From a virus: DNA of 35,374 nucleotides. The notes beneath the pieces were generated by a model. It saw only the letters and a list, made by a program, of their open reading frames with translations, made no database searches and was not told the DNA's origin. The translations under genes were made by a program, and so were the position numbers. Location of the stretch: IMG/VR virus record IMGVR_UViG_3300029908_000092, positions 1 to 35,374 of that record. One strand, given 5' to 3'. Shown in pieces: positions 1 through 35,374 of this stretch (the first letter of the stretch is position 1; each line of letters starts with the position of its first letter).

Positions 1-172
1 CTGCGGCCAGACCCTGAATGGCGCCTTCGAGTTCGGCATCGTTGTTTGAGGCCAAAGGGATATGGCCATTGCCTTCGGAGTGTTTTGTGCCATCTACAAT
101 GAGGACCCATGCGTAACCGCCCGGCCTATCCTTGGTTTGACCTGAACCATCCGTGTAGACTTCTAACTTCAT
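1..172 (-). CDS. Ribonuclease H-like protein (5' part, runs off the left edge)
   Basis: I translated this stretch directly; it is open to the window edge, so only the first 57 residues are visible. The N-terminus has the RNase HI first strand, with YTDGSG placing the likely metal-binding Asp at residue 8. A GGYAWVL second strand follows. The segment NNDAELEGAIQGL matches the helix that carries the second catalytic acid of the family (Glu47). RNase H cleaves RNA in RNA-DNA hybrids, and in phages it removes Okazaki primers. The ATG overlaps the TGA of the gene upstream in the ATGA form (169-172), so the two are translationally coupled. The C-terminal catalytic residues lie outside the window and cannot be checked. 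Confidence 0.8.
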   Translation of the reverse strand, partial: MKLEVYTDGSGQTKDRPGGYAWVLIVDGTKHSEGNGHIPLASNNDAELEGAIQGLAA

Positions 173-390
173 TCATCAGATTCTACCATACTAGCTCTGA
201 GTTTGACAATAGCTTCTTCGTATATTTTTTGGACTTCTTCTTCGGTAATCATCAATAGTCGTGCTATTACCGCATCTTCAACACCTTCAGAACTTCTGGA
301 TATAAAACGCTCCAAGGAATTTCCTAATTTAGGACAACGAATATAATCTTCTTCTTCGCGAATTCTACGTTCAATATCATCTTTATCCAT
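169..390 (-). CDS. Small helix-turn-helix protein resembling sigma-70 region 4
   Basis: The protein has 73 residues when started at the ATG at 388-390. That ATG has a GGAG about 9 nt upstream; a longer reading would need a TTG. The stretch from residue 39 to 65 (DAVIARLLMITEEEVQKIYE, then EAIVKLR) has the pattern of sigma region 4.2: a helix, a turn with small and hydrophobic residues, then a recognition helix ending in KLR. It has no region 2. It may bind the -35 element or RNA polymerase, or act as a co-activator like the small late-transcription factors of T4-like phages; that role is inference. It overlaps the upstream coiled-coil gene by 8 bp and the RNase H gene by 4 bp, so it lies within one operon. 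Confidence 0.6.
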   Translation of the reverse strand: MDKDDIERRIREEEDYIRCPKLGNSLERFISRSSEGVEDAVIARLLMITEEEVQKIYEEAIVKLRASMVESDE

Positions 391-775
391 CTTTATTTTC
401 TCCAAAACGACCAGAAATTACAACATTTTCAATCTTTTGCAACAATAAATCGTATTCTTGATTATTGTCCTCAACAAGTTTCTGTATTACGCCCATAGCT
501 CTTATTATTTTCACTCTGTCGTCGATCAAGAAATTTAGCCTACTTACGGTTCTGTGTAAATCTTCTTTGTTTTTCCTATATTCAAATGTAGATGCAATGA
601 CATGTTCTTTCTTAAGGAAATCGATGTTCATTTCTATGATTTCTTTTGTTGTGGATAAGTTATTGATTTCTTTTTCAATAATTTCAAGGCCAGTATTTAT
701 GGTGTGCAGACGCCCTGATAATTCTGTGGCATAAGTTTCTCGTTGTTCTAATAGACGAGACCATTCAAAACCCAT
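383..775 (-). CDS. Coiled-coil protein of unknown function
   Basis: The protein has 130 residues starting at the ATG at 773-775. Nearly the whole length is charged and helical, with heptad-like spacing of Leu and Ile (for example LHTINTGLEIIEKEINNL and LIDDRVKIIRAMGVIQKLVE). There is no signal peptide or membrane segment. I do not recognise the family. It overlaps the sigma-region-4-like gene by 8 bp. Upstream lie an HNH gene and a 62-bp gap with a candidate promoter (824-832) and a short hairpin, so it may begin its own transcript. A structural or protein-binding role is possible but not shown. Confidence 0.6.
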   Translation of the reverse strand: MGFEWSRLLEQRETYATELSGRLHTINTGLEIIEKEINNLSTTKEIIEMNIDFLKKEHVIASTFEYRKNKEDLHRTVSRLNFLIDDRVKIIRAMGVIQKLVEDNNQEYDLLLQKIENVVISGRFGENKDG

Positions 776-801
776 AATGATTAAACCTATAATAAGGACC
801 G

Positions 802-816
802 TCCGGAAAGTCCGGA
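802..816 (-). promoter_or_regulatory. Short hairpin at the predicted mRNA 5' end
   Basis: On the minus strand TCCGGA-CTT-TCCGGA can fold into a 6-bp stem with a 3-nt loop. It begins one base after the start site predicted from the -10 element at 824-829 (about 817). A 5'-terminal hairpin of this kind could stabilise the mRNA. No T-run follows, so it does not look like an intrinsic terminator. Confidence 0.35.
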
Positions 817-823
817 TAGCCTA

Positions 824-832
824 TCTATATCA
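824..832 (-). promoter_or_regulatory. Candidate extended -10 promoter (TGATATAGA)
   Basis: The minus strand reads TGATATAGA just after the HNH stop codon. It matches the recurring element TGTGATATAAT of this window except at the end. The predicted start is near 817, giving a leader of about 42 nt for the coiled-coil gene. No good -35 is seen. Confidence 0.4.
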
Positions 833-837
833 TATTC

Positions 838-1362
838 TTAAGACAATAGTTTGTTATGCTTTAGTCTATTTAGAGGTCCGGGGAGAATTTGCAAATTCCA
901 CGGCACATGAAGGCCAGATACATTTTCGCCCTGGAGAGGAACAATATGATCTACTTGAAGCTGTTCTTCACTTAACCATTGGAGTTCTTTAGCTAAAATA
1001 TATAACTCTTCAATTTCTGCTAATTGCTCTTTACTTAGCCATTGAGGGGTGCGTTGTTTTTTGGCAGCCTTACGTTTAGCATTCCACGCTCGACGTTTTC
1101 CGGTATTATCTTTTCTGTACTGTTTGTCGTATTCTGCTTTTTCAATTTTATGATCTGGCCCATACGTCTTCTGATATAGAAGTATTTCATCTCTATTGGT
1201 CAAATAATGCTGTCTATCGTATTCACTTTTTGATTCAGCGTTTTGTTTTGCCCTATTTGCTCGGCATCTTTTACAAAGTGTCTGCAATCCATCTATTTTT
1301 GACATATTTTTATGAAATTCGCCACTTTTCCTGATGGTCCGACACCCGTGGCAATATTTCAT
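838..1362 (-). CDS. HNH homing-type endonuclease
   Basis: The protein has 174 residues. The N-terminus has a zinc-binding pattern, C4-x2-C7 and a second C-x2-C near residues 31-34 (CKRC), typical of phage HNH proteins. The middle is very basic (KRRAWNAKRKAAKKQ). The C-terminal nuclease core is VDHIVPLQGENVSG, followed by LHVPWNLQILPGPLN, which fits the H-N-H metal finger. Such genes are usually selfish mobile elements that cut DNA at an unoccupied site. It sits between the phosphoesterase and the coiled-coil gene with a 1-bp gap upstream, consistent with insertion into an operon. A decayed relative of its last 25 or so codons lies at 28411-28506. Confidence 0.88.
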   Translation of the reverse strand: MKYCHGCRTIRKSGEFHKNMSKIDGLQTLCKRCRANRAKQNAESKSEYDRQHYLTNRDEILLYQKTYGPDHKIEKAEYDKQYRKDNTGKRRAWNAKRKAAKKQRTPQWLSKEQLAEIEELYILAKELQWLSEEQLQVDHIVPLQGENVSGLHVPWNLQILPGPLNRLKHNKLLS

Positions 1363-1363
1363 A

Positions 1364-2578
1364 TTAGTTCAACTGTATCAAAAATCTCTTGTAAAAAGAA
1401 GTTTCACGTTTAATGGAATCTGATTTTTCTCGTTTAATATAGAAATTAAGCGTTTGACAGGGTTCACAGTCAAAGCCCAAAACTGTACTGTAACCGTCAT
1501 TTCCGGGTACATTGCCATTGGTTACAATTTTACCAACATCGTATTCGGTAGGCGAATGATAATGACCGCCGCGCATGAATCTGATGGGCGTTTTAAGCTG
1601 ATTTACACGTTTGGCCATTAGACTTTCTAGTGCTACTCTGGTATTACCTTTAGCATTATCGTAGTGCTCATAAAGAACCTTCTCGCCATAGATATCGACC
1701 AATTGATAGGGTTCTTCGGGGATCTTCCAGCTGATGTTCTTAAGGCCCGCGACCTTACAAAACTCTTCCATGGTCTTATAAATGATCCACGTAACATTCT
1801 CAGCACCCGGTTGATTGTAAGTTCTATGCACTTCAGTTCGGTCGTGATTGCCTGTAACTCCGATACATTCAATTTCGGCACCTAATTTGGCTGCAGCATG
1901 AGCTACGGGAACAACGATCAATTGAAAACAATGGGTTAGACATTCCTGAACTTGGCGAGAATTGCCAAATTCGCATCCTTTGGAGGATTCCGTTCCATGC
2001 ATGGTAGCACTTTCGATCATATCGCCCAGAAAGGCTAGAATTATCTTATCAATTTTGTAGTGTTCGGCGGCTCGCTGCATTTCCTTGATCGTGGTGTCCG
2101 AGATCTGTTTTAAGCGCCTTTTAAGGACTTCATTGTTAAACGTTCGAGTTAGCTTACCAACATGAACATCGCTAATTAAAAGCTCAAGAGTCATACCCTT
2201 TTTGCCCTTTTTGAACTTAGGCAATTTTACCGCTTTTGGAGTTACTAGCTTGTTTAGCTCTTTCGCAGATCCCTTGATGGCATCTACAATATCTTCTCTC
2301 GACAGAGACTGATCTACAAGCTTTTTCAGATCCTTAGAATTTAAAGTGCTGGCCCTCTTGGTCCTGGCCACATCTTTGTAAAGTCGTACATATTCACTAG
2401 GATTGTCTAGGCGATCCCTATTGCGATGATACGATTTTTTGACAGAGTCTAAGGTCCTGTCTTTTTTGAACTTTTTATTGAATCGCTGAGTAATATCAGA
2501 CCAATCAAGACCTGCCTCTTCTTTCAGCGATGAAACATATGCTATTTCTGCATCGGACATTTTTTCCGGTAACATCAT
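1364..2578 (-). CDS. Calcineurin-like metallophosphoesterase
   Basis: The protein has 404 residues. Residues 1-125 form a helical, basic region that may bind DNA. The catalytic domain starts near 130 and has the family motifs in order: D137-x-H139 (LLISDVHVG), GD at 185-186, GNHD at 243-246 and a C-terminal GGHYHS. These residues bind two metals in phosphoesterases and nucleases. The motif set is complete, so it is probably active as a nuclease or phosphatase; the substrate is unknown. It is separate from the gp47-like gene at 10962-11936, which has the same fold. AAGGA lies about 12 nt before the first ATG; a second ATG follows directly, so the start is uncertain by one codon. Confidence 0.85.
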   Translation of the reverse strand: MMLPEKMSDAEIAYVSSLKEEAGLDWSDITQRFNKKFKKDRTLDSVKKSYHRNRDRLDNPSEYVRLYKDVARTKRASTLNSKDLKKLVDQSLSREDIVDAIKGSAKELNKLVTPKAVKLPKFKKGKKGMTLELLISDVHVGKLTRTFNNEVLKRRLKQISDTTIKEMQRAAEHYKIDKIILAFLGDMIESATMHGTESSKGCEFGNSRQVQECLTHCFQLIVVPVAHAAAKLGAEIECIGVTGNHDRTEVHRTYNQPGAENVTWIIYKTMEEFCKVAGLKNISWKIPEEPYQLVDIYGEKVLYEHYDNAKGNTRVALESLMAKRVNQLKTPIRFMRGGHYHSPTEYDVGKIVTNGNVPGNDGYSTVLGFDCEPCQTLNFYIKREKSDSIKRETSFYKRFLIQLN

Positions 2579-2639
2579 ATCTAAAAGATTCCTTCTCGTG
2601 GGTCCAAAAAGAGGTCGTAGTACATAGAACTACACTTAG

Positions 2640-2659
2640 TCTACTCTGTATACAGTAGA
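2640..2659. repeat. Perfect inverted repeat in the gap upstream of the phosphoesterase gene
   Basis: TCTACT (2640-2645) and AGTAGA (2654-2659) are complementary arms. Between them lies the overlapping palindrome CTGTATACAG (2646-2655). The element sits in a 93-bp gap between two leftward genes. It could be an operator or an mRNA hairpin. There is no T-run, so a terminator is unlikely. Confidence 0.4.
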
Positions 2660-2671
2660 ACCTCAAGATAT

Positions 2672-3286
2672 TTATGCGGTAGGTGAAGAATTATCTGCTG
2701 CAGGAGCTTCGGATGAAGCCTCCGCAGGGGCCGATTGTTCTGCTGGAGCTGAAGTTTCAGAAGCAGGAGCTTCGGTCTTAGGAGCTTCGATTGAGTAAAC
2801 TTCAAGGACTTCAAATTTTAGCTTGCCTTCTTGAATATCTACAATATCGCCAATTTTATGGTCTCGGATCTTATCTTGCACTTCAGGCTGTAACGCAGCA
2901 AGGGCAAACTGAAGACGCGGATTAACAGCATTACCTTGTTCGTCCAATTCACGACCAACAACGAAGGAGTTGTTAGTGACAGTATCTTGACTTACAAGAA
3001 CGCCTTGGGCGATAAGACCATCTACTTTTTGTTTCAAGTCTAGGACGTTATTCTCAACCATGGCTTTAGAAACGTTTTCGTCAGTTAGAGGTTCTCCACG
3101 TTGCGCAACAGCTTGAATTGATGAGACCTTATTACCGAGAATCTTGAGAGCTTCCTTGGCAACATTGAGGTCTTGCGCGACGCCGTTAAAAGCTTGATAC
3201 ATGGACATAAGTCCTTTTTCAAGATCTTCGATACGTTGTGAAGCGCTCTTGGGGGCTGGATTTTGTTGGGGTTGGTTATCTGACAT
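2672..3286 (-). CDS. Unknown protein with coiled-coil N-half and Ala/Glu/Pro-rich tail
   Basis: The protein has 204 residues. The start is secure: AAGGAG lies 5-6 nt before the ATG. Residues 15-60 are predicted helical and probably coiled-coil. Residues 100-165 look like a small compact domain (including IGDIVDIQEGKLKFEVLEVY). From about residue 170 the tail is low complexity, made of Ala, Pro, Ser and Glu. I do not recognise the family. It follows a 66-bp gap that carries a perfect extended -10 element, so it may head a transcript. The tail suggests a flexible linker or a protein made in quantity. Confidence 0.7.
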   Translation of the reverse strand: MSDNQPQQNPAPKSASQRIEDLEKGLMSMYQAFNGVAQDLNVAKEALKILGNKVSSIQAVAQRGEPLTDENVSKAMVENNVLDLKQKVDGLIAQGVLVSQDTVTNNSFVVGRELDEQGNAVNPRLQFALAALQPEVQDKIRDHKIGDIVDIQEGKLKFEVLEVYSIEAPKTEAPASETSAPAEQSAPAEASSEAPAADNSSPTA

Positions 3287-3321
3287 GTTATCTCCTTGTT
3301 AATTTCTTTTTGTTAAATACG

Positions 3322-3330
3322 ATTATATCA
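3322..3330 (-). promoter_or_regulatory. Extended -10 promoter (TGATATAAT)
   Basis: The minus strand reads TGATATAAT: TG, one base, then a consensus TATAAT at 3322-3327. The predicted start is about 3315, giving a leader of about 29 nt that holds the AAGGAG site of the gene ending at 2672. No clear -35 is visible. It is one of the best matches to the element repeated across this window. Confidence 0.6.
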
Positions 3331-3352
3331 TTGCTTAATTTTTACTTGACAT

Positions 3353-4312
3353 CTAATTCTTAGATGGCAAATTTTTGACTAATTCTATAAGCTTAGACAT
3401 GCCGCCGTTACTATTTACCGTATTGGCATGCTCTGCGGCCAACATAGCGGTCTGTTCATATGTTGCCATGGGCAATGCTGCTGCTGACTTAACGGTTCTC
3501 TTGCCAGCTTGGCGAGCTTCCGCAGCCCTCCAGTGATTAGCAAGCTCGTCCTGAGACATCTGACTAGGATCTTTTGTTAAAGGTTTGTAATCAGCATCTG
3601 GATCTTCTGTTTTAATAGCAGATGATTGAGCTGAAGTTTTCTGCCTAGCAATTGGTCCGGTGGGCCTAGCCGGTAACTTCTTGGCAACAGATTTTTGGCT
3701 AGAACCTAAGCTTATTTTGTTTAAACCTTCTCGACGTGGTACGTTATCAACTTCTTGCGTTGTTTTTGTAACTTCAGGAACAAAACGATCGGAATTTTCA
3801 GAAGCTCCTTTGCTTGCTGCAAATGCTAATTTTTTAAGAACATTAACTTCTACTTGGTTAAAAGGAAAATCAATTTCTAAATGTTCTATCGTAGAAGTAT
3901 CTTTGCGCATGCCAATCATAATTTCCATTTGTTCTTTGGCAAATCTACGGATTTGATTTTGTACAAAACGTGAGGCGATGGGATCAGCTCCAGAACCCTC
4001 GAAAAGATCGTTATTGATTACCATCTCATAGAGACGACCCTGTTCCAAACGAAGCCTGGCATCTGATAGGACTGCCGAATAATCTTCTTGTTCATCATCA
4101 ATTTCGGGCAATTCAAACTCCTCAGCTTCTATTGGAGCTGGCGGCTGTTTCTTGGATTCAAAAACTTTTTGCATAGTAGGAGATGGCTTATTTTGAATCG
4201 GGGCGGATGCTGCGCGAACATGACCCTGGTCAGGCTGCCATTGTCCGTCCACTCGACTAACTGGATTATCAATAAATCCATCTTCATCATCGTCAAAAAA
4301 ATTATTGCTCAT
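3353..4312 (-). CDS. Unknown phage protein with disordered ends
   Basis: The protein has 319 residues, starting at an ATG preceded by AAAGGAG with 8-nt spacing. The N-terminal 75 residues are acidic and Pro-rich, probably disordered. Residues 80-170 are helical (DARLRLEQGRLYEMVINNDL) and look like a folded core. The second half is Lys-, Ser- and Ala-rich with low complexity, ending in a short amphipathic helix (MSKLIELVKNLPS). No family is recognised and no catalytic motif is seen. Its ATG overlaps the stop of the preceding gene by 4 bp. A DNA-binding or virion-assembly role is possible but not supported directly. Confidence 0.65.
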   Translation of the reverse strand: MSNNFFDDDEDGFIDNPVSRVDGQWQPDQGHVRAASAPIQNKPSPTMQKVFESKKQPPAPIEAEEFELPEIDDEQEDYSAVLSDARLRLEQGRLYEMVINNDLFEGSGADPIASRFVQNQIRRFAKEQMEIMIGMRKDTSTIEHLEIDFPFNQVEVNVLKKLAFAASKGASENSDRFVPEVTKTTQEVDNVPRREGLNKISLGSSQKSVAKKLPARPTGPIARQKTSAQSSAIKTEDPDADYKPLTKDPSQMSQDELANHWRAAEARQAGKRTVKSAAALPMATYEQTAMLAAEHANTVNSNGGMSKLIELVKNLPSKN

Positions 4313-4623
4313 TTCTTATTCTCCTTTTGAAGTCTCTTAAGGAAGGTTTTAAGTCCTTCGATTTCCTTCTTAATTTGGGCTATCTGATACTTATTCATCT
4401 CACCGGCGGGAATAGCATCTTTTATCATTTCTTCATGATTTTGTTCAACTACCCATTTGTTAAGCGTTAGATTCAACTCAACGATTCCGCAGCCTTTCCA
4501 ACATTTGGCATGCTCCTTAAGAGCATCTATTGATGGATATATTTTATTTCCATCACTCGCATTACCAATTTCATGTTGGAAGTCAATCCCACATGCGTAT
4601 ACTTTAATCGATTTTTTTTTCAT
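4309..4623 (-). CDS. Small unknown protein with C-terminal coiled coil
   Basis: The protein has 104 residues from the ATG at 4621-4623, which has AAAGG 6 nt upstream; a reading two codons longer would use TTG. The first half contains Cys residues (ACGIDFQHEIG and KCWKGCGIVELNL) and a compact beta-strand-like pattern. The last 30 residues are a strongly charged helix (IAQIKKEIEGLKTFLKRLQ). It overlaps the resolvase gene by 20 bp and couples to the next gene by ATGA. Function unknown. Confidence 0.65.
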   Translation of the reverse strand: MKKKSIKVYACGIDFQHEIGNASDGNKIYPSIDALKEHAKCWKGCGIVELNLTLNKWVVEQNHEEMIKDAIPAGEMNKYQIAQIKKEIEGLKTFLKRLQKENKK

Positions 4624-5236
4624 TTGCAACCTTTATTTTTCTCATATGATATGCTAATGCAATACATAGAGCATCCGCCAGATCTTCGTCGCGTTTGCGA
4701 AGCGGTTCTTTAAAGAATTTGCCAAAAGTTTCGTTGGCAACTCGAATTGCTACATGCTTTTTTGTGATCTTTCCTATACGTTTACCTGCCTCATTGTAGG
4801 CTATCTTGGTGTTATTCTTCTCTTTATATTTCTTAACTGCCTTATTATGTAGAGATTCTTCTTTGGTCATTTTTGCACTTATAATAGATCGCCACTCGCC
4901 CGTCATGAGGTATACATTCTTAATTTTGGTATCTTTTATCAATTTGGCAACTAGAAAATGAATCCATTCCAAGATCTTTTGACTATGGCTCGATTTACTA
5001 TTAGAAGCAGTTTCTTCTATAACCAGAATATCTGGATTTAGATTATCGACTAAATTCCTAATTTGACCATAGCATTGATATGCCCATTCCACGAAGGCTT
5101 CAGGGTAGGGTCCATCAGGCATGGGAACCTTGGGGATCTGACCATAGCTTTCGGGCACAATGGACTCTTCAGAACTCACCACAAGGGCATAGCCCGTCTT
5201 TGTGCTTATATCCAAACTAAGAACTCGTTCACTCAC
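4604..5236 (-). CDS. RuvC-like Holliday junction resolvase
   Basis: The protein has 210 residues. The RNase H-like nuclease fold is shown by LSLDISTKTGYAL with catalytic Asp9, by ILVIEETAS with Glu74 or Glu75, and by the C-terminal RDEDLADALCIALAY with Asp185 and Asp188. A KK pair before that helix (159-160) fits the RuvC family as well. RuvC-type enzymes cut four-way junctions as dimers. In a phage this resolves recombination intermediates and branched DNA before packaging. The start is GTG at 5234-5236, overlapping the previous stop as TAGTG, with GGAG 7 nt upstream. It sits in the same leftward block as gp46/gp47-like genes. Confidence 0.82.
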   Translation of the reverse strand: MSERVLSLDISTKTGYALVVSSEESIVPESYGQIPKVPMPDGPYPEAFVEWAYQCYGQIRNLVDNLNPDILVIEETASNSKSSHSQKILEWIHFLVAKLIKDTKIKNVYLMTGEWRSIISAKMTKEESLHNKAVKKYKEKNNTKIAYNEAGKRIGKITKKHVAIRVANETFGKFFKEPLRKRDEDLADALCIALAYHMRKIKVANEKKID

Positions 5237-5520
5237 TACGCATCTCCGCCCTTATCCTTTACGCGTTGGATAAGATATCGGATTTTGAGGCTGATGGCCT
5301 TTTTAGCATCCTTGTATGGACCTTCAAGTTCTGCCTTTTTTTCATTTACTTCTTCAAGAGCAGTATCGTCTTCTTTTGCTTTACTGACCTTTTCTGCTTC
5401 CTTAGCGTAGGTTGAAATGCGCTTCTCCAATGCATCTAGCGATAGACTATCTACCTCCTGAGCAAAATCGGGATATTCCTTTTGAACTGTTTCTGTTACT
5501 GTTTTCTTGGGTCGTGCCAT
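5236..5520 (-). CDS. Small charged helical protein, unknown
   Basis: The protein has 94 residues with AAGGAG 5 nt before the ATG. After a basic N-terminus (MARPKKTVTETV) nearly all of it is a charged helix with coiled-coil spacing (LEKRISTYAKEAEKVSKAKE). It has no motif I recognise. It overlaps the RuvC-like gene by one base (TAGTG), so the two are coupled; it could be a partner of the resolvase, which is inference only. Confidence 0.65.
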   Translation of the reverse strand: MARPKKTVTETVQKEYPDFAQEVDSLSLDALEKRISTYAKEAEKVSKAKEDDTALEEVNEKKAELEGPYKDAKKAISLKIRYLIQRVKDKGGDA

Positions 5521-5522
5521 GG

Positions 5523-5858
5523 TTACTCCTTGTAATCGATTTTTACGATACGTTTTAGTAAGTTATTTCCGCTTAAATAATTAACTACTGCTTCGAGCAT
5601 TGCGACGGTAGTATGGTGATGATTTTCCAGTCTTTTGCTAGATATAGTTAATGGAAGTTTTTGCGATGCCATTGCATCCTTTGCTAAACTAATAATCATT
5701 TGTACATCGGTGTATTTAACCAAAAAATCTAGCTTTGTAAAGAGAAAGTTTTTATCGTATATAGCTCTAAGATATGCTCGACGATCCTCTAGGGACATAT
5801 TTGATTCTTGTTTGAAATATTCCGCAAGGTCTTGATCAACAGATTCTTTATTGGTCAT
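5523..5858 (-). CDS. Unknown protein
   Basis: The protein has 111 residues and a mostly helical composition, with a central hydrophobic helix (FLVKYTDVQMIISLAKDAMA) and a His cluster (ENHHHTTV). AAAGGA lies about 11 nt before the ATG. It begins 1 bp after the HNH gene and ends 2 bp before the next gene, so it is part of the same operon. No family is recognised. Confidence 0.6.
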   Translation of the reverse strand: MTNKESVDQDLAEYFKQESNMSLEDRRAYLRAIYDKNFLFTKLDFLVKYTDVQMIISLAKDAMASQKLPLTISSKRLENHHHTTVAMLEAVVNYLSGNNLLKRIVKIDYKE

Positions 5859-5859
5859 T

Positions 5860-6513
5860 TTAACTATTTCCTTTCAGTATATTATCCAAAGCCCAAAGTG
5901 GCTGCAAGTTGGTGTAATGACAAGCTTTTAAAAATTCTTCTTTATTTGATAAATCAAATTTTGATAAGGGAACAATGTGGTCTATATGCCAACCCTTAAT
6001 TCTGTGGTTCTCCCACGTCATTCCTGGTTGAAACTTACTTTCTAAGTATATCTTTAATTCTCGAATTGAGCAACCTAAATCTTTTACGGCGGACCCATTT
6101 TTATAATTACTTTTAATTGCTATCAATAGCCTATTTCTTAGGACTTTCTTGAGTTTTAATAAGGGATTGTTAATCAATCTATCAGCCTGCTGTTTGGTTA
6201 TCTTTGCTCTATTTTCTTTTCCATATGTCTTTTGATAAGATTTGCTATTATTATGATGTTTAGCCACTTTATCAGGATTATCAGCTCTCCATTTTTTTTG
6301 ATATTCATTTTTGTGTTTTTTGTTTTTATCAATATTTTTGCTATTCCACACTTTTTGGGTTAAACGAATCTCATCTTTATTAATTTTATAATATTCGGCA
6401 TTATAAATTTTAACACAATCTCTACAGACAGGATTCAGCCCATCTGTAGTATTTTTATGGGAACAAAAGCTTATATATGGCTTATTTTGTAAGCATTTTT
6501 TGCAGGTTTTCAT
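5860..6513 (-). CDS. HNH homing-type endonuclease
   Basis: The protein has 217 residues. The N-terminus has two CxxC zinc-binding pairs (C4-x2-C7 and C30-x2-C33), followed by a long Lys- and Asn-rich region. The C-terminal core has GWHIDHIVPLSKFDLS and then HYTNLQPLWALDN, a clear HNH pattern of the phage-borne type. It is inserted between the gp46-like gene and a small unknown gene. Its ATG overlaps the gp46 stop by 4 bp. It is AT-richer than its neighbours by eye, which fits a mobile element. It is not close in sequence to the HNH protein at 838-1362 beyond the shared motifs. Confidence 0.88.
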   Translation of the reverse strand: MKTCKKCLQNKPYISFCSHKNTTDGLNPVCRDCVKIYNAEYYKINKDEIRLTQKVWNSKNIDKNKKHKNEYQKKWRADNPDKVAKHHNNSKSYQKTYGKENRAKITKQQADRLINNPLLKLKKVLRNRLLIAIKSNYKNGSAVKDLGCSIRELKIYLESKFQPGMTWENHRIKGWHIDHIVPLSKFDLSNKEEFLKACHYTNLQPLWALDNILKGNS

Positions 6514-8561
6514 TGGCTCACATGACTTTTTTCTTTTTCTCTAATAACTAAAATTTTAGTATCTATTGTTTCGGCAATGATAGGGTTGTGATCCACAATG
6601 ATTAATTTCTTATTTATATTCGCATTCTTAAGTACTTCTATGGCCATCTCTATGCTTATTGTATCCAGGCCCGTAAAAGGCTCATCCATGATGAAGATAT
6701 CAATCCCCTTACCGGTTTTATTTTCAATCAGATCGATAACTGCTAAATCTACTGCTAGATCTACGGAAGAGCGTTCTCCACCAGAAAGACTTTTTATTGG
6801 AACGGCAATATCGCCATCTATACTTATGGAAGCATTAACCTCTTCCTTAATCTTGCCTTCTTTAGTTTCTTTTGTGCCTTCCAGTTGTAATGTGGCATTT
6901 GACATATTGGGAATGCTGCGAATGATACGGGTAGCAGTGTCTCCAATGATTTCCAGAGCATCGTCGAATGAATACGAGATGTAGGTTTTTATTGCCTTTT
7001 TCAATTCCTCGGCCATCTCAAGTTTCCTTGCTTGACCAATTATGTGCAGGGCAAGCTCTTCAATTTTCTTGTGATGTGTTTGTTCTTGTACATGCAATGT
7101 ATTCTTTGTGGCATCATGTCTATTTTTCATCTCTTCGTGATTCTTCATTTGAGCAATAGCTGATTCCAATACTCTGCGATCCATATCTGCTTGTCCGCGC
7201 GATTGGGATATAGCTTGGGAATATTTTTGTAACAGTTCTTGCTGTTTCGCCGCAAAACTATCTAAAAGAACTTTAACCTTCATACCATTTTCTTGATGGT
7301 GGGATGCAGCTCTAGATTTTTCCTCATCGAGAAGAACTGCAAAGTTTCCAATCTGAGTGTTAATCTCAGGAACCCCGGTGAGCTTCAAATTTAGATCAAG
7401 TTTCAAAGCTTCGATTTCTTCAGTGATTTTGATGATTTGAGTCGCCGCTGCCATGCCGTGGGTGATTTTTTCTTTGTATAAGGAAATGTTGGTTAATAGT
7501 ATAGCTTCAGTCTTTTTGGCATTTTCCGTTGACCAGTTCTGTTCACAGGTGGGGCAGATAGAATCTCTGACTTTTTGAAGTTGCGCCATGGCCGTTTTGG
7601 CTTCTGCCTTTGCAATCTCACCTTGGTTTACTGCTTGGGCTAAGGAAGTCTTGAGGAAATTCTTTTCATAGATCTGTTTTTGAACTCCAGCCTGACGTTC
7701 CTTTTCGGCCATGTTAATAGCTGAAAGTTGTGTATGAAGATCATTTAAAGCCTTTTGATGAGCGTTTAAGGTTGTATTATCATAAGCCGGGAATTGGGCA
7801 CTGGGCCTTTTCTTGTCAAGTTCGGCGCTTGATGCCTTATATTCATTTTCTAAGGCTATTAGAGCTGTCAAGGATGCATCCGATTTGGTCTTTAAGGCAA
7901 CGATAGTATCTCTATCTATGTCTCGCACTGGAGATGGTCCTAGAGCGTCAAGGGCATCGCAAGTAGACTGATGGGCAGCCTTGAAAGAATCAAGAGTAGC
8001 CCTATCTTTCAGGGTCTTTTCTGTAAGCTCTTTGATGTTTTTCTCAATGATTTCAAGCTTTAGGCGATACTCTCCGAGTCCAAGGCAATCGGTCAAGAAC
8101 TCATTCATATCTTTTGGAGTAAACTGTAAGAAAAATCCACCCTCTTTTTGTCTCTTGTGCAACATTGGACGAAATAAATGGCGCGGCATAGCCAAGATTT
8201 CATCTAATTTCTCTTCTGACAGCTTGGAGCTGCCCACTGTAAGATCTCCATCGATATCTACAGAAAGCTTACCCTTTATTCGACTGATTTTAAGATCTTT
8301 ACCATCTAGATCAAATGCGCCGGTCACACTGATACTGTCTTTGGTAAGACGAGATTGTAATACTGTGTTTGGAACTTCATTTAGACCAAGAAGGTAGTCT
8401 AGGGCATTAAAGATAGTTGTTTTGCCAGATCCACTGGAGCCGCCCGTATTATTGTTTTGTCCGTCAACCTGAATTAGATTTCCGAGATCGGTGAATACGA
8501 TCTTTTGTTCTTCAGTAAATCTACCAATTCCACTGAATTTAAGTTCTTTGAGTTTTAACAT
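6510..8561 (-). CDS. SbcC/gp46-like recombination nuclease ATPase subunit
   Basis: The protein has 683 residues and is SMC-like. Walker A is GSSGSGKTT (41-49). Long coiled-coil arms flank a zinc hook CPTC (C336, C339). The ABC signature is LSGGERSS (592-599). Walker B is IDIFIMDEPFTGLD (about 625-640), followed by a D-loop and a switch His (IIVDHNP). This is the layout of Rad50, SbcC and T4 gp46, which partner with an Mre11-type nuclease to resect DNA ends. The likely partner is the gp47-like gene at 10962-11936. The start ATG has no Shine-Dalgarno site, but a TTGATT-17-TATATT promoter ends just before it, so the message may be leaderless. Confidence 0.93.
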   Translation of the reverse strand: MLKLKELKFSGIGRFTEEQKIVFTDLGNLIQVDGQNNNTGGSSGSGKTTIFNALDYLLGLNEVPNTVLQSRLTKDSISVTGAFDLDGKDLKISRIKGKLSVDIDGDLTVGSSKLSEEKLDEILAMPRHLFRPMLHKRQKEGGFFLQFTPKDMNEFLTDCLGLGEYRLKLEIIEKNIKELTEKTLKDRATLDSFKAAHQSTCDALDALGPSPVRDIDRDTIVALKTKSDASLTALIALENEYKASSAELDKKRPSAQFPAYDNTTLNAHQKALNDLHTQLSAINMAEKERQAGVQKQIYEKNFLKTSLAQAVNQGEIAKAEAKTAMAQLQKVRDSICPTCEQNWSTENAKKTEAILLTNISLYKEKITHGMAAATQIIKITEEIEALKLDLNLKLTGVPEINTQIGNFAVLLDEEKSRAASHHQENGMKVKVLLDSFAAKQQELLQKYSQAISQSRGQADMDRRVLESAIAQMKNHEEMKNRHDATKNTLHVQEQTHHKKIEELALHIIGQARKLEMAEELKKAIKTYISYSFDDALEIIGDTATRIIRSIPNMSNATLQLEGTKETKEGKIKEEVNASISIDGDIAVPIKSLSGGERSSVDLAVDLAVIDLIENKTGKGIDIFIMDEPFTGLDTISIEMAIEVLKNANINKKLIIVDHNPIIAETIDTKILVIREKEKSHVSQ

Positions 8562-8568
8562 TACTAGT

Positions 8569-8597
8569 AATATATCAAGTATTATCTAGAAAATCAA
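8569..8597 (-). promoter_or_regulatory. Promoter TTGATT-17-TATATT before the gp46-like gene
   Basis: On the minus strand -35 TTGATT (8592-8597), a 17-bp spacer and -10 TATATT (8569-8574) are present, and the -10 is preceded by TGA (extended -10). The predicted start is 8562, one base before the ATG at 8559-8561. No ribosome binding site exists in that space. Confidence 0.6.
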
Positions 8598-8602
8598 TAA
8601 AT

Positions 8603-8854
8603 TTATTCTTTTTCTCGATAATCTTTACTGCTACGTTCTTCATTAAGCTCAATAATATTAGGTATAATTTCCACGGCCTTAGCTTGAAATCCGTTGTCTA
8701 CGGTGACCTTCGACAAGCTAGTCGGAGCACTTAGCATTTTTTTCATCTCTAATCCACATTTATCGCAAACTAAAAAGGGATGCGCCTTTCGGGCATCCCT
8801 TATAAATTTCTTCACCGTGTGATTACACGAGCAAGAATATGCTATTAGCGGCAT
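8603..8854 (-). CDS. FmdB-like zinc ribbon protein
   Basis: The protein has 83 residues. It begins MPLIAYSC, as FmdB-family proteins do. C8-x-C10 and C30-x2-C33 (CDKCG) form a zinc ribbon, and MKKMLSAPTSL follows the second pair as in the family. Family members are small, poorly understood proteins often labelled regulatory; the role in a phage is not known. The gene starts 1 bp after the ClpP-like gene, and the Shine-Dalgarno site is weak. A promoter for the next gene overlaps the region just after its stop. Confidence 0.75.
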   Translation of the reverse strand: MPLIAYSCSCNHTVKKFIRDARKAHPFLVCDKCGLEMKKMLSAPTSLSKVTVDNGFQAKAVEIIPNIIELNEERSSKDYREKE

Positions 8855-8855
8855 A

Positions 8856-9845
8856 TTACCATTTCATCGGTAATGCGTGAGTATTTGCATTCAACAATGA
8901 CTCACGCACATCATCGGCAACGCTAATGACTTTTTCAAGAGTCAAAGACGTATCTAGAGCACAAACCTTCTTTTTGTCTGTGACTGCCATATCATAACAA
9001 GATTGTCCGAAAGATCCGCCTTCAGATAAAAATTGTGATAAGGAAAGTTTACGACCATCTTTGGTTGCGATATTGACTCGAACATTCATAGGAGCTGAAT
9101 TAAGAGGACAATTGTCAAGGTCATAGGAAATAGAAAGACCCATCAAATTGATGTTCTTCGTGGTGACACCATTTAGGCTGCTATCGCAACGCAAAGAGAC
9201 CACGCGATCGGCATAGCCTTCACTAACAGATTGGCTACCAGTGAGCCACATTTCTGAAGCGTATTCTTTTTGATAAGAAGCCAAAGTTTGCTTGCCATTG
9301 GTACGGTCTACCGTTTGTTGATCAAGTTCATTAAGACGAGAAAGCCAAAAATTATATCGACTATCCAGTTGGCTGGGCTTTTGGCCGCCAAATTGGCCTT
9401 CCATACCACCAGCTGCACGATGGCTCATCAAAACACCATTTTGAAGTATCAAACGTTCTCCGAGGCCTTGAACGATTTGAAATCCCATGCTAGCTGCGAA
9501 ATTAGTTACAGTATTGATGGGACGACCAAGACCTTGCAATCCTTGGATAAGTTCGAGACCCGCTTGGATGCTTCCGCCCGGAGTATTCATAAAAAGATAA
9601 ATCGGTTTACGTTTCAGGCCGACCTTAGAGGTCAAAGAACCTTGATCATCAAGTTCTTTAGCTTTAACAAGAACTTCGCCAATTGATTGGCCGGTAACTT
9701 CACCAGCCAGAACGATGGTATTATCGGATGACAACACAACAACTGTATTGTCCTTCTTTTGGGTTTTTGAAATCGAATTAGCCGAGATCAATCCGACAGT
9801 GCTCAACACTGCCAAGGTAAGTAAGTTTTTATTCGTTGTTTTCAT
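8856..9845 (-). CDS. Exported ClpP-like serine protease
   Basis: The protein has 329 residues. Residues 1-23 look like a Sec signal peptide: Lys near the start, then a hydrophobic run LLTLAVLSTVGLISA. The ClpP/crotonase-fold domain spans about 35-220. It has the oxyanion-loop NTPGGS (87-92), the nucleophile Ser119 in AASMG, His142 in MSHRAAGG and Asp213 in YADRVV, so the catalytic triad is complete. A C-terminal domain of about 110 residues with Cys residues is unlike normal ClpP and unrecognised. An exported ClpP-like protease suggests a job in the periplasm or envelope; that is inference. It overlaps the HTH gene by 17 bp and has AAGGAG 9 nt before the ATG. Confidence 0.82.
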   Translation of the reverse strand: MKTTNKNLLTLAVLSTVGLISANSISKTQKKDNTVVVLSSDNTIVLAGEVTGQSIGEVLVKAKELDDQGSLTSKVGLKRKPIYLFMNTPGGSIQAGLELIQGLQGLGRPINTVTNFAASMGFQIVQGLGERLILQNGVLMSHRAAGGMEGQFGGQKPSQLDSRYNFWLSRLNELDQQTVDRTNGKQTLASYQKEYASEMWLTGSQSVSEGYADRVVSLRCDSSLNGVTTKNINLMGLSISYDLDNCPLNSAPMNVRVNIATKDGRKLSLSQFLSEGGSFGQSCYDMAVTDKKKVCALDTSLTLEKVISVADDVRESLLNANTHALPMKW

Positions 9846-10557
9846 TAATATTATCTCCTTGTGTATCTGGTGTTATATCTACTATATCATGTTTCTTTGG
9901 TAATTTGCTATTCTCTTGTTCTCTACGTCTAGAATCGGCGAATTGTTTCAGCATACTACCAATGGTTTTATCCTTAGAATTGGGGGTAATTTCTAAGGAA
10001 TTTTCTCCGGTTTTTTTGATCGTCACTCCTTCGCCAGTATTTATCCCAACCATAGGTCCTTTTGGGGCCTTGGGATCGGCGTTCATAGAATGAAGCATCT
10101 CTACTACCTTGAAATACTTATCCATTTCCTTTAAATCAATAGATTTTACGATATCTTCATCTCCGGAGGCCAGATATTGGTTGATTTTATCTCCATGTCT
10201 TTTTTCAAACATGTGAATAATACGCAGCATATGATCCTGACTAGCGGCCTTTGATTCCAGTATGCGACCCTTCATGGAAGTTTCCAACTCCACCAAATAG
10301 TCATGACGCATTAAAGGCCAATTAAATTTATCGGAAAGATACAGAATTAAGGTCTTATTCGTTCTTACGATAGTTGCAATGTCCGTATAGGTTTTACCCG
10401 AAAGATATAAATCCATGATTTTGCGCATCTTCCCTTCATCAATCTTATCAAGTCCAGGCATACCAGCTTCGATAAATTCGTTAACTTTCACAAGTTCTTT
10501 TGGGGATAGATCTGTCTTGGATTGGTCGACAGTGGTAAGATTTTTATTATCGCTCAT
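9829..10557 (-). CDS. Helix-turn-helix protein, possible small terminase subunit
   Basis: The protein has 242 residues. Residues 43-85 form a helix-turn-helix (MRKIMDLYLSGKTYTDIATI and then a recognition helix), the kind found at the N-terminus of small terminase subunits, which recognise phage DNA for packaging. A helical middle (95-170) could be the oligomerisation region. The C-terminus is polar and probably disordered. A large terminase is present at 17065-18924 with no small subunit beside it, which makes this a candidate, but its location is distant and on the other strand. A transcription regulator is the main alternative. The Shine-Dalgarno site is weak. Confidence 0.5.
   Translation of the reverse strand: MSDNKNLTTVDQSKTDLSPKELVKVNEFIEAGMPGLDKIDEGKMRKIMDLYLSGKTYTDIATIVRTNKTLILYLSDKFNWPLMRHDYLVELETSMKGRILESKAASQDHMLRIIHMFEKRHGDKINQYLASGDEDIVKSIDLKEMDKYFKVVEMLHSMNADPKAPKGPMVGINTGEGVTIKKTGENSLEITPNSKDKTIGSMLKQFADSRRREQENSKLPKKHDIVDITPDTQGDNINENNE
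9881..9889 (-). promoter_or_regulatory. Candidate internal promoter (TGATATAGT) for the ClpP-like gene
   Basis: The minus strand reads TGATATAGT inside the 3' end of the HTH gene. It fits the window's extended -10 element. The predicted start is near 9874, giving a leader of about 29 nt that keeps the AAGGAG site of the ClpP-like gene. Confidence 0.35.
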
Positions 10558-10969
10558 TTTTTTTACTCGTGTATGCTATTTTATCATTAAAGTAAACTTC
10601 TACCAAGATGCCGGTCCAAAACAGATTCGCTATAGAGGCACTTAAGGCCTCAAATCGCTTGTCTATGTTAGAGTTTCCCTTTTCTTGATCAATGTCAAGC
10701 TTATAAATGACTTTAAAGTTTTTCGTTTGTGGCGTAAGTTGATATTTAATTTGTATATTTTTATTATCTTCTTCTGCGCCTATAAGACTTTCTGCAGAAA
10801 AATCGTAATCAATATGGGCGGTTTTAACACCATCAAAAAATACAAAGGGATACATCTTTAAATTCTTAGCTTGTAACTCATTAATTCTATTACTAACCAT
10901 CGTGAGTTTAGCCATTTCCCTGACTGTCTCAAGGGATTTAATTTCTTCTGGAGAATTATCGTCAGACAA
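10547..10969 (-). CDS. Unknown protein, TTG start
   Basis: The protein has 140 residues. The best start is TTG at 10967-10969, which has AAAGGAG with 7-nt spacing; the earlier in-frame TTG at 10991-10993 has no such site, and no suitable ATG exists near the start. This makes it overlap the gp47-like gene by only 8 bp. The sequence has a helical N-terminus (EEIKSLETVREMAKLTMVSN) and a beta-rich second half (KNIQIKYQLTP, FKVIYKLDI). It resembles no family I know. Its position right after gp47 suggests co-expression with the recombination genes. Confidence 0.65.
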   Translation of the reverse strand: MSDDNSPEEIKSLETVREMAKLTMVSNRINELQAKNLKMYPFVFFDGVKTAHIDYDFSAESLIGAEEDNKNIQIKYQLTPQTKNFKVIYKLDIDQEKGNSNIDKRFEALSASIANLFWTGILVEVYFNDKIAYTSKKNER

Positions 10970-11936
10970 GACCCAACTCCTTTGCGTATCCAATCAAGCT
11001 ATTTTTATCCATGGTGGAGACGAACATGTTTCTCATAAAATCTTCTAAATTGGTACCTGTTTTGCGATTTTCTGATCTAGATTTATCAGTTATCTTTGTT
11101 TTGATAGCCACCTTGCCCTTAAATTTAATCTTTTGCTTTGAGATCCAGTCTGATGAGCCTATAAGTTCTACGGCAGAACGTGAATTTTCTGGAATCACAG
11201 GCTCTTCATAGCCTTCCTGCCATGTAAAACTTAAAATAGGAATACAAACATCATTAGTAGGAATTAAGGTTTCTTTGAGAATCTTTCCGCTATCATCATG
11301 CTCGAATAGCCAGATACCTTTTATTTCATTACTATCTGAGATAGAATCCCAACGTGCAGTTCCGGGATAGATTACCTTACCGAAACGCTGCATGGCATGG
11401 ATATGTCCACTGATAATGATTTCAAACGGTAAATCGTCCGGATTGATACCATCGGGGGCATAAAAACCATTCTCGTATTGCGAACCGGCAAAAGTTTGGT
11501 GACAGACAAGGGTTTTAACGCCTTGTTCTTTAAGACCAAGCGCCAATTCTAGAAATCTTTTTTGATCGTGAACGTAAGCCATATAGCCTATAGAGCCGAC
11601 TATCATTGCGGTTTCCACTATATGTATATTTTTATTTTTCAATTTACTGAAAACACTGAGAGCATTGCTATTCGAACCGTAATCCCCAGACTGATCATGA
11701 TTACCCACTAAAACGTAAGTCGGACAAAGATCATTTAAAGTATCAAGCCAATCAGTCCAGAATTCCAAGACTTCTAATCTGAGGACTGAATGTGTATGAA
11801 ATAGATCACCTAAAATTTCTATTCGATCGACCTTATGTTCAAGAGCAATATCAACAACAAATTGCAGAAGTTTGTCTGACTCATTGATGTTGGATGGGCG
11901 AACGTGCGGGTCTCCCAAACGGAGAATCTTAATCAT
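10962..11936 (-). CDS. SbcD/gp47-like Mre11 nuclease subunit
   Basis: The protein has 324 residues. The phosphoesterase motifs are in order: D9-P-H11 (RLGDPHVRP), GD 43-44 (LGDLFHTHS), GNHD 78-81, a CHQTF His, and SGHIHAMQRFG with the final metal-binding His pair. The YPGTARWDS segment after the last motif is typical of SbcD, Mre11 and T4 gp47. The enzyme trims DNA ends with its gp46-type ATPase partner (6510-8561). The two subunits are usually adjacent; here about 2.4 kb with several other genes separates them. AAGGA lies 8 nt before the ATG. It overlaps a small membrane protein gene by 8 bp. Confidence 0.92.
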   Translation of the reverse strand: MIKILRLGDPHVRPSNINESDKLLQFVVDIALEHKVDRIEILGDLFHTHSVLRLEVLEFWTDWLDTLNDLCPTYVLVGNHDQSGDYGSNSNALSVFSKLKNKNIHIVETAMIVGSIGYMAYVHDQKRFLELALGLKEQGVKTLVCHQTFAGSQYENGFYAPDGINPDDLPFEIIISGHIHAMQRFGKVIYPGTARWDSISDSNEIKGIWLFEHDDSGKILKETLIPTNDVCIPILSFTWQEGYEEPVIPENSRSAVELIGSSDWISKQKIKFKGKVAIKTKITDKSRSENRKTGTNLEDFMRNMFVSTMDKNSLIGYAKELGLV

Positions 11937-12117
11937 TCAAAAGATCCTTCTTAAAGAATAATTTACAAGCACCTATAACAATTCCTACACCAGGAACTAC
12001 TAAAACGAGCAATCCTAGATACCATGCCTTTTTAAAAGCAAGAACTATTCCATAAAGACTTAGGCTGAATGAACTTACAATATATAGCAATAAACCCAAC
12101 GTAATTAATAGATTCAT
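11929..12117 (-). CDS. Small membrane protein with two transmembrane segments
   Basis: The protein has 62 residues with TAGGAG 6 nt before the ATG. Two hydrophobic stretches, about residues 3-27 and 32-54 (LGLLVLVVPGVGIVIGACKL), are joined by a short FKKAW loop, and the C-terminus is charged (FFKKDLLND). The topology resembles small phage inner-membrane proteins. A holin is possible by size and topology, but it sits among replication genes rather than beside the endolysin, so the role is open. Confidence 0.65.
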   Translation of the reverse strand: MNLLITLGLLLYIVSSFSLSLYGIVLAFKKAWYLGLLVLVVPGVGIVIGACKLFFKKDLLND

Positions 12118-12126
12118 AAAAATCTC

Positions 12127-12447
12127 CTAGGTAGGTGAAAAAAATTCGACATAAGCAGAATCTATAATCATAAATCTTCCACCTACTAGATCGCTTTGTA
12201 AGATGGTCTTTGCCCATGGAGCTGCATGAAGATCGTTTTCCTTGAAGTAAGCTTTATGGCCTTTACGTACCACGCGTCCATCGCTAAGCAGGGCATCCAT
12301 CAAAAGAGTTAGGCCCTTGACGCCAAGTTTCTGACTGGTCATAGCAAAACCGTTCTTGATTTCTGCCTTAAGATCTTCTTTTTGATATACTTCTACAATA
12401 ATCCTGTTGTTTACAGATACAGGTTTATCTAGCTCCAGAATCGTCAT
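12127..12447 (-). CDS. GroES-like co-chaperonin (tentative)
   Basis: The protein has 106 residues, close to GroES size (about 97). It begins with a beta strand containing NNRIIVEVY, as GroES begins with a strand around DRVIV. A loop rich in Gly, Thr, Ser and Lys follows at about 32-46 (NGFAMTSQKLGVKGL), where the GroES mobile loop would be. Then come strands with DGRVVRKGHKAYF and a final RFMIIDSAYVEFF, which fit the remaining strands of the beta-barrel. The similarity is in pattern rather than identity, so the call is tentative. A GroEL gene at 15288-17057 supports it. AAAGAGG lies about 8 nt before the ATG. Confidence 0.5.
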   Translation of the reverse strand: MTILELDKPVSVNNRIIVEVYQKEDLKAEIKNGFAMTSQKLGVKGLTLLMDALLSDGRVVRKGHKAYFKENDLHAAPWAKTILQSDLVGGRFMIIDSAYVEFFSPT

Positions 12448-12598
12448 CTTTGTCTACCTCTTTATTTGGACTTTTACTGTCTTGCAATATGATAACAAAA
12501 TATGCTATTCCGCACAAGAATAAAAACGCAAAACCTTTGCCGGCATCGACTAAAAAGTCATTCACCTTGCTAAAAATAGCCGGATCTATTGCATTCAC
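12425..12598 (-). CDS. Small single-span membrane protein, GTG start
   Basis: I found this 57-residue frame by direct translation. It starts with GTG at 12596-12598, overlapping the sigma-like gene's TGA in the GTGA form, and stops at 12425-12427 (TAA). One hydrophobic segment lies at about residues 23-39 (FAFLFLCGIAYFVIILQ). A polar, acidic tail rich in Asp and Lys follows. It overlaps the GroES-like gene by 23 bp. The stop-start coupling on one side and membrane-like composition make it credible. Function unknown; a small phage membrane protein or spanin-like piece are options. Confidence 0.6.
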   Translation of the reverse strand: MNAIDPAIFSKVNDFLVDAGKGFAFLFLCGIAYFVIILQDSKSPNKEVDKDDDSGAR

Positions 12599-13644
12599 AG
12601 CTTAATACCCTTTAATTTTAGTATTTTACGGTAGATTAATGGAAGATTCTTAGCCAAATTTAACATACGGCCTGTTGTTTCGTTTTGTATATAGGCCGCT
12701 TCGGTGTCTTGTCCAGGATCTTCTGTTCGATCGTAAAGATTCAAAAAGTTATCCCGATCCTCTGGATCTGGCTGTTGTGCTGTAGCGCTAATTGTGCTTG
12801 CGGCACTCATGAGATAACTTAACTGAGAAGCTATTACTCTTTCCTTCGGTATACTTTTGCCATCTTTTTGGTCCTGCTCAAAACTATTATTTACTGCGTG
12901 CGCAAGCTCATTCACTTCATCGATACCTTTTCGGCCTCTGATGGAATGTGCTTTATAAAGAATACGTTTATCGGATGGATAAAAATGCAACATCGTTTCA
13001 CTATATGCATCAATTAAATTCCCCACCATACGGCCGATGCAGACTCCACGAAACACTGGTGAATATGGACCGCACCACTTGTCAACTCCAGCAGCAAGAC
13101 CTTGAGCGCAGATTCCTATCATGTCCATTAGAGATAAATGGCTCTTTGGAGTTTTCCTATAAAATAGTTTGGCTCTATTTATGGCCAAAGGCATGTTGTT
13201 TTCAATCAGAATAGTTCTGGCGGTATGAACTCGTTGAAATAATTGATCTGCTCTTTTGGGAAATGGACCAAGCCAATTTTCCTTAATAAATTTAATAAGT
13301 TGATAATTAATATTGAAACTTTTTAAAACATCAATATTATTCTCTTTTATGGATGGTGTAATTTTTTTACTAAAAGTAATCGCTGTTTCCCTAAAATAGG
13401 GTCTAGCCGACAAAATATTTTTATTTTGAATACAAATACGTTGTAAAAATTTCTTATAGATTTCAGTAGCTTGTCTATATTTTAAAATAACTTCCTTGAA
13501 TTTTCGCTCAGCATCTAGAAGCTCTTCCACCTGTTCGGCTTGGGTGGTACCATCCTTATTGTTCGCCAAAGACCTAGTTACATCGATGGCAAGCTTGTAA
13601 AAGCTGTCATCAAAATGTTCATGATATTTCTTTGGTTTGGCCAT
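12595..13644 (-). CDS. Phage sigma-70-family factor (region 2)
   Basis: The protein has 349 residues. Residues 143-235 follow the sigma region 2 pattern: ILIENNMPLAINRAKLFYR (2.1, which binds the core enzyme in other sigmas), then SLMDMIGICAQGLAAGVDKW (2.2) and an arginine-rich helix (VFRGVCIGRMVGNLIDAY) where -10 recognition normally lies. The first 135 residues are helical and unlike known sigma domains. The C-terminus is short (LPLIYRKILKLKGI) and may be a remnant of region 4. It could direct polymerase to the extended -10 elements of this window; that is inference. The ATG has no Shine-Dalgarno site, and the predicted transcript starts at the A of the ATG. Confidence 0.75.
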   Translation of the reverse strand: MAKPKKYHEHFDDSFYKLAIDVTRSLANNKDGTTQAEQVEELLDAERKFKEVILKYRQATEIYKKFLQRICIQNKNILSARPYFRETAITFSKKITPSIKENNIDVLKSFNINYQLIKFIKENWLGPFPKRADQLFQRVHTARTILIENNMPLAINRAKLFYRKTPKSHLSLMDMIGICAQGLAAGVDKWCGPYSPVFRGVCIGRMVGNLIDAYSETMLHFYPSDKRILYKAHSIRGRKGIDEVNELAHAVNNSFEQDQKDGKSIPKERVIASQLSYLMSAASTISATAQQPDPEDRDNFLNLYDRTEDPGQDTEAAYIQNETTGRMLNLAKNLPLIYRKILKLKGIKL

Positions 13645-13678
13645 GTCTGTTTTATATCACAGACTTATATTATTTCAA
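13645..13678 (-). promoter_or_regulatory. Promoter of the sigma-like gene with an inverted repeat around its -10
   Basis: On the minus strand -35 TTGAAA (13673-13678), a 16-bp spacer and -10 TATAAA (13651-13656) with an upstream TGTGA are present. The -10 sits in the 8-bp loop of a perfect 6-bp inverted repeat, GTCTGT...ACAGAC (13645-13650 and 13659-13664). The start is predicted at 13644, the first base of the ATG. The repeat could be an operator or part of the transcript's 5' end. It overlaps the end of the helicase gene. Confidence 0.6.
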
Positions 13679-15184
13679 ACGAATTACCTTGATTTCTGAG
13701 CCAGATTCCCTATAGTAAAGAATTCTATCTTCTAGATGTTTTTTCATCAAAAACACGTCAGAAGCTGCGAAATCCCATATAGTGCATTTATCCTTGGGCA
13801 AACATTTGTTATGCCAAGGATTTTGGGTTCCCAGGCGTACGCTTCGCCCGATAGCACCTTGTTTGGTTTTGATCTCTGATGCTCCGCCCACCCAATTAAC
13901 CGTGTTAGCCATCGGATAGATGTTGGTGCCAGTGCTTATGCAGGATGTGCCAATAAGGACTTGGACTTCATTTTTATTGAATTTTTCTACACTTTCAGCA
14001 GGATCTACTTTCTGTAACCCAAGCTCTGCTAATCGCTCAGGTTTCGATTCACTGTGTGCATATGTCGTCGATACTTTGAGTAGTTTCATAAGCATGCTTA
14101 TTTGACTTAATTCCTCAACAAGTATCAATGTTTGTCTTTGGTATGTCATCGCCTCTGCGTTGGCTAATTTCGCTATGAAAGCTGCTATGTTCTTGTTTCC
14201 AAGATGATGTATACGTTTCATCTCTAATGCATCCGGTGTCATATAGTTCGGATTGCTAGATTCTAGCAGAACGATCTTGTAGTCGTGAGGACAGATATAG
14301 CCACCCCCCACGGCCTCTTGAGTGGAAAGCGTGTGAACAGTCTTTCCGATAATACTTTGTAAAAGTTTCTCAGAACCGTCACCACGCGTTTGTGTTCCGC
14401 TGCAGAAGAGTCGATATGGAACGTTGGCGAAGACGCCATGACAGACATTTTCTAGCGTTTCCGCACCCCACTGATGGGATTCGTCAACTAATATCATTTC
14501 CATATTACTAAAAAATTCCCATTCGGGCGATCCCATCTTTAAATTAGCAAGACTATCGCCAATACATACGGTAAATTTCTTATTTAAGACCTTTTTTCCA
14601 TCTCCAAAGCGTCCTACGACACCTTTTCCTAAATATTTATCAAAATTATTTAATAATTCATTGAAAATACTTCTAGAAGGTGCTACAATTGCGGTTTTGA
14701 ATCCTGTTTCTCTGCAAAGTTTAAGTAAAATTGCAGATTTTCCTGCTCCGGTACACAACTGCACGTTGCCATGTTTTATTTCTAAAAGTTTTTTCCAACT
14801 CTCCTCTTGATAAGGATGTAATGTGAACGGCAGTGGTTTTGCCCAAGCCACCTTCTTTGGCTTTGGATAATTTATTGTGTTATTGATTTCCAAACAATTT
14901 AAATTTTCTGCAGCCAAATAAGGGAGAGAGCCGGGTCTTACGAATGTTCTTAAGCCTTCTTCTTCAAAAATTAATGTGTTATGGACCAATGATTTCAATT
15001 CCTTAGAGCGAGTTTCCCAAGCATCTGCATTTTTAGCACGCAACCATTTATTAGCGCCGTGTCGTTTAAGTTGATGTTGAGCAGCCGTATTGGTATAACT
15101 TAAAGTTTTTTTCAAATAGGCCATTTCTTCGGGTGTCGATTCCACGATAAAGGCCTTAGTAGGTGATTCTATGTTAAACTTCAT
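13670..15184 (-). CDS. UvsW-like SF2 DNA helicase
   Basis: The protein has 504 residues from the ATG at 15182-15184; a reading three codons longer would need TTG. Motifs: Q-like LHPYQEESW (122-130), Walker A CTGAGKSA (144-151), DESH box (234-237), SGTQTRGDG motif III (near 262) and QGAIGRSVRLG motif VI in the C-terminal half. An N-terminal domain of about 110 residues precedes the core, as in UvsW. Such helicases unwind branched DNA, including R-loops and recombination intermediates, and help switch from origin- to recombination-dependent replication. No Shine-Dalgarno site is present; a TTGACT-17-TATACT promoter predicts a transcript starting two bases before the ATG. Confidence 0.9.
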   Translation of the reverse strand: MKFNIESPTKAFIVESTPEEMAYLKKTLSYTNTAAQHQLKRHGANKWLRAKNADAWETRSKELKSLVHNTLIFEEEGLRTFVRPGSLPYLAAENLNCLEINNTINYPKPKKVAWAKPLPFTLHPYQEESWKKLLEIKHGNVQLCTGAGKSAILLKLCRETGFKTAIVAPSRSIFNELLNNFDKYLGKGVVGRFGDGKKVLNKKFTVCIGDSLANLKMGSPEWEFFSNMEMILVDESHQWGAETLENVCHGVFANVPYRLFCSGTQTRGDGSEKLLQSIIGKTVHTLSTQEAVGGGYICPHDYKIVLLESSNPNYMTPDALEMKRIHHLGNKNIAAFIAKLANAEAMTYQRQTLILVEELSQISMLMKLLKVSTTYAHSESKPERLAELGLQKVDPAESVEKFNKNEVQVLIGTSCISTGTNIYPMANTVNWVGGASEIKTKQGAIGRSVRLGTQNPWHNKCLPKDKCTIWDFAASDVFLMKKHLEDRILYYRESGSEIKVIRLK

Positions 15185-15192
15185 GAAACACA

Positions 15193-15221
15193 AGTATATC
15201 GCAATAATTAATTATAGTCAA
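15193..15221 (-). promoter_or_regulatory. Leftward promoter TTGACT-17-TATACT
   Basis: The minus strand has -35 TTGACT (15216-15221), a 17-bp spacer and -10 TATACT (15193-15198). It is close to the sigma-70 consensus. The predicted start is 15186, two bases before the helicase ATG, with no room for a ribosome binding site. It is back to back with the groEL promoter region. Confidence 0.65.
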
Positions 15222-15225
15222 GAAT

Positions 15226-15254
15226 GTGATATAAGTTAATTATATAGGTATGAT
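15226..15254 (+). promoter_or_regulatory. Rightward promoter region for groEL
   Basis: Two overlapping candidates are present. One is the extended -10 GTGATATAAG with TATAAG at 15230-15235, which predicts a start near 15242 and a 46-nt leader. The other is GTGATA (15226-15231), a 17-bp spacer and TATGAT (15249-15254), which predicts a start near 15261. Both keep the strong AGGAGA site at 15278-15283. They cannot be told apart from sequence. Confidence 0.5.
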
Positions 15255-15287
15255 GTAAAAGTAAGCAATGAGTTTACAGGAGAAAAA

Positions 15288-17057
15288 ATGGCCCATCGTA
15301 AAGCAAAAACTGCCCCAAAAATCTTTGTATCAAATCAAGACACACTAAAAAAGATAATTTTAAAGACTCTAAAAGATGCTTCTACGATTGTATCTTCAAC
15401 ACTTGGGCCAGGGGGTCGCAACTGTCTAATCGAAAGTGATTTTCCAGGTTTGCCAAACAAAAACACCAAAGACGGAGTTACAGTGTTGAAATCATTAGGA
15501 TCTGTGGATTCATATGAGCACCTAATCCTTGAACAGGTCCGTGACGCTGCCATGCGAACCGCCAGTGAAGCTGGAGATGGTACTACCACAGCTACATTGC
15601 TGTCTTACAATATCGTAGAACAGCTATATGAGTTTTGCGAGAATAATCGCAAATACAGCCCTCAAAAGGCTGCTCGACACATTTCTAAGGTTACAAGAGA
15701 AATTTTAGTCCCCTATATTCGATCACGAAGCATAAAAATTGGAGAAGATAACAAAGAAATGCTAAAGATGGTCGCCAAAATCAGCGCTAACGGAGACCAG
15801 GACATGGCTGACGCTGTAATTAAGGCGTTTGAAGAAATCGGTTATGGAGATGCTTCACACGTCACCATTCGCGAATTGAGCGGGCCACAGGGCTATAAAG
15901 TAGAACGAATCGATGGATTCCCCATTCCAATGGGATACGAGGACAGCATTGGTAAATTTCACACGGCTTTCATAAACGACCAAGCAAATCAGCGTTGTTT
16001 CTTGGAAAAACCCCTTTTCTTACTTTATGATGGTCAAATCAACGATATGATGTCGGTTGCAGACCTTTTAAACAAAGTTGGCCAGGAATATGTCAATGGG
16101 AATGCTGATTTCAAAAATATCGTGATTTTTGCCCATGGATTCAGCGAAAATGTCCTTACAGCTCTAGCTTTCAACTTTGCAGATCCAAATACAATCAATG
16201 TGGTTCCCATGGTTACTCCCATGAGCCAATTTATCAATAGTCAATTGCATTTCTTGCAAGATTTATCTGCTTTTACTGGTGCCAGAATGTTCGGTTTTAA
16301 AGATCAAATAGGAACTGCGACGCCAGCTGATCTTGGCTCTGGTATGGAAAACTTTGAATGTTATCGATTTCGATCAACCGTTATAGGCGATCCAGATCCC
16401 ACAAATATTGAAGTTCGAGCGGATGATCTTAAGAAAATGAAAGACAATGCCGAAAGTCAGGCCGAAAAGATCTTTTTAGAAGAACGTATCGGTAAAATCA
16501 CCAATGGTATTGCAAAATTGACCATTTTTGGTGGTTCTAACGGAGAACTTAAAGAAGCTCACGATCGTTGTGAGGACGCTGTTTGTGCGGTTCGTAGCGC
16601 TATTACCCATGGAGCCCTTCCTGGTGGATGCAGAATAGCCATCGATATGGCTGTAAAACTTCTTCAGGATTTTCCTGCAGGTGATCCAGCACGAGATGTG
16701 CTATTTCCCGCCCTATTGTCATTGCCTACCAAACTGTTGGATAATGCCGGTTATTCTAAGGAAGAAATTGAGTCTACATTAGCAAAACTTGTCTCGGAAC
16801 CAGAATCTGTTTATGATGTTGAAAATGCAGTATTCGGAAAAGCCGAAGATTTAGGCTTGTTTGATGCAGCTAAAGCTGTTGAAGAATCTTTAAGTAATGC
16901 TGTTAGTATAGCAACCATTTTGGGAACTATGGGCGGCTTAATTTGTCATCCTCGTGATGGAGAATTTGAACGCTCTGAGGCTAGAGCAGATTCTGAGTTT
17001 ATGAAAAATGTGGAAAATCCGTTGGCAAATGTCAACGAGGCAAATTTACGCGGTTGA
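15288..17057 (+). CDS. groEL: GroEL-like group I chaperonin
   Basis: The protein has 589 residues against about 548 for bacterial GroEL. Signature elements are TLGPGG (38-43), KDGVTVLKS (61-69), GDGTTT (96-101, with the Asp87 equivalent at 97) and EDAV in the second equatorial part, with the ATPase Asp398 equivalent at 430. HGALPGGCRIA follows as in the family. The nucleotide-binding residues are therefore present and it should hydrolyse ATP. The C-terminus lacks the GGM repeats of host GroEL. Phages carry chaperonins to fold capsid proteins; its place upstream of terminase and portal fits. AGGAG lies 5 nt before the ATG. Confidence 0.95.
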   Translation: MAHRKAKTAPKIFVSNQDTLKKIILKTLKDASTIVSSTLGPGGRNCLIESDFPGLPNKNTKDGVTVLKSLGSVDSYEHLILEQVRDAAMRTASEAGDGTTTATLLSYNIVEQLYEFCENNRKYSPQKAARHISKVTREILVPYIRSRSIKIGEDNKEMLKMVAKISANGDQDMADAVIKAFEEIGYGDASHVTIRELSGPQGYKVERIDGFPIPMGYEDSIGKFHTAFINDQANQRCFLEKPLFLLYDGQINDMMSVADLLNKVGQEYVNGNADFKNIVIFAHGFSENVLTALAFNFADPNTINVVPMVTPMSQFINSQLHFLQDLSAFTGARMFGFKDQIGTATPADLGSGMENFECYRFRSTVIGDPDPTNIEVRADDLKKMKDNAESQAEKIFLEERIGKITNGIAKLTIFGGSNGELKEAHDRCEDAVCAVRSAITHGALPGGCRIAIDMAVKLLQDFPAGDPARDVLFPALLSLPTKLLDNAGYSKEEIESTLAKLVSEPESVYDVENAVFGKAEDLGLFDAAKAVEESLSNAVSIATILGTMGGLICHPRDGEFERSEARADSEFMKNVENPLANVNEANLRG

Positions 17058-17064
17058 GAATAAA

Positions 17065-18924
17065 ATGAATTTTAAAGATTTAGCTGAGGATCAAAAGCGA
17101 GAAGTCGCCAAGTTGATGTTTCAACCTCTTAACTCTCCCGACGATCTTAAAGATTGGGTAATGTTTTACCTAGGCCTTGACATGCCTATTGGCATAGTTG
17201 ATCCCGATAGTACTTCCAGCCCAATCGATGCCATGTGGGAAATCTACAATGCTGTAAAAAACAATGATGAAGATGCTAAAAGCAAGTTCATCATGTTAAG
17301 TTGCCGATCTGGATATAAAACACTCAGCTCATCCATACTAGAGACTCTATTAATGGTGCATTTTAAAATCACCATCGGGCATATGGCTTCTATCAAGGAA
17401 CAAAGCTCCATTGCAATTGGCTATATAAACTATTTCTTTCTAAAACTAGAACCTCTTCTCACAGTTGCCGGCTGGATCAATAAATCACAGAATAAAAGTC
17501 AAATTGAATTTCAAACTCCCGAAGGAGAGTCTGTATATATTAAAGTGGTAGTTTGTACCGCTGCCGGTGCAAATTCATTACATACTAACCTTTTCTTTAT
17601 CGACGAAGTAGATTTGATTAACAATATTCTGGCCTACGAGGAAAGCTCTAAAATTCCAGTATATTCAAAGGGCAGATATCCCATCACTGTACGATTAAGC
17701 ACTCGTAAATTTGCCTTCGGCCTTATGGCAAAAGCCGTAGAAGATGCGGAAGTTAAAAATCATAAATTATTACGTTGGAATATCATAGACATTGCTGAAA
17801 AATGTCCTACGGATAGACACTTGCCCGATATGCCTAAAGTAGATCGTTATGTTGCGAAGGGCTTGCCCTTAAGACAAATTTCTCCAGAAGAATATGATGT
17901 ATTGGTAGATATCGAAAAAAAGAAGTGGGAACTTCTAAAAGATGTTCACGCCGGCTGTGCCAGTTGCAAGCTATTACCGGTATGTAAAACTAGACTAGCT
18001 GATAGACCAGATAATCATGTTGGCGGCCTCTATAGACCTATCAAATCCATAATTGGGGATTTTGAAGACGGAACCAACGACATGAATGAAGCCCAGCTTA
18101 TGTGCTGGAGACCCTCCGCAAAAGGCCTAGTTTATCCCAGATTTGAATCCTCCAAAGAAAAGGGTAATTTAATCACACCCGAACAGGCATATGAAACCAT
18201 TGTTGGGGTTAAAAAAGAAAAAGCAAACGAATTAGATCTTCTTTTGGCCATGAAAAACGCTGGCGTTAGATTTATTGCCGGCGTTGACTGGGGCTACACC
18301 CATGATTTCGTCATAGTTATATTTGCGATGCTAGCTAGTGGTGAAGTATGGGTTATGGACTGTTTCTCTCAGGCTGGACTCGAATTCGTTGATCAATTAG
18401 AAGTCGCCAAAGGGTATAGAGATAAATACGGACCTGAAAAATGGTTTTGTGACCAAGCTATGCCATCCAGCTGCGTTTCCTTTACCAAGAATGGTATGAG
18501 ATCACCCAAATTCACGAAAGATGTTATGGGAGGCATTGAGGCGCTACGTTCAAAGATAGTAGATGCCTTCGGTAGACGCTGGCTTAAAGTACTTCATACA
18601 GATGCTAATCAAAAGGTAGTAAACACATTCATAAAGCATTATTTTCAATTGGATAGTCAGGGTAATCCCACGATGTCTCCAGATGATACTCCAGGTATTG
18701 CCGACCAAGCGGACGCCATGCGGTATATAGCTCAAAATATGTTTCCTGTTAAGGGAACACAGAAACCTTTGGCAGTTTGGCCTGAAAAAGAGGGAGATAA
18801 GCCCAAAGATACTGCCTCGGAGGCTTTGATGAAAGAAGAATTAGCCAGATTAACGGCAGGAAGCGGTAGCGCCGTCAATACTATTAATTCTGGGAAAAAA
18901 GGTGGCTTTTATTGGTCTATGTGA
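17065..18924 (+). CDS. Terminase large subunit (DNA packaging ATPase-nuclease)
   Basis: The protein has 619 residues from the ATG at 17065, 8 bp after the groEL stop; an upstream ATG would overlap groEL by 50 bp and is unlikely. The ATPase domain has a Walker A-like SCRSGYKT (79-86) and Walker B LFFIDEVD (176-183). The RNase H-like nuclease domain has GVDWGYTHDF (Asp408) and a C-terminal ADQADAMRY (Asp547, Asp550). Between the domains lies a Cys cluster C298-x2-C301-x5-C307 with C347 further on, which may bind zinc and is unusual for terminases. It powers DNA entry through the portal and cuts the concatemer. A weak Shine-Dalgarno (TTGAGAA) precedes it. Confidence 0.9.
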   Translation: MNFKDLAEDQKREVAKLMFQPLNSPDDLKDWVMFYLGLDMPIGIVDPDSTSSPIDAMWEIYNAVKNNDEDAKSKFIMLSCRSGYKTLSSSILETLLMVHFKITIGHMASIKEQSSIAIGYINYFFLKLEPLLTVAGWINKSQNKSQIEFQTPEGESVYIKVVVCTAAGANSLHTNLFFIDEVDLINNILAYEESSKIPVYSKGRYPITVRLSTRKFAFGLMAKAVEDAEVKNHKLLRWNIIDIAEKCPTDRHLPDMPKVDRYVAKGLPLRQISPEEYDVLVDIEKKKWELLKDVHAGCASCKLLPVCKTRLADRPDNHVGGLYRPIKSIIGDFEDGTNDMNEAQLMCWRPSAKGLVYPRFESSKEKGNLITPEQAYETIVGVKKEKANELDLLLAMKNAGVRFIAGVDWGYTHDFVIVIFAMLASGEVWVMDCFSQAGLEFVDQLEVAKGYRDKYGPEKWFCDQAMPSSCVSFTKNGMRSPKFTKDVMGGIEALRSKIVDAFGRRWLKVLHTDANQKVVNTFIKHYFQLDSQGNPTMSPDDTPGIADQADAMRYIAQNMFPVKGTQKPLAVWPEKEGDKPKDTASEALMKEELARLTAGSGSAVNTINSGKKGGFYWSM

Positions 18925-18930
18925 TACAAT
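18922..18930 (+). promoter_or_regulatory. Candidate extended -10 promoter (TGATACAAT)
   Basis: TGATACAAT overlaps the terminase stop codon. The predicted start is 18937, three bases before the ATG of the GIY-YIG gene, which has no Shine-Dalgarno site. No clear -35 is seen. Confidence 0.4.
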
Positions 18931-18939
18931 CTTATTAAT

Positions 18940-19755
18940 ATGATTGGTTATATATATAAAATCACAAATACGATAAATGGCAAGATTTACATAGGACAGA
19001 CTGTTCGTTCTGTGACTCAAAGGTTCAAAGAACATTTTCATCCATCTAGTGGATCTAGATATTTAGCTAGATCGATAAAGAAATATGGAAAAGAATCCTT
19101 CATATTAACAATTTTAGAAACTGTCCAGTATGATGATAAACATCAGCTGATTGACAAATTAAATGAATTAGAAATAAAATATATAAATGAAAACAATAGT
19201 TTATGTCCAAATGGTTACAATGGACTTGCCGGTGGAACCAACACAATCGGAAGAGCTTGGTCTGGAAAGATGTCGCCACAAAGTGTTTTAATTAGAGCAC
19301 AAAAACATAAAAAATCTATAATTTGTAATGAAACTAAACAGATATGGCCTTCCATAAAAGAATGTGCAGAGAGTTTTAATACAAAACCAGAATGCATACA
19401 CCGCGTATTGAGAGGTATCAGGAAGCATTTTAGAAATCTTTCCTTTTCCTATTTTAATAGCAATTCTATAAAATTCTCAAAGGAAGCAAAAACAAAAATT
19501 TCTAAAGCTACTAAAAACCGATCGAAAATGGTATACAAGAAATTAACAGAAGAGCAGATAAATAGGATGAAAACTCCAATTATTTGTAATGAGACAGGGA
19601 TAAAATATGATTCTTTAACTCAAGCGGCAAAACAGTTAAATTTATCTATATCAAAAATTAGTTTAGTTCTAAAGGGTAAGCGTAAACATCACAAAGGATT
19701 CACATTCTCTTTATTTTGCAAGCAATCTTTAGTAGGATACCATAAAGAGGTCTAA
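18940..19755 (+). CDS. GIY-YIG homing endonuclease with repeated NUMOD-type DNA-binding modules
   Basis: The protein has 271 residues. The catalytic domain starts with YIYKITNTINGKIYIGQT, the GIY-YIG motif pair, followed by a conserved Arg region (RFKEHF) and NELEIKYI with the catalytic Glu (near 78). Two copies of a module beginning with IICNET (about residues 127-170 and 210-255) resemble NUMOD1-like helix-turn-helix elements that contact DNA. Such genes are selfish and home into unoccupied alleles. It sits between terminase and the next structural gene, separated by 15 and 2 bp. It is AT-rich and does not share the codon pattern of its neighbours. Confidence 0.9.
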   Translation: MIGYIYKITNTINGKIYIGQTVRSVTQRFKEHFHPSSGSRYLARSIKKYGKESFILTILETVQYDDKHQLIDKLNELEIKYINENNSLCPNGYNGLAGGTNTIGRAWSGKMSPQSVLIRAQKHKKSIICNETKQIWPSIKECAESFNTKPECIHRVLRGIRKHFRNLSFSYFNSNSIKFSKEAKTKISKATKNRSKMVYKKLTEEQINRMKTPIICNETGIKYDSLTQAAKQLNLSISKISLVLKGKRKHHKGFTFSLFCKQSLVGYHKEV

Positions 19756-19757
19756 TA

Positions 19758-21461
19758 ATGAGTAATTTCAGCTTTTCATTCTATTTAAACGCTTATTCTG
19801 ATAATAATCCATCAAACGCGCCTTCCATGAACAATTTCAAATGGATTAGGAATATCAATAGTTTACCTGTAAATAACCCTACTAGTGTGGCCTTTCAATT
19901 GGCCTCTGGTGAGTCTAGAACACTTTTTAGTGGAATGAGAACGCTTTCTCAAGATAATACAACACAGTACTCTATTGCATTAAAGCCTTTTACTTCAAAT
20001 ACTTATGTTTTGGCAGCTACTTCTGGAACTCTTCCCAACTTTAGAACCCCGCGCGTAGTCGGTTCAGATGCCACTACACAAGTAAATGTAACAACTAATG
20101 GTCCAGTAGCCACATTTACATCCGCAGCACCCACATTTGCCTCATTTGCTGGTCAAGTACCTGGAATGATTAGTCCTATCGTTATAACTGCTGTGAATTC
20201 AGGAACTGTAGGCAATTCAGTAGTTCTAACTGGTGATGGAAGCTCAACCATATCTGCTTTGATTTCCACATGGAATACCTCTAATCCATCGAATACGATC
20301 GCTCTAACCACTGGCAACGGGGCACAAATACCAAATAGCACAGGTGTAGCGGCGAGCTACACGGGCACTATTTCTGGAACTGCGACTCCTGTAACAATTA
20401 CAGCAAATTCTGTCGGCATAGGTGGAAATTCCGTATTGTTAGTCGGGGATGGCACTTCAGATATAGCGGCATTGATAGCAGCCTGGAACACAGCGAATCC
20501 ATCAAATATGATTACTCTTAGTTCTGGAGATGGAACTCAAGTTCCAAGTGCTGGGACATTTGCACACTATACCGGAGTTCCTACCGGTACAACTAGCTCT
20601 GTAACCATTACAGCAAATGTTGCTGGAACTAATGGAAATTCCGTATTGTTAGTCGGGGATGGCACTTCAGACATAGACACTTTAATTGCTAATTGGAATA
20701 TCAATAATTCGTCCAATACCGTATCTTTAACTTCAGGAAGTGGAACTCAAGTTCCTAGCGCATTGGCCGTAATTACACTGGGTTCTGGTACAAATCCCGC
20801 AACGGCAGCTTTATCCGGCGGTGTAGCATCTAACACAATAGCTCTGTCGGGTGGTTCCGCTCCGACTGCCTTCAATTTAATTTCTGGCGGTGTCCAAGTT
20901 GGAGACTACGTAAGAATTGGCAATGATTTAAATTCCTCTCTAAATGTATTTTCACAAAATAATTGGGGCGAATTTCAAATTATAGCCCTGACGGCTACCA
21001 GCTTCAGCATAAATAATGGCATAGCTGTTACGGAAGGTCCTATTACTCTTGGTTCAGATTTTGCAAATCAAATTTCTATCTATAGTGCTTTGAGTGTCCA
21101 AATAGGAGATACGTTAGAAATTACTGGTGGTTTTTCTCCGGTAACCCAGGGTTCGTATTCCATTACTGATGTTGCTGCAAATTTCCTAGAATTTTACAGT
21201 ACCAATGTTCTTCCGCAAGAAAGTAATATATTGACTGAAGCCATCGCCATTTACTCTCTCGCTAAGAAATTCATATACTTGGAAGCAGATCAAGAATGTG
21301 CTATAACTATCAATGGTTTAGCTGCAGGAAGTATCAAGCCATTCATTATTGGTACATCGACATGTCCGGGTGTATTTGTTAGAACTGATACTATTTTTTC
21401 AATCGCTCTTGTAAATAGCAGTCTAACAACGGCAAATCTATTTTTGGCCACTGTAGAATAA
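19758..21461 (+). CDS. Virion structural protein with three internal repeats
   Basis: The protein has 567 residues, rich in Ser, Thr, Gly and Asn and probably all beta. Residues about 138-340 hold three copies of a repeat of about 70 residues, each with the core GNSVLLVGDGTSDI (or a variant), an IAAWNTANPSN-type helix, and a GxGTQVPSA end. Repeats 2 and 3 share 39 identical bases. Similar glycine- and asparagine-rich beta repeats are seen in sheath, baseplate and head-decoration proteins of tailed phages. I cannot assign which virion part it forms. AGAGG lies 7 nt before the ATG. Its position between terminase and portal suggests a head or neck role. Confidence 0.7.
   Translation: MSNFSFSFYLNAYSDNNPSNAPSMNNFKWIRNINSLPVNNPTSVAFQLASGESRTLFSGMRTLSQDNTTQYSIALKPFTSNTYVLAATSGTLPNFRTPRVVGSDATTQVNVTTNGPVATFTSAAPTFASFAGQVPGMISPIVITAVNSGTVGNSVVLTGDGSSTISALISTWNTSNPSNTIALTTGNGAQIPNSTGVAASYTGTISGTATPVTITANSVGIGGNSVLLVGDGTSDIAALIAAWNTANPSNMITLSSGDGTQVPSAGTFAHYTGVPTGTTSSVTITANVAGTNGNSVLLVGDGTSDIDTLIANWNINNSSNTVSLTSGSGTQVPSALAVITLGSGTNPATAALSGGVASNTIALSGGSAPTAFNLISGGVQVGDYVRIGNDLNSSLNVFSQNNWGEFQIIALTATSFSINNGIAVTEGPITLGSDFANQISIYSALSVQIGDTLEITGGFSPVTQGSYSITDVAANFLEFYSTNVLPQESNILTEAIAIYSLAKKFIYLEADQECAITINGLAAGSIKPFIIGTSTCPGVFVRTDTIFSIALVNSSLTTANLFLATVE
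20423..20461 (+). repeat. Direct repeat, copy 1 (39 bp) inside the structural gene
   Basis: These 39 bases are identical to 20633-20671, 210 bp downstream. They encode the core of protein repeats 2 and 3. The near-perfect identity at DNA level suggests recent duplication or gene conversion. Confidence 0.9.
20633..20671 (+). repeat. Direct repeat, copy 2 (39 bp)
   Basis: Identical to 20423-20461. The offset of 210 bp equals exactly 70 codons, so the repeats stay in frame and could change copy number by slippage or recombination. Confidence 0.9.
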
Positions 21462-21469
21462 GCTTTTAG

Positions 21470-21478
21470 TGATATAAG
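21470..21478 (+). promoter_or_regulatory. Candidate extended -10 element (TGATATAAG) before the portal gene
   Basis: The sequence GTGATATAAG matches the groEL upstream element. The predicted start is 21485, six bases before the portal ATG, which would remove the AGGGG at 21480-21484. The two signals conflict, so either the start is elsewhere or the match is chance. Confidence 0.3.
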
Positions 21479-21490
21479 CAGGGGTATACC

Positions 21491-23362
21491 ATGAGCGATG
21501 ATCAAAATAAAGCCAACAAACCGGATCAAGACGTGATTCCCACTACCAAAAAAACGGTTGCCATTGAATTTAGTCAACCAGAAGCTCAATCGGATGAAAC
21601 CTCTCTCAGAAAAGCTTTAGAAAACTCACCAGCATCACGGCCAGAAAATGCACCGGCCACACCTTCTCCCATTTTAAAAGCATTAAATATAGCTTCCGGT
21701 TCTGCTAATAAAAGAGCCCCTCAGTTAGCATTCACAGAGCAACCTCTTCCTTCCGATAACTATCTTGGACTATTTAAATCCAAACGAAGACTTTTGCCCG
21801 ATGAATTGATCAAGCAAATTCGTGTCACAGACCATCTTGTTGCGGCCATCCTTCGCGCTCGCAGTAACATGCTCAGTCTTTTTGGTCATCTACAAAAAGA
21901 TAGATTCGACAATGGTATTGCAATTGATATTAAGCCAGAATTTTACAAGATTCTTACACCTTCACAATTTGTCAAGGTTATGGAACGTATTAAACGTTTT
22001 GAAGAATTACTATTAAATTGTGGACACACTGAAGGATTAGAAAATCAAGATAAAATGACGCTGGCTGAATATTTAGCCATTCAAGCCAACAATGGTTTGG
22101 CTTTTGGTCGTTTTGCAACGGAAATGATCTTTGATCGCTCAGGTAAACCAGATGCCGACGGAAATTATCCCTTCCATCGTTTTAGACCACGTGACGTTGG
22201 AACTATTAGATTTGCTATTCGTAAGGCCGATACCATTGGAAATACTCTTCGGCAAACCGCCATTAAATTATTGGAAAATCTTACGGGTGATAAGATTAAC
22301 ATCGATCTTAATAAGCTAAAAGAAGATCAGTATGCATGGGTTCAGGTTATTGATGAAACACCCAGACAGGCTTTTACACACGAAGAATTGTTAGTCTACA
22401 CATTATTCCCTTCTACCGACGTAGAGCATAATGGCTATCCCGTTACACCTCTTGATACCATTATTAATGCTGTAACTACTCACATCTCCATCGATGCATA
22501 CGAAAAACTATACTTCCAAAACGGTCGCGCCTCAAAAGGTATTTTGGTTATCAACTCGGACGAGATTGACGAACCAACGATGAATAACATCAAACTTCAA
22601 TTCAACGCGTCAATTAATAGCGTTTCCAATAGTTTTCGAACCCCCGTATTTGGTATGGCCAAAGAAGACAAAGTTCAGTGGCTCTCTACCCAAGGAGAAG
22701 GCTTACACGATGCGGATTTCCAATATCAATACGATCAAACTGCCCGTAATATCATGTCTGCGTTTAGTATTTCTCCTGATGAATTACCCTCCTATGGGCA
22801 CCTCTCTAAAGGTACAAACAGTCAGACTCTTTCTGAATCAAACAACGAGTTCAAGTTAACCGCTTCTCGTGATACTGGTCTTAGACCTTTAATTCTTCAA
22901 TTTCAAACATTCTTTAATCAGCGACTATTTCCAGCCATGGACCCTTTGTTATCTAAGATCTGTGAGATTAAATTCTCAGGATTAGATGCCCAGAGTAAGG
23001 AACAAGAATCTACTCGCTTGCAACAAGATTCAGCATTGCATATGACCATGGACGAAATGCTCCAAGAAGTGGGCAAGGACCCAATTGGTACAGCTTTCGG
23101 TGGCAGCTTACAGTTCAATGAACGATATCAATTAATTTTAGATAAATATGTGAATGTCAATGAAGTAGTGGGCCACTTCTTTAAGAGCCCTGGAGCTGCG
23201 TTAGATCCGATGTTGAAATATAAACGAGATCCTTTTTATCTCCAAAACTTACAGCTTCTGGCACAAGTCAATCCTATAGCAGTTAAAGCCTATTTCGCTC
23301 CAAAACCGTTTGCATTGGATTTCCTTAAAATGGAATTGCAAGATCTTTTAGATGAGGAATAA
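21491..23362 (+). CDS. Portal protein
   Basis: The protein has 623 residues. The first 80 residues are disordered. The core follows the portal pattern: LLPDELIKQIRVTDHLVAAI near 105, a beta-rich wing with FHRFRPRDVGTIRF, a stem helix region (AYEKLYFQNGRASKGILV), and then FSISPDELPSYGHLSKGTNS, the segment that in portal families precedes the clip and wing contacts. The C-terminus is helical, with many acidic residues at the end. Portals form the twelve-subunit ring at one vertex through which DNA enters. AGGGG precedes the ATG by 6 nt. Location after terminase and before the Mu F-like gene supports it. Confidence 0.85.
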   Translation: MSDDQNKANKPDQDVIPTTKKTVAIEFSQPEAQSDETSLRKALENSPASRPENAPATPSPILKALNIASGSANKRAPQLAFTEQPLPSDNYLGLFKSKRRLLPDELIKQIRVTDHLVAAILRARSNMLSLFGHLQKDRFDNGIAIDIKPEFYKILTPSQFVKVMERIKRFEELLLNCGHTEGLENQDKMTLAEYLAIQANNGLAFGRFATEMIFDRSGKPDADGNYPFHRFRPRDVGTIRFAIRKADTIGNTLRQTAIKLLENLTGDKINIDLNKLKEDQYAWVQVIDETPRQAFTHEELLVYTLFPSTDVEHNGYPVTPLDTIINAVTTHISIDAYEKLYFQNGRASKGILVINSDEIDEPTMNNIKLQFNASINSVSNSFRTPVFGMAKEDKVQWLSTQGEGLHDADFQYQYDQTARNIMSAFSISPDELPSYGHLSKGTNSQTLSESNNEFKLTASRDTGLRPLILQFQTFFNQRLFPAMDPLLSKICEIKFSGLDAQSKEQESTRLQQDSALHMTMDEMLQEVGKDPIGTAFGGSLQFNERYQLILDKYVNVNEVVGHFFKSPGAALDPMLKYKRDPFYLQNLQLLAQVNPIAVKAYFAPKPFALDFLKMELQDLLDEE

Positions 23363-23364
23363 TT

Positions 23365-23955
23365 ATGAGTAATGAGACAAACTATCGTTCGAAATATGAA
23401 CAGTTAAAATCGCAGTTCATGGCATCAGTTGACACTGCCTTTCGGCTCGGCTTTGAGCAAGGTGCGCAGGCCGCTCAGACTGAAAATTTACAAGCTCAGG
23501 CTCAGCAACAAGCTGCAGCACAACAACCAGAGCAAGCTGGAAAACCAGAAGATGGTGCAGAATCTGAAGCTCCAGAGACTATGCAAGAATCCGAAAATCC
23601 GGCCGGATCGGAACTAGATCAGCACATTGAAAAATTGGAAAGCATGCTCGGCAAAACTGAACTTAACGGAGAAGATCTACAAAAAGCTTTAAAAGAAGTT
23701 AAATCCTTTAAAGAAAAAATCGCTATTCGTAAGAACGATAAAGCAATTAAATCTATAGCCAAGGCGCTAAATAAACCAGCCTTCTCGATCGGCAAACAAG
23801 CAAATCGCAATTTGACCGACGTGTCCAAAGGCGCTTTGAACATGCAAGAAAAAATTATCAATGATGTTTTTAAATCCTGGGAAACTCAAGAGCAAAGCGC
23901 TTCCAAAGACATTTTTAGTATTTTGGCCATCGAAGGTCTGACTAAGAAAGAATAA
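23365..23955 (+). CDS. Gln/Ala-rich coiled-coil protein of the head module
   Basis: The protein has 196 residues starting 2 bp after the portal stop, with GAGGAA before the ATG. Residues 35-58 are a Gln- and Ala-rich low-complexity stretch. Residues 60-85 are acidic. The rest is helical, with a charged coiled-coil-like part (LDQHIEKLESMLGKTEL). I do not recognise the family. Its site between portal and Mu F-like genes and its composition would fit an internal scaffold or portal-associated protein, but this is inference. Confidence 0.65.
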   Translation: MSNETNYRSKYEQLKSQFMASVDTAFRLGFEQGAQAAQTENLQAQAQQQAAAQQPEQAGKPEDGAESEAPETMQESENPAGSELDQHIEKLESMLGKTELNGEDLQKALKEVKSFKEKIAIRKNDKAIKSIAKALNKPAFSIGKQANRNLTDVSKGALNMQEKIINDVFKSWETQEQSASKDIFSILAIEGLTKKE

Positions 23956-23958
23956 GCC

Positions 23959-24726
23959 ATGTTTGGCATCTCCTCTGCCTCTAAAGAAGCAATCAGTAAA
24001 GTAGTCGAAGATATATTCGATCGAATTGCTTTGGGCCTTATAGGCGACATTCCACGTCTTAAACATAAAAAATTACTACTCATAAGCTCGCAGCCCAATT
24101 ATGGTTTGGCAAATTTATTTGTACAAGCAATGGGAAATAAAACCCTAAATCCTATAGAAGCCGACACTCTTAAGAGTTTATTGGAGAGTTCTCACGGTTA
24201 TCTAGAATCTTTAAAAAATAGAACTCGATCTAACGTTACCGAACGAATCGATGGAGCCATAAAAGAGGCTCAGATTCGCAAACAAAAAGTCGGACAGGAT
24301 ATAGTAGAATCAGTTATGGAAGACGAGATGAGTAAAGCAAAAGCACATCTAAAAACCATAGTAGAATCCGAAAGCACCAAATTGCGAAACGTAGGTGCTT
24401 TGATGGATATCAGTCGTGTGGCGGCCAGTATTAGTGATGCAGATCCTACCGTATTTTTTGTTGTTGTTAAAGACAATGTCACATGCAAAGAATGTATAAA
24501 ATTACATCTAATGCCCGATGGCGTTACACCTAGACTTTGGAAACTTAGTGAATTAAAACAATCGTATCATAAACGTGGTGGAGATTTCCCGTCGGCTTTT
24601 GGATTACACCCACATTGTCGATGTACCCTAACATATTTAACAAAAGGCTTTGGATTCAGCGTAAATGGACTACTAAAGTACGTTAACGCTAACTATGACG
24701 CTTATTCAGCGCAAAGAACTGCCTAA
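23959..24726 (+). CDS. Mu F-like phage head morphogenesis protein
   Basis: The protein has 255 residues. The C-terminal domain (about 165-235) has the family hallmarks: DPTVFFVVVKDNVTCKEC with a Cys pair, a middle LWKLSEL segment, and LHPHCRCTLTYL, the conserved H-C-x-C end of Mu gpF and SPP1 gp7-like minor head proteins. The N-terminal part is helical. These proteins attach near the portal and may be ejected with DNA. The gene starts 3 bp after the previous one and has a weak ribosome binding site, so translation is probably coupled. Its stop overlaps the stop of a leftward gene by 3 bases. Confidence 0.82.
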   Translation: MFGISSASKEAISKVVEDIFDRIALGLIGDIPRLKHKKLLLISSQPNYGLANLFVQAMGNKTLNPIEADTLKSLLESSHGYLESLKNRTRSNVTERIDGAIKEAQIRKQKVGQDIVESVMEDEMSKAKAHLKTIVESESTKLRNVGALMDISRVAASISDADPTVFFVVVKDNVTCKECIKLHLMPDGVTPRLWKLSELKQSYHKRGGDFPSAFGLHPHCRCTLTYLTKGFGFSVNGLLKYVNANYDAYSAQRTA

Positions 24727-24992
24727 AGAAGTCTAAGTTTCTTAGCTTTGAACCATACTTCTGCCTCTAAATGCCAATTGTCCCATTCTGGTTCAATTTC
24801 TTGTATTTTTCCTAGCATTTTATATCCATCGATACTAATGAATCTTTGAATGGGATATACTTTTCCAAAATTTTCTATCGCTCTACGGGCTGCATTTTCT
24901 ATCATTTCTTGCGTCAATACACCAGCTTCTAGACTACTACGCGTACCGGCCCAATCGGCAAAAGCAAGTATTTTTTTATCTTTTTTTGCCAT
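24723..24992 (-). CDS. Small unknown protein
   Basis: The protein has 89 residues. It is basic at the N-terminus (MAKKDKK) with an aromatic-rich second half (EWDNWHLEAEVWFKAKKL). No family is recognised. Its TAG shares bases with the TAA of the Mu F-like gene running the other way (24723-24726), so no terminator can fit between them. It overlaps a 45-codon gene upstream by 17 bp. Confidence 0.55.
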   Translation of the reverse strand: MAKKDKKILAFADWAGTRSSLEAGVLTQEMIENAARRAIENFGKVYPIQRFISIDGYKMLGKIQEIEPEWDNWHLEAEVWFKAKKLRLL

Positions 24993-25113
24993 TTATCTTG
25001 ACTCGCTTCCATTTCAAATCGCCTGTATTAATATCTTGATACAAATTTTCACGCATGAGACGCCAATTTTTGATTACTAAACGATCAAACATACCAAATT
25101 TCCAGATGATCAT
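24976..25113 (-). CDS. Small basic protein (45 residues), ATGA-coupled
   Basis: I found this frame by direct translation. It starts at ATG 25111-25113, overlapping the TGA of the upstream gene (25110-25112) in the ATGA form, and ends with TAA at 24976-24978. It fills what would otherwise be an odd 117-bp gap in a tight operon. The product is basic and Trp-rich (MIIWKFGMFDRLVIKNWRLM then a KWKR stretch), with no recognised motif. The coupling is the main support. Confidence 0.5.
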   Translation of the reverse strand: MIIWKFGMFDRLVIKNWRLMRENLYQDINTGDLKWKRVKINGKKR

Positions 25114-25442
25114 TTTTTATCCTTTTTCAAAATTTCTTGTACTTTTTGAAAATTGCCATCATTTTCGCGGAGTAACTTGTTGAATTTCCTGCTAAAACGA
25201 GTGCCAATATAATACCAGATTTTATTAGCTCGTTCTACGGGAATCTGAACTAATTTATCAAGCCTATCTTTTGATTTACCTTGTCGCATAGCATTCATAA
25301 TCAGAGATGCGCGAGCGGTTTGTTCCATAACCCATTGGTTACAGCCATGATCGCAGGCACAATGAACGCAACCATCCCAGAATCCGAGCCACGTGTCAAT
25401 GTCAGGCTGAACTTCAGTAGATTTCCAGTATTCAGTTTGCAT
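25110..25442 (-). CDS. Unknown protein with His/Cys cluster
   Basis: The protein has 110 residues from the ATG at 25440-25442, which has AAAGAG about 8 nt upstream; a longer reading would need TTG. The segment FWDGCVHCACDHGCNQWV has four Cys and two His residues within 16 positions and could bind a metal. The C-terminal half is basic and helical. It overlaps the preceding gene by 11 bp. The family is not recognised. Confidence 0.6.
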   Translation of the reverse strand: MQTEYWKSTEVQPDIDTWLGFWDGCVHCACDHGCNQWVMEQTARASLIMNAMRQGKSKDRLDKLVQIPVERANKIWYYIGTRFSRKFNKLLRENDGNFQKVQEILKKDKK

Positions 25443-25689
25443 CTGGTTTTCTCTTTGAATTTTCAATTAAAAATTTTTCTGCAATTAATAAGGATTTCAT
25501 TGGTTTAGATTTTTTCAATGCCTCTACTTGAGCTATGGTTAAATATCCCATCTCATTGAGGAAACTTTCACAACTTGCAGTAAATAGATTATCCTTGCCA
25601 CTCACTTGATAGGCATAATCGATCAATTGCTTAAAAATCTTATAAGCCGCAGCTGCCCTTTTTAAATTTTCTTCAAATTCTTTACTCAT
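25432..25689 (-). CDS. Small helical protein, unknown
   Basis: The protein has 85 residues with AAGAGA before the ATG. It is mostly helical (LKRAAAAYKIFKQLIDYAYQ) and basic at the end. No family is recognised. It overlaps the ligase gene by 8 bp, so it lies in the same operon. Confidence 0.6.
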   Translation of the reverse strand: MSKEFEENLKRAAAAYKIFKQLIDYAYQVSGKDNLFTASCESFLNEMGYLTIAQVEALKKSKPMKSLLIAEKFLIENSKRKPDAN

Positions 25690-26836
25690 AATCTCTTATT
25701 GCCATTCCGATAGGAAATCGTGGAACCGAACCCGATCCCGTGAATCCCCAATATTTAACTGTAAGTAGCTTGCCGAACCAAAGTGAATGATTTTCGAAGT
25801 ATTCTTTAAGTTTACTTGTATCACCAGACATTTTAGCTAGAAAGCGGTTTCCACTGGCCGTTTTGCAAATAAAAGCTCCGCAATGACCTGCGAGTTTACC
25901 CCGACCTTCCTCGATTCCTGTAATTTCAAACTCAGCATCATCGTGCTTTTTGATCTTTTGAAGTCCGTAGCTTCTCTTATTCTCATATAAAGAATCAGCA
26001 TTACGAATCATAGCACCTTCATAGCCCTCTTTACGCCATTCTTCAAACATTTGCATAACTTGCATCTCATCTTTAACGTTAACAGTTTCTACCTTGACAA
26101 TGTACTGAAGCTTTGGCATATGACGGATCATGGCGGTACGGCCAGAAAAGGGCCTTTCATTTACAATATCATATATGTGATATTCGACATCTGTATGTCT
26201 AGGATCGGCCTTTTCCTGACGTACCATCGAGACTATATGTTCGAAGTTAGTCTTAAAGGCATGGGCGTATAATTCCCCATCCAAAGTCATGTCCAAATCA
26301 GACGAGATGCTTTCTAGAGCCGCAACGATGTGTGGCATCGACGTAATTGGCTTTCTTGTACGGCTATAAAGTTTGCATTTGCCCTGTTTGATGATAGCAA
26401 TGCAGCGAATACCATCTAGCTTGGGCTGCAGAAACACGGGGTAAGTGATTTTATGGGCGTGATCTTCAAACTTGTGGGCAAGCATCGGATTAATGCCACC
26501 CTCGATTAAAGCATCAGTTGCGCCAGCCTGAGCGGCTTCCATTGAAGTAACATATCCTTTTTTGAGTTGTTTTTCATATTTAGATTGAGCTTCAACAACA
26601 GCCTGCTGTTCGGGAGTAGTTTCATTCTTTTTGCCAGCATTTTTGCCTTGGTAGATTGAATCGTAGGTGCTCTGTTCTTTGCCGCTAACTTGACCATAAT
26701 TGGTTACTATCTGCCAACCGACAGAATGGTTATCGTCTGGGTAAACTAAAATGGTCCAGTATTGTATAGCACCTGTGGAAGTCTTTTTGTAAAGGGAGGG
26801 CCAGCTGTAAAAGTCCAATTCTTTGGAATAGTTCAT
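25682..26836 (-). CDS. ATP-dependent DNA ligase with WGR-like N-terminal domain
   Basis: The protein has 384 residues from the ATG at 26834-26836, which overlaps the upstream stop as TAATG and has GAGGAA before it; an ATG 13 codons upstream lacks a ribosome site and would overlap by 40 bp. Residues 10-75 resemble a WGR domain (YWTILVYPDD, VTNYGQVSGKEQ, GKNAGKKNETT). The catalytic motif I is QPKLDGIR, with the AMP-accepting Lys139. LDGELYAH (motif III) and EGAMIRN (motif IV) and QKIKKHDDAEF (motif V) follow. It seals nicks in DNA. WGR domains bind DNA ends in PARP proteins; here the domain may help find nicks. Confidence 0.9.
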   Translation of the reverse strand: MNYSKELDFYSWPSLYKKTSTGAIQYWTILVYPDDNHSVGWQIVTNYGQVSGKEQSTYDSIYQGKNAGKKNETTPEQQAVVEAQSKYEKQLKKGYVTSMEAAQAGATDALIEGGINPMLAHKFEDHAHKITYPVFLQPKLDGIRCIAIIKQGKCKLYSRTRKPITSMPHIVAALESISSDLDMTLDGELYAHAFKTNFEHIVSMVRQEKADPRHTDVEYHIYDIVNERPFSGRTAMIRHMPKLQYIVKVETVNVKDEMQVMQMFEEWRKEGYEGAMIRNADSLYENKRSYGLQKIKKHDDAEFEITGIEEGRGKLAGHCGAFICKTASGNRFLAKMSGDTSKLKEYFENHSLWFGKLLTVKYWGFTGSGSVPRFPIGMAIRDYE

Positions 26837-27075
26837 TACAGGCCCATTCCTCGTAATCTTGCGTGCACGCTCCATGTAGAATAAAAAGTAGCTACTACTT
26901 GTGGAGAATTCCCAAGATTTTCTTCTACCGTTAATTTTTCTAAATCCATATAAGTTTCTTCGAGCATATCGGCGAACTGAATGATACCTTCTTTGATGTG
27001 CTCTATGCCAGAATCCTTCTCTATAATCCTTGCCATTCTACTATCTTGCAGAAGCAAAACATCTCCATTATTCAT
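26836..27075 (-). CDS. Small unknown protein
   Basis: The protein has 79 residues with AAAGGA 5-6 nt before the ATG. It has a short beta-like start (GDVLLLQDSRMARII) and a helical acidic middle (ADMLEETYMDLEKLTVEENL). No family is recognised. It ends by TAATG coupling with the ligase gene and begins 1 bp after the oxygenase gene. Confidence 0.6.
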   Translation of the reverse strand: MNNGDVLLLQDSRMARIIEKDSGIEHIKEGIIQFADMLEETYMDLEKLTVEENLGNSPQVVATFYSTWSVHARLRGMGL

Positions 27076-27076
27076 A

Positions 27077-27895
27077 TTATCCTTTCAAATAAATCTGATT
27101 CAATCGTTCATCTAGAAATTGTTTAGCCGTCACGCCGTCTGCTAGGACAATCTCTGATCGTGGGTGTACAAACAATGGCATTGAAATTCGATCCGATGTG
27201 CTGTTTTCAGGATTCACAACCCTATGAGTGGTTGATTTATACAAACCTTTGGAGGCCAATTGAAGCATATCACCAATATTCACGACTATACTATTTTCTT
27301 CATGCGGAACAGAATGCCATTTACCGTTCCTGTCCAATACCTGTAGGCCAGAGGAGCTGGCTGCTACGAGTAATGTAATGAAGTTAATATCTTCATGAGC
27401 AGCAGATCGTGTAGCGCCCGTATTATCTGTAAAATTAAAGGCCGGATAGTAAAGACTACGAATGATTGTGTTATCACTCATGTCGCAATCCTGTCTATAC
27501 GATGTATCTCCAGAATGATTGTCAATTGCAGTCAATAATCGACCAGAAAGATCTTCTAACATAAAAAACATCTTTTGGGTAATCCCAAAAACTTCGGCCG
27601 GTATCTCTTGACCAGGACACCACTGAAAAAACTCCTTAAGATCTGGTTTTTTGGCTCCAACCGCCTTTTCAGAGCCAAATGATTTGTAGCCCATATTGGG
27701 ATCTGTCTGGTTAGTGAAAAATTTCTTTTCTTCCGTTTTTAAAAGGAAGAATTGGCGCCAAGCATCCTGAGCCTCTTTGATGAGGCTACCGTCGATACCG
27801 TGGTGAGTGATCACGGCAAAGCCAGTATTTACAACGGAATCAATAAAATCACTCTCGAATCCATTTTCTCTAATATTACAGACCTTTACTTGCAT
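27077..27895 (-). CDS. 2-oxoglutarate/Fe(II)-dependent oxygenase, isopenicillin N synthase-like
   Basis: The protein has 272 residues. The double-stranded beta-helix has the iron site H167-x-D169 (AAHEDINF) and H224 (STTHRVVNP), and the 2-oxoglutarate-binding R236-x-S238 (SDRISMP), all present. The N-terminal half has the DIOX-type start (GFAVITHHGID and then a helix ending in KFF). Related enzymes oxidise small molecules; in phages, oxygenases of other types modify DNA bases. The substrate here is unknown. An excellent AGGAGG lies 6 nt before the ATG, and a divergent promoter region precedes it. It heads a leftward operon with the ligase. Confidence 0.85.
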   Translation of the reverse strand: MQVKVCNIRENGFESDFIDSVVNTGFAVITHHGIDGSLIKEAQDAWRQFFLLKTEEKKFFTNQTDPNMGYKSFGSEKAVGAKKPDLKEFFQWCPGQEIPAEVFGITQKMFFMLEDLSGRLLTAIDNHSGDTSYRQDCDMSDNTIIRSLYYPAFNFTDNTGATRSAAHEDINFITLLVAASSSGLQVLDRNGKWHSVPHEENSIVVNIGDMLQLASKGLYKSTTHRVVNPENSTSDRISMPLFVHPRSEIVLADGVTAKQFLDERLNQIYLKG

Positions 27896-27917
27896 GATGC
27901 CTCCTGTATGATATATT
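27890..27917 (+). promoter_or_regulatory. Rightward promoter TTGCAT-16-TATATT for the M15 peptidase
   Basis: -35 TTGCAT (27890-27895) and extended -10 TGATATATT (TATATT at 27912-27917) lie 16 bp apart. The predicted start is near 27924, giving a 28-nt leader that keeps AAGAGG. The -10 overlaps that of the opposite promoter. Confidence 0.55.
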
Positions 27918-27941
27918 ATCAGTGTAATCTTTTAAAAGCAA
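27913..27941 (-). promoter_or_regulatory. Leftward promoter TTGCTT-17-TAATAT for the oxygenase-ligase operon
   Basis: On the minus strand -35 TTGCTT (27936-27941), 17 bp and -10 TAATAT (27913-27918) are present. The predicted start is near 27906, which retains the AGGAGG site. It shares its -10 bases with the opposite promoter, so the two could exclude each other. Confidence 0.45.
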
Positions 27942-27951
27942 GAGGTAAAGT

Positions 27952-28407
27952 ATGGACATAAACAGCATTGACTGGACAGACGGAACACAAAAAATATCAA
28001 ACCATTTCACTGTCAAAGAAGCGCTTTGGCTCCCTACCTGGGGACGATTAGCCAATGAATCTGATGGGTTGACAGATGATATTAAAACAAGTTTATTAAA
28101 TACTTTTGCTTGGATGGACAAAATCAGAGATTTTTTCAACGCACCAATAAACGTTCACGTAGCCGAGAGGCCGCCTGCCTATAATCAACTTATAGGCGGT
28201 GCAACAAGTTCAATGCATATGTTTGGACGTGCGGTAGATTTCGATGTATCTGGGTTGGAATGTAAAGATGCAATTGCTCAAATTCTTAATAATAATTTAC
28301 TAACCAGTATGGGTCTGCGAATGGAGAACAATGGTCCAGCTCCTAGCTGGATTCATTTGGATGACAAAGAGCTAACTCCTGGACATAATGCTTATTTTAT
28401 TCCTTAG
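27952..28407 (+). CDS. Peptidase M15-type endolysin (peptidoglycan peptidase)
   Basis: The protein has 151 residues. The zinc site of M15A peptidases is present: H89 and D96 in SSMHMFGRAVDFDV (spaced by six) and H135 in SWIHLDD. The domain begins with an FTVKEAL element near residue 19, as in the family. Such enzymes cut peptide bonds in peptidoglycan. It has no signal peptide, so it would need a holin to reach the wall. It stands alone on the plus strand, with its own promoter and AAGAGG. The next genes converge on it, with no obvious terminator between. Confidence 0.85.
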   Translation: MDINSIDWTDGTQKISNHFTVKEALWLPTWGRLANESDGLTDDIKTSLLNTFAWMDKIRDFFNAPINVHVAERPPAYNQLIGGATSSMHMFGRAVDFDVSGLECKDAIAQILNNNLLTSMGLRMENNGPAPSWIHLDDKELTPGHNAYFIP

Positions 28408-28410
28408 CAA

Positions 28411-28506
28411 TTAAAATTTATTTTTCTTAGAATGATTTTTTGAAGCAGGTAAAATCTGTAAATTCCAGGGAACGTGAAGTCCGGAAACATGTTTTACAGA
28501 AAGGAT
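28411..28506 (-). pseudogene. Remnant of an HNH endonuclease C-terminus
   Basis: The minus strand encodes a frame of about 31 codons ending in TAA at 28411-28413. It contains VSGLHVPWNLQILP, identical over 14 residues to the C-terminal part of the HNH protein at 838-1362. Upstream is an in-frame stop, and no DHI nuclease core or zinc finger remains. The rest of the gene has been lost. Its 13-bp overlap with the next gene's tail suggests a deletion that fused the remnant to this spot. Confidence 0.75.
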
Positions 28507-28706
28507 TTAAAATGATTATGTGAAAAACTACTAAACATACTTAAAATCATAGCAGAAAGTAATGCATCTTTCAATAAAAATACGATATTTTTTGCTTCTA
28601 AAGGCTTATCCTTAATACGTATTCCTATAATAATTGTAGTCCAAGCACCTAAATGAACTAAATAAGTATGAAAATAGCTTACGCAATAGTGTAAAAAGGT
28701 AACCAT
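28494..28706 (-). CDS. Putative small membrane protein
   Basis: The protein has 70 residues from the ATG at 28704-28706, 11 bp after the previous stop; a longer frame overlapping that gene is unlikely. Two hydrophobic stretches are visible (about 3-30 and 41-60, for example IVFLLKDALLSAMILSMF). The ribosome site is weak. Its end overlaps the HNH remnant. It is near the endolysin, so a holin-like role is possible, but support is thin and it could be spurious. Confidence 0.4.
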   Translation of the reverse strand: MVTFLHYCVSYFHTYLVHLGAWTTIIIGIRIKDKPLEAKNIVFLLKDALLSAMILSMFSSFSHNHFKSFL

Positions 28707-28716
28707 ATCAACAAGA

Positions 28717-28953
28717 TTACCATCGTCTAGAGTCCCACTCTTCCTGAGTAAGTGGTTCAATTGTAAACATTTTGCCTTTGACAGATTTTTCTACTAGCTC
28801 TAAAACCTCAAAAATCCTTACAAAAATTCGCTTACCTGCAAAACTATTATGAATTACTCTAAGATCGCAAGACTCGGTACCCATAACAATCCTGGTTTTG
28901 CAACCGGGGTACATATCTTTTAAAAGTTTTACGATTTTTTCTTTTTGATTCAT
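28717..28953 (-). CDS. Small unknown protein
   Basis: The protein has 78 residues with TAGGAA before the ATG. It begins with a basic helix (NQKEKIVKLLKDMYPG) and then has beta-like segments (CKTRIVMGTESCDLRVI and KRIFVRIFEVLEL). The ATG overlaps the upstream stop as TAATG. The family is not recognised. Confidence 0.55.
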   Translation of the reverse strand: MNQKEKIVKLLKDMYPGCKTRIVMGTESCDLRVIHNSFAGKRIFVRIFEVLELVEKSVKGKMFTIEPLTQEEWDSRRW

Positions 28954-29201
28954 TAAAGTGTTCCTATTTGTTTAAACCTAGGATGAACGAATTCAGTGGT
29001 CAAATTATTTATAAGCATCAAATGCTCTGGGTGAAGATATACGGTGCCAGTTAAGTGTGCCATTTCTCCACCATATTCGATGTTCCAGCCGTACTTATGC
29101 CATGGTAAATTCTCTTCTGCTACAATTTGAGTAGCTATGATAAATTCGTCAAGGGATTCTGAATAATACACGTAGGGTACATTTAAGGCCAGTTTTTTCA
29201 T
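28953..29201 (-). CDS. Small unknown protein, leaderless candidate
   Basis: The protein has 82 residues. It is rich in aromatic and acidic residues (VPYVYYSESLDEFIIATQIV and HKYGWNIEYGGEMAH). No family is recognised. The ATG at 29199-29201 has no Shine-Dalgarno site. A near-perfect sigma-70 promoter (TTGACA-17-TATATT) ends six bases upstream, which places the predicted start at the A of the ATG. It follows directly after the terminator-like hairpin of the RNA region. Confidence 0.6.
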   Translation of the reverse strand: MKKLALNVPYVYYSESLDEFIIATQIVAEENLPWHKYGWNIEYGGEMAHLTGTVYLHPEHLMLINNLTTEFVHPRFKQIGTL

Positions 29202-29207
29202 TTTTTA

Positions 29208-29236
29208 AATATACTCTAGCTGTCTTACTTTGTCAA
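29208..29236 (-). promoter_or_regulatory. Strong promoter TTGACA-17-TATATT
   Basis: On the minus strand -35 TTGACA (29231-29236, perfect consensus), 17 bp and -10 TATATT (29208-29213) are present. The predicted start is 29201, the first base of the ATG of the gene ending at 28953. The -35 touches the T-rich tail of the upstream hairpin, so termination of the RNA and this promoter are packed together. Confidence 0.7.
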
Positions 29237-29254
29237 GATAAACCCCTTACGGGG
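29235..29254 (-). terminator. Terminator-like hairpin at the end of the RNA region
   Basis: On the minus strand CCCC (29251-29254), a GTAA loop (29247-29250), GGGG (29243-29246) and then TTTATCTT (29235-29242) are present. The stem is short but all G-C, with a stable GNRA-type loop. The T-run is broken by one A and one C, so termination may be partial. Confidence 0.5.
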
Positions 29255-29690
29255 GTCAATCGGCATGCCATAAGCCACGCATGCTATGGCCTTCGACCAA
29301 TTCTCCGCCGGTCTAGTCTCAGATTTCATCTTAATCATGGGCGCATGATTACGAACCTGGCGGACTGAAACAAAAGAATGTGCAGATCAGTCGCTAGCTG
29401 ACTAATAGGTGTATCTTTTCGTTGGCTTCTCAACATCCATCTCTGGAATAGATCCGCCGCCTCTACAGAGCATTCTTAGGTGAACTTCAAACGACTTAAC
29501 CTATGTCGTACTCTCTTGCGTGTCTCCAGTGGCTCCTGCTCCCAGCTTTCGCCAGGTCGACTCCACAGCTTTCCACGCCGCTGCACAAAGTAACTGAAAG
29601 AACGGTTAACCCGCATCCGCTCTAGGTGGTGTAGACCTAACTTAAGCTGGTCGTGGCGGCGGCTCCCTAAACTACACAGCAACCTGTTAC
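29236..29690 (-). ncRNA. Probable large structured non-coding RNA (about 455 nt)
   Basis: This is the only stretch over 300 bases without a credible gene. It is GC-rich against its surroundings (38 of 60 bases are G or C at 29521-29580). On the minus strand it has an 8-bp long-range helix, CCGCCGCC (29655-29662) with GGCGGCGG (29454-29461). Local stems include TAATCATG/CATGATTA (29332-29351, loop of 4), TCCGCC/GGCGGA (29359-29364 with 29304-29309), GCCATA/TATGGC (29285-29290 with 29267-29272), TAGGT/ACCTA (29623-29639) and GCGTG/CACGC (29574-29578 with 29518-29522). GNRA-type loops GAAA (29547-29550), GAGA (29440-29443) and GTAA (29247-29250) are present. An extended -10 promoter and a terminator-like hairpin flank it. 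I do not recognise tmRNA, RNase P RNA or intron signatures. Large ornate phage RNAs such as GOLLD or ROOL are candidate relatives by size. Confidence 0.65.
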
Positions 29691-29696
29691 AGTTCT

Positions 29697-29705
29697 ATTA
29701 TAGCA
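29697..29705 (-). promoter_or_regulatory. Extended -10 promoter of the RNA (TGCTATAAT)
   Basis: The minus strand reads TGCTATAAT, a perfect extended -10 with consensus TATAAT at 29697-29702. The predicted start is about 29690. No matching -35 is seen. It lies just after the stop of the gene at 29714-30019 and has no open reading frame with a ribosome site downstream. Confidence 0.6.
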
Positions 29706-29713
29706 TAGAAAAA

Positions 29714-30019
29714 CTAGTTTTTGGTGTTTTTTTGAATGTATTCAGTTAAAGTAGTATTTGGAATAGTAGTGCCGCCAGAGGAACATGTGACGGTATACTG
29801 ATATGCTTGTTGGCCACATTTTTTACAAGAAGGTGGGGTAATTCCAAGCCACGGATTTGGGTATTCGTGCTGACAAGTGTCCAATTGAGTGGTATGAGGA
29901 CTAGTCCAAACTGTTGGTACAGACACAGTATTTGGTTTCAGTAGAGCTATTTGCGATTCTAGCAATGTGACTTTAATTTGAAGTTCTTCGATAAGTTTTA
30001 AAAGTTCTTTTTTCTTCAT
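29714..30019 (-). CDS. Small protein with coiled coil and zinc-binding-like cluster
   Basis: The protein has 101 residues. Residues 1-28 form a Leu-rich coiled coil (LLKLIEELQIKVTLLESQIA). The middle has C-x-H (CQH) and C-x2-C (CKKCG) about 16 residues apart, which could bind zinc. The C-terminus is Thr-rich. Function unknown. No Shine-Dalgarno site precedes the ATG; an extended -10 element predicts a start one base upstream. Confidence 0.55.
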   Translation of the reverse strand: MKKKELLKLIEELQIKVTLLESQIALLKPNTVSVPTVWTSPHTTQLDTCQHEYPNPWLGITPPSCKKCGQQAYQYTVTCSSGGTTIPNTTLTEYIQKNTKN

Positions 30020-30026
30020 AAAACTA

Positions 30027-30035
30027 TTTATATCA
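30027..30035 (-). promoter_or_regulatory. Candidate extended -10 promoter (TGATATAAA)
   Basis: The minus strand reads GTGATATAAA across the 3' end of the protease gene. The predicted start is 30020, one base before the ATG of the 29714-30019 gene. The same GTGATATAAA string occurs at the sigma-like gene's promoter. Confidence 0.5.
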
Positions 30036-31661
30036 CTATTTTTTATGTTCCATTAAATGAGTCCCCATAAGATGTGGTTTTACTGATACTTTATCGCCAG
30101 TTTTATATTTGCCAGCAGGATGGCCACCAAGTTCATGACCAGATTTTAAATGTACAGTTTCATACTTTTTATCGTTTCCAAAAGGAGCTGTATGAGATAC
30201 TTCACTTTCAAAAGGAGCATTTACTGCAGGAGGTTTTTTATAAGGAGTCTTTTTTGGAGGATTTTTAGCTCTTTCGGCATTATCGGCAGCTATTTTAGCC
30301 TGATCTTCTGGTGTTCCAAAGGTGAGTGCTTTACCCAAATCTGAGGAATCTTTGGGCATCAATCCGTGAGCGCGTATTTTTGCATGTTCAGGGCTTTGAA
30401 ATCCTTTATAATGAGTGGTTTCGCCTTTTGGATCAGTATGTTCTAAGCTAGATGTTGTAAAGCCACCAATTTTAAATTTATGACCTGATGGATGGTTGAA
30501 AACGTGATTTCCATGTCTATCTCTAGACCATTCGGTTTTCTGAACATAGCTTAAAGGTTCACCTTGTTCAAATTCAGAAAATGGATTTTGTTTTTGAGCC
30601 TTATTTAAGGCAATTACATTGCCAATAGCATCGATCTCGCCCATGGCAAGTTTTGGAAGTCTTTTTTGCATAAATGAACGAAATTCTTCTTTTTTATCCC
30701 ATTTGTTATACAAATTTTCGGCCCTCGCAAGCCATTGATTTTTTTTCTTTTTCTTACCGAGATCTTCTGGAGCTAAAGCTGCTCCTTGAACCAGATTACC
30801 CGGAGCTGCACCTAAACCAGAACCTGCTGTCATTGCTTTTTTCAGCCGCTCTTTTTTATAGATGATCTTGCCAAAACCTTTGGGGGATGAATCTTTTTGT
30901 TTGATGCCGCCCCATCCCTTGTCGGGACGAGCTACGTTGCTAACCGGCTTATCTACATTTTGTTTAGGAAGTGACGCGCCTTGAACTAACATGGGAGGCG
31001 GTGCGGAAATACCAGATCCCGAAGAAAGAGCCTTACTTATAGGATCGACCCCTAGAATTTTGGCATGAGCAAAGGGATCTTCTTTCTTTAACATTTCTAG
31101 TAGTGTCTTATTTGTATCTTTAACAATGCGAATTTCCGTAAAAGTTTCTGTTTTAAATATTTCATCTAGACTGTCTTTTTTGTCAGCTTGTGGGGGGACC
31201 ATTTCAGCGATTGCTGCCTTATTTGCTGGCAATACAGTAATAGTAACTTTTCTTGCAATAGAACGTGTTATATCCATGTTTTCTTTAGATATTTTCGCTC
31301 CCTCGATCGAAAACCCAATAGTATCCGTTGGAGTTTTACCCCTATGATCTTCATCATAGCGGAACATACCGGCAACTTCTTTTGCAGAATCTTTATACGA
31401 ATCAAAAAGCTCACCCATCACATAAAGGAATGGAGTAGTACATTTATTCCAATAGTAAAGTTCTCTATCATCTTCACAGTCTTTATCGGAAAATATCTTT
31501 TTTGCTTTTAATATTTTTCCAACTATATGATCAGGAGTTGTGTTTAAGTGTTCGTAATTAAAAACACTTCCAACCAAAGAAGATATGTCAAGCCCTTCGA
31601 TAATAATTCGTTCTCCGGCAGTATCAATATTTTGACTTGCAGCAATACCATCTATATACAT
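30036..31661 (-). CDS. Prohead maturation protease with long C-terminal extension
   Basis: The protein has 541 residues. Residues 1-165 form the serine protease domain of phage heads: IEGLDISSLVGSVFNYEHLN with the catalytic His in NYEH (about 37), IVGKILKAKKIF, GFSIEGAKIS with the catalytic Ser (about 118), and VTITVLPANKAAI at the end. These enzymes cut the scaffold and capsid N-termini during maturation. The remaining 375 residues are basic and low in complexity. They include two copies of a motif also found at the capsid N-terminus (210-231 and 275-296). An HxxGG-type region is at the C-terminus. No Shine-Dalgarno site is clear, and a GIY-YIG gene lies 4 bp upstream. Confidence 0.8.
   Translation of the reverse strand: MYIDGIAASQNIDTAGERIIIEGLDISSLVGSVFNYEHLNTTPDHIVGKILKAKKIFSDKDCEDDRELYYWNKCTTPFLYVMGELFDSYKDSAKEVAGMFRYDEDHRGKTPTDTIGFSIEGAKISKENMDITRSIARKVTITVLPANKAAIAEMVPPQADKKDSLDEIFKTETFTEIRIVKDTNKTLLEMLKKEDPFAHAKILGVDPISKALSSGSGISAPPPMLVQGASLPKQNVDKPVSNVARPDKGWGGIKQKDSSPKGFGKIIYKKERLKKAMTAGSGLGAAPGNLVQGAALAPEDLGKKKKKNQWLARAENLYNKWDKKEEFRSFMQKRLPKLAMGEIDAIGNVIALNKAQKQNPFSEFEQGEPLSYVQKTEWSRDRHGNHVFNHPSGHKFKIGGFTTSSLEHTDPKGETTHYKGFQSPEHAKIRAHGLMPKDSSDLGKALTFGTPEDQAKIAADNAERAKNPPKKTPYKKPPAVNAPFESEVSHTAPFGNDKKYETVHLKSGHELGGHPAGKYKTGDKVSVKPHLMGTHLMEHKK
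30774..31034 (-). repeat. Two copies of a capsid-like motif in the protease tail
   Basis: Codons 210-231 (30969-31034) encode KALSSGSGISAPPPMLVQGA plus SL. Codons 275-296 (30774-30839) encode KAMTAGSGLGAAPGNLVQGA plus AL. The capsid protein has KALEAGSYNAAPGQLVQGAA plus L at residues 10-30. LVQGA is invariant in all three. Confidence 0.8.
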
Positions 31662-31665
31662 GATA

Positions 31666-32379
31666 TTAAGATTGCTTTTCTTGAATATTGTATTTAAACC
31701 ATTGTTTTTTATATTTTCTGTTCTTTTTTAAGGATTGTAAAAGAGATCTATAATTGCCATTAACCGATGCGGCGGCATCCTTCAAAGACCTAAAAACTTG
31801 ATTAGTGGTTGTATTTATTATAGATTTTGCACGATTGCCTTCTTTTCCAAACCAATAAGCCTTTTCTCCTTTTTGTCTTAAAGAGATTTGAATTCTTTCC
31901 TCTTCTGTCCAATGTTTTTTGCCAAAGTTGTTGGGCCTAAGGCCTTGGTCTATTTCTTCTTGAAGTTTTCTTCTGGCAATTAATAATTTCTCTCTAACCT
32001 CTGGTCTAGCCATCGCTTCTGTTAGAGATTCGTTTCTATTTTTAACCCATTCTGGGTCGTTGTATAAAAGTCTATTTCTTTCATTTCTTTTTATGACCAA
32101 ATCCTTATCAAATTTATAGCCCGCAGTTCCCTGGCCACCTCCAGTTAGATTAGCTTTAGGATGAAGTAATTGAATTTGTTCAATTTCTAGATCTAAGGCA
32201 TCCTTTTCCAATAAATTGATGGCCACAAAATCTACTCTAAATCCTTCTTCTTTTGCTATAGATTCCCAAATCTTATTTCTACTACTCCTAGCAAAAGCTC
32301 TTCTCTTTTTTCCTTTTCCAACATAGAATACTTCCCCAGTTTTTAGAGAAATATGTATGTAGACATAAAAAATATTCAT
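31666..32379 (-). CDS. GIY-YIG endonuclease
   Basis: The protein has 237 residues. The N-terminus has YVYIHISLKTGEVFYVGKGK, a GIY-YIG pair in its YVY/FYVGKG form, followed by an Arg region (KKRRAFARSSRNK) and ALDLEIEQIQLLHP with the catalytic Glu. NLTGGGQGTAG ends the domain. The C-terminal part (about 190-235) has IINTTTNQVFRSLKDAAASV, a NUMOD-like DNA-binding module. It is a selfish endonuclease placed between a leftward promoter and the prohead protease gene. The ATG is ordinary and has no strong ribosome site. Confidence 0.87.
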   Translation of the reverse strand: MNIFYVYIHISLKTGEVFYVGKGKKRRAFARSSRNKIWESIAKEEGFRVDFVAINLLEKDALDLEIEQIQLLHPKANLTGGGQGTAGYKFDKDLVIKRNERNRLLYNDPEWVKNRNESLTEAMARPEVREKLLIARRKLQEEIDQGLRPNNFGKKHWTEEERIQISLRQKGEKAYWFGKEGNRAKSIINTTTNQVFRSLKDAAASVNGNYRSLLQSLKKNRKYKKQWFKYNIQEKQS

Positions 32380-32425
32380 ATGTTAAAGATTAATACCCCA
32401 TGGTTAATTAGTAATAGTAACTTTA

Positions 32426-32454
32426 ATTATATCACATAATTTATATAGTGTAAA
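32426..32454 (-). promoter_or_regulatory. Leftward promoter TTTACA-17-TATAAT
   Basis: On the minus strand -35 TTTACA (32449-32454), 17 bp and -10 TATAAT (32426-32431) preceded by TGTGA are present. It is the best match to the repeated element, TGTGATATAAT. The predicted start is near 32419, about 40 nt before the GIY-YIG ATG. It would drive that gene and the prohead protease. Confidence 0.65.
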
Positions 32455-32472
32455 ATTCAATTATGTCAGCTT

Positions 32473-32501
32473 CTTACAAATAACACAGTGAATTTTATAC
32501 C
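32473..32501 (+). promoter_or_regulatory. Weak candidate promoter for the capsid operon
   Basis: -35-like CTTACA (32473-32478), 17 bp and -10-like TATACC (32496-32501) are present. Both hexamers match at 4 of 6 positions. The 211-bp gap must hold the capsid operon promoter, but the TGTGATATAAT element is absent in this direction, so a different class of signal may be used. Confidence 0.3.
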
Positions 32502-32542
32502 TAATTTTTAGCGCACTAACCTTTTTAATATATAGTTAACTT

Positions 32543-32564
32543 ACCATTTTCAATGAAAAGTGGT
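32543..32564 (+). promoter_or_regulatory. Leader hairpin before the small head protein
   Basis: ACCATTTTC, an AAT loop and GAAAA-G-TGGT form a 9-bp stem with one bulge, ending 13 bases before the AAAAGGAG site. It may stabilise or control the capsid-operon mRNA. There is no T-run directly after, so it is not a terminator. Confidence 0.4.
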
Positions 32565-32590
32565 CGACAAAGTTTAAAAGGAGAAACCAA

Positions 32591-33055
32591 ATGATTCAAT
32601 CATTACAAACAGCACAGGCTCTGATCAGAGACCTTGGAAACAAGCTCTCAGTTCGTTATGCCAACAGTGCTACTATTAACACTGTAAGCATGGCTCAAGA
32701 CGCTTCGGGCAATCCGATGTTGTTCTTGTCTGTCGGTGGTAACCAAGCTGAAGGCCAACCTGTTATCGCTATCCGCATTTCACAACAAAGCGCTGTCTCG
32801 ACAGACGTTTTCGGAAATGCTCTTAACGCATACACCCCCCACGTTATGGATTTCGCCTATGAATTAGCTTCAGCTAATGATCCTATCCCTACTCTTGCTG
32901 ACATCGCTGTCGCTAGCTGGGAATCGATCAACTGTGGCGTTCGTTGGCAATTGAAAACCATCGCTAACGGTACCGCTGTTACTGCTACGAGCATGAATGC
33001 TGCTACCCCTGTCGCTGATTTGGATAGTCTATACTGGCCTACAAAACTCGCTTAA
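32591..33055 (+). CDS. Small head protein (decoration-like), tentative
   Basis: The protein has 154 residues with AAAAGGAG before the ATG. It is rich in Ala, Ser, Thr and Asn with alternating polar and hydrophobic residues, suggesting a beta-rich, virion-type protein. No catalytic motif is seen. Codon use is GC-richer than in neighbouring accessory genes, as in the capsid gene, which suggests high expression. It opens the operon that leads to scaffold and major capsid. Decoration or head protein is inferred from position and composition only. Confidence 0.6.
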   Translation: MIQSLQTAQALIRDLGNKLSVRYANSATINTVSMAQDASGNPMLFLSVGGNQAEGQPVIAIRISQQSAVSTDVFGNALNAYTPHVMDFAYELASANDPIPTLADIAVASWESINCGVRWQLKTIANGTAVTATSMNAATPVADLDSLYWPTKLA

Positions 33056-33082
33056 TAGGTTACATAGAAGGAGAAATCGACT

Positions 33083-33937
33083 ATGTATACTGATAAAGAG
33101 CTTACCGCTCTCGTAGAGAGCGTGGAGAAAGAGTTCAATGCTGAACTTGCTAAAGCTGAAGCCGATCTCGGTTCAGTTTCTGCTAGTTCGCAAGAAACTA
33201 CTCCCGCTGTCGAAACGAAGTTGGAAAAAGCCGAAAAAGAAGAAGCTCCAAAAGCTATGTCTTCAGAAGAAAAGAAGCCTAAAGAGCGTTCTGACAAAGA
33301 AGATAAAGCCGATGAAGCTGCTGAACATGAACCAGAAGCTGGTCATGCTAAGGAGCAAGATCCTGCACATGCAGAAGATCAAGCTTCTGAAGAAGCTAAA
33401 GAAGAACACAATGATGCTAAAGAAGATCATTGCGACTACGATGACGAAGACATGGAAGAAATGCACAAAATGTATAGCTCCATGAGCAAATCTGAATGCA
33501 AAGCGCATCATGATGCTTGCCGCAAAGCTATGGATCACCACATGGAAAAGTGTGGAGAAATGTCCATGGAAAAGTCTGAAGTTATCGAAATTAAGCCCGA
33601 ACAAACGAAACCAACTGAAGAAGTTAGTCTTTTGAAATCTGAAATCGAAGCTGCTAAAGCTAAGAATGAAGAACTCAAAAAAAGCTTTGATATGGTTTCG
33701 GAAATCTTGACCAAATTGGTTAAGAAGAATGTCCCCCAAGGTAAGGCAATTACTTCTCTTGAAACTATCGCTAAGAGCGAAGTTTCTGCAGAAGAAAAAA
33801 CCTTTACCAAGTCCGAAGTCACCGCCATCCTTAATAAAAAGGATTATAGTAAGTTCTCTAAAGCAGAGCGCGATGCTATTAACGATTTTTATGTAGGTAA
33901 CGGAAACATTAACAGTATTAACCATTTGCTTAGATAA
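33083..33937 (+). CDS. Acidic scaffold-like protein with a Met/His/Cys-rich segment
   Basis: The protein has 284 residues with GAAGGAG before the ATG. Residues 40-115 are very rich in Glu, Lys and Ala and are likely disordered. Residues 116-162 contain 4 Cys (117, 139, 146, 157), 6 His and 8 Met, an odd composition that could bind metal. Residues 185-225 are a coiled coil (LLKSEIEAAKAKNEELKKSF). The C-terminus is helical. Position just before the capsid gene, acidity and coiled coil fit a prohead scaffold, perhaps a target of the protease. No direct sequence signature is known to me. Confidence 0.6.
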   Translation: MYTDKELTALVESVEKEFNAELAKAEADLGSVSASSQETTPAVETKLEKAEKEEAPKAMSSEEKKPKERSDKEDKADEAAEHEPEAGHAKEQDPAHAEDQASEEAKEEHNDAKEDHCDYDDEDMEEMHKMYSSMSKSECKAHHDACRKAMDHHMEKCGEMSMEKSEVIEIKPEQTKPTEEVSLLKSEIEAAKAKNEELKKSFDMVSEILTKLVKKNVPQGKAITSLETIAKSEVSAEEKTFTKSEVTAILNKKDYSKFSKAERDAINDFYVGNGNINSINHLLR

Positions 33938-33973
33938 ACGCAGCGGTTATAAAGAAAAACAAGGAGAAACAAA

Positions 33974-35374
33974 ATGATTGAACAACTTCAGTCACTCATG
34001 AAGGCTCTTGAAGCAGGTAGTTATAATGCTGCTCCAGGTCAGCTCGTTCAGGGTGCGGCTTTAATGGTGGAAGATCTTTCACCAGTAATGCAAAACGTAA
34101 CCTTTGATGACAGCCATATCAAACTTCAGAAGATCCTTCCGAAGAAAGATGTCAAGTCACAACTTCACCAATTTAACCGTCAACTTGATTACGGCACCTT
34201 CGGTGGTTCGGCTCAATTTGAAGGCGGAATCGGCGAAGAAGATACCTCGAATTACGTACGCGCAGTAGTGCCAATGGCATACTACAGCACGACTCGTCGA
34301 GTTACTGTTGCTGCAAACATGATCGGTGCTTTCGACGGCGTTAAAGCTGAAGACCGCGCTGCTGCTGATGCTGCAATGAAACTTGCTGGCGATATCGAAT
34401 TCGATTGCTTCCGTGGTCAATCTGACTTCTCGAACGCTGGTGTTTTCGATGGTAACCCTCTTGCAGTTGCTAAGGTTCCGAACATGATCGGTGTCGATCA
34501 ACAAGTTCGTCAATCTGACGCTCAACAAAATACCCAAGATCTTATGTTTGCTGAATTCGGTTCAAACCAAACTGTAGTTCTTTCGGCTGGTGGAACGCTT
34601 ACGCAATCCCTAATCGAAGACTCTTCAGTTCGATCAGCTATGAACATGGGCGCTGCTGACAGGCTCATTCTTGATCCTATCAGCCTCTCGGCTTACAATA
34701 AGATCGCTCACGCTAAAGAACGAATCATGCTCGCAGGCTCAGCTCAAGAAGCTACCGGCGCTCATCTTCGTACCCAGTGGACCTCAAGCGCTGTAGTTTC
34801 TTTGGAAGCTTCACGTTTCTTGTCTGGTAAGACCCTTCCTGCCCGCGCTCGTGCTGGTAGCCCTGCAGCTCCTGCTGCTCCGGCTCTTGCTGATGCCGGT
34901 GCTGCTGGTTCATTGCTACAAGCTGGAACTTACACGTACTACGTTACGTCTGTAAGCATCCGTGGCGAATCACTTCCTTCACCTTCGGCTGTTGCTACTG
35001 TAGCTGCTGCTGGCGATAAAGTAACCGCAACGATCACCGCCGCTGCCGGCGCTCAATATTACAACGTTTATCGTAGTGATCTTGGCGGCAACGCAGCTCA
35101 AGCGAAGTTCATCGGTCGTATTGCTCAGAATGCTGGAAACCCTGTATTCACTGACCTTGGCAATCGCCAACCCGGTTCAGTTACTGGTTTCTTGATTCAA
35201 GGAAATACTCTCGGATTAGCTGAACTTGCTCCTTATAGCAAATTGAAACTTGCTATCAGCGATCTAAGTTTGCCAGAAGCGCACTTCAGGTTCTTGTCTT
35301 TGGCAGCTTACCAACCTCGTAAGAACGTACTTCTCGAGAACATCACGGGACAATTAAGTCTTAATAACAATCCG
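33974..35374 (+). CDS. Major capsid protein (5' part, runs off the right edge)
   Basis: I translated this directly; 467 codons are open to the window edge. AAGGAG lies 8 nt before the ATG. Residues 10-30 carry the motif shared with the protease, followed by VEDLSPVMQNV, an N-arm typical of HK97-fold capsid proteins. The body has ITVAANMIGAF-type and GDIEFDCFRGQSDF segments. Residues about 295-400 form an inserted immunoglobulin/FN3-like domain (YTYYVTSVSIRGESLPSPSA, then YYNVYRSDLGG), bordered by an Ala/Pro-rich linker. The HK97-type fold resumes after it. High GC3-type codon use suggests very high expression. The C-terminus is not in the window. Confidence 0.85.
   Translation, partial: MIEQLQSLMKALEAGSYNAAPGQLVQGAALMVEDLSPVMQNVTFDDSHIKLQKILPKKDVKSQLHQFNRQLDYGTFGGSAQFEGGIGEEDTSNYVRAVVPMAYYSTTRRVTVAANMIGAFDGVKAEDRAAADAAMKLAGDIEFDCFRGQSDFSNAGVFDGNPLAVAKVPNMIGVDQQVRQSDAQQNTQDLMFAEFGSNQTVVLSAGGTLTQSLIEDSSVRSAMNMGAADRLILDPISLSAYNKIAHAKERIMLAGSAQEATGAHLRTQWTSSAVVSLEASRFLSGKTLPARARAGSPAAPAAPALADAGAAGSLLQAGTYTYYVTSVSIRGESLPSPSAVATVAAAGDKVTATITAAAGAQYYNVYRSDLGGNAAQAKFIGRIAQNAGNPVFTDLGNRQPGSVTGFLIQGNTLGLAELAPYSKLKLAISDLSLPEAHFRFLSLAAYQPRKNVLLENITGQLSLNNNP
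34001..34063 (+). repeat. Third copy of the protease/capsid shared motif
   Basis: Codons 10-30 of the capsid gene encode KALEAGSYNAAPGQLVQGAA plus L. It aligns with two copies in the prohead protease tail with one gap, and the DNA is visibly similar as well (GCAGGT...GCTCC...GT near the LVQ codons). Confidence 0.8.

Follow-up and report, generated by a model that had tools for sequence, protein, structure and literature searches.

Two classes of short motifs lie upstream of genes in a 35.4 kb viral contig (hereafter the window, meaning the whole stretch of DNA analysed) and in the genomes of related phages. Judging from sequence and placement, the first, class A (TRTGATATA), is genuine: a set of promoters of a generally known type, common to this phage and its relatives. 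The second, class B (YAATCTTWW), is the putative late class and the more interesting result, as it appears to point to the target of a sigma factor encoded by the phage. We hold with moderate confidence that class A sites act as middle-type promoters for host RNA polymerase and class B sites as late promoters for the phage sigma. Sequence statistics cover motifs, positions, gene classes and conservation; from these we infer promoter activity, time order and the pairing of sigma with motif.

The products of the window include a UvsW-like helicase, GroEL, terminase large subunit, portal, major capsid protein, DNA ligase and an SbcD-like protein, and the window is similar to the genome start of Myxococcus phage Mx1, whose tail is long and contractile. 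Gene starts in the window come from a simple custom gene caller, not from curated annotation. From IMG/VR, 67 loci of relatives were collected that surround the sigma gene; ten long records, together with Mx1, were examined at full length. Genomes were grouped by sigma identity as group I (at least 63%), group II (43-55%) and group III (below 43%), the last being mostly GC-rich and including Mx1. GroEL (15288-17057, +) and a ClpP-like protease (8856-9845, -) are phage-encoded, and a 2OG-Fe(II) oxygenase gene (27077-27895, -) is kept in several relatives. The 512 nt from 29202 to 29713 hold no called gene; at their left end is TTGACA-17-TATATT, at leaderless distance before 28953-29201. A single MAG of a bog Deltaproteobacteria member (PLEQ, bog_1112) contained four Mx1-like phage fragments (L182-L185), and others were binned in Saprospiraceae and Elusimicrobia MAGs; the MAG organisms could be the hosts, or the fragments could be mis-binned.

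Class A sites in the window and its relatives

The original prediction described a phage-wide extended -10 element, TGATATA or a one-base variant, and proposed a count against shuffled controls and motif discovery on upstream regions. All of its listed sites are present, with cores 2-3 nt from where it had placed them (Table 1). The window holds 13 copies of TGATATA compared with 7.2 expected from shuffles, a modest total excess; the weight of the evidence lies in its placement, which is strongly non-random, and not in the total count. Ten of the 13 copies are in sense orientation and at most 60 nt upstream of a start, a placement available at 3.6% of positions (binomial P 1.1e-12), which bears out the claim that nearly all lie just upstream of a gene in the correct orientation. 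The remaining copies (1172+, 12383+ and 19647-) are inside genes. The statement that GTGATATAA occurs five times, each before a gene, also holds, with 5/5 copies in sense orientation within 60 nt of a start (P 6e-8). Within the upstream regions of the window, TGATATA was observed 9 times compared with 0.27 expected under an order-2 model trained on upstream sequence, it ranked first among 140 letter permutations, and de novo motif discovery recovered TGTGATATA as the top motif, above simulated control sets. The listed site at 18922 does exist on the plus strand, as the variant TGATACA, but an overlapping CAATCTT explains it better.

Upstream enrichment of TGATATA recurs in eight relatives, with observed/expected counts of 16/0.5 (G003), 9/0.7 (G004), 9/0.5 (G009), 11/0.5 (G010), 13/0.9 (G011), 20/1.4 (G012), 7/0.4 (G013) and 16/0.6 (G014). 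The Shine-Dalgarno sequence and the start codon, which otherwise attracted the pooled fits, were masked, and the results were then rechecked unmasked. The fit to 149 sites gave the consensus TRTGATATA, with base frequencies in TGATATA of T 0.91, G 0.96, A 0.98, T 0.96, A 0.99, T 0.85 and A 0.91. The columns just 3' are nearly uninformative, and the 3' AT of TGTGATATAAT, which had been taken as part of the element, is not conserved at the relatives' sites. The exact TGTGATATAA was rejected as a phage-wide signal, with just 0-2 copies per relative record; the unit is the shorter TRTGATATA. Across the same 149 sites no column upstream of the consensus (-17) is informative, including any MotA box near -30.

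Distances to the start codon fix the register of the element. Counted from its first base on unmasked sequence, TGATATA lies 14-17 nt from the start codon in 28/99 cases, at 20-21 nt in two and at 8 nt in one; all others are at least 24 nt away, leaving 18-23 nt nearly empty; partial loci outside the full genomes have the same two-peaked pattern. Sites at 14-17 nt mostly lack a Shine-Dalgarno sequence and those at 24 nt or more nearly all serve genes that have one. Position-anchored 4-mers, scored with no prior choice of motif, place TGAT at 15 and TATA at 12. The two peaks are as expected from a fixed transcription start, with the mRNA either beginning at the ATG or having a leader with room for ribosome binding. 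A fixed start in turn places TATA at -12 to -9 and TG at -15/-14, so that in the register taken from leaderless sites the TG precedes a TATAAT-like hexamer, as in an extended -10.

T at -7 is central to sigma-70 promoters. Class A has no conserved T at this position (T in 39/149 sites) and no preference at -8/-7. TTGACA matches 16-18 nt upstream of the 149 sites were no better than at control distances, in keeping with the original prediction that most sites lack a good -35. In each of the four sites that do have a good -35, the base at -7 is T, suggesting that a small subset, including the window site at 32428, doubles as full sigma-70-like promoters.

Class A was confined to groups I and II; other lineages have different elements next to a TAT core. 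TRTGA is replaced there by TGTGG or, in G019, ATTCGC; the full replacements include TGTGGTAT in a set of low-GC divergent loci and ATTCGCTATNNG in G019 (12/31 at leaderless distance). Start-anchored elements that differ from class A, among them TGTGGTAT and GATTCGCTATNNG, were seen in L079-L082, L088, L093, L103, G019 (L172-L180) and Mx1 (L004, L043-L045). At the sigma gene of L095 and L100, GCACTTGACA stands six nt before TAGAAT, and in Mx1 TAGATCAAC lies ~24 nt before starts.

Table 1. Candidate promoter sites and the sigma gene in the window (A and B, promoter classes)
Feature	Position	Strand	Context
A core	826..832	-	Upstream of 383-775; 1/3 orthologs
Weak B candidate GAATCTT	2585..2591	-	Leaderless distance before 1364-2578; first base off consensus
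A core	3324..3330	-	Upstream of 2672-3286; A in 3/8 orthologs
A core	8571..8577	-	Near-leaderless, SbcC-like gene (ATG 8561); 0/8 orthologs
A core	9883..9889	-	Within preceding gene, upstream of ClpP-like gene; A in 4/6 orthologs
Phage sigma, divergent sigma-70 region 2	12595..13644	-	Proposed class B reader; profile and AlphaFold matches
A core TGTGATATA	13653..13659	-	Spacing would put the start at the sigma gene ATG (leaderless); A in 8/8 orthologs
A-like variant GCGATATA	15195..15201	-	Just before UvsW-like helicase ATG (15184); exact A in 4/8 orthologs; TTGACT 17 nt upstream of TATACT (direct reading)
A core	15227..15233	+	Upstream of GroEL; A in 6/8 orthologs
B core CAATCTT	18927..18933	+	Leaderless, GIY-YIG endonuclease gene (18940); overlaps TGATACA site
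B core CAATCTT	19723..19729	+	In GIY-YIG gene 3' end, upstream of post-TerL structural gene 19758-21461; B in 8/8 orthologs
A core	21470..21476	+	Upstream of portal gene 21491-23362; 2/8 orthologs
A core	27909..27915	+	16 nt upstream of B core; before M15 peptidase gene
B core TAATCTT	27925..27931	+	Upstream of M15 peptidase gene 27952-28407; B in 4/5 orthologs
A core	30029..30035	-	Near-leaderless before 29714-30019; not conserved
B core CAATCTT	31668..31674	-	Leaderless before prohead-protease-like gene 30036-31661; B in 7/8 orthologs; overlaps stop codon of upstream endonuclease gene
B core TAATCTT	32386..32392	-	Leaderless before endonuclease gene
A core	32428..32434	-	Tandem, B core 42 nt downstream

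Class B sites and the division of genes

K-mer scans also gave (C)AATCTTA, a motif overlooked by the original prediction, with a fitted consensus of YAATCTTWW. Class B is a short core upstream of virion genes with no -35, and the window holds five such sites plus a weak one at 2585. Its distance to the start codon peaks at exactly 13 nt (19/145), which places AATCTT at -12 to -7; distances of 15-22 nt are nearly empty, and nearly all of the remaining sites have a Shine-Dalgarno sequence. As for class A, position-anchored 4-mers recovered the core with no prior choice of motif. Class B occurs in all sigma groups, and CAATCTT reached observed/expected counts of 22/0.6 in a 65% GC genome, 12/0.9 in G015 and 9/0.9 in Mx1.

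Two endonuclease genes of the window, the GIY-YIG gene (18940-19755, +) and an endonuclease-like gene with a weak NUMOD3 match (31666-32379, -), have a B core on both sides. In each, one core is leaderless before the gene's own ATG and one lies in its 3' end, where it would serve the virion gene that follows. It looks as if these endonuclease genes had moved into late promoters and re-created them.

The genes served by the two classes were counted in two ways, as score-thresholded sites in eight genomes and by matching one fixed pattern at the orthologs of genes in the window. Score-thresholded class B sites preceded baseplate assembly genes in 8 genomes, the post-TerL structural gene in 7, baseplate J in 6 and the prohead protease in 4. 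Class A sites above threshold preceded sigma in 6 genomes, GroEL in 6, UvsW in 5, baseplate J in 6 and the protease in 5, those at baseplate J and the protease often being in tandem with class B. By the ortholog test, the sigma gene (A 8/8, B 0/8) and GroEL (A 6/8, B 0/8) carried class A only, the post-TerL structural gene carried class B only (A 0/8, B 8/8), and the prohead protease carried both (A 4/8, B 7/8). Class A was present in 24/56 orthologs of window genes that have it versus 13/175 of the others (odds ratio 9.3, P 7e-9, a value that is optimistic because the genomes are related). Calling class A "middle" is a simplification, as several virion operons have it upstream too.

The phage sigma and the putative readers of the two classes

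The original prediction held that the phage encodes a sigma region 2 protein, and profile and structure matches to sigma factors agree. With the sigma family profile the PDB matches were sigma factors, the best being RpoD (6wmr, E 1.7e-4) over region 2. For the AlphaFold model (pLDDT 83), the first Foldseek matches were sigmaA/sigma70 chains (E 5.7e-4, probability 1.00); VIA-align Z scores reached 12.9, which for a helical protein is supportive, not decisive. Single-sequence Pfam and PHROGs searches of the window sigma gave no match, and the Mx1 homolog matched PF04542 at E 4.3e-5, short of the Pfam cut-off. Residues 195-232, which by an alignment made by eye appear to be regions 2.3-3.0, share 63% identity when groups I and III are compared, versus 34% overall.

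No match to the RNA polymerase beta subunit (PF00562) was found in 11 genomes in a search that detected its controls, which makes host core polymerase the likely enzyme. Searches of the full genomes for a second sigma, by region 2 and region 4, returned nothing convincing, with a region-2 model that also missed the sigma of groups I and II. An AsiA search gave one sub-threshold match (E 0.07, one genome) against control genomes holding no true AsiA, an inspection by eye of proteins present in groups I and II but not III yielded no obvious DNA-binding candidate, and no MotA/AsiA-like candidate was identified.

In the proposed transcription programme, class A promoters, with TG at -15/-14, TATA at -12 to -9, no -35 and transcription starting about 6 nt after -7, would serve the pre-late genes for sigma, the UvsW-like helicase, GroEL and the ClpP-like protease, and would act as an added second start upstream of some virion operons. 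Their reader would probably be host RNA polymerase carrying the primary sigma of the host, possibly aided by a factor from the phage. Once expressed from its class A promoter, the phage sigma would then redirect the same polymerase to class B, driving virion and lysis-type genes from AATCTT at -12 to -7. Of the sites counted, ~13% in class B and ~28% in class A, a sizeable minority each, would start at the ATG and give leaderless mRNAs. Since the sigma gene carries class A only and must be transcribed before its product, host polymerase would act first, on class A, and sigma second, on class B. The phage sigma is assigned to class B because this class stays constant where the sigma recognition region does, while class A is replaced. 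The original prediction is thus supported in its idea of a genome-wide promoter class, mostly without a -35, in a phage with its own sigma region 2 protein, but its suggestion that class A is the T4-late-like target of that sigma finds no support, as sigma, GroEL and UvsW carry class A and the post-TerL structural gene lacks it.

It is quite improbable that the phage sigma instead reads class A, with positive feedback on its own gene, leaving class B to something else. Such a layout would resemble phage-sigma promoters in phage 7-11 (PMC4331800), given class A at the sigma gene in all eight orthologs, and would suit the replacement of class A in group III, where the sigma is ~35% identical. 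However, the DNA-recognition region is the most conserved part of the sigma across groups, and class A changes completely where class B does not. Virion genes, moreover, carry class B, a low-power search found no other sigma-like protein to read it, and a sigma-dependent promoter alone could not start sigma synthesis. We conclude that the phage sigma is probably not the class A reader. That the motif is an RNA element, a translation or processing signal, is suggested by its closeness to start codons, but a transcribed element has no reason to keep leaderless or Shine-Dalgarno-length distances and no Rfam family was found in the window, making this explanation highly unlikely.

A further alternative is that class A is the ordinary extended -10 of the host, read by unmodified primary sigma with nothing phage-specific about it. 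Both TRTG at -17 to -14 and TATA at -12 agree with the extended -10 as it is known (PMC2613000), and at 32428 a TTTACA placed 17 nt upstream of TATAAT makes a full sigma70-like match. Set against this are the missing preference at -8/-7, the absence of a -35, the A that follows TG in 98% of sites at a position left free in the host consensus, and the use of TGTGG or ATTCGC by lineages of the same family; we regard this alternative as unlikely. The lack of a T at -7 and an element upstream of the -10 that changes between lineages argue against host sigma-70 acting alone on class A. We tentatively raise the possibility that class A is read with a phage-encoded factor, whose -10-adjacent element (TRTGA, TGTGG, ATTCGC and others) turns over between lineages.

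Relation to known phage promoter systems

The extended -10 of sigma-70/SigA, TRTGnTATAAT, has T at -17, R at -16 and TG at -15/-14, and does not need a -35 (PMC2613000). Class A shares these positions as well as TATA at -12 to -9, and differs in that -8/-7 are not conserved, n is fixed as A and the element is specific to phage lineages. Like the middle promoters of T4 (MotA/AsiA), class A is an extended -10 without a -35 in front of pre-late genes, but it has no conserved box near -30. No AsiA match exceeded the cut-off, in a search whose control genomes held no true AsiA. Late promoters of T4 (TATAAATA, gp55) occupy -13 to -6 (PMC1524935). Class B, at -12 to -7, is likewise a short core only, upstream of virion genes and with a phage sigma as its putative reader, yet its core is AATCTT, not TATAAATA, many of its sites are leaderless, and neither Pfam nor PHROGs recognises the window copy of the sigma.

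In phiEco32 and 7-11, phage sigma promoters (TAATGTATA, TGTGATGTTATA) form middle and late classes (PMC4331800). The present motifs resemble these in being short, phage-specific cores found by conservation and in forming middle and late classes, but here the two cores are unrelated while there the motifs are related, and the class B core is not TAATGTATA. Phage 7-11 also has phage-specific TG...TATA-like promoters upstream of its sigma gene, where autoregulation is inferred (PMC4331800), so that a sigma can act on its own gene through a motif of this type. Genes of AR9 may carry two promoter classes (PMC5312081), and the overall architecture proposed here is like that of T4, with host-type, middle and gp55-type late promoters (PMC1524935, PMC2613000), and of AR9 (PMC5312081). 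The open literature searched contained neither motif nor the assignment of readers, promoters go unmentioned in the Mx1 genome paper, and open papers yielded no description of routine leaderless placement of both classes in such phages. As far as could be searched, class A has not been described before.

These results provide a transcription programme that can be put to the test in a large phage family on which almost no work has been done (~170 kb, Mx1 relatives), with a predicted DNA target for a new phage sigma lineage and a second promoter class. They also suggest that leaderless mRNAs are a routine, promoter-defined output of a large phage. If class A is read with a phage-encoded factor, it would be a new kind of middle-transcription control, in which the late sigma and AATCTT stay fixed and both classes often start transcription exactly at the ATG. 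Mx1 is in culture, which makes the late-class prediction directly checkable.

What the first reader, a model, noticed from the sequence alone, without database searches (positions are those of the whole stretch)
29236..29690. Probable large, ornate phage RNA with its own promoter and terminator-like hairpin
A roughly 455-nt, GC-rich stretch has no credible protein but many complementary segments on the minus strand: an 8-bp long-range G-C helix, a perfect 8-bp hairpin, several 4-6-bp stems and three GNRA-type loops. A perfect extended -10 starts it and a G-C hairpin with a T-rich tail ends it. Large structured RNAs (for example GOLLD, ROOL and OLE classes) occur in phages and their functions are poorly known. 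I could not match it to a known class, so it may be a new one.
Basis: partly seen in the sequence, partly recalled or inferred. Interest (0 to 1): 0.85.

Follow-up and report, generated by a model that had tools for sequence, protein, structure and literature searches.

The report
New phage tRNA-like RNA family
The stretch does encode a structured phage RNA, but its conserved heart is about 209 nucleotides built on a transfer-RNA frame without an anticodon arm, and it belongs to a widespread, unannotated family of phage RNAs whose job is unknown.

Summary
The conserved unit is 29379-29587(-). I found about 40 same-type ('class I') and more than 100 shorter ('class II') relatives in uncultivated phages, bacterial prophages and at least four cultured phages (Caulobacter DMCA, Alcaligenes QDWS595, Komagataeibacter phiKX1, Pseudanabaena Pan3), where they lie in unannotated gaps.

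Covariation is overwhelming: 95.8% and 99.6% of cells pair; scores 0.66 and 0.52 against 0.18 and 0.11 in shuffles.

The geometry is that of tRNA: 7-bp acceptor stem, 2-nt CG linker, 5-bp D-arm, and a 5-bp T-arm joined to the acceptor without a gap. The anticodon arm is replaced by a variable domain (115 nt in the window). Class II keeps tRNA elbow letters (D-loop GAWGGA, T-loop UNUCRANY). Class I has a helix inserted in the D-loop and T-loop AGUMGCGN. The loop types do not mix (40/40 against 98/108).

Best mechanism: a phage tRNA mimic, processed like tRNA, that engages tRNA-binding proteins or nucleases. The structure is shown; expression, processing and function are inferred. Copies often sit directly before a gene, so a cis role is a serious rival.

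The parts
29697..29702 (-). extended -10 (TGC-TATAAT) of the presumed promoter; start of transcription near 29690
   Evidence: sequence; no -35 partner in the scan
29588..29690 (-). presumed 5' leader, no relatives found; predicted to be cut off if RNase P acts
   Evidence: core-only homology; processing is inference
29379..29587 (-). conserved tRNA-like RNA core, class I
   Evidence: model R1 102 bits, R2 98.8 bits (the window is a training member, but its first relatives came from BLAST and pattern searches); its own MFE forms acceptor, D-stem, P3 and T-arm
29581..29587 (-). acceptor (P1) 5' strand UGUGCAG
   Evidence: all 8 aligned P1 pairs covary
29379..29385 (-). acceptor (P1) 3' strand CUGCACA
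29574..29578 (-). D-stem (P2) 5' strand GCGUG, after 2-nt linker CG (29579-29580)
   Evidence: invariance partly by search design
29518..29522 (-). D-stem (P2) 3' strand CACGC
29523..29573 (-). D-loop of class I: GAAAGCU, inserted helix P3 (GUGG 29563-29566 / CCAC 29529-29532), UGGAGA
   Evidence: 4 of 5 P3 pairs change on both sides
29403..29517 (-). variable domain (115 nt) in the place of the anticodon arm
   Evidence: alignments
29386..29402 (-). T-arm (H4): GUCAG - loop CUAGCGA - CUGAU, directly adjoining the acceptor; family loop AGUMGCGN, here one base short
   Evidence: all 5 pairs change on both sides; loop table
29240..29378 (-). presumed 3' trailer with hairpin CCCCGUAAGGGG (29243-29254), weak T tail
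29208..29236 (-). promoter-like TTGACA-17-TATATT (11 of 12) of the next gene (28953-29201), a separate unit

Best explanation
The feature is one member of a large, unannotated family of phage RNAs built on a tRNA frame. SHOWN by comparative sequence: a 7-bp acceptor stem, 2-nt linker, D-arm, variable domain instead of an anticodon arm, and a T-arm adjoining the acceptor, in two subclasses whose D-loop and T-loop types change together. INFERRED: the D- and T-loops meet in a tRNA-like elbow, and the transcript from the promoter at 29702 is trimmed like pre-tRNA (RNase P between 29588 and 29587, a 3' tRNA-processing nuclease after 29379), releasing a ~209-nt RNA. INFERRED, weaker: the mature RNA acts in trans as a tRNA mimic that occupies or recruits tRNA-binding proteins (for example tRNA-cutting defence nucleases, tRNA processing or translation factors), with the variable domain giving specificity. 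The confidence given is for the tRNA-like family statement; I put tRNA-style processing at about 0.5 and the trans-mimic function at about 0.35.
For: Covariation: class I 95.8% of cells paired, score 0.662 vs 0.183 shuffled, 17 of 23 pairs changed on both sides, same with 44 copies; class II 99.6%, 0.515 vs 0.108. Geometry: 107 of 117 testable class II copies have acceptor-CG-D-arm...T-arm-acceptor spacing, 94 with 7/7 acceptor pairs; shuffled sequence gives 2 of 156. Loop coupling: 40/40 class I AGUMGCG; class II 98/108 UCRANY, none AGUMGCG. The class II model finds class I copies. Class II copies lie near tRNA genes more often than random positions (11/107 vs mean 3.0, max 8 of 200 draws) and inside tRNA clusters in L150 and L167. 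Not coding. Elbow anatomy and elbow readers such as RNase P and RNase Z: PMC4810234.
Against: No transcript, processing or bound protein was observed. Members were fished with exact D-arm motifs, so the D-arm's invariance is partly by construction and variants are under-sampled. No CCA is encoded and the discriminator base is not fixed. Class I T-loops do not look like tRNA T-loops, so the elbow contact is inferred there from coupling only. The window's own T-loop is one base short.
Confidence: 0.85

Rival explanations
1. A cis-acting mRNA leader: the tRNA-like fold at the 5' end of phage mRNAs protects or processes them (tRNA-style punctuation, or resistance to exonucleases) and so controls the downstream gene.
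For: 19 of 44 copies are followed within 45 nt by a Shine-Dalgarno and start codon, against 5.9 in shuffles, max 12; leaders of helicase, chaperonin and SSB genes. In L035 the RNA begins right after a TATAAT.
Against: Downstream genes differ from copy to copy; many copies have none, including the window, where the next gene has its own promoter. Some copies are followed by T-runs, tandem copies or tRNAs. No base pairing to the ribosome site was seen.
Confidence: 0.3
2. An aberrant but working tRNA or tmRNA-like adaptor that is charged and enters the ribosome.
For: Acceptor, D-arm and T-arm geometry as in tRNA; the prophage member L263 is only 78 nt.
Against: No anticodon arm position is conserved, no encoded CCA, no fixed discriminator; ARAGORN finds neither tRNA nor tmRNA at these places; Rfam tRNA and tmRNA models do not match.
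Confidence: 0.08
3. The whole 455-nt transcript is one ornate RNA, and the core is just its best conserved part.
For: One promoter at 29702 and no recognisable -10 right before the core; both flanks can fold.
Confidence: 0.1
4. A tRNA remnant of an integration (att) site.
For: In Caulobacter phage DMCA the RNA lies next to an integrase gene.
Against: Covariation in all variable stems and coupled loops across diverse phages.
Confidence: 0.02

Closest known systems
Transfer RNA (Rfam RF00005)
   Same: 7-bp acceptor, 2-nt linker, D-arm with GG in the loop (class II), 5-bp T-arm adjoining the acceptor, UCRANY end of the T-loop (class II), nearness to tRNA genes
   Different: No anticodon arm; 45-150 nt variable domain; near-invariant 5-bp GCGUG/CACGC D-stem; 8-nt T-loop; no CCA; class I has a helix in the D-loop and a different T-loop
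tmRNA
   Same: tRNA-like ends with a non-tRNA insert in place of the anticodon arm; some variable domains can form H-type pseudoknots
   Different: Much shorter (93-240 nt), no tag frame conserved, not called by ARAGORN or Rfam
T4 rnaC (species 1 stable RNA)
   Same: Phage stable RNA in a tRNA cluster with a tRNA-like T-arm at its 3' end
   Different: No match to model R1 or R3; its acceptor is imperfect; no shared D-arm
Bacterial Y RNA YrlA (from general knowledge)
   Same: Non-coding RNA with a tRNA-like module
   Different: YrlA's tRNA module is described as lying away from the RNA ends, whereas here the ends form the acceptor; no Rfam match
GOLLD / ROOL / OLE large RNAs
   Same: Structured non-coding RNAs; GOLLD and ROOL occur in phages
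   Different: No match to any Rfam model at E up to 10; far smaller; tRNA frame

Membership tests
tRNA | 7-bp acceptor with T-arm adjoining it and 2-nt linker to the D-arm | tested here: met
   window 29379-29587
tRNA | anticodon arm with 7-nt loop | tested here: not met
   replaced by a variable domain; no ARAGORN call
tRNA | match to Rfam RF00005 | tested here: not met
tRNA | aminoacylated, used in decoding | not testable with these tools
   needs a charging assay
tmRNA | ARAGORN/Rfam tmRNA signal with tag peptide | tested here: not met
GOLLD/ROOL/OLE | match to the Rfam covariance model | tested here: not met
T4 rnaC/rnaD | sequence-structure homology | tested here: not met
   no hit of R1 at E up to 10 or R3 at E up to 1 in L120
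YrlA Y RNA | Ro60/Rsr-binding stem and partner protein | not tested
   no Rfam match of any kind; partner gene not searched
this new family, class I | CGGCGUGGAAAGCU-P3-URRAGACACGC D-arm, covarying acceptor and T-stem, AGUMGCGN T-loop | tested here: met
   the window's T-loop is CUAGCGA, one base short

The most novel reading that the evidence does not exclude
A categorically new class of phage effector RNA: a tRNA elbow-and-acceptor scaffold that presents a fast-evolving domain in place of the anticodon arm, with a second, non-canonical elbow type (class I) not known from tRNA, used against or in place of host tRNA machinery.
Probability: 0.35. Interest if true: 0.93.

Novelty: new variant of a known kind. 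Interest (0 to 1): 0.83.

Why it matters
Phages are known to carry tRNAs, but a family of anticodon-less tRNA mimics in well over a hundred phage and prophage sequences has gone unannotated: Rfam 15 lacks it, ARAGORN misses it, and I found no paper on it in the open-access library searched. It may add a new arm to phage-host conflict over tRNA (tRNA-cutting defences, tRNA processing, translation take-over). It also offers a natural experiment in RNA folding: two elbow designs on one frame whose D- and T-loops switch together. Members in cultured phages of Caulobacter, Alcaligenes, Komagataeibacter and Pseudanabaena and in a Paludibacterium prophage make it testable now.

Tried and rejected
GOLLD/ROOL/OLE or any other Rfam family: no match. 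Group I intron: the string GAGACUAGAC in the 3' flank recalls the R element of group I introns, but no P7 partner fits and Rfam finds nothing. T4 rnaC/rnaD as homologues: no model match; the shared word AGUAGCG is in a stem there. CsrA decoy: the GGA motifs are not conserved in the T-arm. Retron: no reverse transcriptase seen next to the RNAs (the RT-15 RNA in L070 is elsewhere). HNH-associated RNA (HEARO type): related HNH-like neighbours recur in only five groups of contigs and not next to the RNA as a rule. Folding energy as evidence: weak, z -0.4 to -1.6. The RNA-like island of L002 (18490-18740) is not a member. L080 from the genome scan is a chance hit in a coding sequence. INPHARED relatives by class I sequence: none convincing; class II sequence found them. 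Searches with neighbouring proteins gave few leads: the protein next to the RNA found no relative and the first portal search only one.

Full report
WHAT WAS CLAIMED. A ~455-nt minus-strand RNA at 29236-29690 with promoter, terminator-like hairpin and an ornate fold, possibly a new class. The window is a 35,374-base virus record, related to Myxococcus phage Mx1 (portal 46% identical) and to about 40 uncultivated phages.

CHECK OF THE SEQUENCE. The gap is non-coding, GC-rich (48% against 39%) and starts with an extended -10. Its folding energy is only mildly low (z -1.6), so energy alone would not settle the matter. Rfam has no match, even at E up to 10. DNA searches of phage and plasmid records with the whole stretch found nothing useful. 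The island is not fixed in this phage group: in L004 the endolysin frame (11313-11918) and the next conserved gene (12042-13856) lie about 120 nt apart, and L002 has a different island.

FIRST RELATIVES. Searching the relatives' whole contigs with the RNA gave two short but real matches, in L035/G030 and in G020. Side by side they show one conserved unit closed by a helix (P1) that pairs in all three with different letters: UGUGCAG/CUGCACA, UGAGCAA/UUGCUCA, GCUGUGG/CCACAGC. A pattern from two conserved blocks (GCGTGGAAAGCT N25-55 AGACACGC) then hit 25 viral contigs. Nearly all have the same P1 and a hairpin with loop AGUMGCGN directly before the 3' strand of P1. Neither element was in the search pattern.

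COVARIATION. On 22 aligned members 95.8% of cells pair (70.9% in shuffles), 17 of 23 pairs change on both sides, and the covariation score is 0.662 against 0.183, reached by none of 500 shuffles; sliding the partners by 1-3 columns drops pairing to 30-43%. On 44 distinct copies found by the covariance model the values are the same, though that alignment is fitted to the model. The D-stem GCGUG/CACGC is nearly invariant, but it was the bait, so it counts for little. Copies are often multiple or tandem (G040, G056, G044, G042, G057, G060, G020). They occur in Mx1-like phages and in phages without an Mx1-like portal. They are not protein-coding.

THE tRNA FRAME. Some weak hits lacked helix P3 and had a closed hairpin GCGUG-GAAGGA-CACGC. 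Of 117 copies long enough to test, 107 have this order: 7-nt acceptor strand, CG, 5-bp D-arm, a variable stretch, 5-bp T-arm, and the acceptor's 3' strand with no gap; 94 have 7/7 acceptor pairs. This is tRNA spacing, with a variable domain where the anticodon arm should be. Shuffling the downstream sequence gives a 7/7 solution in 2 of 156 cases. The T-loop of this class II is UAUCAAGC and variants (UNUCRANY), whose last six letters match the tRNA T-loop; the D-loop GAWGGA holds a GG like the one that meets the T-loop in tRNA (elbow anatomy: PMC4810234). In 40 aligned members 99.6% of cells pair, score 0.515 against 0.108.

TWO COUPLED ELBOWS. Using geometry only, with no T-loop pattern, all 40 class I copies (D-loop GAAAGCU-P3-URRAGA) have the AGUMGCG loop type. 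Of 108 class II copies 98 have UCRANY, 10 are other or false, and none has AGUMGCG. The loops change together, as expected if they touch. The class II model finds class I copies it was not built from (L090 E 1e-6, L109 2e-6, L095 2e-5), so the classes are homologous. G020 carries both.

WHERE IT LIVES. Class II RNAs lie in unannotated gaps of cultured phages: Caulobacter phage DMCA, Alcaligenes phage vB_Af_QDWS595 (Schitoviridae), Komagataeibacter phage phiKX1 (near tRNA-Met) and Pseudanabaena phage Pan3. Seven of 300 genomes drawn as relatives of the Paludibacterium genome carry one at E below 0.001, one of them only 78 nt long. Class I occurs in a Paludibacterium prophage and in two MAGs, one gammaproteobacterial and one of Armatimonadota. 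Class II copies lie near tRNA genes more often than random positions do (11/107 within 300 nt; mean 3.0, max 8 in 200 draws), and in L150 and L167 inside a tRNA cluster. Rfam and ARAGORN do not report those tested. No E. coli genome matched the one class II sequence tried. Text searches for the motif or for such RNAs found no paper, but only an open-access library was searched.

HOW IT MAY WORK. Shown: an evolutionarily maintained tRNA-like fold with coupled loops. Inferred: tRNA-style processing; in the window this would remove a ~102-nt leader and a ~140-nt trailer from a ~209-nt RNA, which would explain why only the core is conserved. Inferred and less sure: a trans-acting tRNA mimic that engages tRNA-binding proteins; PMC4810234 lists RNase P, RNase Z, synthetases and the ribosome among elbow readers. 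The main rival is a cis role, because 19 of 44 copies found with the class I model are followed within 45 nt by a Shine-Dalgarno and start codon (5.9 expected). Both can hold if the RNA is cut from the 5' end of an mRNA.

CAVEATS. Members were collected by exact D-arm motifs, so D-arm variants are under-sampled and its invariance is partly by construction. Counting cells ignores shared ancestry. P1 in the first table was located by looking for complementarity; the later geometry test has a null. No transcript was observed.

Noticed in passing
L002:18490-18740 (minus): In the relative L002 the place after the endolysin gene holds a different RNA-like island with its own 8-bp closing helix AACGATGG/CCATCGTT followed by seven T; it matches neither Rfam nor the models here.
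   Followed up: partly
L009:9358-9671, L011:16709-17389, L014:11024-12102, L026:18041-18591: Several Mx1-like phages have a non-coding, often GC-rich island just after the endolysin gene; L014's holds a class II RNA, the others are unexplained.
   Followed up: partly
L261:1298-1458; L245, L246, L247 (class I inserts): The variable domain of the Pan3 RNA and the P3 inserts of some class I RNAs contain stretches that read like whole or circularly permuted tRNA pieces (T-arm GUGGGUUCGAUUCCCGC and similar); ARAGORN does not call them.
   Followed up: partly
L127, L135, L139, L141 variable domains: Several class II variable domains can form H-type pseudoknots well above shuffles (mean z 0.57 over 69 domains, strong in a few).
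   Followed up: partly
G056:155076-156207, G044:92952-93320, G040:49398-49856: Tandem, diverged copies of the RNA in single large phages, suggesting specialised copies.
   Followed up: no
window 15288-17057: The phage encodes a chaperonin of the Cpn60 family; in the related contig L075/L091 the class I RNA lies directly before this gene.
   Followed up: partly
L070:3246-3432: The same Paludibacterium prophage contig carries an Rfam RT-15 RNA (RF03018), about 9 kb from the tRNA-like RNA.
   Followed up: no
NC_000866 70908-71046 (L120:409-547, minus): T4 rnaC, a stable RNA in the T4 tRNA cluster, folds far better than shuffles (z -4.6) and ends in a tRNA-like T-arm; it is another phage tRNA-like RNA, not a match to these models.
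   Followed up: partly
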